Shown here one piece after another: positions 1 to 42,469 of a stretch of DNA of 42,469 nt; position 1 is the first letter of the stretch; the number at the start of each line of letters is the position of its first letter. The position numbers and the translations under genes were made by a program. The stretch is from positions 1 to 42,469 of IMG/VR virus record IMGVR_UViG_3300021197_000650. One strand, 5' to 3'. Origin of the DNA: a virus. The notes beneath the pieces were generated by a model, which was not told the DNA's origin, ran no database searches, and worked only from the letters and a program-made list of their open reading frames with translations.

Positions 1-14
1 TTATGGGGTAAGCC

Positions 15-482
15 ATGATTATTGAATCTGTTGCAGCCGCTGGTATGTTGCTCCAGCAGATCAATTCGGTCATCCAGAATGTGAACGAAGGCAAGGCTAA
101 TGTCGATCAGGCTATGGCTTTGGTGTCAGATTTTGGCGAGGCGCTTAACGTATTTGAGGTTGACCGCAAGTCTTCGACGTTCAAGCCACTATCCAAGAAT
201 GACATACTAAAGCTGCAAATGCTTCGTAGGTCGCAGGAACGATATCAAAAAGATTTGCGTGATCTCCTGCTCGTGGCAGATCCGGCCCTTCTGAAAAGCT
301 ATGATGACGCGATTTTCCAACAAGAAAAAGATAGGAAGGCCCACCAAGCTATGCTGAACAAGAAACGCAAAGAACGTGAAAAACTTATGCACGACATTGC
401 AGTTGGGGCGGTGTCTTTAGTTATTGGCGGTGGTGTAGCCATCGGTATGATTTACTTAATTGTCAAAGCATTTGGGCCTTAG
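15..482 (+). CDS. Hypothetical virion-module protein with C-terminal membrane helix
   Basis: The 155-residue product has a hydrophobic start, a charged helical middle rich in Lys, Arg and Glu (about residues 60-125, coiled-coil-like), and one strong membrane segment at about 127-152. The start ATG follows GGGGTAAGCC, an acceptable ribosome-binding site 14 bases into the window. It sits two bases before an EF-hand membrane protein and just upstream of the neck protein, so it belongs to the head-tail part of the late operon. Similar short proteins with a C-terminal anchor occur at this place in other marine phages as far as I recall, without a proven role. A tail-tip or membrane-contact function is only a guess. 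Confidence 0.8.
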   Translation: MIIESVAAAGMLLQQINSVIQNVNEGKANVDQAMALVSDFGEALNVFEVDRKSSTFKPLSKNDILKLQMLRRSQERYQKDLRDLLLVADPALLKSYDDAIFQQEKDRKAHQAMLNKKRKEREKLMHDIAVGAVSLVIGGGVAIGMIYLIVKAFGP

Positions 483-484
483 TT

Positions 485-826
485 ATGAACGCAAAACGGT
501 TAGAAGAAGATAGCGAATACGCCGAATATGACGCAGATGGCGATGGCGTAGTTTCTGATGCAGAAATTGAAACTAGCAAAGAGCTATTAGAGCTACGGCT
601 GCACCATGAACGAGCCGACGCGCAACGTGCTATGAGTTGGTTCGCGCTATGGGGTATGTTGCTGTACCCTAGTTTGGTGGTGGCATCAGAGCTTTTTGGG
701 TTGAATCAAGCAGCAACGATTCTAGGTGATATGGCTGCAGTCTACTTTGTATCTGTTGCAGGCATACTGGCTGCGTTTTTTGGCGCACAAGCATGGTCTA
801 GTAGATCAAATGGATCGAATAAATAG
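485..826 (+). CDS. EF-hand loop protein with two membrane segments
   Basis: The 113-residue product carries one canonical EF-hand loop at residues 16-27 (DADGDGVVSDAE): Asp at loop positions 1, 3 and 5, Gly at 6, a hydrophobic residue at 8 and Glu at 12. This fits Ca2+ binding. Two hydrophobic segments follow at about 50-70 and 83-105, then a short basic tail. The predicted form is a soluble Ca2+-sensing head on a two-helix membrane hairpin. It starts two bases after the previous gene. Size and topology also suit a class II holin, and no other clear holin sits beside the spanin/endolysin genes at 18.9-20.1 kb. Either a holin or a Ca2+-responsive injection factor is possible; the EF loop is seen, the role is inferred. 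Confidence 0.8.
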   Translation: MNAKRLEEDSEYAEYDADGDGVVSDAEIETSKELLELRLHHERADAQRAMSWFALWGMLLYPSLVVASELFGLNQAATILGDMAAVYFVSVAGILAAFFGAQAWSSRSNGSNK

Positions 827-840
827 AGCGTTTAAACATT

Positions 841-2691
841 ATGGGTTTACAAAGATTCAATTTTAAATCGGGTATTTATAAAGAAGGCACTGCGTACAGT
901 AATGAAGGCCGATTTTTTGATGCTAACTTTGTAAGATTTCGATCTGGTTTTCCCGAAAAAATGGGCGGCTGGGTAAAGAAATACACATCATCATTTATTG
1001 GAACGTGTCGAAAGATAAAGCAGTGGGTTTCATTAACAGGCACAAAGTACATTGCACTTGGAACTACAAAGAAAACATACATTATACAAGGTACATCATT
1101 TGTAGATGTTACACCTATACGTGCAACAACAAGCGCGGGTGATGCAACGTTTTCAGCATCAAATGGAAGCTCTACCGTTACTGTAAATGAAACAGGTCAT
1201 AATGCTGTTCAGGGTGATTTTGTTACTTTTAGTGGTGCCGCTTCATTAGGCGGAAATGTTACGGCAGAAGTGTTAAATCAAGAATATGAGATATTAGCAA
1301 TATCTAGCTCTAATGCATTTACCATAACGGCTAAAGACACATCGGGCGTGACTGTTACTGCAAATGCATCAGACTCAGGCAATGGTGGCAGTAGCACTGT
1401 AGCGGCATTTCAGATAAGCATAGGTGAAGATGTTGCAGTTCCCGGCGGTGGTTGGGGCGCTGGAACATGGAGTAGTGGCACATGGGGTACCGCTGTAGGT
1501 GATAGTGTTACTAATACCTTGCGGTTATGGTCACTAGACAACTTTGGTGAAGATCTTGTAATGAATCCGCGATTAGGTGGTATTTATTTGTGGGATGCTA
1601 CTAATCCAACAACAAGAGCTAAAGAGCTTTCTACTATAGTAGGAGCAATTGACCCTCCATCTGAGTCGCTTCAGATAGTTGTATCTACACAAGATCGCCA
1701 TGTTCTTGCTATTGGATGTAATCCTTTTGGTGAATCAAATATTGATTTAATGCAAATACGTTGGTGCGCTCAAGAAAATGTTCTTGATTGGAGGCCGTCA
1801 ACAAGAAATACCGCTGGTGATTTAAGGCTTTCAGTTGGATCAACTATTGTTGGTGCGCTTCGAGGTAGGCAAGAAACTGCTATATGGACAGATAATGCTT
1901 TGTATAGCCTTCAGTTTGTAGGCGCTCCATTTATATTTAGGGCAACGTTAATTACAGATGGCGTTAGTTTGATAAGCCCTAATGCAGCAATAGTTGCTAA
2001 TAATGTTATGTATTTTATGGATAGACATAATTTTTATGTTTATACCGGAGTGGCACAGGTACTGCCATGCACAGTTAGAGCATTTATTTTTGACAACCTT
2101 AATGATGTGCAGGGACAACAGGTTACTGCATTTGCTAATACCGGGTACAACGAGGTTGGTTGGTTTTATCCATCAACTGGATCAACGGTTTGCGACAAAA
2201 TGGTTGTTTACAATTATGTTGAGCAGGCTTGGAGTATTTCAGAGCTTGCAAGAGATTCATGGGACGATGCTGGGGCATCGGCAGATTTGCCAGTTGCGGT
2301 TAAAACATCTAATGATGCTGGATATATTTATGAACATGAAACTGGATTCAATGATGACGGGCAACCGTTGTCGGCGTTTATAGAAACTGCTGATTTTGAT
2401 GTAGCTGATGGTGATCGGTTTGCATTTGTTCGCAGATTGCTGCCAGATCTTTCGTTTGTAGGAACATCAACGAATCCAACATTGACATACTCATTGAAGT
2501 CACGGAATAACTCTGATGGTACATTAACAACACAGTCATCGGTTGATGTGTCAAATACGACAGACTTTGCTATGACAAATGTAAGAGCGAGGGCTAGGCA
2601 AATGCGAGTTCGCATCGAAAGCACTGACGAAGATAATGGATGGCGTTTAGGTGATGTAAGATTGGATGTTAGGGTGGATGGTCGAAGATGA
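841..2691 (+). CDS. Neck/tail protein, packaged-DNA-stabilisation (P22 gp10-like)
   Basis: The 616-residue product begins with a pattern (FKSGIYKEGTAY, then RFRSGFPEKMGGW) typical of podovirus neck or tail-hub proteins annotated as phage stabilisation proteins. The remainder is beta-rich, with many WxxG/GTW-like turns (about residues 198-220) and repeated strands that suggest a beta-propeller. A Ser/Thr/Val-rich insert at about 95-180 looks like an extra beta domain. P22 gp10 plugs the portal channel and carries the tail spikes; this protein probably closes the head after packaging in the same way. GTTTAAAC lies 11 bp before the start ATG. The product stop overlaps the next gene (ATGA). The specific gp10 assignment is from recalled pattern and gene order, not a search. 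Confidence 0.7.
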   Translation: MGLQRFNFKSGIYKEGTAYSNEGRFFDANFVRFRSGFPEKMGGWVKKYTSSFIGTCRKIKQWVSLTGTKYIALGTTKKTYIIQGTSFVDVTPIRATTSAGDATFSASNGSSTVTVNETGHNAVQGDFVTFSGAASLGGNVTAEVLNQEYEILAISSSNAFTITAKDTSGVTVTANASDSGNGGSSTVAAFQISIGEDVAVPGGGWGAGTWSSGTWGTAVGDSVTNTLRLWSLDNFGEDLVMNPRLGGIYLWDATNPTTRAKELSTIVGAIDPPSESLQIVVSTQDRHVLAIGCNPFGESNIDLMQIRWCAQENVLDWRPSTRNTAGDLRLSVGSTIVGALRGRQETAIWTDNALYSLQFVGAPFIFRATLITDGVSLISPNAAIVANNVMYFMDRHNFYVYTGVAQVLPCTVRAFIFDNLNDVQGQQVTAFANTGYNEVGWFYPSTGSTVCDKMVVYNYVEQAWSISELARDSWDDAGASADLPVAVKTSNDAGYIYEHETGFNDDGQPLSAFIETADFDVADGDRFAFVRRLLPDLSFVGTSTNPTLTYSLKSRNNSDGTLTTQSSVDVSNTTDFAMTNVRARARQMRVRIESTDEDNGWRLGDVRLDVRVDGRR

Positions 2692-2864
2692 GCACAACAT
2701 CTAGTGGGGCAGAATTCAGGCAACCTTTGGAGTTACCTCCGCAAGAGTATTCCGAAGAGTATTTTCAGAGGTTGATAAGCCAGATCAGGACAATATTGGG
2801 CTTAGTGCCGTCGAGGAATGAGGTAGAGAGCGAAGCGTCTAACATGACTTGGTTCATGTCGTAA
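2688..2864 (+). CDS. Small hypothetical protein (58 aa)
   Basis: This short frame opens with an ATG that overlaps the stop of the neck gene (ATGA) and closes with a TAA that overlaps the next start (TAATG), so it is coupled on both sides. The product is acidic, starts MSTTSSGAEFRQPLELPPQE, and has a helical section with QEYSEEYFQRLISQ-type heptads, then a tail ending NMTWFMS. Its position between a neck protein and a small beta protein suggests a virion or assembly part. Nothing in it points to an enzyme. The evidence is overlap geometry and absence of any other gene in the gap. Confidence 0.75.
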   Translation: MSTTSSGAEFRQPLELPPQEYSEEYFQRLISQIRTILGLVPSRNEVESEASNMTWFMS

Positions 2865-3196
2865 TGTCTTCTATCTATCAAAACGTCGTTACAACTCTGA
2901 CAGGGACAAGCATTACTGATGTGTTCGAGTGCCCACAGGGATCAACGGCAATACTGAAGACTGTAAGCGCGTTGAATACTGATGGATCAAGTGCGGCAAC
3001 ACTTACGGTTCATGTGTTTGATAGTAGTGCAGATGCGACATTTGAGTTTGAAACAGGGTCAATAGCCGCCGCAACCCGAAAGGGATACCTAAAAGACGGC
3101 GAAGTGATTGTTTTGGAAAGCAAAGACAAGCTCCGCATGACAGCAGGAACAGCCAATTACTTTGATATATTTGTGTCGTTACTTGAGATAACATAA
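2864..3196 (+). CDS. Small beta-rich virion protein
   Basis: The 110-residue product runs as alternating short strands (for example TLTVHVFDSSADATFEFETG and VIVLESKDKLRMTAG), like small head-decoration or tail-appendage proteins. The start chosen is the ATG at 2864, which overlaps the previous stop; an upstream in-frame TTG at 2849 has no such support. It ends TAACG, and GTTTAAAC begins two bases later at 3198. I do not recognise a named family with confidence. The fold guess rests on strand pattern only. Confidence 0.75.
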   Translation: MSSIYQNVVTTLTGTSITDVFECPQGSTAILKTVSALNTDGSSAATLTVHVFDSSADATFEFETGSIAAATRKGYLKDGEVIVLESKDKLRMTAGTANYFDIFVSLLEIT

Positions 3197-3219
3197 CGTT
3201 TAAACGCGAAGAGGTTCGT

Positions 3220-4971
3220 ATGAACAGAGACTTTAGCCAAAGAGCACCGCTGCAAGGTCAAGCGGAAATGCTTGCAAGCAAGGGCCGGTATGGTGACACC
3301 ATGCTGGTGCATATGAACCCCCGCGAAGTCGATGTGCTCGCCCAAATGGTTCCCGGCAACCAACTAACCATTAACCCCGATACAGGACAGCCAGAGGCGT
3401 TTTTACCGCTTGTCTTAGGTTTAGCTGGAGCATTGGCTGGGGGTGCTGCAACAACAGGCGTATTGGGCACATTAGGGGCCGTAGGCGCTGGTGCGCTTGG
3501 AACAGGATTGGGCACCACTATAGAGACCGGCAGTCTCAAAGAAGGCTTAAAGGCTGGCTTGATAAGTGGTGTGCTAGGCGGTGTTGCAGGAAATCTTATG
3601 AGCGGTCTTTCTGGGGCCACTGCTGGTACTGCGGGCACCGCTGGTACTGCTGCTGGCACGACTACTGGCACTGCGGCGAGCGGTGCTGGCTCAGAAGCCT
3701 TGAAAAATTTAACGACAGAGTTGGCGCAAAAAGGCGCTCAAAATATAACTCCGCCCATCGGCACTAGCGTATTGGCACAAGGTGGGAGCGAAGCTAGCCA
3801 GCAAATAGCACAAAATTTGACATCTAGTTTAGCTCCAGAAGCGGCTGGAGGAACACTTGGCAGCATTCTTACTAACCCAGATGTCTTAACTTCAGCATCA
3901 ATAGGTGGCACTGCTGGCCTTACAGGTCAAGCTATGACCGACCAATTCAACATGATGAATATGGGTTCTGGCGAAATGATGGATGACGAGGGCGAAGAGT
4001 TCTATGTGCCGGTGCAGGTGCGTGATCGAGGCGCTCAGTTTGCTGGGGCAGATTATAGCGGTTCTGGTGAATTTGATTACTTTGCTAATCCATTTGGATT
4101 CGACCAAGTACAAGATCCTTCTTTTAATGCTGTGCCACCTGTGAGTTTTTCTGAAGGTGGTCGTATCGAAGATGGAATACGCAGGTTTGATATGGGCGGT
4201 GGCATTGCGCCTCCACGAATTTCAGATTTCTATCGAAACGTTCAATACCCTGTTCCTGATTATTTTAATAATCCCTTTGGTGGAGCAGGGCAGCAGCCAG
4301 TTAATCAGGTAGCAGACGGAACGCGCACAGAGCAAGTGTATACACCACGCGATGAAATGATGCCCAATGTAAGTATGGACAACGTTAGAGGCGCGAGCGA
4401 AGTAGGGGTTACTGATTACAACAGGCGGTTGCTGGGAAGCCCAACAAGAACCGTGACTCAATATAGAGACATGACGGCTGACGAAATAGCTGAAAGAGAT
4501 GGGCAGGCATCCTATACAACCAACACCTCCAATCAGGCATCTGCATTTCATCCAGATATATTGCGGGCTGCACTGAATCAATCAGTAAATCCACAAGTTA
4601 TTGCAGACCAAATGAATGCTGCTTACGAAGCGGAAATGGGCAGCTATTTAGGAGAAGGGTCTGCGGGGGCACAATTATTTTACAATACGGGTTATGACGG
4701 TGCCGCTAGAGCAAGACAGCCTGCTATGAATCAAAACTATGCCCAGCCAGCATTGCGAACAAATGCAACACCCACAGCAGACACGCCTTCACATGTAGGA
4801 ATGATGGGTAACACGATAGACCCCTATCAAAAGATGCTTGATAGACAAGCGCCAGCGTTTGATCCAACAATGCCGGCAATGGACTTTGGTTATCCTTCAA
4901 CCGCAAACAATATTGGTAGCAGCCCTCTATTTGGCGGTACTGGGATAGGCGGCATGAGCATAGGGATATAA
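3220..4971 (+). CDS. Putative internal virion/ejection protein with glycine-zipper region
   Basis: The 583-residue product has an N-terminal section ending in VHMNPREVDVLAQM, then a long Gly/Ala/Leu stretch at about 60-170 with repeated GxxxG and GTAGTAG motifs, typical of helices that insert into or cross membranes. The C-terminal half is hydrophilic, rich in Asn, Gln, Tyr and Gly. This architecture and the position among other low-complexity virion genes suggest a protein ejected with DNA or lining the ejection channel. The start ATG follows AAGAGG at good spacing, with GTTTAAAC at 3198-3205 just upstream. The stop is two bases before the next start. No catalytic motif was seen. Confidence 0.7.
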   Translation: MNRDFSQRAPLQGQAEMLASKGRYGDTMLVHMNPREVDVLAQMVPGNQLTINPDTGQPEAFLPLVLGLAGALAGGAATTGVLGTLGAVGAGALGTGLGTTIETGSLKEGLKAGLISGVLGGVAGNLMSGLSGATAGTAGTAGTAAGTTTGTAASGAGSEALKNLTTELAQKGAQNITPPIGTSVLAQGGSEASQQIAQNLTSSLAPEAAGGTLGSILTNPDVLTSASIGGTAGLTGQAMTDQFNMMNMGSGEMMDDEGEEFYVPVQVRDRGAQFAGADYSGSGEFDYFANPFGFDQVQDPSFNAVPPVSFSEGGRIEDGIRRFDMGGGIAPPRISDFYRNVQYPVPDYFNNPFGGAGQQPVNQVADGTRTEQVYTPRDEMMPNVSMDNVRGASEVGVTDYNRRLLGSPTRTVTQYRDMTADEIAERDGQASYTTNTSNQASAFHPDILRAALNQSVNPQVIADQMNAAYEAEMGSYLGEGSAGAQLFYNTGYDGAARARQPAMNQNYAQPALRTNATPTADTPSHVGMMGNTIDPYQKMLDRQAPAFDPTMPAMDFGYPSTANNIGSSPLFGGTGIGGMSIGI

Positions 4972-4972
4972 T

Positions 4973-5350
4973 ATGATTAAACCATCTGACGCTATGGATC
5001 GGCCATTTGGCGGCATGTTGAGAAAATTCCAAGAAGGAGGCCCGATGACGGTCGATTCCTCTATTTTTGAGGGATTGGTGCCCGGAGTTGGCGGCGGTAT
5101 GGATGATGTCGTACCGGCAATCGTAGAGGGTGTAGAGCCTGTTTTGTTATCCAGAGATGAGTATGTGATACCTGCCGATGTCGTTGGGCATATCGGAGAT
5201 GGGAGCACCTCAAGGGGTGGCGAGCTACTTGATGAAATGGTTAACAACATTCGTATGCAAAAGACCCAAACGACAGAGCAGCCAGCAGAGTTAGATGAGA
5301 CTCCAGAAGAAATAATGTCGTTTCTAAGGACTCCACAAAAGGTCGTTTAA
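4973..5350 (+). CDS. Conserved virion-module protein
   Basis: The 125-residue product carries phrases seen repeatedly in marine phage structural modules: FGGMLRKFQEGGPM near the start, then VPAIVEGVEPVLLSRDEYVIPADVV at about 44-68 and GDGSTSRGGELLDEM. The combination of an EYVIPADVV strand and a GDGS loop recalls short domains embedded in tail proteins. The tail is acidic and polar. It begins right after the ejection-type protein and ends in a TAA that is part of GTTTAAAC (5345-5352). Function is unknown; a tail-assembly partner of the preceding protein is inferred from tight linkage. Confidence 0.7.
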   Translation: MIKPSDAMDRPFGGMLRKFQEGGPMTVDSSIFEGLVPGVGGGMDDVVPAIVEGVEPVLLSRDEYVIPADVVGHIGDGSTSRGGELLDEMVNNIRMQKTQTTEQPAELDETPEEIMSFLRTPQKVV

Positions 5351-5352
5351 AC

Positions 5353-5865
5353 ATGGCATTTGACATCGAGCTTGTAGAGAAAGCCGAGGTATTGCAAATC
5401 TGGCCCGAAATAGAGCATCTAGCTGAGAACTTACAGAAAAGAAGTCAGGGTCGATTTTGGACAGCAGACATCTTTAACCAATTGGTCGAGCTACCTTATT
5501 TCGTTTGGGTGGTTAGAGAAGAGGGAAACATCATTGGGTTTTTTATTTGCGGAATAAATAACTACCCAAGAAAGACATACTTGGACTTGAACACGCTAAG
5601 TGGGCTTAGGCTCAAAGAGTGGTCTGGGCAGGCGCTTGAGGTTGTTGAAGACCTTGGTAGAAGGCTTGGCGTAGATGGCATGGAAACAAGCACTGCGCCG
5701 GGATTAGAAAAAGCGTGGCGCAAAGTTGGATTTGAAAAAGAGTTTATAACGATGACTAAATCGTTTAAACAAGAAGAGCAGGATGTAGAGCCGATAGCAG
5801 TAAAAGACGAATTGCTTGAAGTAGATTCTGAAGAGCTTCTGAAGGAGGTCGCAAATGGGCGGTAG
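5353..5865 (+). CDS. GNAT-family N-acetyltransferase-like protein
   Basis: The 170-residue product has a GNAT-like layout: N-terminal helices (about 10-45), a strand pair around FVWVVREEGNIIGFFICG (about 48-66), a further strand near YLDLNTLSG, a helix with LEVVEDLGRRLGVDGMETS, and a motif resembling the GNAT C-terminal KAWRKVGFEKE strand-helix. About 30 acidic residues trail at the end. Proteins like this sit in the late module of many marine T7-like phages, where they may be virion components rather than general acetyltransferases. The start ATG abuts GTTTAAAC, with only a weak AAAGG upstream. The last 11 bases overlap the next gene. Confidence 0.7.
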   Translation: MAFDIELVEKAEVLQIWPEIEHLAENLQKRSQGRFWTADIFNQLVELPYFVWVVREEGNIIGFFICGINNYPRKTYLDLNTLSGLRLKEWSGQALEVVEDLGRRLGVDGMETSTAPGLEKAWRKVGFEKEFITMTKSFKQEEQDVEPIAVKDELLEVDSEELLKEVANGR

Positions 5866-7390
5866 CAGTGGTGGTGGCGGTACAACTAATCAGAATGTGA
5901 CATCGACAGTTACACAGTCGAACATTCCTAAAGAATTTTATCCGTATATGCAAAAGCAAATGCAGATGGCGGATGCATTGCTGCAACAAGAATACATTCC
6001 ATATGAAGGGCAAAGGACGGCTGCTTATACGCCTGAACAGCAAATGGCCTTTCAAGGTCTTACAGGTGTAGGAACAAGAGAGCTTTCAGGTGTCCGAGGT
6101 GGACAAGAGTATTTTCAAGGATTAACTGGCGCTGCTCCTGATTACTTGAGAGCGACAAGTGCGTATGCAGGTGATGGCGCATTTGGTTCTGGGTATACAG
6201 GACAGGGTGATTTTGACTCTGGCTATAGGGCTGGAACAATACAGACTGCCTATGATCCAAGCGCCACAAGATTTGGCAGCGGATACACAGGGTCAGACAT
6301 CCGGTCTACCTTCCAAGGGGCAGATATCAGTTCTGATTATCGACCCGGACAGTTTGATGCAGGCGACCTTGCTGCTGACATAGAGCGATTCCAAAACCCA
6401 TACACAGAACAAGTTTTAAACAGAGCAAGAGATCGAGCGACTAAGCAGTTTCAAGAGCAACAGGCTCAGAGGCAAGCAAAGTTGTCTCAGGCGGGAGGCG
6501 CAAGTGCTTTCGGTAGCCGAGGGACATTGGCAAATCTGACTGCTGAAGATGATTTTTTGACTAGGCAGGGGGATCAGGAGGCAAAGTTGTTGTCTCAAGG
6601 ATTCGACAGGGCAGCAACATTAGCTGGCTCTAACCTAGATCGTATCTTGAAAACGCAACAACTAGCAGATACTGCTGAAAGATCTAGGGCGAAAATGCTC
6701 ACTGATGCTCAAATTGCTACAGGGCGGTTTGGTCAAGCAGCGGGGGCGCAAAGTCTTCAAGCGCAGATTGCAGCAGATGCATCGCGCAGGGCGGCAGGAT
6801 CTCAAGAGTTGCAAGCTCAACAGGCTGCTGATAGGGCGCGTCAAGTTTACGGCGCTCAATCACTACAAGCACAGCAGGCACAAGAGAAGGTGCGTCAAAT
6901 ACAGGGCGAGCAAACAATGCGTTCTGCAATCGCTAGAGATGCTGCACTCAGGGCTGGCGGCGCTCAAACACTTCAAGCACAACAATTGCGAGATCAAGCA
7001 CTGAGAGCAGCGGGCGCTCAAGGTATACAGGCAGATATTGCGAATCAGCGGGCATACGCAGCCGCTCTTGCAAGGGGAGATCAGGCAGCAGTAAGAGCGA
7101 TGGAGGCTGACAGGCTAGAACAACGCCTTGACTTAGAAAGGCTTGGTGCGCTTAACGCTTTGGGTGCGGATCTTCGCGCTCAAGATCAAGCAATATTGGA
7201 TCAGCGATATGCAGATTTCCAAGCGCAGCGTGACTATCCATATCAGCAATTAGCATTTTACTCGAACTTACTCCAAGGCAATGATCCGGGTCAGTATCGA
7301 GGGGAAAGAACACAAACAAGTGCTCCGGGGCCAAATCAACTAGGACAGTTAGCAAACTTCCTGCTTGGCGCTAGAGCGCTTCAAGGTTAA
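5855..7390 (+). CDS. Gln/Ala-rich virion protein with 18-residue helical repeats
   Basis: The 511-residue product starts MGGSSGGGGT, then has a conserved-looking section (IPKEFYPYMQKQMQMADALL), a Gly/Tyr/Asp-rich region with repeated GSGYTG-type turns (about 90-175), and a long helical part from about 180. Residues 297-404 hold six consecutive 18-residue repeats of the form GAQxLQAQxAxDxARxx. The C-terminus is again Tyr/Gln/Gly-rich. Order and composition fit an internal virion or tail-shaft protein that forms a long helical bundle. The start ATG follows AAGGAGGTCGCAA inside the previous gene, giving strong translational coupling. No enzymatic motif was seen. Confidence 0.75.
   Translation: MGGSSGGGGTTNQNVTSTVTQSNIPKEFYPYMQKQMQMADALLQQEYIPYEGQRTAAYTPEQQMAFQGLTGVGTRELSGVRGGQEYFQGLTGAAPDYLRATSAYAGDGAFGSGYTGQGDFDSGYRAGTIQTAYDPSATRFGSGYTGSDIRSTFQGADISSDYRPGQFDAGDLAADIERFQNPYTEQVLNRARDRATKQFQEQQAQRQAKLSQAGGASAFGSRGTLANLTAEDDFLTRQGDQEAKLLSQGFDRAATLAGSNLDRILKTQQLADTAERSRAKMLTDAQIATGRFGQAAGAQSLQAQIAADASRRAAGSQELQAQQAADRARQVYGAQSLQAQQAQEKVRQIQGEQTMRSAIARDAALRAGGAQTLQAQQLRDQALRAAGAQGIQADIANQRAYAAALARGDQAAVRAMEADRLEQRLDLERLGALNALGADLRAQDQAILDQRYADFQAQRDYPYQQLAFYSNLLQGNDPGQYRGERTQTSAPGPNQLGQLANFLLGARALQG
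6743..7066 (+). repeat. Six tandem 54-bp coding repeats (18 residues each)
   Basis: Six units encode GAQSLQAQIAADASRRAA, GSQELQAQQAADRARQVY, GAQSLQAQQAQEKVRQIQ, GEQTMRSAIARDAALRAG, GAQTLQAQQLRDQALRAA and GAQGIQADIANQRAYAAA. Each is exactly 18 residues, which is five turns of an alpha helix. At DNA level the units are diverged, so they are old or under codon drift. They begin at residue 297 of the surrounding protein. Confidence 0.85.
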
Positions 7391-7401
7391 GGCGTTTAAA
7401 C

Positions 7402-9639
7402 ATGGCAATGGAAGATCTACTTAGGATTGCAGAGCGCACTGAAGACTTGCCGGATCAAGCGTTAGCGCAGATTGCTGCGTCTGGTGCTGGTATCGAAAGC
7501 GTTATTGCTGCTAGTGAGATGAAGGCGCGAAACGATATTCGGCAGGACGCACAGATGATGCAGCAACAAGCGCAGCCCCCTGTAGTGGATCAGCTAATCA
7601 ATATGGCAATGCGCCAGCCTGCGCCTCCTATGGGCGCTCCTATGCCTCCACAAATGCAGCAGCCTATGGGCCAGCCAATGCCCCCACAGATGGGTATGCA
7701 GCAGCCTATGCCGCAACAAGCGCCTCCACAGATGGCACCTGATATGGCTCAGTTAGCCCAGCAGATGGGTGTACCTGCTATGAACACAGGCGGATTGATT
7801 CGTCGCTTCCAGACAGGGACACAAGGCACCATCGGTGGTGGTCAGCTTGATGCGTTTTTAGCGCAACAACAACTTGAGGAGGCTGGTTTTACAACGGAGC
7901 AGTTTGAGGGGTTAACGTCACAAGAAAGAATGCGCGTACTTCGGCAGATAGAAGACCGAAAAGCCTTAGAAGATGCTGCATCGTATGCCGCTGTTCCTGT
8001 TGCGGCGGCTACTGACGCAGCATATTTTATACCCAGAGCTATTGACGCAGGACTTTCGGAGTTAGCCAATACTAGGGTGGGCAAAGCATTAGGATTTTCT
8101 GACACATTTGATGAATCAAGTCGCCAGCCATTCGACGCATCTCAGCAACGATTGCAGGATTATAGGCAAACGTTGCGGCCTGTAACTTCGTTCGAATTCG
8201 AGAAAGCCCTAGGTGTTGGAGAAGCTCCTGATGTTTTAGCCAAAAGGCAGGGGCCAGCGCCATTCGGAAGAAGGCCGGAAGAGTTATATGAACGGCCTGC
8301 TGCGAGTACCGAAGGCTTGTTGTCCCGCACTCCTACCTTAAAGGAAATGCTAGGGCCAGAGAGATTTGCAGAATATCAGAGGCAAAACGCAAAGACCGCT
8401 GAAGTGCAAGCCAGCAAAGCAGATGGGAGTATTGGCCCAGAAGCGGCAACTACACAACAGATTGACAATCAAAGCCAGAATACACAAAGCGTGGGGGGCG
8501 TTCCTGTCACTGCTACTGAAGCTAACATATTGACATCAGACGCGGCATATATAGATCCACGTCAATTTGGCGTGGCAGGCGGGACAGGATCTGCAGGTCT
8601 TTACGCAAATCTAGTTGGCAACAATCCATATAGCAGCGTTGAAAGCAAAGTCTCTGGTAATTTAAATAATCAGATGCTTAAAGATCTTATCGAGCGAGAA
8701 GACAAATACAACGAAGCCATAGATACTGCTACGCAAAAAATGATAGACCTTGAAGCAGATTTGCCTACAAGGGAAAACATAAAAGATCGCATCAAGGAAC
8801 AAACCAAACTTGGCATGGCGAAAGCATTTTTTGACGCTGCCGGTTCTGGAAGCCCAGACTTCCTGAGCGCATTAGCTCAGGGCATGGGTGGTGCGGCTGG
8901 CATAATGAACAAGATGACAGGCGAGGAGCAAAAAGATCTGCATCAACATGCCTTGCAAATGTTCCAGCTTGAAAGAGAGAAAGCAAATACTGCGTTTAAA
9001 CGCCAAGATCAAACGCTCGCTAAGATACAAAATGCTCGCACTTATCAGCAGACAGTTTCACAAAATAACCGAGACTTGTCGTTACGTCTTGCGGAGATGC
9101 AGCAGAAGTATGGTCAAGATGCACGAAACTTTGCGTTTGAGGTCGCTAAGTTTAATGTAGAACAAGCCGCAGACTTTAAAGACGATCAAGCAGCAAACGC
9201 CAAAACCTTTGAAGAGTTAAGTCAAAATTATAGAAGTTTAGATTATGAGATGAAGGCGGATGCTGGCGAGCATGATTTGTCTTTGGCGGTGTCTGGGTTT
9301 GCAAATCTGAAAGTAGAAAGAGCGCAGAACCTTGCTAATAAAGGCGTTAAGGCTGTAGTCAAAGACATGGCAGATGTTGCACAACAACTTACGCCTGAAC
9401 AACAACAGCTATCCCCAGCAGAACAAGAGAGGATTATTGCTAGTCAGTTGATTGAGCAATACCGTGATGGCAACAATGTTGGCAAGCTAGATGTTTTACG
9501 AGTATTCGGTGACCAGCTTAGAGGGCTTTATGGGTCTGCTGGTACGCCACAATACGAACAAGTTCTGAAGTCGTTTGCGACAAAATACCCATATATCGAT
9601 ACTAATTATATTACCGACAATGCGACCCCAATCTACTAA
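7402..9639 (+). CDS. Large virion protein, Met/Pro/Gln-rich linker and coiled coil
   Basis: The 745-residue product has a short helical N-terminus (about 1-45), a disordered Met-Pro-Gln region (about 50-125, repeated PPQM and QQPM words), a GGLIRRFQTGTQG element resembling the FQEGGPM element of two neighbouring proteins, and a C-terminal half of long charged coiled-coil helices (about 420-660). It most resembles internal virion proteins that act with the giant protein that follows. The start ATG abuts GTTTAAAC (7394-7401), which lies between an AAGG ribosome site and the start. The stop and the next start overlap as TAATG. No catalytic residues were recognised. Confidence 0.7.
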   Translation: MAMEDLLRIAERTEDLPDQALAQIAASGAGIESVIAASEMKARNDIRQDAQMMQQQAQPPVVDQLINMAMRQPAPPMGAPMPPQMQQPMGQPMPPQMGMQQPMPQQAPPQMAPDMAQLAQQMGVPAMNTGGLIRRFQTGTQGTIGGGQLDAFLAQQQLEEAGFTTEQFEGLTSQERMRVLRQIEDRKALEDAASYAAVPVAAATDAAYFIPRAIDAGLSELANTRVGKALGFSDTFDESSRQPFDASQQRLQDYRQTLRPVTSFEFEKALGVGEAPDVLAKRQGPAPFGRRPEELYERPAASTEGLLSRTPTLKEMLGPERFAEYQRQNAKTAEVQASKADGSIGPEAATTQQIDNQSQNTQSVGGVPVTATEANILTSDAAYIDPRQFGVAGGTGSAGLYANLVGNNPYSSVESKVSGNLNNQMLKDLIEREDKYNEAIDTATQKMIDLEADLPTRENIKDRIKEQTKLGMAKAFFDAAGSGSPDFLSALAQGMGGAAGIMNKMTGEEQKDLHQHALQMFQLEREKANTAFKRQDQTLAKIQNARTYQQTVSQNNRDLSLRLAEMQQKYGQDARNFAFEVAKFNVEQAADFKDDQAANAKTFEELSQNYRSLDYEMKADAGEHDLSLAVSGFANLKVERAQNLANKGVKAVVKDMADVAQQLTPEQQQLSPAEQERIIASQLIEQYRDGNNVGKLDVLRVFGDQLRGLYGSAGTPQYEQVLKSFATKYPYIDTNYITDNATPIY

Positions 9640-12600
9640 TGCCTACGCAAGAAGAGTTTATACAGTCGTTGATTTCGAGGCTTCAGCCTGCTGATTCGGC
9701 TCCAGTAAATCAATCTCAGTTCACAGATCTGAGTCGCCTGCCAGCTTCTCAGTTCCCAATGCAACAGTTTGCGCCACGCGCTCCAGAGCAAGGTAGTTTA
9801 GCGTCTGGTTTTGCACAGCCAACGCCTGCGCCGGCACAGCCCCAGCCAGAACAAGATCAGGCGCAAAGAGATCTCAATCTGTTTGGCGGTTTTGACAAAG
9901 GCTTTCTTCCACCAGCGATTCCAATACAAGAAGACGAAAGCCAGAATTATTTTATGCAGGCTGGTAGAGGTTTTGGTCGAGGTGTAGCACAAGGCTCTAT
10001 CACTTTAGGACAAGGCTTGTTTGCTACCGCAGACGCGTTCACTAACGTTGTTGGATTTGAGGATTCGATAGATCCAGAGACTAGTGAGACTCTCAAGACT
10101 ATTAATGAGATGAGGGAGACTGTCGGCAATGAAGAGGGCATGGTCGGCAAGTTAGCTGAAGCCTTGGGCAGTATGGTGCCATTGCTAGTGCCGGGATTTG
10201 GTGCATCCGCTGCAACATCAAGAGCAGCGAGTCAGTTGGCGACAAGGGGCGCTGGATATGCCGAGGCAGCAAGGCGGGCTAATAATTTAGCCAAAGGTTT
10301 GCGAGCCACTACATTTGTAACTGCAAGCGGTATGGGTGCTGGCACAGCAAATCAAATGCTTGAGGAGTATATTGATGCTGGAAATGAGGTGGATATTGGC
10401 AAGCGCAACTTATCCACATTTGTTGGTTTAGGCATTGGTCTTACAGAACTACTGCCATTAGAGATTTTATTACGAGGGATACCTAGATCACTGGGTAAAA
10501 ACGTAACAAACAGATATGCAGTAAGGGCCGCACAGAACATTACCAATGCTGGCGCAGAGGGCGCTCAAGAAGCTGTCGCAGGAATCATGCAAGAGCTTGC
10601 AGCGCAAGGGCTTTATAACCCTGACCAGCCTATAGGTGATTCGGCGTTATCTGACTTTGGTTACGGCTCCGCAGCGGGATCAATTATAGATGGGTTGTTT
10701 GGCAAAAAGTTCCGCTTACCAAAAACCGAAAAGCAACTCCAAGCAGATCATCAAAACACAGAAGAGCTAGAGCCTCTTACAGAAGAATTTCTGAGAAGCG
10801 CACAACAAGCAGAACAAGATGTTGCGTTTTATGACGCTGACGGTAATAAGCAAGGCGGTCAGGTTGTAGGTTTCGGGGATGACTATGTAACGCTTTCTGT
10901 TGATGGCGATCTTATAGATTTGCCACGCAATCAGATGCCCGATCCAAACTCAGGCAATTCTTTTGCTTCTGATAGTGATTTGCTCACATCGCGCTTTGCC
11001 ATAGATGGCAAGCAATTAGGCGACATGACCAACGCAGAAGTGGTTAATAATAGGAACAAAGAGCTTTTACCCCCACTAATAAGAGCGCAGGTGGATTCGG
11101 GGGATATAAGTTTAAACGATGCGATAGAGCTTGCTAAGACTGACACCGACACTATTGAAACAGCCGCTACCCCGGATCGTATTTATCGAATCAAGGCGCT
11201 CACCAATGAGATTAATCGCAGAGACCCAGAGGCTAACGCATCAATTAGTGTAAAGGCAGCAGATCAACAAGCTAAAGTGGCTGCTGGGATTGAGATAGAC
11301 AGCGGAGAGTTTGGTGACAGTGTAGAAGAGCAGGTGCAGGCTAGAGTCCCTGACGCACTAAGTGGGACGGTTCTTGGCAGAACAGTTGGCGGCAAAGTAG
11401 ATGAAGCCGTTATAGGTCAGGCAGCACTAACCAAGTCGATGAAGGGCATCAGCAAGAAAGATAAGGCTGCTTATTACGCTCAAGTTGGCGCAAGCCCTGA
11501 TGCTGCTTTTGACACCCTTACAGACCAACAAAAGATTGAGTTATACGATTTAGCTGGCACCCACAAACAACGTAAAGCGGAAGAGAAGAAGGCGCAGGAA
11601 GAGCGAGAGGCTGAAGCTGCGACAGAGCAAGAGGTTCAAAGGCGATCTGAAGAATTAGCTAAAGCGCAACAAGAGTCAGTAATTGTGCCTTCGCCAGAAG
11701 CTCAAGCCGGTGCCGTAGCAGAAGAGATCGCAGAGACTATCGAGGAGGCTCCTGCACAGCCACAGGTTGTGGTGCCAGAGCCAGAGGCTGTAGTGCCTAC
11801 ACCCGAAACTATTGTCGAGGAGGCGCAGCCAGAAGAGTTAGATATAGCTACCCGTGCGCGTATGTCAGCCGAGCTATTCGGTGAGTTCAGTATCTCTGAC
11901 ATACAGAAAGATATTCGTGCTGGATATAACCCAACTGTTGAAGCGATAACCGATCTGGCGGCGAGCGGTCAGGTTGTATCAGTTGGAGATGGTCGGTATC
12001 GGTTCGTAACGCCTGAGCCAGAGGTTGTAGTAGAAGAAGCGCCTGCGCCCGTAGGCTTCCAATCTAAAACTGTCGAGGACTCTAAGCCCCGATACAGAAA
12101 TGCAACGCCTGTATTTAATTCTTTGCTTGATAAAGCCCTGTACATAGTAGGCAACCCTAAGAGCAAATCCAAAGCCGATGAACAGGTCATGGGTGAGCTT
12201 AGGTCGTTCTTGCAGCAAAAAGCCCCCGACTTGGAAGATGCAAACATCCGTAGGCTAGGGATGGCTGTACGAGATAATGTCAAGTATCAAGGCGAAATAG
12301 CTCGGAAAGCGGAACGATCAAGTTTCGAGGTGCAAGAGCAGGTATTGCCTGACGTTGACCTTTCCTCTCCAGAATTAATCGAATCAATATTAGATCGCTA
12401 TCAAAAGCCAGCGGCTGAGACCGAACCTGCTGCGCCTAAGCCCGTAAAGCCCACGCTGCCAAAGACAGAAGAAGTAGTTTTAACTAAGTCAGAAGAAGCT
12501 GACATACGAGATGAGATTGGCTCACAAACTGGTGGCGATGCAAAGGCGACCCAGATAGGAATGAGCGCATACAAAAAGCGGCGAAATCTCGGTGAAAGCC

Positions 12601-15600
12601 ATGAAGATGCGAAACAAAGTTTTTCTGCTGACCCAGAATACGCACAAGCACTTTTTGATATTGACTTTGCTCGTAGAGAGCAGGGGGCAGAGCAAAGCCA
12701 AGTCGCAGAGCTTGTAGGTGTTGCTGGATCAGAAACAGCTCCGGGCACTCCGGGTATGCTTGTTTCGCAAAAAGGCGAACCTATTGACTTCAATACGTTT
12801 CAGAGAATCAAGAAGGTTGTAAGTGATGTAGCCCCGTCTTCAAACCTTGTAGTCGCAAGCCAGCTTTATGGTCAGGTCGTGAACCGAGATGGTGACGTTA
12901 AGTATGTTATTAACGGCAATGAGGTTAGCTATGAAGAGGCGCTGGGCCTGCAAATGGGTAACATCGTCGGAGTATCTTTGGCTCCCGATAAACTGATTGA
13001 CCCAGAGAACAGAGCGTATCACGAAGCCACACACTTCTTATTCAATAATGGGTTCTTAACTGACCCAGAAATGAAGTCGTTGATTGCTAACATCCCTAGG
13101 ATGGAACAAATTGTCCTCGACCATCTGGGCCAGAAGCGATATGACGAAGCCATGTCGGGCAATGAGTTCCAGAACTTTAACGAGCTAATTGCGTATTCGT
13201 CGGCGCTTTATAACAGAGGCTTAGACGTTGATGGCAAGGTGCCAAAAGAGTTCAACCCTGCGCTACGCCGCATCTTCGCTAAAATTGCTAGACTGTTTAA
13301 ACAGCTTAGATCCAACTTTACTGGTGAATTTGTACCAATGGAGGTGGAGCAGGTCTTTGAGCAGATCCGTCAAGGTCGCACAGGCCGTAGAGCGCCAGAC
13401 CCACAGGCTACACAGCGCGTTAAACAGGCGATGCTTAAAGAAGATCCAACAGGTCTGAGCGCAGCGACACCTCTGTTTGTTATCAAGCAAGGCCCAGTTG
13501 CAGCTAGTTCATCCTTTGAAAACTTCAGAGGTGAAGTTCCTGCCAGACCAGCATTTAAGTCTGCTATGAAGACCAAGCTAGAAGGCATGGCGGGGCAGAA
13601 GAAGCTGCCTGATGCTTGGGGAAGGGTTGAAGGCAATCGGGTGGTAGGCGCGTTGTCAGGCGTTAAGGTAGAAGAGTGGAACGATTCAAACATAGAGGCG
13701 TTCCTTACCAGCTTGCCTCCAGATAAATCAGTAAGCGGTCAAGAGCTTCTGGATTATTTTAATGACATCGAGCAAGTGGTTGAGATAGTTGTATATGGCT
13801 CTCCGCTTGGGCCTAAGAGCGACGTAGACTCAGAGATCAAATACCGTTCCGCTATACAAGAGGATCGTAATAACCAAGGCTACATAGCGACAGCTAACGA
13901 TGCGATGACTTCTTTGCGAACGGGAAAAGGCAAAGACGTTGTAAACGCAATGCAAGTAGCAAATCTAACTCGTAAAGAGGTTCCAAATAAAGACGATATA
14001 AACCCCGCATATCCACCTGATGTTGTCGATGCGCTAGAGAGCTACGCCGAAGCCCTTCAAAAACAAGATGATTCATTTGACGATTTGCCTGACCCGATCC
14101 AAGAAAAGCAAAGACTCATTACCGCGCTACAAGAATCGTTTAAACGAGATGGGACTTCATTGGATAAAAAGGCTTTCGGGCTTGGCTTAGTAGAAGCAAG
14201 CGTTAAGCCGGGATTTCAGTTTACTAGGGAGGCGGGTGAAATGCTTCCTGCTGGATTCAGTATGGACGATGGTGATTTGCCATTGCAGAGAGGAGCCGGG
14301 ACGGGTAGCGCATACGGAACCGAGGTGGCCGATATACCTAACTTTTATCTCAAATGGACGACGATGGGCGGCAGGGCGATTTCGTTTGACTCTCCACGCG
14401 GTAAGATGAATCTACAACAAGACTATGGATATAGAGAAATAATCATTGCTGCGCCAAGTATGGCAGGTGATGGCACTTATCACAGTCACTTTCCTGACAT
14501 TCGCAATCCAATCATGCATATGCGTCTTGCCGACATTATTTTAGAGAACGGCGAGTCGGTATTGGTTATCGAGGAAATACAGTCTGATGTTCATCAGGGT
14601 GCCGCAGAACTAATGAAGCAAATGGCTGCAAACAAGCTGTTTGAGGATGGCGCAATACCTGATAGTAGATTTAAGTTTTTGAATAGAGAGCAAAAGAATT
14701 TAGTTAGAGAGGCTGCGTCTCAATTTAAAGATGATGTGTACGGCAAGGTATTTCCTAACCTGCCTCTCAAGAATGAAAATCAGCGGATAGCTTTTGCCAT
14801 GCAGCAAATTACACGCATGGCAATAAACGGCGGATATGACCATATCGCTGTAAGCAATAGCGAGTTACAAGTGGAGCGTTATCGAAATGAATACAAGGCT
14901 GCTATTGATGGCTTGGTGATGACGCAAGTTGCAGATGTCGGCGTGGATTCTGACGCTTTTGGTGCTCTTGCTGGGCAGGAAAAAGTTTTTGCGGTTAATA
15001 CAGAGCAAGGAACATTCGAGGTATCAGAGACAGATGTTCTTATGGAGCTAGAGTCTTTAATTGAGCAGGGCATATTAGCCCCTGCGTTTCCAGATCCATT
15101 TACTGGCTCTTTCCCTACACAAGAACAGCTTACCGGCGAGGTCGCACCAGAAGAAATAATACTAGACGAAGAGGCTATAGATGAGGCTAAGGGAGAACGA
15201 GAAAGGCGAGCAAGGAATCTCGCAAGTTCAGTTCTTACTTCCGCTCAACAAAAAAGAAACCTATCAGGATTCAGGGCTGCTTCTGCAAGGGCGGCAGATG
15301 CTGCATTACAAGAGACAGTCGAAGTAGACGAGACAGATGCGATTAAGCTGGCGTTTATGAAGGCGCTGCTCAAAGCCAACCCAGATATGCCTTCGTCATG
15401 GCTTGCTACCTACACAACACCTGTAGTTGGTTTAAACAATCAAGGCCAAACGGTTAGAGGTAATTTTCAAAGACAGACAATCGAGCTAGGTAATCAGGGT
15501 GTTACGAGATCTGGCAATCCAAGGCTGGATGATTGGTTGGGCGAAGATGTTGCTCTGTTAGTCCGCAATGACCTACAAAATCCAGAATCTGTATCAGACC

Positions 15601-18600
15601 AATTTGCTTCCCGAAACTTCGTGCAGTTCATACAAAACAAAATCGCAAGGTCTCAAGTACAAAAAGAACGTTTAAACGCTGGAGACAACGAGCTTACGTC
15701 TTATCAAAGATCTGAGGCGGAGTTGATGGATGTGGACGGCATTCAAAAATCGGTTAACAGATTTACGGGCGCGATAGATGTGCCAGTGGGCGGTGGCTTC
15801 GATAACGTTTACGACGAAAAGATACCAAGAGCGTTAGAGTCTGCGTTAGCTAGTTTGATTTCTACATCGAAAAGCCAACTGAAATCTAAGCGCCGAAGCG
15901 TAAGACAAGACAATGAGGGTCAGCGTCTCTATCTAGGGTCTGGTCACTCTTTGGCTCAGGAAGTCGAACTAGCGCCTAGAAATTTACCTGACTATGCAAT
16001 AAGCGGAGTGTCAGAGCGATTATCTGATGAGATTCTTATAGAGGAGTCTCAAATCGTTCCTACAAGCCAAGTGCAATCAATGCCTTTAAGAGCAAGGTAT
16101 GTGGGAGATGAATCTACAACGGAAGGTCAGGCTTTAGCACAAGCGATAGGGGAAGGCGAAGCAATGTTGGCGCTACAAGATGAGGTGTCTCAGGTAGACC
16201 CAGACTTCCCAGATGATGTTACTGCGGCGGGTGATGTAAGTGAGCGTTTTATGATCCCTGTATCTAACAGCCGTAATGCTTTGCGCGTTTACACGCTCAC
16301 ACCTGAGATGGAGGCATCGCCCAAGGTTGTTGAGTCAAGCGACATTTATTTTGCGCGACTCGAAAATGAGCGCACAGAAGTAACCAACAAAGGAACAGAG
16401 GATCTGCGCGGCGTGTTTAAAAACGGGCGCATCAAAGCGATAAACTATATTAACGGGATGCCGTTCTTTAATACCCTTAAAGACATGCCGCAAAAGCGAG
16501 AGTTTTACTTGGAGCGATCCAAGTATCTTGGTGTTGTTTCTGGATCATCAGATATCGCAACGTATTTGCGTGACGAAATAGGCAATCAGTTTTTGTTCCG
16601 TACTGGGGATAAGGATCGCGCATCTACCGAGGTTCTTCGTAGTTCGATTTTTAATTACATGACTACAGGCGACTCAGAGCAAGAGGCTGCTTTACTGCAA
16701 CAACTTGAGGCTCTTGACTCTAGGGCCGCTGCCGCTTCGGTGAAAGCCAAAGATATGATAGAAGCTCTTGGCCTTGAGATGGTTCAGGCAGGGTTGTTAC
16801 CAGCTAAAACGTTTTATGAAAACAGGCGGTCATATCTTCCTCGCATTTACATAAAGCATGTGCTTCAGAACCCTAGAGATGAGCGGTTTGGCTATCTCAA
16901 ACAGAGAAACCCAGATTTGACTCAGCCAGAGCAAGAGGCGCTTGGCGTTATTAATGAGCTTGACCCAGCGTTTCTCGTATCTCGCGCAATTCAGCGCCCT
17001 ATTCGAGACCTGCAGTTCATTGAGTTTATGAACGCTATCGCTGGCAATGAAGCGTGGACGGCACAAGATGATGAGTTAGTGGTCACATTCACTGACGTAA
17101 ATGGCGTTGAACAAAAGCAAAGCGGTTTGTACTTATTAGATGAGGTCAACACCCTCAATGAAATAGCTGATGCAATCGAAGCTGCCGAACCGGATAGGGC
17201 CATAAGATTGAGGTCTCAGGCTGCAAGTGTAAGAGATGCTGTTTTGACAACCTTCGAAGAGAGAGGGTTGATGGATTATATCGACCAGCCGGGGCGAGAC
17301 ATAACAGGAGATACGCAAGGTTATGGGAATGTGTTTAAACGTGTTCCAAATAAAAAAGACTTTGGTATGTTGGCTGGAAGGTTGGTCAGATCAGAGATAT
17401 TCGATAATGTAATTGCTTCATCATCATTGTTAAATATCGGAGATCAGGCTGCTGTAAATTTGATTAGCACCGGCAAGAAGCTGACTGCTGTTTGGAAGAC
17501 CATCAAGGTTCCCCTCAATCCGCCCACGATTGCGCGTAACACGTTTAGTAACGCAATCCTTATTCATCTATCGGGTGTCCCGTTCTACCGTGTGTTACCG
17601 CGCATGATCGAAGCTACGCGAGAGATCGTTGCCTATAACAACGGCGACTTTGCCAACGCTAAACACTATCAAGAGATGCTGGCGCGTGGTGTTAAGCAGT
17701 CATCATTTACAGATCAAGAGCTTGTGCTGATGCAAGATGACATGCTCGACTTCCTGCGATCAGTAGATGCAAAAGATATAGGTTTGTTCGGTTGGCTGAA
17801 GCTGAATACATGGCAACGATTGGCGCAAAAGGCCAGCAACATTTATCAAGGCATAGAAGTTGTAGGCAAAACAGCCATAGCCATTGATGTTATGGATCGT
17901 CAAGGCGGTAGTGCTGATGATGCGTTTTTAAGAGCACAAGAATACTTATTTGATTATTCAGATGTGCCAGAAATTGTTAAACGAACACGACAAAGCCCAA
18001 TCGGAATACCCTTTTTAACGTTCCAGTACAAGGTGTTGCCTGTACTGGCAAAGACTGCGTTGCGTAACCCCATGCGCTTTGCGCCATATGTCGCACTATC
18101 TTATGCGTTGCCAGCGTTATTTATGAGTGCATTCGACATAGATGATGATGAGTATGAGCAGATCAAGAAGTCTATGCCTGATTACATCAGAGACAATCCG
18201 GGCCTTGTGCCGATACCAGCTAGGGATGCAGAAGGCCGATTACAATTCTTAGATACTTCATATCTTTATCCTTGGGGTTCGTTTGCCGGCATCGGATCAG
18301 ACATCTTGATGGCTGGTAAGAAGTTGACGGGTACAGCAGAGCCGGCAGAAAAAGGCGTTGGCCTTAAAGATATTACCTCTGCGTTTGGTATGTTTGGTGG
18401 CCCAGCGTGGTCATTGTTTGGCGCATCGCAAAACTTAGACCCGTTTACACAGCGACCAATCGTAAACCCAGAAGACCCAATGTATGTATCTGGCGCTATC
18501 GAGCGCCCATTTTATAATCGAGGCAAAGTGACTGACGCTATGTTCTGGGCGGCGAATCAATACATATTGCCGGGGTTTTTGAACACAGAATATGGCGCAG

Positions 18601-18950
18601 TATCGAAACTAAATACTGCGCTGAAGGGGGACAAGAAGCCAAACGGCGTGGCTCCTGACACAATTCTGCAATCATCAATGCGCTTTATTGGACTCAATTT
18701 AATAAATGCTGATCCGCTTTCTATACGGCGTTCTTTGCAATATTTAGAGTCTGAAAAAAGCAAGATAGTTACAGGCATTAATAGGATTAAGAAAGATCAA
18801 TCGTTATCCAGAGCGGAGCGTAATAGAAGATTGAATTCGTATTACGGGCAGCTTGATGCATATCGGTTGAAGAAGAAGGCGTTACTTGAAGCAAGTGCTA
18901 CTACAGTGCGAGTAACGCGCAGGCTCAAGCGAGAGGATGAGGAAAAGTGA
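9639..18950 (+). CDS. Giant polyvalent virion protein with HEXXH protease-like and LPD38-like parts
   Basis: A single 3103-residue frame fills 22 percent of the window. Seen in order: a disordered Pro/Gln N-terminus; a hydrophobic Gly/Ala region at about 105-360 that could cross membranes; Glu/Pro-rich linkers (about 640-760); a HEATH zinc-protease motif at residues 1128-1132 with Glu 1182 in a NELIAY context, a gluzincin-like layout; a segment with EEIQSDVHQ at 1645-1653 and flanking GYREIIIAAP and SHFPDIRNP, typical of large polyvalent phage proteins; helical regions; and near the C-terminus (about 2785-2850) IPFLTFQYKVLPVLAKTA plus a hydrophobic helix, which I place as an LPD38-like domain from recall. 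Such proteins are packaged and ejected with DNA. Peptidase activity is inferred from motif only. Confidence 0.75.
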   Translation: MPTQEEFIQSLISRLQPADSAPVNQSQFTDLSRLPASQFPMQQFAPRAPEQGSLASGFAQPTPAPAQPQPEQDQAQRDLNLFGGFDKGFLPPAIPIQEDESQNYFMQAGRGFGRGVAQGSITLGQGLFATADAFTNVVGFEDSIDPETSETLKTINEMRETVGNEEGMVGKLAEALGSMVPLLVPGFGASAATSRAASQLATRGAGYAEAARRANNLAKGLRATTFVTASGMGAGTANQMLEEYIDAGNEVDIGKRNLSTFVGLGIGLTELLPLEILLRGIPRSLGKNVTNRYAVRAAQNITNAGAEGAQEAVAGIMQELAAQGLYNPDQPIGDSALSDFGYGSAAGSIIDGLFGKKFRLPKTEKQLQADHQNTEELEPLTEEFLRSAQQAEQDVAFYDADGNKQGGQVVGFGDDYVTLSVDGDLIDLPRNQMPDPNSGNSFASDSDLLTSRFAIDGKQLGDMTNAEVVNNRNKELLPPLIRAQVDSGDISLNDAIELAKTDTDTIETAATPDRIYRIKALTNEINRRDPEANASISVKAADQQAKVAAGIEIDSGEFGDSVEEQVQARVPDALSGTVLGRTVGGKVDEAVIGQAALTKSMKGISKKDKAAYYAQVGASPDAAFDTLTDQQKIELYDLAGTHKQRKAEEKKAQEEREAEAATEQEVQRRSEELAKAQQESVIVPSPEAQAGAVAEEIAETIEEAPAQPQVVVPEPEAVVPTPETIVEEAQPEELDIATRARMSAELFGEFSISDIQKDIRAGYNPTVEAITDLAASGQVVSVGDGRYRFVTPEPEVVVEEAPAPVGFQSKTVEDSKPRYRNATPVFNSLLDKALYIVGNPKSKSKADEQVMGELRSFLQQKAPDLEDANIRRLGMAVRDNVKYQGEIARKAERSSFEVQEQVLPDVDLSSPELIESILDRYQKPAAETEPAAPKPVKPTLPKTEEVVLTKSEEADIRDEIGSQTGGDAKATQIGMSAYKKRRNLGESHEDAKQSFSADPEYAQALFDIDFARREQGAEQSQVAELVGVAGSETAPGTPGMLVSQKGEPIDFNTFQRIKKVVSDVAPSSNLVVASQLYGQVVNRDGDVKYVINGNEVSYEEALGLQMGNIVGVSLAPDKLIDPENRAYHEATHFLFNNGFLTDPEMKSLIANIPRMEQIVLDHLGQKRYDEAMSGNEFQNFNELIAYSSALYNRGLDVDGKVPKEFNPALRRIFAKIARLFKQLRSNFTGEFVPMEVEQVFEQIRQGRTGRRAPDPQATQRVKQAMLKEDPTGLSAATPLFVIKQGPVAASSSFENFRGEVPARPAFKSAMKTKLEGMAGQKKLPDAWGRVEGNRVVGALSGVKVEEWNDSNIEAFLTSLPPDKSVSGQELLDYFNDIEQVVEIVVYGSPLGPKSDVDSEIKYRSAIQEDRNNQGYIATANDAMTSLRTGKGKDVVNAMQVANLTRKEVPNKDDINPAYPPDVVDALESYAEALQKQDDSFDDLPDPIQEKQRLITALQESFKRDGTSLDKKAFGLGLVEASVKPGFQFTREAGEMLPAGFSMDDGDLPLQRGAGTGSAYGTEVADIPNFYLKWTTMGGRAISFDSPRGKMNLQQDYGYREIIIAAPSMAGDGTYHSHFPDIRNPIMHMRLADIILENGESVLVIEEIQSDVHQGAAELMKQMAANKLFEDGAIPDSRFKFLNREQKNLVREAASQFKDDVYGKVFPNLPLKNENQRIAFAMQQITRMAINGGYDHIAVSNSELQVERYRNEYKAAIDGLVMTQVADVGVDSDAFGALAGQEKVFAVNTEQGTFEVSETDVLMELESLIEQGILAPAFPDPFTGSFPTQEQLTGEVAPEEIILDEEAIDEAKGERERRARNLASSVLTSAQQKRNLSGFRAASARAADAALQETVEVDETDAIKLAFMKALLKANPDMPSSWLATYTTPVVGLNNQGQTVRGNFQRQTIELGNQGVTRSGNPRLDDWLGEDVALLVRNDLQNPESVSDQFASRNFVQFIQNKIARSQVQKERLNAGDNELTSYQRSEAELMDVDGIQKSVNRFTGAIDVPVGGGFDNVYDEKIPRALESALASLISTSKSQLKSKRRSVRQDNEGQRLYLGSGHSLAQEVELAPRNLPDYAISGVSERLSDEILIEESQIVPTSQVQSMPLRARYVGDESTTEGQALAQAIGEGEAMLALQDEVSQVDPDFPDDVTAAGDVSERFMIPVSNSRNALRVYTLTPEMEASPKVVESSDIYFARLENERTEVTNKGTEDLRGVFKNGRIKAINYINGMPFFNTLKDMPQKREFYLERSKYLGVVSGSSDIATYLRDEIGNQFLFRTGDKDRASTEVLRSSIFNYMTTGDSEQEAALLQQLEALDSRAAAASVKAKDMIEALGLEMVQAGLLPAKTFYENRRSYLPRIYIKHVLQNPRDERFGYLKQRNPDLTQPEQEALGVINELDPAFLVSRAIQRPIRDLQFIEFMNAIAGNEAWTAQDDELVVTFTDVNGVEQKQSGLYLLDEVNTLNEIADAIEAAEPDRAIRLRSQAASVRDAVLTTFEERGLMDYIDQPGRDITGDTQGYGNVFKRVPNKKDFGMLAGRLVRSEIFDNVIASSSLLNIGDQAAVNLISTGKKLTAVWKTIKVPLNPPTIARNTFSNAILIHLSGVPFYRVLPRMIEATREIVAYNNGDFANAKHYQEMLARGVKQSSFTDQELVLMQDDMLDFLRSVDAKDIGLFGWLKLNTWQRLAQKASNIYQGIEVVGKTAIAIDVMDRQGGSADDAFLRAQEYLFDYSDVPEIVKRTRQSPIGIPFLTFQYKVLPVLAKTALRNPMRFAPYVALSYALPALFMSAFDIDDDEYEQIKKSMPDYIRDNPGLVPIPARDAEGRLQFLDTSYLYPWGSFAGIGSDILMAGKKLTGTAEPAEKGVGLKDITSAFGMFGGPAWSLFGASQNLDPFTQRPIVNPEDPMYVSGAIERPFYNRGKVTDAMFWAANQYILPGFLNTEYGAVSKLNTALKGDKKPNGVAPDTILQSSMRFIGLNLINADPLSIRRSLQYLESEKSKIVTGINRIKKDQSLSRAERNRRLNSYYGQLDAYRLKKKALLEASATTVRVTRRLKREDEEK

Positions 18951-19348
18951 TGTGGCAGATAGCCGGCGCGTTGGGTATTGCGCTTGCAATAACAGGAGGC
19001 GCTTTCAAGATGTATGCTGATAAGTCTCAAGCAGAAAAGGAAGCAATGGCTGCACAACTACGACAAGCCGCAGACAATCAGTCTATCCTTGAGGGCAGTG
19101 TGTCCAGTTTAAACGATCAGATTGTTGAGGCTGAGAAGTCACATGCAAGGATTATGCGCCGAGTTAATGAATTGCAGGATCTAAATCGAGAGGCGCAGCG
19201 AGAGGTCGAAGAGATCAGAAAAAAGTTCGCCAAACACGATATGGATGTTTTGTCGTTAGCCAAGCCAAGACTGATCGAGAACATTATCAATAAAGGAACC
19301 AAGGGAGTGCTGAGTGATTTGGAGAATATTACCAATCCTGATGCTTAG
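18950..19348 (+). CDS. i-spanin (Rz-like inner-membrane lysis protein)
   Basis: The 132-residue product has one N-terminal membrane anchor (about 2-20), then a charged coiled coil at about 25-95 and a short C-terminal tail, the usual i-spanin plan. i-Spanins pair with an outer-membrane lipoprotein to fuse the membranes in the last step of Gram-negative lysis. The start is taken as the ATG that overlaps the giant gene's stop (TGATG); an in-frame GTG one codon earlier is possible. The next gene begins inside its last 35 bases, the classic overlapping spanin arrangement. This shows the host has an outer membrane. Confidence 0.85.
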   Translation: MWQIAGALGIALAITGGAFKMYADKSQAEKEAMAAQLRQAADNQSILEGSVSSLNDQIVEAEKSHARIMRRVNELQDLNREAQREVEEIRKKFAKHDMDVLSLAKPRLIENIINKGTKGVLSDLENITNPDA

Positions 19349-19685
19349 TGGTTGCTCTTGGTTTGGATCAGAGCCATATATCCCTGAGACAAAGAAGGTC
19401 GAGGTGGTCACGGTTGTTAAAGAAGCGCCCCAGTATCATCCGCCCCTACCTAACCCCATAGCAACATTGCCTGTGGAGTGGACTGTATTAACCCCAGTGA
19501 CCATGCAAGAGTATCTGGACGATCTCAAAGAGGGTAACGCCCCATCCAGCGCGTACTATGGCCTAACCACAAAGGGTTACGAGAACTTGTCTTCTAATAT
19601 GGCGGAGGTCAAGCGTTACATACGGCAAGTTCTCTCTATAATTGAGTATTATAAAGAGTCGGACGAAGAGGCAGAAGATGAGTAA
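19314..19685 (+). CDS. o-spanin (Rz1-like outer-membrane lipoprotein)
   Basis: The 123-residue product starts at a GTG and has a short signal peptide ending in LMLSGC, a lipobox with the acylated Cys at residue 14. The mature part is Pro-rich at first (YHPPLPNP) and longer than a classical Rz1, with a helical acidic C-terminus. It is embedded in the end of the i-spanin gene in another frame, which supports the paired role: lipid-anchored to the outer membrane and contacting the i-spanin coiled coil. Its own end overlaps the endolysin start by 8 bases. Confidence 0.88.
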   Translation: MIWRILPILMLSGCSWFGSEPYIPETKKVEVVTVVKEAPQYHPPLPNPIATLPVEWTVLTPVTMQEYLDDLKEGNAPSSAYYGLTTKGYENLSSNMAEVKRYIRQVLSIIEYYKESDEEAEDE

Positions 19686-20103
19686 GTTAATTGAAATGCT
19701 AAAGCTGCACGAAGGGGTGCGCTCTAAAGTTTATATTTGCTCGGCTGGTTATGAAACTCTGGGTGTCGGGCGCAACGTGAGCGAATCAGGGCTAGGTCTT
19801 TCCGATGATGAGATTGATTATCTGCTGGCTAATGACATCGCTAGGGTGAAAGAAGAGCTATCAGATAGCTACTTCTGGTTCAACGCTATGAACGACGCGA
19901 GAAAAGATGCGCTCATCGACATTTGCTTCAACCTTGGCCTGACCAAAATGCGTGGCTTCATAAACGCTATCACCGCGATGAGCCGCGAACAGTTCGACAT
20001 AGCAGCAGACGAGTTCTTAGATAGCCGATGGGCAGAGCAAGTTGGCAATCGAGCTATCCGGGTTACAGAGATGATCCGTACCGGGGAGTATCAAGATGTT
20101 TAA
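19678..20103 (+). CDS. Endolysin, T4-lysozyme-like (GH24) with E-C-T triad
   Basis: The 141-residue product matches phage lysozymes of glycoside hydrolase family 24, which cut the glycan chain of peptidoglycan. Seen: Glu12, then eight residues, Cys21, then five residues, Thr27 (ExGVRSKVY, then C, then GYETLGVG), matching Glu11/Asp20/Thr26 of T4 lysozyme with Cys in place of Asp. Later helices include ALIDICFNLG and a WAEQVGNRAIRVTEMI segment typical of the family. No signal peptide is seen, so a holin is needed. The start used is ATG at 19678, inside the o-spanin gene; an upstream in-frame start at 19642 would add a non-homologous leader. Confidence 0.93.
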   Translation: MSKLIEMLKLHEGVRSKVYICSAGYETLGVGRNVSESGLGLSDDEIDYLLANDIARVKEELSDSYFWFNAMNDARKDALIDICFNLGLTKMRGFINAITAMSREQFDIAADEFLDSRWAEQVGNRAIRVTEMIRTGEYQDV

Positions 20104-20311
20104 ACGATACGCTAAGGGCGGAAAGGTCAAGAAGAAAAAGTCCAAGTCTCGCGTCAACGAGGCGGGTAACTACACCAAACCTGAGATGCGTAAGCGTCAG
20201 TTCAATAGGATCAAAGCTGGCAGCAAGGGCGGGAAAAGCGGTCAGTGGTCAGCGCGTAAAGCTCAGATGTTAGCGAAGGCTTACAAAGATGCAGGCGGTG
20301 GGTACAAGTAA
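20096..20311 (+). CDS. Small very basic protein
   Basis: The 71-residue product is rich in Lys, Arg and Gly (YAKGGKVKKKKSKSRVNEAG, then TKPEMRKRQFNRIKAG and GKSGQWSARKAQMLAKAYK). Versions of this sequence are common in marine phages as far as I recall. The charge suggests nucleic-acid contact, perhaps DNA neutralisation in the capsid or RNA/ribosome binding. The second and third codons lie within GTTTAAAC at 20098. It overlaps the endolysin end by 8 bases and shares its stop with the next start. Confidence 0.8.
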   Translation: MFKRYAKGGKVKKKKSKSRVNEAGNYTKPEMRKRQFNRIKAGSKGGKSGQWSARKAQMLAKAYKDAGGGYK

Positions 20312-20565
20312 TGCCGTTAAAGAAATCACAGAAGTCGCTGAAGAAGTGGACAAAGCAGGATTGGGGCACCAAGTCAGGCAAGAAATCAACGCAAGGAAAG
20401 AAGGCAACAGGTGAAAGGTATCTCCCGAAGGCGGCTAGAGAGGCTCTATCGGACAAGGAGTACGCTGCCACTTCCAGAAAGAAGCGAGCAGACACAAAGA
20501 AAGGTAAGCAGTTCTCCAAGCAACCAAAGAAGATAGCCAAGAAAACAGCGAGGCACCGCAAATGA
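20311..20565 (+). CDS. Small very basic protein (DUF6321-like)
   Basis: The 84-residue product contains SLKKWTKQDWGTKSGKKS, GERYLPKAAREALSDKEYAAT and a C-terminal KQPKKIAKKTARHRK. This pattern is what I recall as DUF6321, found in phages and some environmental genomes; the assignment is unverified. Nearly a third of residues are Lys or Arg. A conserved YLPKAA helix followed by a basic tail fits a small nucleic-acid-binding protein. It starts at the base where the previous gene ends and overlaps the next by four bases (ATGA). Confidence 0.8.
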   Translation: MPLKKSQKSLKKWTKQDWGTKSGKKSTQGKKATGERYLPKAAREALSDKEYAATSRKKRADTKKGKQFSKQPKKIAKKTARHRK

Positions 20566-20894
20566 GTTTGACTGATGCAGAAAAGAATCGGCTCAAGAAG
20601 GTTGGTCTGTCTGGGCTAAACAAGCCTAAGAGAACGCCAAGTCACAAGACCAAGAAGGGTGTTGTTGCTGTGCGTGATGGCGAGAAGATGAAGATCATTC
20701 GCTTTGGCGACCAGAAAATGGGTCACAACTATTCGGATGAGGCCCGTAAGAGCTTCAAGGCGCGTCATGCTAAGAACATAAAGAAGGGCAAAACATCTGC
20801 CGCTTATTGGGCCGACAAGATGTTCTGGAGCGGCAAGGGTGGCAGCAGGAAGTCACCGCCTAAGTCGCAGAAGCAGAAGTTCGGTAAGGGCTAA
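20562..20894 (+). CDS. Small very basic protein with KSFKARHAKNI motif
   Basis: The 110-residue product begins with a helical MSLTDAEKNRLKKVGLSGLN, then GVVAVRDGEKMKIIRFGDQ (two strands) and KSFKARHAKNIKKGKTSAAYWADKMFW, a motif I recall from cyanophage and pelagiphage proteins of unknown role. The C-terminus is Lys/Ser/Gly-rich. A folded core with a basic extension suggests binding to DNA or RNA. It is third of four consecutive basic genes linked by overlapping stops and starts, so they are made together late in infection. Confidence 0.8.
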   Translation: MSLTDAEKNRLKKVGLSGLNKPKRTPSHKTKKGVVAVRDGEKMKIIRFGDQKMGHNYSDEARKSFKARHAKNIKKGKTSAAYWADKMFWSGKGGSRKSPPKSQKQKFGKG

Positions 20895-20989
20895 TGGCTA
20901 TTAGTAGAGCGCAGCAGGGGAAGCAGACTAGGAGCGGCCCAGCAAAAAAGAAGTCACCCAATAATCGTCACCAAAAGAAACGAAAGTAA
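20894..20989 (+). CDS. 31-residue basic peptide
   Basis: This short frame starts at a TAATG overlap with the previous stop and encodes MAISRAQQGKQTRSGPAKKK plus a further NNRHQKKRK tail. The MAISRAQxGKQ start recalls tiny basic proteins found in the same place in marine phages. Twelve of 31 residues are basic. It is the last rightward late gene. The final 36 bases overlap a possible leftward membrane peptide. Confidence 0.65.
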   Translation: MAISRAQQGKQTRSGPAKKKSPNNRHQKKRK

Positions 20990-21052
20990 ATTGATGGCGA
21001 CAATGACTGCAATCCCAACCAGAGCGCCCGTTTTGAGTTCGTTTTTATTCAC
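20954..21052 (-). CDS. Possible 32-residue single-span membrane peptide
   Basis: On the minus strand a GTG start preceded by AGGGGGCG opens a 32-residue frame: a charged start (MNKNELKTG), then an uninterrupted hydrophobic span (ALVGIAVIVAINLLSFLLV) to the end. That is a textbook single-pass topology and could be a holin-like, pinholin-like or superinfection peptide. A 22-codon frame at 21049-21117 ends in TGA overlapping this start, so it might be coupled. It overlaps the last basic gene on the other strand. Expression is unproven and chance remains possible. Confidence 0.45.
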   Translation of the reverse strand: MNKNELKTGALVGIAVIVAINLLSFLLVTIIG

Positions 21053-21148
21053 AAGCGCCCCCTAAGAACCCGCCTTCGGACACTCGGACGGGAACGAGCA
21101 GGAAAGAGTATGTCCATAAACTCTCAGTCCACCTCTATTATTCCGCGC

Positions 21149-21313
21149 CTAAGCCCGCCACCGCAAGTCCGTAATTAAAAGGGCAGATGCTCCACATTCT
21201 GGGCATTTCTTTGGATATGCTTGTTTAAACCCTTTAACATCGCAATCTAAACACGCGAAGTGCCATTTATTTGCCGATGTCTGATGGGGGTTCGTGGGGT
21301 TCGTTTTCACCAT
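21149..21313 (-). CDS. Zinc-ribbon protein (54 aa)
   Basis: Read leftward from ATG at 21313, the frame encodes a 54-residue protein with WHFACLDCDVKGFKQAYPKK then CPECGASALL: two Cys-x2-Cys knuckles 15 residues apart, a clear zinc ribbon. It overlaps the end of the gene upstream by 47 bases in another frame, and GTTTAAAC at 21223 encodes its Gly-Phe-Lys. The ribosome site is weak, so coupling from the overlapped gene is likely. Small phage zinc ribbons often bind RNA polymerase, nucleic acid or partner enzymes; no target can be named here. Confidence 0.65.
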   Translation of the reverse strand: MVKTNPTNPHQTSANKWHFACLDCDVKGFKQAYPKKCPECGASALLITDLRWRA

Positions 21314-21464
21314 GTGTCCGTACTATTTTGCGCTCAAGAAGGAGCGGGAGTCTAAGCCACGTCCCGCCATTATCTCTAGCGATGTCTTCTGCTTGCTCCC
21401 TAGTATCAGCCTCTACCTCTGTGTACTTGCATGTAATCTCATGCACCACAATGTGATACTTCAT
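21267..21464 (-). CDS. Small hypothetical protein
   Basis: The 65-residue product begins with strands (MKYHIVVHEITCKYTEVEAD) followed by a helix with REQAEDIARDNGG and a TWLRL strand, a small alpha/beta pattern common among phage accessory proteins. The C-terminus is Pro/His/Glu-rich. It starts in an ATGA overlap with the gene upstream, so the two are co-translated. No function is recognisable. Confidence 0.7.
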   Translation of the reverse strand: MKYHIVVHEITCKYTEVEADTREQAEDIARDNGGTWLRLPLLLERKIVRTHGENEPHEPPSDIGK

Positions 21465-21643
21465 TTAAACTTACCGCCTCTTAGTTTTATACGGCGATTG
21501 TCAGTTCGTTGTGAGTTTTTCATACGGCCCGACACACTAGGCTTCTTCTTTGGCATCGACTCTTCGTACTTCACCTCGCCAAAAGGGACTTCCTGTATCT
21601 TGCCGCCACGGGCCAAGAACTCTTCTATCGTTTCCTTTGTCAT
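21461..21643 (-). CDS. Small hypothetical protein
   Basis: The 60-residue product starts MTKETIEEFLARGGKIQEVP, a start shared by many short phage proteins of unknown role, and then turns strongly basic (KKKPSVSGRMKNSQRTDNRR). The ATG at 21643 overlaps the stop of the XRE gene (TGATG); a GTG one codon earlier is possible. Tight coupling to the regulator suggests it may be a partner or antagonist, but that is inference. Confidence 0.7.
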   Translation of the reverse strand: MTKETIEEFLARGGKIQEVPFGEVKYEESMPKKKPSVSGRMKNSQRTDNRRIKLRGGKFK

Positions 21644-21915
21644 CACTGCTTCCAGAATCTACTTGCTATGGATACGGGCTTCTTGTTGCGCGGTGACGCA
21701 ACAGAGGGCGCTTCTGGCGCTTCTAGCTGTATGTATATCTTAGCACCCAGCGCACCCGCAATTGTTTCTACAGCCTCAAAGCTAGGCTTTCTCTTGCCTA
21801 ACTCTATCTGGCTGATGTATCCGCGATTCATGCCTGACTTATCCGCAAGCTCTTGTAGAGACAGGTTCTGATCTGCCCTCATGGATCGCAGCTTCTCTGT
21901 ATACCAAGTCTTCAC
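21643..21915 (-). CDS. XRE/Cro-family DNA-binding regulator
   Basis: The 90-residue product has a clear Cro/CI-type helix-turn-helix at about residues 15-58: LSLQELADKSGMNRGYISQI then ELGKRKPSFEAVETIAGALG, with the usual second-helix Ala-Asp and recognition-helix Asn-Arg-Gly-Tyr-Ile-Ser. A short C-terminal tail is basic. It likely represses or times early transcription. The 18-bp palindrome at 25901-25918 is one candidate operator and the GTTTAAAC sites are another. No integrase or second repressor is seen, so a lysogeny switch is not indicated. It overlaps both neighbours by four or fewer bases. Confidence 0.88.
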   Translation of the reverse strand: MKTWYTEKLRSMRADQNLSLQELADKSGMNRGYISQIELGKRKPSFEAVETIAGALGAKIYIQLEAPEAPSVASPRNKKPVSIASRFWKQ

Positions 21916-22361
21916 GCCTGCACCTCACTCTCAAACAGCTTCAAGTGCTCGTTTAAACGCTCTCTGGCTTCCGGGTTGGTCTTCAGTTCTGATCGAGACT
22001 CGATGCCGCAGATGAATCTAATGACCTCGGCTGCATAGTTCTCGTCACTTTGATTCTCGTCTACAACATGCCACTGGTAGTAGTTCATCCGCGCCCACTG
22101 GATGTACGACTCGTCCCTGCATATTAGGTTAGCCCTAGCCAAAGCCTTCTCGATTTCGGTTGTGGCCCTTGGTTTAACTGGGTTCTCGTAGTCATCTATC
22201 TGAGCACAGGCAAGCATGTATCGTTGCCCGATGGGAGCGGTAGCCATTTCTTTCGGCACATCATCGGGGTGGAGAACAAAGGACAGCACCATGCCATCCT
22301 TTGTCTGGCGATACGCATACTTCTTTGCTTCAAAGCTCTCTGCTATATCTTCGCCTTTCAT
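21912..22361 (-). CDS. Hypothetical early protein
   Basis: The 149-residue product has a strand-rich first half (ESFEAKKYAYRQTKDGMVLS, then FVLHPDDVPKEMATAPIGQR) ending in YMLACAQI, and a helical second half. I recall the HPDDVP/ATAPIGxRYM pattern from proteobacterial phages as an uncharacterised conserved family. The start is ATG at 22361, which overlaps the upstream stop and follows GAGGTG; a TTG one codon earlier is less likely. GTTTAAAC at 21951 encodes Leu-Asn near the C-terminus. Confidence 0.75.
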   Translation of the reverse strand: MKGEDIAESFEAKKYAYRQTKDGMVLSFVLHPDDVPKEMATAPIGQRYMLACAQIDDYENPVKPRATTEIEKALARANLICRDESYIQWARMNYYQWHVVDENQSDENYAAEVIRFICGIESRSELKTNPEARERLNEHLKLFESEVQA

Positions 22362-22885
22362 CAATGCACCTCGCGTTCCGACTCACAATCCCCACATGCC
22401 ATATGCTTTAACACCACAACAGTCTTGCCGCGCTGGGGGAATATAGCTGGATCGCCCTCATCAGTACGATCAGGCTCAATCGGATTAACTATAGGCTCAT
22501 CGTCTTCGTTTCGGTCTACAAACAAACCGAATTGAACCATGTCTTGGGTGTAAAAAAGAAGCTCGGCAAGATCGCTTGCAGACAAATAGTCAGCGAGATC
22601 CGCAACGCTATGACACTTGGAAAAGCGGCGGTGCTTAATCATCGTAAGCTCGTCAAATAACTCAGCTTTTTCTTCAAGAAGATCGTCATTTATACCCATC
22701 TCTTCTTCGCGGTGGTCACGTTGAGCATCAATTTCCTTTTGGTGCTCGATCTGCATCTGTGCAATCTGCTCACGATGCAAGAACTCAAGCGCCTCTAGTT
22801 CGCCTCTCAGTTCATCAATAACATCATTCTTCGTCTTGTAGTATTTCTTCTTCGGTGTTTTCTTCGGTGCTTTCTTCTGGGTCAT
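22361..22885 (-). CDS. Coiled-coil protein with C-terminal Cys pair
   Basis: The 174-residue product has a Lys-rich start (TQKKAPKKTPKKK), a long coiled coil at about 20-85, a helical section with a SASDLAELLFYTQDMVQFG motif, an acidic linker, and a C-terminal LKHMACGDCESE that could be a half zinc site. The start at 22885 is chosen because AAGGAAAGG precedes it and the composite GTTTAAACGCAAC leader lies just upstream at 22891-22911; a longer frame from 22999 would run deep into the HNH gene. Function is unknown. Confidence 0.7.
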   Translation of the reverse strand: MTQKKAPKKTPKKKYYKTKNDVIDELRGELEALEFLHREQIAQMQIEHQKEIDAQRDHREEEMGINDDLLEEKAELFDELTMIKHRRFSKCHSVADLADYLSASDLAELLFYTQDMVQFGLFVDRNEDDEPIVNPIEPDRTDEGDPAIFPQRGKTVVVLKHMACGDCESEREVH

Positions 22886-23177
22886 ATCCCTTTCCTTCGT
22901 TGCGTTTAAACATTTCGATCCATTCAAGTGGGTCAATGCCTTCCATCGCCCACCATCTCTTCTCATTGCCATAAGCGTGTAGGTGCCTGTGATGGTCATC
23001 GCAGAGCGGGACTGCGTGTTGATCTCCGCTTCGCCTCATGCCACGCAACCCATCGTCCTCAACAAACGTGAGGTGGTGCGCCTGCGCGGGGCGATAGCAG
23101 ACCAAACAGCCATGCTCTCGTACCAGTTGCAGATACTTCCTGCTTCGTAGCTTTTTAGCCCAAGTCTTTTGTTTCAA
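22824..23177 (-). CDS. HNH-like zinc nuclease family protein (DUF968/Ref-like)
   Basis: The 117-residue product has Cys24-x2-Cys27, then AQAHHL with His34/His35, and VPLCDDHHRHLHAY with Cys59, His62, His63 and His67. This is the treble-clef/HNH pattern of DUF968 and Ref-like phage nucleases, which cut DNA during recombination; the exact family is recalled, not searched. A WWAMEGIDP section follows, and the tail is highly acidic. The start is a TTG with a weak ribosome site, overlapping the upstream gene by 23 bases. Its place beside ERF and exonuclease genes fits a recombination role. Confidence 0.75.
   Translation of the reverse strand: MKQKTWAKKLRSRKYLQLVREHGCLVCYRPAQAHHLTFVEDDGLRGMRRSGDQHAVPLCDDHHRHLHAYGNEKRWWAMEGIDPLEWIEMFKRNEGKGYDPEESTEENTEEEILQDEE
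22891..22911 (-). promoter_or_regulatory. Composite GTTTAAACGCAAC leader with ribosome site
   Basis: Read leftward: GTTTAAACGCAAC, then GAAGGAAAGG, then the ATG at 22885. It lies within the end of the upstream HNH gene. Three other genes (starts 31465, 32973, 34959) have the same arrangement. Confidence 0.65.
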
Positions 23178-23421
23178 AGTCTTTGGCTATCTTGTTGCCA
23201 ATCTCGTAAAGCTCTTCGAGTTGGCGAACTCTTTCAAGTGAAGCGTCCAGCCTCTTGTCGATCTCGATCAGCAAATCCTCATCGTCGATGTGGTGCATCT
23301 CTTGGATCTTCAACACCGTGGCGTTGATCTGGTTTAGCTTCAGTCGTGCGTTGCGCTCCGCAATCTGCGAATCATTGAGTCGCTCATGCAGATCCATAAC
23401 GTGTGCTTTGATCTTACTCAT
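23155..23421 (-). CDS. Small coiled-coil protein
   Basis: The 88-residue product is almost wholly helical with heptad-like spacing (LHERLNDSQIAERNARLKLN and RLDASLERVRQLEELYEIGN). Charged residues dominate and no Cys or catalytic motif is seen. It lies between the ssDNA-protein-like gene and the HNH gene, so it may be a scaffold or regulator of the recombination set. ATG at 23421 follows GGAGTTCGT, a good ribosome site. Confidence 0.7.
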   Translation of the reverse strand: MSKIKAHVMDLHERLNDSQIAERNARLKLNQINATVLKIQEMHHIDDEDLLIEIDKRLDASLERVRQLEELYEIGNKIAKDFETKDLG

Positions 23422-23430
23422 ACGAACTCC

Positions 23431-23679
23431 TTACATACCAAAGTCCGAAAAGTCTGCATCATCAGCAAGTTTTTCGGTAGCTGCTTTGCCAGCAGATTCT
23501 TTCTTAGCCTTGAGCGTAACTCTGATGTATGGCTGACCAGCTTTAGACACGTTCTTGTAGCCGTTCAGATAATACTCAACGCCCTCTACCTTGATGTCGC
23601 CCTGCATGTCTGCATGCCAATCTTCTTTCTTGTCCTTGTTGGCGAACAACGCGCCAGATTTTTCGTTATCGTATTCCAT
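23431..23679 (-). CDS. Conserved small protein, possibly ssDNA-associated
   Basis: The 82-residue product starts MEYDNEKSGALFANKDKKED, followed by strands GDIKVEGVEYYLNGYKN and YIRVTLKAKK and an acidic tail (ADDADFSDFGM). An acidic Phe-ending tip is a feature of single-strand-binding proteins that recruit partners; the short strands could make a reduced OB-like fold. Related proteins near phage recombinases are common as I recall, but the fold is uncertain. The start ATG overlaps the ERF stop (TAATG); a longer in-frame reading to 23766 lies within ERF and is rejected. Confidence 0.7.
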   Translation of the reverse strand: MEYDNEKSGALFANKDKKEDWHADMQGDIKVEGVEYYLNGYKNVSKAGQPYIRVTLKAKKESAGKAATEKLADDADFSDFGM

Positions 23680-24350
23680 TAGAATGGTAAGTCCTTTTCT
23701 TCTGTTGTTGATTTCGTTGCCAGTTGTGCTAGTCGCCCCTTGATCTTGTTGGCAAATGCATTCCAATCAGGGTGCCCTTCGTACTCTTTCTTGAGCGACG
23801 GGAAGTGCTGACCCATGACAGCCTTCGCCTCCTCCGTTGTTTCCACTGACGCAAGCTCATCAATCAGAACATCCGTGTTCTGCTTGAAGTAATCCTCCGA
23901 TGTGGGCACAACATCTGTCTTTGCGGGTTTCTTTGCTTTCGCCGCTGGTGCCTTCGCATTCTTTGGCGCTTCCTGTTCGGCGGCGTTGCCGTCATCGTCC
24001 TCATCAGCGTCCACGCCACAAGCCATAGCCAGCGAGTACCTCTTGGCGTAGGTCATGGCTGAACCAAACCCTTGCGGAGTTACCTTTGCGGCAGGGATTG
24101 TAACGGGGCCGGTCTCTATCGTTTCTCCCATCCCATAGAACACCGTCTCCACGCTGATACCACCTTCTACTGGCACAGAACGCTGCACATATGCGATGCC
24201 GTTGTTGTTAAGGGCGGGCTTGACCGCCGTGATAATGCTGCCAAGCGATGCATACAGCGAACTAAACTGCGGATTCTTCTTGTCTTTTACGGGGCTATCC
24301 ATTTCGGACTGCGCCTTGGCCAATGCCTCTACGAGTGTCTTCTCACCCAT
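23679..24350 (-). CDS. erf: ERF-family single-strand annealing protein
   Basis: The 223-residue product matches the ERF family: LVEALAKAQSEM, NPQFSSLYASLGSIITAVKP, ALNNNGIAYVQRSV, then GSAMTYAKRYSLAMACGVDADEDDDGN. These proteins form rings on single-stranded DNA and anneal complementary strands, often to circularise or repair phage genomes. An Ala/Lys-rich linker at about 125-150 leads to a C-terminal helical domain ending EKDLPF, an acidic aromatic tip. The start is ATG at 24350, behind GGAGAACAGGA; upstream codons in this frame are inside the exonuclease gene. It works with the exonuclease that overlaps it by 8 bases. Confidence 0.9.
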   Translation of the reverse strand: MGEKTLVEALAKAQSEMDSPVKDKKNPQFSSLYASLGSIITAVKPALNNNGIAYVQRSVPVEGGISVETVFYGMGETIETGPVTIPAAKVTPQGFGSAMTYAKRYSLAMACGVDADEDDDGNAAEQEAPKNAKAPAAKAKKPAKTDVVPTSEDYFKQNTDVLIDELASVETTEEAKAVMGQHFPSLKKEYEGHPDWNAFANKIKGRLAQLATKSTTEEKDLPF

Positions 24351-25212
24351 TCCTGTTCTCCTGTTTAAACGTTGCGAATTGGTCGCAGTAATCAGACACA
24401 TCACAGAACTGCTCGCATCGTAAAGGTTGTCCTCTACGGTGATCTATTGTGTGTTTGTCTGCGTCTTTCTGAGCGGCAATGAATGTCTCCGCTTCCTCTT
24501 GCGAATCGAATACACGCACTGCGCGTACCCGCTTCTCCTTCATCACGGCAAACTTGTCATCACGCAGCCAACGTTCTTCGTTGGTACAGTCAGGTAGATT
24601 GCCAGCCCTAGCTTCTTCATGTGCAGCGATGCGCTCCATCACAAACGCTTCGGTCTGCTCGATGGGCCAGAGTGGGATGTCTTGGATAAATATGTCTTGA
24701 GGTGGGTAGTCAGGCTTCCGAGCAGCTTCATGCTTACTCCAATCCTTAACGAAGTTAATTATCTGAAGGCCGCTTACCTTGATGCCGTTCTTGTGCGCGA
24801 TGTATGCGTAGATGTTGAGTTGCTTCTCATCGCTGTCATTGTTCATCACACCATACGCTTTGCGAGTCTTGTAGTCCTGTAAAACCCTTGTGCCATCCGC
24901 CTGCACATGCTGTACGTCTATGGCACCTGATAGCTTAATGCCGCTTACACGGCAGTACAGGCGCTCCTCGGTGATGAAGTCAGGGTGCTTGGAATCTTCA
25001 AGGATAGAATGAACGGCTGTGCCGAACAGCGTCCAAAGGTTCTGCGACACATCACGGAACATGATGTTGTTGGGATCGTCGAACAATGCAGCCATGCGCG
25101 GTGGGCGCAATAGGCCAGTGGCTGAGTACGAGGCATCGCCCCGACTGTAGGAGTCTTTCGTTAGTGCTGCCGCCAAAGGTGCGGGCAGACCAAGCTCGTT
25201 GGTGTAGTTCAT
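24343..25212 (-). CDS. Cas4/RecB-like PD-(D/E)XK exonuclease
   Basis: The 289-residue product has the full RecB-family nuclease layout: GTAVHS with His68, GAID with Asp99, QDYKTRK with Asp113 and Lys115, and KQLNIYAY (Gln131 to Tyr135). C-terminal Cys266, Cys270 and Cys276, with one more Cys upstream (Cys87 or the one in CTNEERW near 212), could hold an iron-sulfur cluster as in Cas4 and AddB. It probably resects DNA ends for the ERF protein. The ATG at 25212 follows an AGGG site in a leader that again holds CGCAAC. GTTTAAAC at 24363 encodes Phe-Lys near the end. Confidence 0.88.
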   Translation of the reverse strand: MNYTNELGLPAPLAAALTKDSYSRGDASYSATGLLRPPRMAALFDDPNNIMFRDVSQNLWTLFGTAVHSILEDSKHPDFITEERLYCRVSGIKLSGAIDVQHVQADGTRVLQDYKTRKAYGVMNNDSDEKQLNIYAYIAHKNGIKVSGLQIINFVKDWSKHEAARKPDYPPQDIFIQDIPLWPIEQTEAFVMERIAAHEEARAGNLPDCTNEERWLRDDKFAVMKEKRVRAVRVFDSQEEAETFIAAQKDADKHTIDHRRGQPLRCEQFCDVSDYCDQFATFKQENRNG

Positions 25213-25242
25213 GTGTTACCCTGTTGCGAAGGTTGTGTGACG

Positions 25243-25272
25243 ATGAGAACACATGGAAAGAAAGCAAGTCAA
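25243..25272 (-). promoter_or_regulatory. Possible leftward promoter for the recombination operon
   Basis: On the minus strand TTGACT (25267-25272) is followed after 18 bases by TCTCAT. The -35 is good and the -10 is poor. It sits at the divergent point before the exonuclease gene, where a promoter is needed. The call is tentative. Confidence 0.3.
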
Positions 25273-25645
25273 GTTAATTATTTTTGGATCTGCACAATCC
25301 AAAGCAAACAGCAGGAGGTTGGTCACGTTTGGTGGTAAGCCGCGCATCATTAAAAGCAAGCCCGCCTTGCAGTTTGAGAAGGATGTGAAAGCCCAAGTTC
25401 AGCCAATGGATGAGATGCTTGAGGGCGACCTGTCTTTCCACGCTGACATCTACTACCCCAGCCGTAGGCAGGATCTTGATCCCAGTATATTGCTTGATGC
25501 GTTACAGGGCTTGATCTACGCCAATGATCGACAGTTTAAACAAATCAGCAGTTGCAGGTATCTGGACAAAGAGAATCCAAGGTCGGAGATATGGATCAAG
25601 GAAATAGATCACGACGAAAATGGCCCACCCTCAAGCGACGGGTGA
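25253..25645 (+). CDS. rusA: RusA-family Holliday junction resolvase
   Basis: The 130-residue product fits RusA: an N-terminal strand and SKANSRR, a PRIIKSKPALQFEKDV section, then YYPSRRQDLDPSILLDALQG with Asp74, Asp76 and Asp82, and YANDRQFKQ with Asp92, and a final PRSEIWIKEID strand. RusA dimers bind Mg2+ through these Asp residues and cut four-way junctions made in recombination and replication. Length is close to the family norm. It opens the short rightward operon, facing away from the exonuclease gene 40 bp away. GTTTAAAC at 25534 encodes the Phe-Lys of RQFKQ. Confidence 0.92.
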   Translation: MERKQVKLIIFGSAQSKANSRRLVTFGGKPRIIKSKPALQFEKDVKAQVQPMDEMLEGDLSFHADIYYPSRRQDLDPSILLDALQGLIYANDRQFKQISSCRYLDKENPRSEIWIKEIDHDENGPPSSDG

Positions 25646-25663
25646 TGAGGGCAGGCCGTCCTT

Positions 25664-25676
25664 CGCAACAAAGGAG
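25664..25676 (+). promoter_or_regulatory. Conserved CGCAACAAAGGAG ribosome-binding leader
   Basis: The sequence CGCAACAAAGGAG precedes an ATG at 25685 by 8 bases. The same leader precedes several leftward early genes, so its appearance on the other strand marks a real translation start here. Confidence 0.6.
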
Positions 25677-25684
25677 TCATTTCA

Positions 25685-25756
25685 ATGGAGATTGAGTTGA
25701 CAGACGAATTAAACCTGTGCTTTTTTAAGAAAGCAAGGAATCGCGCAAGGGGGTAA
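25685..25756 (+). CDS. Possible 23-residue peptide
   Basis: An ATG placed after the strong CGCAACAAAGGAG leader opens a 23-codon frame: acidic start MEIELTDELN, then LCFF and a basic KKARNRARG end. It has no recognised relatives. It may be a leader peptide or a small regulator; the conserved leader is the main argument that it is translated. Confidence 0.45.
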   Translation: MEIELTDELNLCFFKKARNRARG

Positions 25757-25951
25757 GACCGCATTTGGCGCGTAATAAATTAGCGGTAATGTCCATGCTC
25801 GGCTCCGTCCGATGTGACTCTCTCTCTCCACCATCCTCAAAATGAGGGGGGTTTGGGGGGAGCGTCCTTCTCTTTCCATCCGATGTGTTAAATAAAACAT
25901 TATAGATATGTATCTATATGCAGAGATGCACCTAAGCAACAAGGAAATATC
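25757..25951 (+). other. Non-coding stretch before the PD-(D/E)XK-like gene
   Basis: No convincing gene is seen on either strand. It holds two GATGTG words in similar context, two runs of six G separated by TTT (25846-25860), an AT-rich patch, the palindrome at 25901-25918 and GCAACAAGGA (25936-25945) before the next start. A rightward promoter probably lies near 25885-25915 but no clean -35 was found. Confidence 0.5.
25901..25918. promoter_or_regulatory. 18-bp palindrome, candidate operator
   Basis: TATAGATATGTATCTATA is a perfect inverted repeat of 8-bp arms with a 2-bp centre, in an AT-rich promoter-like patch 34 bp before a GTG start. Symmetry and size fit an XRE-type dimer site; the 90-residue XRE protein encoded at 21643-21915 is the local candidate binder. 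Confidence 0.5.
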
Positions 25952-26392
25952 GTGAGACCAGTATACGAAAGTAGTGCTGACAAAGAGCGCGAGCGCAAGT
26001 TAGCAAGCGTCGTAGCCAAAAGATGGCAAGTTGACGCAAAAGAAAATCCAAAGATGTATCCCATTGACTATTGCTTTGTGAACAGCAAGGGAGAGGTCGA
26101 AGGGTTTGGCGAAATGAAAGTTCGCACACACAAATTTGGCACCTTCCCGACCTACATTTTGTCCGTTCATAAGGTAGCGGATGCGAAAGCACTTGCCAGC
26201 GCAACAGGTAAGCGTGTAATTTTAATCGTGCAATGGAGTTGTGGAACCATTGCGACGTTAGATCTGGATACAGCACCAACCAAGGTTGAGTGGGGTGGAC
26301 GGAAGGATCGGGGTGATGGTCAGGACATGGAGCCTGTCAATCACTACGACTTGGATGATTTCACAATCGCAACAACAGGAAACCAAACATGA
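25952..26392 (+). CDS. Possible PD-(D/E)XK-type protein
   Basis: The 146-residue product has a charged helical start, then MYPIDYCFVNSKGEVEGFGE followed by MKVRTH: Asp, then about a dozen residues on, a Gly-Glu-x-Lys strand. That spacing recalls the core of PD-(D/E)XK nucleases. Further strands (YILSVHKVADAKAL, VILIVQW) complete an alpha/beta layout. It could be a small nuclease working in replication or host DNA degradation. The start is GTG behind GCAACAAGGA. Family assignment is by motif only. It overlaps the next gene by four bases. Confidence 0.65.
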   Translation: MRPVYESSADKERERKLASVVAKRWQVDAKENPKMYPIDYCFVNSKGEVEGFGEMKVRTHKFGTFPTYILSVHKVADAKALASATGKRVILIVQWSCGTIATLDLDTAPTKVEWGGRKDRGDGQDMEPVNHYDLDDFTIATTGNQT

Positions 26393-26673
26393 GCGAATAT
26401 GCTTTCGACGGGAACACAATCAAACTCAAGCAAGCCGACTATGATCGGTGGATCAAAGCCTTCAAAAACATACCGAACCTAGATGCAGTTCTACAAAGCC
26501 GAGATGATTGGCTGACGTATGATGCTGAGATCAAGACGCAGCAGCGTTGGTTCTTGAGTACCTCCGCATATCTGGCAAGCCAAGACAAGAAGGCTGCGCT
26601 AGAAAACAAGAGAGATCTGAGTGGCCGTAAGGTAAATCCTGACGGCACAGTTCGATTCAAAACGGCCCCGTAA
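26389..26673 (+). CDS. Small replication-operon protein
   Basis: The 94-residue product has a DYDRWIKAFKNIPNLDAVLQ helix pair, a middle with QQRWFLSTSAYLASQD, and a basic tail. I recall similar DYxRWxxAFxxIPDLxAEL proteins next to phage replication genes, where they are uncharacterised. Its place one base before the primase-helicase suggests a loader or accessory for that enzyme, but this is inference. It begins in an ATGA overlap with the previous gene. Confidence 0.7.
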   Translation: MSEYAFDGNTIKLKQADYDRWIKAFKNIPNLDAVLQSRDDWLTYDAEIKTQQRWFLSTSAYLASQDKKAALENKRDLSGRKVNPDGTVRFKTAP

Positions 26674-26674
26674 C

Positions 26675-28381
26675 GTGGGCTTCTACGATGAGTTGGCAAG
26701 CCTAGGGTTTGCCTCCCAAGATCTGCGTGATGGTCAGAGCAAGATTCTGTGCCCGTCATGCAGTGATACACGCACAAAAAACAAACACGAAAAATGCCTA
26801 AGCATGTCCATCGACGGAGAGGGAGCGCAATGGCGCTGCCATCACTGTGATTGGGAGGGCAACGTCTGGAGAAATACAATGCAAAGTCCGTTTAAACAGA
26901 AAGCGGAGAGGAAGGCTCCGAAGATCCCTGATCTAAACGAGTTGAGCGAAGGGGTGGTTAAGTGGTTTGCCAATCGAGGGATCTCTGAAGCCACGCTGGA
27001 CATGGCTGGGGTAGAGACCGGCGAGGCATTCATAGGTGGGGAGACGAAGAAAGCAATCGCGTTTGTGCATAGAGACAAGGATGGCAAGACCATCAACGTG
27101 AAATTTCGCACAGCAAATAAGGAGTTCAGCCAGATCAAGGACGGGCATCGCTTGCCGTATCTCTGGAACTTGGTGAACACGGATGAGCCGCACCTGATTA
27201 TCACCGAGGGTGAGGTCGATGCGTTGACCTGTTTAGAGGCGGGACTGAGCAACGTTATCAGTGTGCCCGATGGTGCGAGCGACAAGAAGCTCAACTGGAT
27301 TGACGAGTTGAATGGTGAGTTGAATGGGTTCAAGAGGATCGTGCTTCTCACGGACGGGGATTCCGTGGGCATAGCTATGCGTAACGAGCTTGCGCGTAGG
27401 CTAGGCAGGCACAGGTGTTGGCGGGTGGAGTGGGACGAGGGGTGCAAAGATCCGAATGATGTGTTGATTGGGTACGGGAAGGAACGCCTGCGCGAGTTGG
27501 TGGCAACAGCAGAGCCGTGGCCCTTGAAGGCATTGCATGAAACGAAAGCCTACGCCGATGATGCGTTTGCTTTGTTGAACGGTGAGGTAAAGACAGGGAT
27601 CTCGACAGGGATTACTGCGATGGATTGGAATTACAAGGTGAGGGCTGGTGAGCTAAACATAATCTCCGGCGCTCCGGGCGTTGGCAAATCAGAATTCATG
27701 GATCAGATCTGTTTAAACCTTGCGTCAGAGCATGGCTGGAGATTCGCGGTTTGCTCGTTTGAGAATCCAGTTGATGAGCACATCAACAAGTTGGCTGCTA
27801 AGTACATACGCAAACCTGCGTGGGATACGCAGTCTGGGCAGAAGATGAGCCATGAGGAGTGGGGCAAGGCGGTAGGATTTATCGGTAGCCACTACTACTG
27901 GATACGCTCAGACGATGAGGCACCCACTGTGGATTGGTGTCTGGAGAATGCGACTGCTTGTGTGCAGCGATATCCAAACGTGCGCGGGTTGATCCTCGAT
28001 CCGTACAACGAGTTCGAGCATCGCAGACCAAGCGGGTGGACAGAGACCGAGTATGTGTCCCAGATGCTCGCAACATTAAAGCGGTGGGCAGCAGCCAACG
28101 AGTGCGCGATCTTCCTTGTGGCGCACCCTGCGAAGCTGAGAAGGAACCAAGACGGCTCGTTTCCTGTGCCAGAGCCATACGACATTGCTGGATCAGCAAA
28201 CTTCTATAACAAAGCGGATAACATTTTAATTGTGGAAAGGGATTTCACGGAGGGTTCCGATGACATTCGGATTCATGTGAAGAAGATAAGGTTTAAACAG
28301 AGTGGGAGGGTTGGTTGTGTTGAACTGAAATACAACTACACCGATGGGACTTACCGCTCGCCCGTGAAGATGAGCGGGTAG
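26675..28381 (+). CDS. TOPRIM primase / DnaB-like helicase (T7 gp4-like)
   Basis: The 568-residue product combines primase and helicase. Seen: a zinc site with Cys26, Cys29, Cys55 and Cys58; TOPRIM motifs ITEGEVDAL with Glu178 and LLTDGDSVG with Asp227 and Asp229; a linker; and a RecA-like helicase with Walker A SGAPGVGKS (Lys338), a hydrophobic-acid strand near GLILDPYNE, and a NILIVERDF strand near the end. It should make primers and unwind DNA at the fork. The start is a GTG with weak upstream pairing, one base after the previous stop, so coupling is likely. No polymerase gene is visible, so host polymerase may be used. It ends just before a GC-rich hairpin. Confidence 0.93.
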   Translation: MGFYDELASLGFASQDLRDGQSKILCPSCSDTRTKNKHEKCLSMSIDGEGAQWRCHHCDWEGNVWRNTMQSPFKQKAERKAPKIPDLNELSEGVVKWFANRGISEATLDMAGVETGEAFIGGETKKAIAFVHRDKDGKTINVKFRTANKEFSQIKDGHRLPYLWNLVNTDEPHLIITEGEVDALTCLEAGLSNVISVPDGASDKKLNWIDELNGELNGFKRIVLLTDGDSVGIAMRNELARRLGRHRCWRVEWDEGCKDPNDVLIGYGKERLRELVATAEPWPLKALHETKAYADDAFALLNGEVKTGISTGITAMDWNYKVRAGELNIISGAPGVGKSEFMDQICLNLASEHGWRFAVCSFENPVDEHINKLAAKYIRKPAWDTQSGQKMSHEEWGKAVGFIGSHYYWIRSDDEAPTVDWCLENATACVQRYPNVRGLILDPYNEFEHRRPSGWTETEYVSQMLATLKRWAAANECAIFLVAHPAKLRRNQDGSFPVPEPYDIAGSANFYNKADNILIVERDFTEGSDDIRIHVKKIRFKQSGRVGCVELKYNYTDGTYRSPVKMSG

Positions 28382-28387
28382 GTTGAT

Positions 28388-28403
28388 GGGGGCCGTAGCC
28401 CCC
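28388..28403. terminator. Convergent hairpin terminator
   Basis: GGGGGC, loop CGTA, GCCCCC forms a perfect 6-bp all-GC stem, followed rightward by GTTAATTT. It sits between the end of the primase-helicase (28381) and the end of a leftward gene (28410), where a bidirectional terminator is expected. The T-tract is weak on both sides. Confidence 0.7.
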
Positions 28404-28409
28404 GTTAAT

Positions 28410-28601
28410 TTAGATTTCAAAGATCGTGTCGGGATGTTCGTTAAGAGCGTGTTCAAGCTCCTGCTCTAAATCGAAAGGTATCCGCCGAAACGTGTTTAGA
28501 ATCAGCAGTATCTCTTGATCGGTCAGTGCAACATTTTTCACGCTGCGATCCACCAGTTTGCCATCGGCTGCGGTCTTATAAGTAACTTCTTTCAAAGTCA
28601 T
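28410..28601 (-). CDS. Small hypothetical protein
   Basis: The 63-residue product has N-terminal strands (TLKEVTYKTAADGKLVDRSV) and a helical acidic C-terminal half (DQEILLILNTFRRIPFDLEQ, then LEHALNEHP). It overlaps the upstream gene in ATGA fashion. It is the last gene of the long leftward accessory operon. No function is recognisable. Confidence 0.65.
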   Translation of the reverse strand: MTLKEVTYKTAADGKLVDRSVKNVALTDQEILLILNTFRRIPFDLEQELEHALNEHPDTIFEI

Positions 28602-28801
28602 ACGTCTTCTCCGTTGAGTATATCCAGTGCGCGATTTACGCTTTCTTCCAGCCCGACAGTCATCTTGTATGCTGTCGCAATGTCGCTGAAACTTTCGGCT
28701 TTGAATATGTTCACTTCAAGTAGCCTGAGCGAGGCACTATGCATTGCAGCAGTCGCTAAAGCCTCTCTCAGATCCTTGATTTGTTTGTCTATTGATTTCA
28801 A
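28598..28801 (-). CDS. Small helical hypothetical protein
   Basis: The 67-residue product is helical throughout (KQIKDLREALATAAMHSASL, then AYKMTVGLEESVNRALDILN). The start is TTG, chosen because GGAGAGCGTAA, part of the CGCAACAAAGGAG leader at 28810-28822, lies at ideal spacing. A promoter-like sequence sits further upstream. Function is unknown. Confidence 0.65.
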   Translation of the reverse strand: MKSIDKQIKDLREALATAAMHSASLRLLEVNIFKAESFSDIATAYKMTVGLEESVNRALDILNGEDV

Positions 28802-28829
28802 ATTACGCTCTCCTTTGTTGCGTATTACT

Positions 28830-28857
28830 ACCGTATCATAGTCAACAGGGTTCTCAA
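28830..28857 (-). promoter_or_regulatory. Possible leftward promoter
   Basis: On the minus strand TTGAGA, 16 bases, TACGGT, then AGTAATAC and the CGCAACAAAGGAG leader. It is a diverged form of the two promoters at 32.3 and 32.8 kb (TACTTT then AGTAACAC), which supports it despite the poor -10. Confidence 0.4.
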
Positions 28858-29283
28858 CTACAATTTCTGGCCCAGCATCTCCTCGATCTCACGGATCGTT
28901 TCGTTGCGCTGCTCCTGCGTCTGCAAGATGCCCACCTTATCGTCGATGTAATCCTTGTCGCCAAGGTGATCGACCGCCTTAATAACTTCCTCGTTGATCT
29001 TCCACTTGAGGAAGTAGACGTACTGCCTACTCACTCCTTCTCGATCAGCGATCTGTGCAGGTTTCTCGTTTAAACGCAGTGATTCTTTGATTCGCTTGGT
29101 ACGTTCTGACTTGTTGAAATCAACAACGTATCGCTTCACCTCATCGTACTTGCTGACACCCATGTGAGAGCGAAGCTCGTTGCGTACTGTGGACGGGGCC
29201 ACGCCCACAACATCTGCGATGTCTTGCAGCTTCTTGCCTTGCTCCCGCATGTGCATGGCTGCATCTATCCAAGGCTTATCCAT
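28858..29283 (-). CDS. Protein with two helix-turn-helix motifs
   Basis: The 141-residue product contains two HTH-like segments: GKKLQDIADVVGVAPSTVRN (about 16-35) and EKPAQIADREGVSRQYVYFL (about 73-92), with a basic helical linker between them and an acidic helical tail. Two DNA-contacting units in one chain suit a bipartite or palindromic site. It could be a transcription regulator or a terminase-small-subunit-like DNA binder, but terS is elsewhere. It is a candidate reader of GTTTAAAC, on reasoning only. GTTTAAAC at 29068 encodes Leu-Asn just ahead of the second HTH. Start ATG overlaps the upstream stop. Confidence 0.75.
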   Translation of the reverse strand: MDKPWIDAAMHMREQGKKLQDIADVVGVAPSTVRNELRSHMGVSKYDEVKRYVVDFNKSERTKRIKESLRLNEKPAQIADREGVSRQYVYFLKWKINEEVIKAVDHLGDKDYIDDKVGILQTQEQRNETIREIEEMLGQKL

Positions 29284-29696
29284 CAGTAGTCCTCCGGCAT
29301 CAGCATGGTCAGGGTTTCGTGACCAGCATCGAGTATCAGGTAGGTACGCAAGTCTATGTTGTATGCCTTTGTGTTCTCGTCGAATGGGTACACTCCGATC
29401 ATCATCAGGCCAGAACGCAGGTTGTCTTCGTTCTCTCGCACATCATCTTCGGTTAGCGTCCCGTAATCCGCCTCGGCAAACCGCCTGAGACAGCCGGCTA
29501 CATAGGTGTTTAAACGATGTTTGTCCTTAAAGTATTGTATTAAATGGCTCTCACAATTTGCAGTTAGTGCGAACTGCTCCAGCTTTGCGAACACATCTGA
29601 GCTTGGCTGTAACAGAACCCGATCCTGATCTCGGATTGGTTCGCCTGTCACGTTCTCGCGTAGCACATTCCCATGCAGGTCTACGACATCACCCAT
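29283..29696 (-). CDS. Hypothetical accessory protein
   Basis: The 137-residue product starts MGDVVDLHGNVLRENVTGEP, a start shared with many short phage proteins, then has a helical centre (FAKLEQFALTANCESHLIQY) and a C-terminal section with strands around YNIDLRTYLILDAG. No catalytic motif is visible. GTTTAAAC at 29508 encodes Leu-Asn. ATG follows GAGGAGCAAAGACA, a strong site inside the upstream gene's end. Confidence 0.7.
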   Translation of the reverse strand: MGDVVDLHGNVLRENVTGEPIRDQDRVLLQPSSDVFAKLEQFALTANCESHLIQYFKDKHRLNTYVAGCLRRFAEADYGTLTEDDVRENEDNLRSGLMMIGVYPFDENTKAYNIDLRTYLILDAGHETLTMLMPEDY

Positions 29697-29859
29697 TGTC
29701 TTTGCTCCTCATCTCAGCGATGAGGTTTTCTGCTAGGTCTGCGACCTTGACCATCCCATCGTCACGCTTTCGTAGCTTTGCTGTTTCTTTTTCAATCATC
29801 TTGATGATCTTCTCTTCGCCAAGGTCTTTGGCTAGTTTCGATAATTCTTTCAGTTTCAT
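29689..29859 (-). CDS. Small helical protein
   Basis: The 56-residue product is a charged helical pair (KLKELSKLAKDLGEEKIIKM, then VKVADLAENLIAEMRSKDNG). The start is the ATG at 29859, which overlaps the stop of the membrane peptide upstream (ATGA). A longer reading to 29904 runs into that peptide and is rejected. Function is unknown. Confidence 0.65.
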   Translation of the reverse strand: MKLKELSKLAKDLGEEKIIKMIEKETAKLRKRDDGMVKVADLAENLIAEMRSKDNG

Positions 29860-29966
29860 TGTGATTCCAAATGCTGCGAGGCGCAGGCGGGATCGCTCCC
29901 GCACTGCTCTCGAAAATCAAGTTCATGTGCCAGACCAAACGCTGCAATAAGCAGCGCGACTAGCAC
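29856..29966 (-). CDS. Small membrane peptide with Cys-containing tail
   Basis: The 36-residue frame starts at GTG behind AGGACAGGT and encodes a single hydrophobic span (VLVALLIAAFGLA) then a polar tail with two Cys (REQCGSDPACASQHL). The two Cys could form a disulfide outside the membrane. It ends in an ATGA overlap with the next gene, which is the main support. It may be a lysis, inhibition or exclusion peptide; a longer upstream start is possible but would overlap the previous gene. Confidence 0.5.
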   Translation of the reverse strand: MLVALLIAAFGLAHELDFREQCGSDPACASQHLESQ

Positions 29967-30000
29967 ACCTGTCCTGTAATTTTGGGCGCAAGATGTACCG

Positions 30001-30282
30001 TCAGTGCATGACTGACTCCATTTGCTTGTCTCCGTCCATGACAATGTTGATCTCATGCTTTGTTACCTCTCGTTCTAAAACCAATATCAGCGACCACATG
30101 ATCTTCGTTTGAAGTTCTAGCGGAATGTCCATGTCCCTCACGGTCTTCACGATCTCGCGGGAGATGTGTCCGTACACTGCATGGAGCATGACATGCGGAT
30201 CTTTGACATCGGCAAGTAAGTCTTGTGCGTGTCGCTCTGTCTCTTCGAGCATTCGATTGATTTGTTCTGTGATCTCATCCAT
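30001..30282 (-). CDS. Hypothetical helical protein
   Basis: The 93-residue product is mainly helical and acidic, with EITEQINRMLEETERHAQDL, a His-containing centre (DPHVMLHAVYGHISREIVKT) and a LQTKIMWSLILVLEREVTKH helix. It overlaps the upstream gene by 8 bases. No family is recognised. Confidence 0.65.
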   Translation of the reverse strand: MDEITEQINRMLEETERHAQDLLADVKDPHVMLHAVYGHISREIVKTVRDMDIPLELQTKIMWSLILVLEREVTKHEINIVMDGDKQMESVMH

Positions 30283-30646
30283 GAGATACCTTCTCCTGTA
30301 GTTGCGTCAAAGTTTCGGATAGCTGGTGCGAGCGCACCTCTATCCATTGCGTCATCGGGTGGGTGACCATCTCATCATCCTCCCGCCTTTCTAGGTATTG
30401 CCTGCCGTTCTTTGTGAAGACTCGACCTTCAACACCTAATGATTTCAACACCGCGTTTAAACGAGACTGTGTAGTTTTGGTGTGCCACCCAGCGTTGGTG
30501 ATCCACACCTCGCCTGTCTCCTCGTTGCGCCAAGCGATGGCATTGCCGTGTAAGTACAGCGTGTTATCCACGGACTCCGTGTTCGCCAGCTTGCCATCCC
30601 AGCCTCGGGCAAACCTGCCCACGATCTTTTCTTCGATGCCATTCAT
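30275..30646 (-). CDS. Conserved small phage protein
   Basis: The 123-residue product contains TLYLHGNAIAWRNEETGEVW followed by ITNAGWHTKTTQSRLNAVL, a pattern I recall from many phage early regions without a known role; it resembles a small beta unit followed by a helix. GTTTAAAC at 30455 encodes the Leu-Asn. The start ATG at 30646 begins an 18-bp stretch repeated at the next gene's start. It overlaps that upstream gene by four bases. Confidence 0.72.
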   Translation of the reverse strand: MNGIEEKIVGRFARGWDGKLANTESVDNTLYLHGNAIAWRNEETGEVWITNAGWHTKTTQSRLNAVLKSLGVEGRVFTKNGRQYLERREDDEMVTHPMTQWIEVRSHQLSETLTQLQEKVSHG

Positions 30647-30841
30647 AGTTCTATCACCCTCTCGATGTCCCAAAATGTGTTCGATCCTGCGCCTACTGGT
30701 GCTTTGCGGGGGAGTTCTGCGTACTCCATCAAATACTCAGCAAACTCTTGCGCTTCCTCTGCACTGTATGCGTGGATTGTTAGCTCCACGGTGATGCCGT
30801 AGTCTTTCAACTCCGGCTCCTCATCTTCGATGCCATTCATA
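30630..30841 (-). repeat. 18-bp direct repeat at two adjacent gene starts
   Basis: TCTTCGATGCCATTCATA (plus strand) occurs at 30630-30647 and 30824-30841. In each copy it covers the start and first five codons (MNGIE) of a leftward gene. The rest of the two genes is unrelated, so this is a start-region duplication. Confidence 0.8.
30643..30840 (-). CDS. Small acidic hypothetical protein
   Basis: The 65-residue product starts MNGIEDEEPELKDYG, then has ITVELTIHAYSAEEAQEFAE, a beta strand followed by a helix with the xYSAEEAxEFA turn common in small phage proteins, and ends WDIERVIEL. The first codons match the downstream gene exactly at DNA level. Function is unknown. Confidence 0.65.
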   Translation of the reverse strand: MNGIEDEEPELKDYGITVELTIHAYSAEEAQEFAEYLMEYAELPRKAPVGAGSNTFWDIERVIEL

Positions 30842-30842
30842 T

Positions 30843-31058
30843 CTACAGCCCTCCGTAATTCATGCCTGTGTTTGCATGAAGATATTCTTTGAGTTCCTTG
30901 ATCTCTCGACGCAGAACCATGTTCTTAGCTTGCTCATCGTTGAAGCAATAGCAGGCGCTGAACGTGTTGACACTTAAATAGTCACAAGTTAGATACCACT
31001 CAAGGTTTCGCAAGTGATCTGGTAGCCATTGCTTTAGCTTGCTATTGATTGCTTCCAT
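30843..31058 (-). CDS. Small hypothetical protein
   Basis: The 71-residue product has a helical start (MEAINSKLKQWLPDHLRNLE), a Tyr/Cys-rich centre (YLTCDYLSVNTFSACYC) and a charged helical end (RREIKELKEYLHANTG). Its three Cys do not form a clear zinc pattern. The start ATG overlaps the upstream stop (TGATG). No family is recognised. Confidence 0.62.
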   Translation of the reverse strand: MEAINSKLKQWLPDHLRNLEWYLTCDYLSVNTFSACYCFNDEQAKNMVLRREIKELKEYLHANTGMNYGGL

Positions 31059-31465
31059 CAGTCGAACCTCGCTACTTTTGAGTTACCTTCCTCGTCCCGA
31101 AGGGCGATGATCCCTGATTCATATAAGATACACTCCAGATCCATGTCGGACTGACTACGCGCCCTCATTATGAGGATAGGGTCGAGGTCGGGATCTTCCT
31201 CATATGAGCTAATAAGCCGTCTCTGTGGGCCTATGGTGCTGGGCCACGGGTATTCATTGAATCCGCCGTATCCATAGTTCTCGTCCATGATCTTGGACAC
31301 ACTGTCCAGATCAGTTCCTTCCTCAATACCTGCGAGGAAGAAGTCGGGTATGAACCCTGCATACTGCACCATTTGATGCTTGTTCATGTGGGTGTGTGCT
31401 TCGTTGGGATCAAACGTCCATGAAAGCATCACGTTGGATGGGAGTATCGTTATCTCTGTCTGCAT
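31058..31465 (-). CDS. Hypothetical accessory protein
   Basis: The 135-residue product has an N-terminal strand (TEITILPSNVMLSWTF), a His-rich turn (NEAHTHMNKHQMVQ), an aromatic/Gly-rich section (ENYGYGGFNEYPWPSTIGPQ) and C-terminal strands. It is expressed from the composite GTTTAAACGCAACAAGGAG leader just upstream, and ends at the next gene's start. Function is unknown. Confidence 0.65.
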   Translation of the reverse strand: MQTEITILPSNVMLSWTFDPNEAHTHMNKHQMVQYAGFIPDFFLAGIEEGTDLDSVSKIMDENYGYGGFNEYPWPSTIGPQRRLISSYEEDPDLDPILIMRARSQSDMDLECILYESGIIALRDEEGNSKVARFD

Positions 31466-31470
31466 AGCAG

Positions 31471-31489
31471 CTCCTTGTTGCGTTTAAAC
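31471..31489 (-). promoter_or_regulatory. Composite GTTTAAACGCAACAAGGAG leader
   Basis: Read leftward this is GTTTAAACGCAACAAGGAG, five bases before the ATG at 31465. The palindrome and the CGCAAC leader share a base (G of the palindrome's rim). Confidence 0.7.
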
Positions 31490-31500
31490 AGTTTCCAATT

Positions 31501-31538
31501 GCCGTGTCATGCATCACCACTGGTACACATAACACGGC
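31501..31538. other. Intercistronic hairpin
   Basis: GCCGTGT pairs with ACACGGC across a 24-base loop that has further ACC/GGT and ATG/CAT pairing. It lies in the 82-bp gap between two leftward genes, upstream of the composite leader. No T-run follows, so RNA processing, partial termination or a protein site are all possible. Confidence 0.5.
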
Positions 31539-31547
31539 TGTAGGTGG

Positions 31548-32063
31548 TTATCGTTGCTTGGTTTTCATTCCAAGCTCTTTGTTCAACTCCTCGGCGTACT
31601 CCTTGGAATAAACCTCGCGGCTGTTGAACACATAGATTGGAAAGATCCCTTCCCATGCGAACATGTGATACTGATTGCTGGTATCTACCAGCCGCTCCTC
31701 TGCTGGATATAACTCAACGCCCTCCCAGTGATCGCCTAGGACAGCGTTCTTGATGCGCTGCTTGGCCCTCCAATCGCCAAGCGGTTCGCGGTCTATGCGT
31801 TTGAATGATAGGTAGGTTGGGGTGTTGCCCTCAAAGCCATGCTGCTCATCCCATAGGACGCGCCTCACTACTTGAAACATGGGCGACAGGTAGCACTTGG
31901 ACTCAGCATCCTCCTGCGCCAACACCTCGGCGTTGTGCCTGATGTGAGCATCAGACCAAACGGCGGGGGCATTCTTCTCGATAAGCGGAATCATCTGCTC
32001 GACGGTTCGCCTTGGCATAGGCACCTCTTCAAAGATGAAGTCCTTGTCTGTGTACACTTCCAT
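31548..32063 (-). CDS. Conserved phage protein (DUF7694-like)
   Basis: The 171-residue product contains YLSFKRIDREPLGDWRAKQR followed by IKNAVLGDHWEGVELYPAEE and RLVDTSNQYHMF, a strongly conserved block found in many phages that I place as DUF7694 from recall. Its role is unknown; the WxxxQRIKN and NQYH motifs look like a compact ligand- or nucleic-acid-binding fold. The C-terminus is helical and basic. It is a likely accessory takeover factor, judging only by position in the early operon. Confidence 0.75.
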   Translation of the reverse strand: MEVYTDKDFIFEEVPMPRRTVEQMIPLIEKNAPAVWSDAHIRHNAEVLAQEDAESKCYLSPMFQVVRRVLWDEQHGFEGNTPTYLSFKRIDREPLGDWRAKQRIKNAVLGDHWEGVELYPAEERLVDTSNQYHMFAWEGIFPIYVFNSREVYSKEYAEELNKELGMKTKQR

Positions 32064-32065
32064 GC

Positions 32066-32254
32066 CTAATCCTCCAACTCAACTAAGTGCTCGAATGATT
32101 GTTTAAACACTTCAACCAAGTGATCGTAATCACCTGACATCATGTTTGAGATTATCGGATCAGGACTCTCGCCCGTCTGCTTGCATATGTTTCGGGCTAT
32201 GCCCATCAACGCAAACGCATTTCCATCAGGGCCGCTTAGGTCTATTCGTATCAT
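32066..32254 (-). CDS. Conserved small phage protein
   Basis: The 62-residue product begins MIRIDLSGPDGNAFALMGIA, a conserved start in many short phage proteins, then a helical, acidic remainder. The start ATG at 32254 is 8 bases behind GGAG of the CGCAACAAGGAG leader; a GTG one codon earlier is less well spaced. It is the first gene after a strong promoter at 32284-32312. GTTTAAAC at 32101 encodes Phe-Lys. Confidence 0.75.
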   Translation of the reverse strand: MIRIDLSGPDGNAFALMGIARNICKQTGESPDPIISNMMSGDYDHLVEVFKQSFEHLVELED

Positions 32255-32262
32255 CACTCTAT

Positions 32263-32274
32263 CTCCTTGTTGCG
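32263..32274 (-). promoter_or_regulatory. CGCAACAAGGAG ribosome-binding leader
   Basis: The sequence CGCAACAAGGAG lies between a promoter and the ATG at 32254. The identical 12 bases recur at 31471-31482, 32773-32784 and 34968-34979. Confidence 0.65.
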
Positions 32275-32283
32275 AGTGTTACT

Positions 32284-32312
32284 AAAGTAGCACACTGGGA
32301 TTGTGTTGTCAA
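32284..32312 (-). promoter_or_regulatory. Leftward sigma70-type promoter
   Basis: On the minus strand TTGACA (32307-32312), 17 bases, TACTTT (32284-32289), then AGTAACAC. It shares the 15 bases CTACTTTAGTAACAC with the promoter at 32.8 kb. Confidence 0.75.
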
Positions 32313-32345
32313 CCCCCAGTGCAATCATGTTGTTGACGTAGTACG

Positions 32346-32594
32346 TCAGGGTCTCAACATCTTGAAGTCCAACAGCATCACCACCACCCAGCCGAATGAA
32401 TTCACAATCAGCAGTGGGCCGATGAAGCTGAACGACCAGTGGATGTTGGGCAGGCCAGTGTAGTATCCGTGGGTCAGGTAGATCCCTGCCCACAGGAACG
32501 TGATCGTCATCAGCAGGTAGCTAATGATCCGCAGTGCCGCAGCGAATGTTTCCCAGAACAAGCTCACAAAGACGCTCCGGTATCGAGATGCCAC
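32346..32594 (-). CDS. Membrane protein with three possible spans
   Basis: The 82-residue product has hydrophobic stretches at about 8-20, 23-42 and 52-78 (ALRIISYLLMTITFLWAGIY and LLIVNSFGWVVVMLLDF), with few charges. It begins at GTG within the last codons of the upstream gene (31-bp overlap) behind GGTGGA. It may alter the host membrane, act in exclusion, or be a holin. The weak start leaves a shorter reading possible. Confidence 0.6.
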   Translation of the reverse strand: MASRYRSVFVSLFWETFAAALRIISYLLMTITFLWAGIYLTHGYYTGLPNIHWSFSFIGPLLIVNSFGWVVVMLLDFKMLRP

Positions 32595-32767
32595 TGATCC
32601 ACCAGCTTGTAGTAGATCTTCGCAAGGTGTTTGCGCTTCGCTCGATTGAAGGATGGGGTCTCAACGTATGGGTTGCTATCCTCATCTTGTTTCGCCATTT
32701 GCTCTAGCATGTGCAAGAGTTCGTTTCGCGCTGCGTCGAGGGGGGTTTCGTTGTAGTGATTACGCAT
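32564..32767 (-). CDS. Small helical protein
   Basis: The 67-residue product is helical (DAARNELLHMLEQMAKQDED, then RAKRKHLAKIYYKLVDQWHL). It is the first gene after the promoter at 32797-32824, with the CGCAACAAGGAG leader at 32773-32784 giving its start. Function is unknown. Confidence 0.68.
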   Translation of the reverse strand: MRNHYNETPLDAARNELLHMLEQMAKQDEDSNPYVETPSFNRAKRKHLAKIYYKLVDQWHLDTGASL

Positions 32768-32796
32768 GGTTTCTCCTTGTTGCGTTGTGTGTTACT

Positions 32797-32824
32797 AAAG
32801 TAGCATGGTGGTGTTGATTGTCAA
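32797..32824 (-). promoter_or_regulatory. Leftward sigma70-type promoter
   Basis: On the minus strand TTGACA (32819-32824), 16 bases, TACTTT (32797-32802), AGTAACACAC, then the CGCAACAAGGAG leader. The -35 overlaps the stop codon of the 50-residue gene upstream, so this is an internal start within the long operon. Confidence 0.75.
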
Positions 32825-32973
32825 CAAGCGTTGTGAGTGCCGAGGCTTTCGAGGTCGCATCTCTGTCGCTTACCCTTGGTCGGACTTTCCAAGGCGCACT
32901 CCACATCATTAGCCGTACCCATGATCCGCCCTTCATGTGAAGTGAATGGCGGCGGCGGGTTTGAATACTGCAA
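32821..32973 (-). CDS. 50-residue peptide with TTG start
   Basis: Read leftward, GTTTAAACGCAACGATAGGAGG is followed after 8 bases by TTG and a 50-codon frame: MQYSNPPPPFTSHEGRIMG, then polar residues with basic KGKRQRCD and a final HNAC. Without it there would be a 250-bp gap in a region that is otherwise packed. The composite leader, perfect ribosome-site spacing and use of a non-ATG start elsewhere in this operon support it. The product is not recognised. Confidence 0.55.
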   Translation of the reverse strand: MQYSNPPPPFTSHEGRIMGTANDVECALESPTKGKRQRCDLESLGTHNAC

Positions 32974-32981
32974 GGCTATTG

Positions 32982-33003
32982 CCTCCTATCGTTGCGTTTA
33001 AAC
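32982..33003 (-). promoter_or_regulatory. Composite GTTTAAACGCAAC leader with GGAGG
   Basis: Leftward reading gives GTTTAAACGCAACGAT and then AGGAGG, 8 bases before the TTG at 32973. It is one of four such composites and decides the start of the small gene. Confidence 0.6.
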
Positions 33004-33025
33004 AGTACGCTTATTTGCGTAATTC

Positions 33026-33850
33026 TTACGCTGCCTCGGTATTGGCAGCGCATTCGTTCCAATGTCCGAGCACCGTATCCAGTGCCTCGTCCATTGTGTA
33101 GTAGCCCTTGTCGCCGTACATCGGGGGGATGTACATGGCATCGGCAGGCAGGTCATCGAAGTCCTTCACTCTGCCATAGCCGCTCACATATCCTGAGTAG
33201 GTGAACTCCATGATGCGGAAGCAAACTCGACGCAACATGGATGGATGTGCCAGAGCGAAGGCGATGCGGTCAAGATCAAGCACTTCGTCAGCACGTTTGA
33301 CCGTGATGAAGATGCGCTGCTCGTCGTGATCGTAGCCCTCGGTGTCAGCTCGCTGGCAGGCAATCAACTCCACACGCTGACCAGACTGCTCGATCTGGTC
33401 GATCAGGGCGACAATGGCAGAGCCTTTGCGGATCATCGCGCTGGCCTCAGTGCTCGATGTGGCACCGATGTCAGCGTAGATCTTGACGATGGGTATAGCG
33501 TTGCGATTGCTCGTATCGTCCATCCAGACCATGTGATTCGGGACACCAGCGCAGTAGCTTGGGATGCAAGCTCGCTGGCCGGCTACGCCGTACTCCCAAT
33601 CAGGTCGTTTAAACGATGCTTGCTTTGCCTTAGCAAACTCAACGCCGGAGCCGATAGCATCGCGCCCTTCGTCCCAGCCGCTGATCGCAGTCTGCACTGC
33701 ACCACCAAAGGTGCGAGTGCCGTAGAACTCCTTGGCTTCGCGGCCCTCTCTTTTGGTGCTGGCTAGATCCTGCCATCCCTCGTTGGGTTCGCGGTGCATG
33801 TCAGCCATGCATTCGTCCCAGCTTACTTTGTACTCGATGACGTTAGTCAT
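33026..33850 (-). CDS. AAA+-linked conserved protein (DUF7192-like)
   Basis: The 274-residue product has an N-terminal EFYGTRTFGGAVQTAISGWD pattern (about 40-60), then HMVWMDDTSN, a strand-rich core (IPIVKIYADIGATSS, RKGSAIVALIDQIEQSGQRV, ELIACQ) and a C-terminal section with LAHPSMLRRVCFR. I place it as DUF7192 from recall. Its core resembles the alpha/beta rhythm of VWA domains but the metal-site DxSxS is absent. It starts in a TAATG overlap with the AAA+ gene, as VWA partners of MoxR-type ATPases often do, so it is probably that ATPase's partner. Confidence 0.72.
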   Translation of the reverse strand: MTNVIEYKVSWDECMADMHREPNEGWQDLASTKREGREAKEFYGTRTFGGAVQTAISGWDEGRDAIGSGVEFAKAKQASFKRPDWEYGVAGQRACIPSYCAGVPNHMVWMDDTSNRNAIPIVKIYADIGATSSTEASAMIRKGSAIVALIDQIEQSGQRVELIACQRADTEGYDHDEQRIFITVKRADEVLDLDRIAFALAHPSMLRRVCFRIMEFTYSGYVSGYGRVKDFDDLPADAMYIPPMYGDKGYYTMDEALDTVLGHWNECAANTEAA

Positions 33851-34959
33851 TACGCCGCCTCCTGTAGTGCGTCGATGATAGAGAAGTCAACACCGTCCAA
33901 GACCTTGGTCTTGTCTGTGTCGCTCCAGCCCTTGTCGAAGATCAAGGCGCTCATTACAGAGCGAAATGGCATACCAGCAGCCAGTGCCTTAGCGCCCTTG
34001 ATAGAAGCCCTTGGGCTTACCACAAAGCGCATCTTGTGATGCTCAACCTGTGCCCTGATCGCTTGCACCAGATCCACCCAAGCGTCATTGCCAGCGATGC
34101 TGCGTTCTAGCGCCTCGTCGTATCCCATTGGGATATAAGCGAAGCGGTCAAGTGTCGCGGCATCCATTGGATTGCGTCCGACATACTGAGCCGATGCGCC
34201 GTGACCGAAGGTGTTGGCTGATGCGATGATTCGGAAATCAGCGTGACGCTCGACCAGACCGCAGGGGAAACTAGCGAAGTCATTCGCTAGAGCAGCGTTG
34301 AGAGACAGCAAAGCGTTGGGATTGCTTGCGTCCATCTCGTCCATCAAGACGAGACCGCCATGTTTAAACGCCTTGTAGAACTCGGTCTCAACGTAGTTGC
34401 CGTTGGCATCGTTGTAGCCTAGGAACTCGAAAGCCTGACCGATAGCGCCGTAGCAGTAGAACGGGGTGTCCAGCGCCTCGGCTATCTGCTTTGCGATGCT
34501 GGTCTTACCAGAACCAGCAGGGCCGACGATATACGCTGGCTCACCCATCGCTACCCAATCGAGCACAGAGTGAAACACTTCGTGAACTCGACCTTTGATC
34601 TGGATCGGATCGCCATCGTTGATGGTGATCTGGTGGGTGATGGTCTGCGTTGATGCGACCAGCGCCTTGAGATCCTCGATGTCGCCACGGAGATCTTCGA
34701 TTACCTTGGCTGACATAGACTCGATGTCACCCTGTGACAGCGTAGCAGCCCCAGCATTGGGGCCATGCAGCCATAGGCTGACCTTCGCCTCTTCGGGCAT
34801 CGTGGCTGACATACGGTACATGGTAGCCAGCAGCGCCAGCTTAGAGCGATGCGCTGGGGTCACAATGTCGCCCTCTGACCGTAGGTCATTGAGAACCTTG
34901 CAGATTTTGTTAAGACGTTGGTGATGCGAAGCATCGAGTGTGGTAGTATGATCGAACAT
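33850..34959 (-). CDS. AAA+ ATPase, MoxR/CobS-like
   Basis: The 369-residue product has Walker A GPAGSGKTS (Lys152, Thr153), a CYGAIGQAFEFLG stretch, Walker B LVLMDEMD (Asp207, Glu208), sensor-1 IIASANTFG and an arginine-containing RFAYIPM, all typical of MoxR/CobS-type AAA+ proteins that remodel partners or insert metals. The first 135 residues are a helical adaptor domain. Flanking DUF7192-like and SprT-like genes suggest a three-part machine. It is translated from a composite GTTTAAACGCAACAAGGAG leader. The in-gene GTTTAAAC at 34362 encodes Phe-Lys. Confidence 0.88.
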   Translation of the reverse strand: MFDHTTTLDASHHQRLNKICKVLNDLRSEGDIVTPAHRSKLALLATMYRMSATMPEEAKVSLWLHGPNAGAATLSQGDIESMSAKVIEDLRGDIEDLKALVASTQTITHQITINDGDPIQIKGRVHEVFHSVLDWVAMGEPAYIVGPAGSGKTSIAKQIAEALDTPFYCYGAIGQAFEFLGYNDANGNYVETEFYKAFKHGGLVLMDEMDASNPNALLSLNAALANDFASFPCGLVERHADFRIIASANTFGHGASAQYVGRNPMDAATLDRFAYIPMGYDEALERSIAGNDAWVDLVQAIRAQVEHHKMRFVVSPRASIKGAKALAAGMPFRSVMSALIFDKGWSDTDKTKVLDGVDFSIIDALQEAA

Positions 34960-34967
34960 GAAATGTT

Positions 34968-34986
34968 CTCCTTGTTGCGTTTAAAC
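34968..34986 (-). promoter_or_regulatory. Composite GTTTAAACGCAACAAGGAG leader
   Basis: The leftward sequence GTTTAAACGCAACAAGGAG ends 8 bases before the ATG of the AAA+ gene at 34959. It is identical over 19 bases to the copy at 31471-31489. Confidence 0.72.
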
Positions 34987-35001
34987 GGATCAGGTTGAAA
35001 G

Positions 35002-35610
35002 CTAGTCAGCGACTAGCGTTCCGGCGAGGTGACATGCTGGGCATGTTGACTCGGGGGTAATCTTCGATTGCCACTTGGCTGACACTCTGGCGGTGAAGCC
35101 ACAGTCACTGCATTGCAGTTTGAGCATACGAGTGCCTTGCTTCTTACGAAGCGATGGATCAATTTTGGCATGGGGGTAAACCCCCAAGATGTCAGCGATC
35201 TCGGCCAGTGTGTCCAGCAAAGCTGGTGATGCGGGGGTTTGTGTCATAGGGCCGGTGAAGCCTACGGCTTTGGCGATTCGGGCAAACTCACCTCGGTGAC
35301 CACATTCGATACCGGCCCAAACATGAATGAATTCATGTAACAGGATACGAAGCACCTCGACAGGCTCATCTATGATGGGGTTGATGCAGACTTCCATAGT
35401 TCCATCGGAACTGACACTTGCATCGAATGCCTGACCTAGCACGACCTTGCCGGTCTTCGACCCACGATACCCGATAGGGAAGCCGCAGGTGACTCGATAG
35501 CGGCGGGATTGCCAAGCGTCGGGTGAGATACCAGCATTGGCAAAGACCATCTCAAACAGTAAAACAAGCGCAGCTTGTAACCATTCTTCTCTCGTTGTGT
35601 ATGACTGCAT
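35002..35610 (-). CDS. SprT-like zinc metalloprotease
   Basis: The 202-residue product has LLHEFIH with His92, Glu93 and His96 and a third candidate ligand His105 (CGHRGEF), the SprT/Spartan-type HEXXH core. The C-terminal 45 residues hold a zinc ribbon: LQCSDCG then CPACHLAG. SprT-type proteases clear DNA-protein crosslinks; here it might act on DNA-bound host proteins or on a target presented by the adjacent AAA+ ATPase. The start at 35610 follows AAAGGAG of the CGCAACAAAGGAG leader (35618-35630); an upstream start at 35688 would read through a hairpin and is rejected. Confidence 0.85.
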   Translation of the reverse strand: MQSYTTREEWLQAALVLLFEMVFANAGISPDAWQSRRYRVTCGFPIGYRGSKTGKVVLGQAFDASVSSDGTMEVCINPIIDEPVEVLRILLHEFIHVWAGIECGHRGEFARIAKAVGFTGPMTQTPASPALLDTLAEIADILGVYPHAKIDPSLRKKQGTRMLKLQCSDCGFTARVSAKWQSKITPESTCPACHLAGTLVAD

Positions 35611-35639
35611 AGCAGTACTCCTTTGTTGCGATTGATATA

Positions 35640-35688
35640 GTGAACACAAGCAAAGACATTCTGGTGAATGTCCTTGTGTTGTAGTCAC
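35640..35688. other. Bulged hairpin upstream of the SprT-like gene
   Basis: AACACAAG (35643-35650), a CAAA bulge, GACATTC (35655-35661), loop TGGT, GAATGTC (35666-35672), CTTGTGTT (35673-35680): 15 paired bases with a one-sided 4-base bulge. GTG/CAC ends add to it. It lies between a stop and the next ribosome leader, in the leftward transcript. A similar element precedes the next gene upstream (35915-35961). Confidence 0.75.
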
Positions 35689-35900
35689 TGTTGATGCGAC
35701 ATGCTTCGCATGTTTAAACCTTCCAGATCTCTAGCAGACACTTCGTGATCTACGATTGCGCCGAACTTCCAGTTCTTGAGTTCGATGAATCCAGATTCAT
35801 CTCTGATGAACGCTGCTCCCGTCGTGAACCATTGTCCGTCGAACTGAGTGGTAGGCCACTCAACATCACTGTCTACTCGTATATCCATACGTCCTTGCAT
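35685..35900 (-). CDS. Small hypothetical protein
   Basis: The 71-residue product is strand-rich and acidic (MQGRMDIRVDSDVEWPTTQF, then GQWFTTGAAFIRDESGFIEL and KNWKFGAIVDHEVSARDLEG). The ATG at 35900 follows AAAGGAGAAACGCA. It is the first clear gene after the leader of the long leftward operon. GTTTAAAC at 35712 encodes Leu-Asn near its end. Function is unknown. Confidence 0.68.
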   Translation of the reverse strand: MQGRMDIRVDSDVEWPTTQFDGQWFTTGAAFIRDESGFIELKNWKFGAIVDHEVSARDLEGLNMRSMSHQQ

Positions 35901-35914
35901 TGCGTTTCTCCTTT

Positions 35915-35961
35915 GTGAACACAATCGAAAGCATTCGAAGAATGCTCTCTGTTGTAGTCAC
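35915..35961. other. Second bulged hairpin, related to the one at 35640
   Basis: AGCATTC (35930-35936), loop GAA, GAATGCT (35940-35946) form the core, with outer AACA/TGTT pairing and unpaired bases between. Flanks match the first element (GTGAACACAA before, TTGTAGTCAC after), so the two are diverged copies, each directly upstream of a gene. Confidence 0.65.
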
Positions 35962-36212
35962 AACATTCGTAAATCTATCGTCTCGTCCAGATACCTTCGG
36001 TATCCTTCCGGTGCATCACGGGCCTCATGCCGATCTGCGTTCACACCGAGCCGGTTTACGCCTTTGACGATCTTGTTAGCCTCCAGAGTAGATGTCTCCC
36101 GACATCTGGAGGTGACTCCACCGCCCCGACATCCTTTTCCCAAGCCTTCGCAGAATTGCCTTGCACACAATTCCAGCTTGCTACGTCCCGATCCGCCGTG
36201 AGATCGAAACAC
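35958..36212 (-). CDS. Doubtful 84-residue frame in the leader region
   Basis: A leftward frame from GTG at 36212 encodes an Arg/Gly/Cys-rich first half and a more natural second half (LEANKIVKGVNRLGVNADRH, then EARDAPEGYRRYLDETIDLR). An AGG lies near the start. It contains the hairpin at 36080-36112. The first half looks unlike a protein; a shorter product from GTG codons inside could be real. The alternative, which I favour slightly, is an untranslated structured leader. Confidence 0.33.
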   Translation of the reverse strand: MFRSHGGSGRSKLELCARQFCEGLGKGCRGGGVTSRCRETSTLEANKIVKGVNRLGVNADRHEARDAPEGYRRYLDETIDLRML

Positions 36213-36298
36213 CGATACCTGATCGGAGGTGGCCTACACCCATTCAGTGATCGTCGGTAGGCTGACCTGATGGGCTGGTCAATCCGTCGATGCCAATC
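35962..36298 (-). other. Structured leader of the leftward operon
   Basis: Between the promoter at 36.3 kb and the first firm gene lies about 340 bases with several inverted repeats: GATACC/GGTATC at 35990-36004, the bulged stem at 36080-36112, GCCTAC/GTAGGC at 36232-36262 and TGACC/GGTCA at 36263-36281. It is GC-richer than its neighbours. Only one doubtful frame is present. A long 5' untranslated leader with regulatory RNA structure is the likeliest reading. Confidence 0.5.
36080..36112. other. Bulged hairpin with sequestered GGAGG
   Basis: CCTCCAG (36080-36086), bulge AGTAG, ATGTC (36092-36096), loop TCCC, GACAT, CTGGAGG (36106-36112): 12 pairs, one-sided 5-base bulge, 4-base loop. The build matches the hairpins at 35640 and 35915. 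In the leftward RNA the 3' arm carries GGAGG, so a ribosome site could be hidden in it. Confidence 0.65.
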
Positions 36299-36328
36299 AT
36301 TAGGCCCAGCTTTCGTTTAAACTGTCAA
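36299..36328 (-). promoter_or_regulatory. Leftward promoter of the accessory operon
   Basis: On the minus strand TTGACA (36323-36328) is followed by GTTTAAAC directly (36315-36322) and, after 18 bases in all, CCTAAT (36299-36304). The -35 is perfect, the -10 moderate. GTTTAAAC fills the spacer, so a protein bound there would control the promoter. Confidence 0.55.
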
Positions 36329-36397
36329 CTAGTTTTTTCCAACTGGGTTTTTTACCCTAAAGGGTAAGTCGGGGAGTTTAAACGGGTTGTAGGCGTT

Positions 36398-36814
36398 ATG
36401 AGCAAGCAGGTAAGCGTGAAAGAGCGCCTATTCGCTAGGTATGTGGCCGAAGGCCGTACACAGGCAGAGAGTGCGCGTATGGCTGGCTATGCCAGTAATC
36501 CAGACAAAAAGGGAAGTGAGTTGGTTAAAAAAGCCGAGGTCGTAGACCTAATCAATCAGCGGGGAGCGGAATTGGCAGAGGATAGGGCTGTTTCCCTACG
36601 GGAACACCTCGATACACTGGCTGCTTTGCGTGATGACGCTAGAGATGCTGGGCAATATAGCTCTGCTATACAGGCTGAGCACCATAGAGGGAAAGCCTCT
36701 AGGCTTTATGTGGAGCAGCAAGCAGTGGTGCGGGCTGATGCCGACTCACCTTCGGTGATCTTGGAGCGTTTAAACGGATTGCTGTCTCGTGATCCCGTCG
36801 CAACGCAGGACTAG
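36398..36814 (+). CDS. terS: Terminase small subunit
   Basis: The 138-residue product starts with an HTH-like region typical of terminase small subunits (VKERLFARYVAEGRTQAESA then RMAGYASNPDKKGSELVKKA), followed by helices that could form the oligomer ring. It should recognise the packaging site and bring in the large subunit encoded 230 bp downstream. GTTTAAAC sites at 36376 (15 bp before the start) and 36768 flank it. Only a weak TAGG ribosome site precedes the ATG. Confidence 0.82.
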   Translation: MSKQVSVKERLFARYVAEGRTQAESARMAGYASNPDKKGSELVKKAEVVDLINQRGAELAEDRAVSLREHLDTLAALRDDARDAGQYSSAIQAEHHRGKASRLYVEQQAVVRADADSPSVILERLNGLLSRDPVATQD

Positions 36815-37043
36815 CGCTGCATAATGCGTAGGAGTCCCGTGCATAGCGCGTTTACACGCACCGGCATACCCCCACACACCGTGTGTGCGCGCAGGAGTCC
36901 CGCACATACACATACATACAATTATCTACAGTCGATCATCCCACTTTACAAACCCCACCCCTTAAAACAAAAACAATTATTGACAAAAATAGCGCGTAAA
37001 ATTTTATATTTACGAAAACCATTTTGTAAACAGTGAGCACAAC
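36815..37043 (+). other. terS-terL intergenic region with long direct repeat
   Basis: Two 20-bp copies, GCGTAGGAGTCCCGTGCATA (36826-36845) and GCGCAGGAGTCCCGCACATA (36889-36908), match at 17 of 20 bases and are 63 bp apart. A CACAC/GTGTG inverted repeat lies between. The right half is AT-rich and holds the promoter at 36980. A short frame spans the region but looks non-coding. Packaging-site (pac) function is inferred from position. Confidence 0.55.
36980..37008 (+). promoter_or_regulatory. Rightward promoter before terL
   Basis: TTGACA (36980-36985), 17 bases, TTTATA (37003-37008), in an AT-rich context, 35 bp before the terL start. It is the best sigma70-type match in the window and implies host RNA polymerase reads late genes. 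Confidence 0.75.
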
Positions 37044-38573
37044 ATGACTATTGATATTGACAAACAGCTTTCTGATGTACAATCGTTGTTGACACCTGAC
37101 CGATTAGCAGCAATGACCGCTTCAGAGCGTAAACAAGTGATGGATTTGATGAAGGCTTTGGAGATGTCGGTACGAAGGGAGAAGTCGCAGGAAGAGTTTT
37201 TGTGTTTTTGTTCTTCTGTATGGCCTGCTTTTATTGAAGGAGGGCACCATAGGAAGATGGCTGAGAAGTTTGAGCGCGTTGCTAGCGGGGAATGTAAGCG
37301 CTTAATGATTAATATGCCCCCTCGTATGGGTAAGTCTCAGCTGACCTCTTGGTTATTGCCTGCGTGGATCATGGGTAAGATGCCTGACAAGAAGATTATC
37401 ATGGCTTCTCACACCGCCGAGCTTGCTGTTCGCTTTGGTCGTATGGTTCGTAACTTGATTAGCAGTGAAGAATACAAAGATATATTCCCTGAGACCTCCC
37501 TAACCGCTGACTCAAAAGCCGCTGGTCGTTTTGATGTGTCAGGTGGTGGCGAATACTTCTCAGTAGGTGTCGGTGGTGCCGTAACAGGGCGCGGTGCCGA
37601 TTTGCTAATTATAGATGACCCCCACTCAGAACAACAGGGACAACAAGCAGATCCTAAAGTATTTGATTCTACCCATGAGTGGTTTAGTTCTGGGCCTCGT
37701 CAGCGTCTACAGCCCGGAGGGGCAATCATTATTGTGATGACTCGCTGGAGCCAGAAGGATCTTTGCGGTCAAATAATGCGAGATAGCGTTGAGAGGGACG
37801 GTACGGACGAATGGGAGGTTTTAGAGCTACCCGCCATACTACCATCAGGTAGGTCGCTTTGGCCTGACTACTGGCCTGTAGAGGAGCTAGAGAAGCTCAA
37901 AGCAGAACTACCTATCTCGAAGTGGGAAGCGCAGTACCAACAGCAGCCCACATCTGAAGAGTCTGCCATTATCAAGCGAGATTGGTGGCAAGTCTGGGAA
38001 GACCGTGATCCACCCAAGGTGTCATTTGTTATTCAGTCTTGGGATACCGCATTTATGAAACATGAGCGAGCAGACTATTCGGCATGTACTACATGGGGCG
38101 TATTCTATAAGGATAACGATGAGGGGCGTATGGCTCCAAATATAATCCTGCTTGATGCGTTGAAAGAACGAATGGAGTTTCCCACGCTAAAGCAAAGAGC
38201 GTATGAGATGTATATGGATTGGGAGCCAGATGCTTTTATCGTGGAGGCAAAGGCAGCGGGTGCTCCACTGATCTATGAACTAAGAGCAATGGGCATCAGT
38301 GTAACTGAATACACACCGTCAAGAGGAAATGACAAAGTATCGCGTGTAAACGCTGTTGCTGACTTTTTTGCATCAGGTATTGTTTGGGCACCGGCCCGTC
38401 GTTGGGCTGAAGAAGTTATTGAAGAGTTTGCATCTTTTCCTATAGGGGATCACGATGACTTGGTGGACTCCTCGACTCAGGCGTTATTGAGATTCAGGCA
38501 AGGTGGATTTATTGCTTTGGAGCATGATGACTACACGGAACAGGCACCAAGACGAATTGCTAACTATTACTAG
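37044..38573 (+). CDS. terL: Terminase large subunit
   Basis: The 509-residue product is a packaging ATPase-nuclease. Seen: adenine-side motif near the start, Walker A PPRMGKS with Lys97, Walker B LLIIDDPHSE, a TRWSQKDLCG coupling motif, and the RNaseH-type nuclease with QSWDTAF (Asp334), a FIVEAKAAG strand, and DHDDLVDS (about 469-476). It pumps DNA through the portal and cuts it. Length is normal. The start ATG follows the strong promoter at 36980, with little ribosome-site pairing (GTGAGCACAAC). GTTTAAAC (38577) comes three bases after the stop. Confidence 0.95.
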   Translation: MTIDIDKQLSDVQSLLTPDRLAAMTASERKQVMDLMKALEMSVRREKSQEEFLCFCSSVWPAFIEGGHHRKMAEKFERVASGECKRLMINMPPRMGKSQLTSWLLPAWIMGKMPDKKIIMASHTAELAVRFGRMVRNLISSEEYKDIFPETSLTADSKAAGRFDVSGGGEYFSVGVGGAVTGRGADLLIIDDPHSEQQGQQADPKVFDSTHEWFSSGPRQRLQPGGAIIIVMTRWSQKDLCGQIMRDSVERDGTDEWEVLELPAILPSGRSLWPDYWPVEELEKLKAELPISKWEAQYQQQPTSEESAIIKRDWWQVWEDRDPPKVSFVIQSWDTAFMKHERADYSACTTWGVFYKDNDEGRMAPNIILLDALKERMEFPTLKQRAYEMYMDWEPDAFIVEAKAAGAPLIYELRAMGISVTEYTPSRGNDKVSRVNAVADFFASGIVWAPARRWAEEVIEEFASFPIGDHDDLVDSSTQALLRFRQGGFIALEHDDYTEQAPRRIANYY

Positions 38574-38606
38574 TGCGTTTAAACTCCGCGCAACCGGGAG
38601 CATTGT

Positions 38607-41171
38607 ATGGCTGTAGAAAAGTCGCTTGATTCACTTCAGATGGCGGATATACAAAATCGTCTAGCAGATGCGGATGAGCAGTCCGAGATGATTATTGAAA
38701 TAGAGAACCCAGATTCTGTTGCTATTGAAACAGAAGACGGGGGCATGATTATTGATTTCGATCCTGATCCATCTGTAGAAGATGCACCATTCGATGCAAA
38801 CCTAGCTGAGTATATAAGCGATCAAGAATTAAACATTCTTGGATCTGAATTAGTATCAGCTTATGAAGATGATTTATCTTCTCGCCGCGATTGGGAAGAG
38901 ACATACATCGAAGGTTTAGATCTTCTTGGCTTGAAGATTGAAGACCGCACAGAGCCTTGGCCCGGAGCGTGTGGCGTACACCACCCTCTCCTTGCAGAAT
39001 CAGTTATCCGCTTTCAGTCACAGGCAATATCTGAAATCTTTCCAGCAGGTGGCCCAGCTAAATCAAAAATTGTCGGTGAAGCTACCGAAGAGATGTATAA
39101 GCAGGCTAATCGGGTTCAGAACTATTTAAACTTTTTGCTCACAGAAGAAATGACTGAGTTTCGTAGTGAAACAGAACGTATGTTGTTTTCATTGCCCCTA
39201 GCAGGAAGTGCATTTAAAAAAGTGTATTTCGATCCAAGTATGGGCCGGCCTTGCTCTATGTTTGTCCCAGCAGAAGACATGGTGGTGTTTAACGGGGCAA
39301 CAGATATTAAATCGTTAACACGCATGACCCATCGTATGCGTAAAACAACAAATGAAATACGCAAACTGCAAGTCTCTGGTTTTTATAGAGACATCGAACT
39401 ACTAGGCTCTGATAGTTATGTAGATGCCGTAAAAGAGAAGTACGGAGAAATCACAGGCGAGTCATACACATCATCGGCAAGCGGTTCTTATCTAACCGGC
39501 GAAACTGTCAATACAATTCTAGAGATACAAGTTGATCTTGATTTGAGTGACTTCCCTGATATGAAGGATGGGGAGGCAACGGGTATTGCGGTGCCATATG
39601 TTGTAACCGTTGATAAAGGTAGCGCACAAATACTTTCCATACGCCGTAACTTTTTTGAAGATGATTCGTTAAAGAGAAGGCGGGATCACTTTGTTCATTA
39701 CGAATATATCCCGGGTCTTGGTTTTTATGGCCTCGGTCTTGTTCACCTTATCGGTGGATTAGTTAAATCTGCCACATCAATACTCCGACAACTTGTTGAC
39801 GCAGGTACATTGGCAAACCTGCCCGGAGGCTTAAAAACTCGCGGTATGCGTATTACAGCAGACGATACGCCGATCATGCCGGGAGAGTTTAGGGATGTTG
39901 ATGTTCCCGGCGGCACGATTAAAGAGAACATTTCGTTTTTGCCGTACAAAGAACCCAGCGGTACCTTGTATCAGTTACTACAGAATATCGTCGAGGAGTC
40001 ACGCCGCTTTGCATCAATGGCTGATGTCAAGGCTGCTGACATGAATAGCCAAGCGCCAGTAGGCACAACGCTTGCGCTCATTGAAAGAAACATGAAGGTT
40101 ATGTCTGCAATTCAGGCAAGACTTTATGCGGCAATGAAGAGCGAGCTTAAACTGTTGGTGCGTATCGTGAAGGACTTTGGGCCATCAGAATATCCATACC
40201 AGCCATATGGTGAGCCATCAGATATTGTTGCCGACTTTGATGATCAAATAGATGTAATACCTGTTGCTAATCCAAATGCGGCAACTATGTCTCAGCGTAT
40301 TATGCAGTATCAATCTGCGCTGCAACTTGCTTCACAAGCGCCACAGCTTTATGACTTGCCAGCACTGCATAGACAAATGCTTGAGGCGTTAGGTATTAGA
40401 GATCCAGAAAATCTAGTGCCTGAACAAAACGACCTTACTCCTAAAGATCCTGTTACAGAAAACATGGACTTTATTAATGGTGAGCCAGCTAAGGCGTTCC
40501 AGTATCAAGATCACGAAGCGCATATCCGAGTGCATATGGCTGCTATGCAAGATCCAAAGATTATGGAGCTTATGGCGCAAGCACCAAATCAACAGGCAAT
40601 ACAAGCCTCAGTTACCGCGCACATACAAGAGCACTTGGCATTTAAGTATCGAGAAGAAATACAAAGAGAGCTTGGTGTAGAGCTTCCAGCGATAGACACA
40701 GAACTACCGCCAGAAATCGAAGCCAAACTATCGTCTTTGGTTGCTCAAGCAGCAGAGCAGTTGTTGCAAAAAGACCAGCAAGAAGCCCAGCAGCAAGAGC
40801 AAGCGGCACAAGCAGAAGATCCTATACTTCAGCTAAAGCAGCGTGAGCTTCAAATTGAAGAGCAGGCAGCAATGGCGAAGGCTCAAACAGATCAGCAACG
40901 AGTGCAAACACAGCAACAGAAGCTGGCGCTTGATGCAGAAAAAGCGCAAATGCGAGATGACCTTGAGCGATTAAAGATTCAGAAAGACTTGTCTATCGCC
41001 CAAGATCGAATAGATAGTGCAGAAAAATTAGCCGCTGCTGAAATGACTAAAGATGCACTGACATCTGGCTTTGATCGGGATGAGCGATTACAAAAACAAA
41101 GACAGAATGATGCGGTTAAAGGCGCAGATATTGGAAGAAAGATAGCTGAACAAATAACTAAGAACGTTTGA
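38607..41171 (+). CDS. Portal protein (podovirus, P22-like)
   Basis: The 854-residue product has an acidic N-terminus, then WEETYIEGLDLLGLKIEDRT and EPWPGACGVHHPLLAESVIR, which is typical of large podovirus portals, then EEMTEFRSETERMLFSLPLA and a central beta region. A long Gln/Ala/Glu-rich C-terminal coiled coil (about 700-854) matches the barrel of P22 portals. Twelve copies should form the head vertex ring to which terminase and neck proteins bind. ATG follows GGGAG; GTTTAAAC sits 23 bp upstream. Confidence 0.9.
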   Translation: MAVEKSLDSLQMADIQNRLADADEQSEMIIEIENPDSVAIETEDGGMIIDFDPDPSVEDAPFDANLAEYISDQELNILGSELVSAYEDDLSSRRDWEETYIEGLDLLGLKIEDRTEPWPGACGVHHPLLAESVIRFQSQAISEIFPAGGPAKSKIVGEATEEMYKQANRVQNYLNFLLTEEMTEFRSETERMLFSLPLAGSAFKKVYFDPSMGRPCSMFVPAEDMVVFNGATDIKSLTRMTHRMRKTTNEIRKLQVSGFYRDIELLGSDSYVDAVKEKYGEITGESYTSSASGSYLTGETVNTILEIQVDLDLSDFPDMKDGEATGIAVPYVVTVDKGSAQILSIRRNFFEDDSLKRRRDHFVHYEYIPGLGFYGLGLVHLIGGLVKSATSILRQLVDAGTLANLPGGLKTRGMRITADDTPIMPGEFRDVDVPGGTIKENISFLPYKEPSGTLYQLLQNIVEESRRFASMADVKAADMNSQAPVGTTLALIERNMKVMSAIQARLYAAMKSELKLLVRIVKDFGPSEYPYQPYGEPSDIVADFDDQIDVIPVANPNAATMSQRIMQYQSALQLASQAPQLYDLPALHRQMLEALGIRDPENLVPEQNDLTPKDPVTENMDFINGEPAKAFQYQDHEAHIRVHMAAMQDPKIMELMAQAPNQQAIQASVTAHIQEHLAFKYREEIQRELGVELPAIDTELPPEIEAKLSSLVAQAAEQLLQKDQQEAQQQEQAAQAEDPILQLKQRELQIEEQAAMAKAQTDQQRVQTQQQKLALDAEKAQMRDDLERLKIQKDLSIAQDRIDSAEKLAAAEMTKDALTSGFDRDERLQKQRQNDAVKGADIGRKIAEQITKNV

Positions 41172-41377
41172 TGTCAGGTTTTGTTGATCCAAGATTTGTT
41201 GACTTATTATTATCGCGTTTAAACGAGCTAGAAAGTCATCATAAAGAAAAGCTGATTGCAGGGTCAGTTGAAAAGATAGAAGAGTATAAGCTCTATCGAG
41301 GACAGCTCGAAGGGATACAAACAGCAATACGCGAAATACGAGAGGTAGCAGAGCGCGTTTTTGTTGATGAGAATTAG
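41171..41377 (+). CDS. Small helical protein after portal
   Basis: The 68-residue product is helical and charged: MSGFVDPRFVDLLLSRLNEL, then HHKEKLIAGSVEKIEEYKLY and RGQLEGIQTAIREIREVAER. Short proteins with the GQLxGIxxAxxxIxE pattern follow the portal in other marine podoviruses as I recall; the role is unknown, perhaps head assembly. The start is ATG at 41171, which overlaps the portal stop; TTG one codon earlier is possible. GTTTAAAC at 41217 encodes Leu-Asn. Confidence 0.75.
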   Translation: MSGFVDPRFVDLLLSRLNELESHHKEKLIAGSVEKIEEYKLYRGQLEGIQTAIREIREVAERVFVDEN

Positions 41378-41392
41378 CATCATCAGGATGCA

Positions 41393-41821
41393 ATGGGTTC
41401 TACACTTCCCAATAAGTGTTGCAGTGAGAAAAAAATGGCAGAAGTAGACTTAAAGGCCATTGGTACGAAAGAAGAGACTGCTGATAAAGCTAGTCAACTC
41501 CCAGTGCCAACGGGCTATCATATACTGATCGGTTTACCGGAAATCGACGAAAAGACAGAAGGCGGGATCATAAAGGCGCAGGCAACAATATCTATTGAGG
41601 AAACCGCCTCGGTAGTTGGGTTTGTTCTTGCGATGGGGCCAGACTGTTATCAAGACAAAAAACGATTCCCTAATGGGCCTTGGTGTAGTGAAGGCGACTT
41701 CATAATAATGCGAGCCTATAGCGGTACGCGCATTAGCATTCATGGCAAAGAGTTCCGTATTATTAATGACGATACGGTAGAAGCTGTAGTTGATGATCCA
41801 AGGGGGATAAGTCGTGTCTGA
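41393..41821 (+). CDS. GroES-like co-chaperonin
   Basis: The 142-residue product matches phage-encoded Cpn10/GroES: GYHILIGLPEIDEKTEGGII, an ETASVVGFVLAMGPDCYQDK section with the mobile-loop position preceding it, WCSEGDFIIMRAYSGTRISI and ND-DTVEAVVDDP. Phage GroES variants pair with host GroEL and often enlarge its cage to fold capsid protein. It is placed between portal and scaffold, consistent with head assembly. The first ATG follows CAGGATGCA; ATG at 41435 is an alternative giving 128 residues. Confidence 0.88.
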   Translation: MGSTLPNKCCSEKKMAEVDLKAIGTKEETADKASQLPVPTGYHILIGLPEIDEKTEGGIIKAQATISIEETASVVGFVLAMGPDCYQDKKRFPNGPWCSEGDFIIMRAYSGTRISIHGKEFRIINDDTVEAVVDDPRGISRV

Positions 41822-42469
41822 GGTAAACTTTCCAGAGCCAAATGAAAATATTGAAAGTGGTTTTGATTCTGATGAAATAGAAGTTGTTGAGGTAGATGAT
41901 ACTCCTGAAGTAGATCGTCGGCCTGTACGCAATGATGTTGAACCATTTAATATCGACGAAGAGATTGACATTGCAGATGATCGTGTTAAAAAACGTTTAA
42001 ACAGACTCAAATACGAGTATCATCAGCAGCGTAGAGAGAAAGAAGCTGCACAAAGATTACGCGATGAGGCTGTTCAGTTTGCACAAAATACCCAAGGAGA
42101 AGTTCAAAGACTTCAAGGGTTGGTAGGTCAAAGTGAACAAGCGTTATTGCAAAGTGTACAGACACGCACCGAAGCAGAGTTGGCTTCGTTAAGGCAGGAG
42201 TACACAAAAGCCCACGAAGAGGGCGATACGCAGAAAATGGTAGAGGCGCAAGAACAGCTTGCGCGGATACAGGCAGACAGGGCTTATATAGATAATTATA
42301 AGTCTCAAATGCAAACGAATCAGTCAGAGCAACAGGCTCAGACAAATGTGCAGGTGGAACAGCCACCGCAACAAGAGCAGCTAGATCCGCAATTGCAGAA
42401 CTGGTTGTCTCGTAATAGTTGGTTTGGAGCGCCCGGAAACGAAGCTCTAACTGGCTTTACTTATGGGCT
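41814..42469 (+). CDS. Scaffold / head-assembly protein (partial, cut at window end)
   Basis: From GTG at 41814, behind GGGGGATAAGTC, a frame stays open to the window edge (218 codons). The N-terminus is very acidic (EIEVVEVDDTPEVD), followed by a long coiled coil (RRREKEAAQRL-type heptads, about 65-160), a Gln-rich section, and a WLSRNSWFGAPGNEALTGFT motif found at the C-terminal part of podovirus scaffolds as I recall. It should shape the procapsid and leave before packaging. The capsid gene expected next is not in the window. GTTTAAAC at 41995 encodes Leu-Asn. Confidence 0.82.
   Translation, partial: MSEVNFPEPNENIESGFDSDEIEVVEVDDTPEVDRRPVRNDVEPFNIDEEIDIADDRVKKRLNRLKYEYHQQRREKEAAQRLRDEAVQFAQNTQGEVQRLQGLVGQSEQALLQSVQTRTEAELASLRQEYTKAHEEGDTQKMVEAQEQLARIQADRAYIDNYKSQMQTNQSEQQAQTNVQVEQPPQQEQLDPQLQNWLSRNSWFGAPGNEALTGFTYG

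Follow-up and report, generated by a model that had tools for sequence, protein, structure and literature searches.

A palindromic octamer dispersed through unrelated phage genomes and a SprT-like zinc-ribbon protein as its probable reader

The DNA analysed here, 42,469 bp from a marine phage (IMG/VR record IMGVR_UViG_3300021197_000650, positions 1 to 42,469; hereafter the window), carries 38 exact copies of the octamer GTTTAAAC, the first starting at 830 and the last ending at 42002. What maintains this word, and what reads it? A first-pass annotation had put the 38 copies at about fifty-fold above chance. Our recount returned the same number for about 0.6 expected (0.74, 0.55 and 0.56 under models of order 0, 1 and 2), a 50- to 70-fold excess at a density of ~1 per kb. 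When all 8-mers were counted against the Markov models, GTTTAAAC was the most frequent in the window and no other palindrome came near it, the runners-up having 3 copies. None of its single-mismatch variants is comparably enriched (top: GTGTAAAC/GTTTACAC, 4 copies vs 0.9 expected).

The positions of the sites are listed in Table 1. Depending on the gene calls, 26–28 of the 38 copies are coding and 10–12 intergenic, non-coding DNA making up 4–8% of the window. Coding copies use just the two frames that avoid a TAA, with 14 sites each, in agreement with the two reading frames and ten intergenic copies annotated earlier. Spacing is more even than chance: its coefficient of variation is 0.56 vs 0.96 for random placement, and none of 20,000 random sets was equally even.

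Table 1. Copies of GTTTAAAC (sites 1–38; palindrome, strand given as '.') and the proposed reader in the window
Feature	Position	Strand	Remark
Site 1	830..837	.	leader of 841-2691
Site 2	3198..3205	.	leader of 3220-4971
Site 3	5345..5352	.	adjoins ATG at 5353
Site 4	5763..5770	.	altered in G021
Site 5	7394..7401	.	adjoins ATG at 7402
Site 6	8994..9001	.	
Site 7	11110..11117	.	altered in G012
Site 8	13295..13302	.	
Site 9	14138..14145	.	
Site 10	15430..15437	.	
Site 11	15670..15677	.	
Site 12	17333..17340	.	
Site 13	19107..19114	.	
Site 14	20098..20105	.	on start codon of 20096-20311
Site 15	21223..21230	.	intergenic
Site 16	21951..21958	.	
Site 17	22904..22911	.	
Site 18	24363..24370	.	
Site 19	25534..25541	.	
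Site 20	26890..26897	.	
Site 21	27711..27718	.	
Site 22	28291..28298	.	altered in G021
Site 23	29068..29075	.	
Site 24	29508..29515	.	
Site 25	30455..30462	.	
Site 26	31482..31489	.	leader of 31058-31465
Site 27	32101..32108	.	
Site 28	32996..33003	.	intergenic; altered in G021
Site 29	33607..33614	.	
Site 30	34362..34369	.	
Site 31	34979..34986	.	between SprT-like gene and 33850-34959
Site 32	35712..35719	.	24 bp from SprT-like GTG start; candidate autoregulatory operator
Site 33	36315..36322	.	61 bp ahead of site 34; 60-bp pair also in G021, G012
Site 34	36376..36383	.	small terminase gene leader
Site 35	36768..36775	.	
Site 36	38577..38584	.	portal gene leader
Site 37	41217..41224	.	intergenic
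Site 38	41995..42002	.	intergenic
SprT-like zinc metalloprotease with C-terminal zinc ribbon, 228 aa	35002..35688	-	proposed GTTTAAAC reader
HEFIH (HExxH) protease motif, residues 118-122	35323..35337	-	
Zinc ribbon KKQGTRMLKLQC-SDCG...CPAC, residues 183-228	35005..35142	-	proposed DNA-reading domain

The word is present in all close relatives of the window phage, where its absence would have counted against a signal. In an alignment with the relative G021 (74% nucleotide identity to the window), 20 of 23 sites are intact vs 14% of control neighbouring 8-mers, which is the comparison of sites with flanks that the annotation had called for. Other pairs behave likewise: Dinoroseobacter phage R26L keeps 7/13 sites vs 22% against R5C, and 5/10 vs 11% against Pan1. 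As judged from these alignments, purifying selection acts on the sites.

The annotation knew of no such word in a phage, which proved too narrow a view: the octamer is widespread among environmental phages and occurs in named isolates too. Scanning IMG/VR gave densities of 1–4 per kb in unrelated phages, and R26L has 20 copies vs 0.02 expected. Altogether, dozens of unrelated phages carry GTTTAAAC or a sister word, whose occurrence follows that of a SprT-type zinc-ribbon gene; the hosts of these phages include Dinoroseobacter, Acinetobacter, Salmonella/E. coli and, for the variant word, actinobacteria. Spacing is typical of the lineage: a site recurs about every 0.3 kb in the actinophages of fresh water, every 1 kb in the window, every 2 kb in Arthrobacter phages and every 4 kb in Nanhaivirus. 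It is near-even in several lineages, except in the freshwater actinophages, where the sites are concentrated in the early half. A literature search found no paper that treats GTTTAAAC or GTTTACAC as a signal in phages, and the R26L paper mentions neither the GTTTAAAC word nor SprT. The genome-wide octamer is a previously undescribed DNA signal in phages.

To which protein could this signal be addressed? Ten motif-rich lineages, the named isolates R26L, Alexa and PT1 among them, have a single protein family in common, the SprT-like one. By sequence the window protein belongs to this family: it matches phrog_6361 (E=5e-36) and its relatives are annotated 'SprT-like protease', the PF10263 match being weak (the window protein falls under Pfam's cut-off, best relative E=3e-5). 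The HExxH active site is present in the window protein and most relatives, and is missing in several motif-bearing lineages. The same phage gene is elsewhere annotated 'transcription elongation protein' or hypothetical, and a gene identical to that of PT1 occurs in the E. coli phage HeidiAbel_Bas97. INPHARED contains 163 records of SprT-like phages. In the structure model the zinc ribbon is of moderate confidence (pLDDT 60–77), and comparing it with solved structures found no DNA-binding relative.

A near-unbiased test used 59 loci chosen by their SprT-ribbon protein alone, with kin of the window removed. These contain 236 GTTTAAAC vs 5.3 expected and 163 GTTTACAC or its reverse complement vs 10.0 expected, and 55 of the 59 loci are enriched; such counts are not fully independent owing to shared ancestry among lineages. 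Little or no motif accompanies the ribbon in four loci (L417 and L439, 0; L438, 2; L431, 3, weak). Conversely, 12 named phages lacking a SprT-like gene have 9 sites vs ~12 expected. In one contig, G051, no SprT gene was detected despite 18 sites; the contig stops where relatives carry the gene, so that truncation is likely.

Word and ribbon also vary together. SprT phages of Arthrobacter and Microbacterium use the sister word GTTTACAC in place of GTTTAAAC: as predicted, Yang has 20 copies vs 0.08 expected (14 on one strand, 6 on the other) and Percival 14 vs 0.03, both being nearly without GTTTAAAC. Loci with the GWTARVSALQ ribbon subtype carry a relaxed word (GTTTAAAT, 81 vs 1.4; GTTTAACC, 92 vs 3.1; GTTTACAC, 75 vs 3.0). 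Where CN2-type proteases have lost the ribbon cysteines (CN2, L433–L436), there is no GTTTAAAC and a single GTTTACAC, in CN2, vs 18 and 17 GTTTAAAC in the ribbon-bearing relatives L440 and L441. Since the word recurs in step with its gene, the SprT-like protein is the likely reader. The annotation had left open a phage or a host protein: the sites do behave as protein-read, and, because the motif tracks one phage gene across very different hosts, a phage-encoded reader is indicated and the host half of the proposal becomes implausible. A second conserved protein, too short or divergent to detect, may always accompany the SprT-like one. Two other window proteins were considered as readers. The XRE regulator 21643-21915 is kept in kin of the window, not across lineages. 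The small basic protein 20562-20894 (phrog_7595) is shared with actinophages; relatives with this protein (P12053L, CRP-9, HMO-2011, KBS-S-2A, Vibrio D274, S-CBS2, C72C1, ct3Oc712) have 0–2 sites, so it is not the reader.

The reader gene itself carries a site at its start. All six low-copy phages have one within -100..+22 of the SprT-like start, where 0.17 would be expected. It begins at -24 to -27 in Alexa, PT1, Persinger and Mano, and in PT1, Mano and Yang it lies, as judged by eye, immediately 3' of a -10-like hexamer. Of the GTTTACAC copies in Yang and Percival, one falls in the leader of the SprT gene or around its start. From its position, the leader site is probably an autoregulatory operator of the SprT-like gene. 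This adds a role to the candidate genome-wide functions named in the annotation, which were transcription timing, compaction, packaging or segregation, protection in recombination and marking of self DNA.

We therefore propose, with a probability of roughly 0.7, that GTTTAAAC is the recognition site of the SprT-like protein, which would read it through its ribbon, repress its own gene and occupy sites dispersed over the genome. The over-representation, site selection, co-occurrence with the ribbon, covariation of ribbon subtype and site, and leader site come from sequence comparison; binding itself is what we infer from them. The reading domain would be the C-terminal zinc ribbon (KKQxTR-x-x-K-x-x-C..C-G ... 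CP), and the protein would bind the palindrome probably as a dimer, with base contacts that may reach 9–10 bp from its centre. Binding directly upstream of the SprT-like gene would lead to self-repression. The remaining copies, coding and non-coding and at lineage-specific spacing, would bring about occupancy of the entire phage genome, which would most likely organise, mark or quiet phage DNA in the cell.

A known arrangement close to this is that of the mycobacteriophage stoperators. In cluster A phages (L5, the TipsytheTRex repressor) more than 20 copies, promoters included, are bound by one phage protein; each site is an asymmetric 13-mer in a short intergenic space and points along transcription (PMC9283540). 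By analogy, a reader bound within transcription units could be a roadblock that halts the RNA polymerase of the host, so that transcription is shut down. The many copies of one short site through the genome, the copy at the start of the reader gene and an enrichment just upstream of start codons (11/38 window sites within 40 bp vs 2.2 expected) would agree with this. However, the word is a perfect palindrome in the window and most lineages and copies of its asymmetric variant are found on either strand, genes contain most of the sites, and near-even spacing is unexpected for operators. Stoperators are read by an HTH repressor of temperate phages, whereas here the candidate is of a zinc-ribbon metalloprotease family and lysogeny genes are not evident, no integrase being seen in gene calls and family searches on the window, an incomplete contig. 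The motif-bearing isolate Alexa does carry an annotated integrase. The sites match stoperators neither in symmetry nor in position, and we consider the roadblock unlikely.

Alternatively, the sites could load a working SprT-type protease, targeted by its ribbon, that clears host or crosslinked proteins; regular spacing would then cover the entire genome. An intact HExxH in the window and most relatives speaks for this, as does the precedent of mammalian SPRTN, described in PMC5127644 as a DNA-dependent protease acting on DNA-protein crosslinks. SprT/Spartan proteins share the HExxH fold and a C-terminal zinc-binding module, and SPRTN is DNA-linked. We know of no report of a SprT-family protein reading a specific DNA word. 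Unlike SprT/Spartan, several phage lineages (G041–G049, G050, G053) lost HExxH and kept the ribbon cysteines with dense sites; proteolysis is thus unnecessary for site maintenance there, and protease loading appears distinctly unlikely.

A further possibility is that a separate repressor, XRE/Cro or other HTH (e.g. 21643-21915 or 28858-29283), reads the word with the SprT-like protein as partner protease, on the model of IrrE/PprI-DdrO, ImmA-ImmR or CapP-CapH. In these systems a zinc metalloprotease takes part in DNA-linked regulation and a separate XRE repressor reads the DNA. Palindromes are common targets of HTH dimers, the XRE protein of the window has sequence matches to DdrO, ClgR and C proteins, and solved-structure and fold searches with the SprT model gave weak metallopeptidase matches only, CapP and PprI among them. 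But no XRE or other HTH family is common across the lineages: of 17 motif-bearing records tested, three (window, G021, PT1) have HTH_3 above cut-off, and R26L and Pan1 have it below threshold. Moreover, the lineages with the densest sites have lost the protease motif and kept the ribbon, and site specificity tracks ribbon subtype. We regard a separate repressor as improbable.

A host reader is still less plausible. Chi, KOPS and DNA uptake sequences are dispersed short words read genome-wide, and HIP1 of cyanobacteria (GCGATCGC) is, like GTTTAAAC, a perfect 8-bp palindrome scattered through coding DNA in vast excess; Chi, HIP1 and uptake signals are also of similar length. However, Chi, KOPS and uptake sequences are asymmetric, oriented, cellular and read by host machines, and HIP1 is cellular and methyltransferase-linked, whereas GTTTAAAC is phage-borne. 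Motif phages have unrelated hosts, and the motif is absent from phages of marine Roseobacter and SAR116 that have no SprT-like protein. A scan for triple sites in 257 Gb of bacterial genomes gave mainly local arrays, probably CRISPR, with no evident genome-wide enrichment, which speaks against a host-encoded signal; bacterial genomes searched by terminase yielded neither a host nor a provirus. Self-marking by restriction/methylation at the word, a PmeI site, was rejected as well, no cognate DNA methyltransferase being found among the window proteins searched (Pfam and PHROGs, a subset of ORFs).

Finally, a bias in codons or composition, or an artefact of assembly, for which one could invoke the majority of copies in coding DNA, is refuted by the conservation test (87% of sites vs 14% of neighbours) and runs against copies in two frames and between genes, as the annotation had argued, and against a 63% GC phage with a 1000-fold excess in which all TTTAAA fall within GTTTAAAC.

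Beyond recognition by the SprT-like protein, we tentatively suggest, as a possibility a little short of an even chance, a widespread genome-address system of phages in which a SprT-derived zinc-ribbon protein reads an octamer set at near-regular spacing over the entire genome, and the phage's DNA is recognised and organised as a unit during infection. The ribbon subtype would set the word (GTTTAAAC, GTTTACAC or a relaxed relative) and the leader octamer the level of the reader gene; the octamer would be rebuilt in replaced genes and drift in concert with the ribbon, so that orthogonal pairs come ready-made. Were this so, phages that are unrelated, lytic as well as temperate, and infect very different hosts would have in common a cis-acting, genome-wide DNA code, and its reader would belong to a family so far known as proteases alone. 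A function would be assigned to a common unexplained phage gene, phage contigs with no other common sequence would become linked, and natural orthogonal protein-site pairs would be on offer. As GTTTAAAC can be cut or blocked as an ordinary PmeI site, it offers a handle for testing, and the way in which a phage manages its DNA as a unit within the cell would become an approachable question.

The first-pass annotation had reported 38 copies of the palindrome GTTTAAAC, far above chance, and this count holds: only 0.55-0.74 copies are expected in 42,469 bp (Markov order 0 to 2). It is the commonest 8-mer of the window, and every other palindromic 8-mer occurs at most three times. The word behaves in a nearly all-or-none way: variants with one mismatch lie near expectation (top variant GTGTAAAC/GTTTACAC, 4 versus 0.9 expected). 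Sites show a symmetric flank bias, with a pyrimidine before G, a purine after C and a purine at -5, also present in the distant relative G021. As that annotation further claimed, copies are read in two coding frames (14 sites each, the only frames without in-frame TAA) and are in excess between genes (10-12 sites versus 4-8% of the DNA). Sites are spaced more regularly than chance predicts (CV 0.56 versus 0.96, a regularity reached by none of 20,000 random sets). In the window, 11 sites lie at most 40 bp upstream of a start, versus 2.2 expected, which may reflect no more than the lowest cost of gaps there.

When sites were compared with their flanks in G021 (42.5 kb, 74% nucleotide identity around sites), 20 of 23 alignable sites were intact versus 14% of neighbouring 8-mers, and several further relatives agree with this picture. 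Gene content of the two genomes differs in places, yet they carry 38 and 36 sites. Every record fetched by the window terminase contains at least one site. Window terminase and portal are related to those of pelagiphages HTVC027P and HTVC023P; the motif is absent from the named relatives HTVC027P, HTVC023P, 023Pt_psg01 and DSL-LC04. No capsid gene was recognised within the window, an incomplete contig beyond whose right end L001 and other relatives extend.

Coordinates of features noted in the window and of site pairs in two other genomes
Feature	Genome	Position	Strand	Observation
SprT-like gene	window	35002-35688	minus	candidate reader
Site pair	window	36315, 36376		61 bp apart, upstream of small terminase gene
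Site pair	G021	9491, 9551		60-bp pair recurs
Site pair	G012	7536, 7596		60-bp pair recurs
Leader CGCAACAAGGAG	window	before 31058-31465, 33850-34959, 32066-32257, 32564-32767	minus	directly before start of several early-type genes; apparently a ribosome-binding leader common to them, similar to start-associated sequences; first base sometimes overlapped by GTTTAAAC
Three tiny lysine-rich proteins in a row	window	20096-20894	plus	phrog_17747, phrog_14910, phrog_7595; mostly 94-99% conserved among window kin; the last shared with freshwater actinophages and numerous marine phages
3103-aa ORF	window	9639-18950	plus	22% of contig; presumably a giant virion protein
GroES/Cpn10-like co-chaperonin gene	window	41393-41821	plus	adjoins portal gene

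A scan of IMG/VR with three GTTTAAAC spaced 240-270 bp returned 93 stretches, most without nucleotide-level kinship to the window, with about 1-4 copies per kb and GTTTAAAC as top 8-mer. A large set (37-57 copies in about 40 kb) was assigned to freshwater actinophages because of a gene that we read, from its translation, as WhiB-like and because of a terminase of Streptomyces-phage-like type. Their sites are uneven and crowded into the early half; spacing is near-even in the window, G021 and phages R26L, Pan1 and Yang. The same kind of scan on 257 Gb of bacterial genomes gave 46 stretches; many of them, in cyanobacteria, repeat in tandem about every 65-70 bp, and we read these as CRISPR arrays. 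In six bacterial arrays (L131, L138, L139, L142, L161, L167; cyanobacteria, Thiorhodospira), probably CRISPR, GTTTAAAC lies inside the repeat unit.

To search for a reader, all ORFs of 21 motif-rich genomes from many lineages were clustered. A single family, the SprT-like protein, was common to 10 lineages, and every other to at most 7; these lineages are partly dependent. Named phages with the gene were therefore predicted to contain GTTTAAAC. Among them, Dinoroseobacter phage R26L (63% GC) has 20 copies versus 0.02 expected, and all its TTTAAA fall within them. R5C, Pan1, Persinger and Mano have 17, 16, 4 and 4 (0.02-0.14 expected), Salmonella phage PT1 has 6 and Acinetobacter phage Alexa 8, each being CGTTTAAACG. 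Yang (Arthrobacter) and Percival (Microbacterium) have 0 and 2, and carry the sister word GTTTACAC/GTGTAAAC 20 and 14 times (0.08 and 0.03 expected). Twelve named phages without the gene showed no excess (9 GTTTAAAC versus about 12 expected). In a near-unbiased test, IMG/VR loci were fetched by SprT-family alignment alone and window kin removed; 55 of the 59 remaining loci were enriched, with 236 GTTTAAAC versus 5.3 expected and 163 GTTTACAC or reverse complement versus 10.0. SprT was not found in the genome G051 (18 sites), probably through contig truncation, since the gene lies ~690 bp from the terminase in relatives and G051 retains 224 bp there.

All six low-copy phages tested carry a site between -100 and +22 relative to the SprT start as annotated (0.17 expected in total). 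In four of them (Alexa, PT1, Persinger, Mano) the start of this site falls at -24 to -27; a sister-word copy lies 45 bp before the Yang start and another at that of Percival. By eye, a -10-like hexamer stands 0-11 bp ahead of the site in PT1 (TATAAT), Mano and Yang (both TACACT). The distance upstream of SprT is 293 bp in R26L and 389 bp in R5C, where the site precedes a two-gene set. Genomes G021, G050 and G057 have no SprT-start site; the feature is therefore common, not universal.

Motif classes cluster on the SprT tree (9 label changes versus a shuffled mean of 17). By SprT alignment, Bordetella phage CN2 and L433-L436 keep the protease core and have lost the ribbon cysteines; they contain no GTTTAAAC and a single GTTTACAC in total, in CN2. 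The ribbon-bearing CN2 relatives L440 and L441, retrieved in the same scan, contain 18 and 17 copies. Other 8-mers, TACTTCTT/AAGAAGTA and ATCTATCT, are strongly enriched in CN2 (L334-L336). Conversely, G050, G053 and freshwater actinophages have lost HExxH and kept ribbon cysteines and many sites; in actinophages G041-G049 (L287-L301, L267-L270) a protease family has apparently become a DNA-binding protein. The ribbon subtype GWTARVSALQxxRLH (18 loci, 256 kb) accompanies a relaxed word, with GTTTAAAT 81 versus 1.4 expected, GTTTAACC 92 versus 3.1, GTTTACAC 75 versus 3.0 and GTTTAAAC 42 versus 1.1. In L382-L404, L407 and L415, of the GWTARVSALQ subtype, GTTTAAAT, GTTTAACC, CGTTTAAC and GTTTACAC coexist as a relaxed half-site code. 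Exceptions with a ribbon and little motif are L417 and L439 (0), L438 (2) and L431 (3). AlphaFold predicts a metalloprotease-like core for the SprT-like protein of the window (mean pLDDT 75.8; 60-77 in the C-terminal ribbon region); its PDB fold matches, of metallopeptidase type, are weak, and a sequence profile search found no solved relative.

From sequence comparison, the best supported mechanism is that the zinc ribbon would read the octamer, and that the SprT-like protein would control its own gene and occupy the phage genome. As to purpose, a transcription roadblock at the sites ranks second. Sites may, thirdly, be loading points for the protease, but proteolysis is insufficient as a full account because lineages without HExxH retain closely packed sites. 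The alternative of a distinct XRE protein as reader, with the SprT-like protein as the protease that cleaves it, is disfavoured: of 17 motif-bearing records, only 3 score above the HTH_3 cut-off.

The literature searched, which lies mostly outside subscription journals, yielded no paper presenting either GTTTAAAC or GTTTACAC as a signal in phages, and the R26L genome paper does not name the octamer GTTTAAAC or SprT. The closest known kind are stoperators (PMC9283540), which differ from GTTTAAAC sites in symmetry, orientation and placement. Ranked first for the proposed SprT-like reader is genome-wide occupancy, which would serve organisation, marking or silencing of the phage genome.
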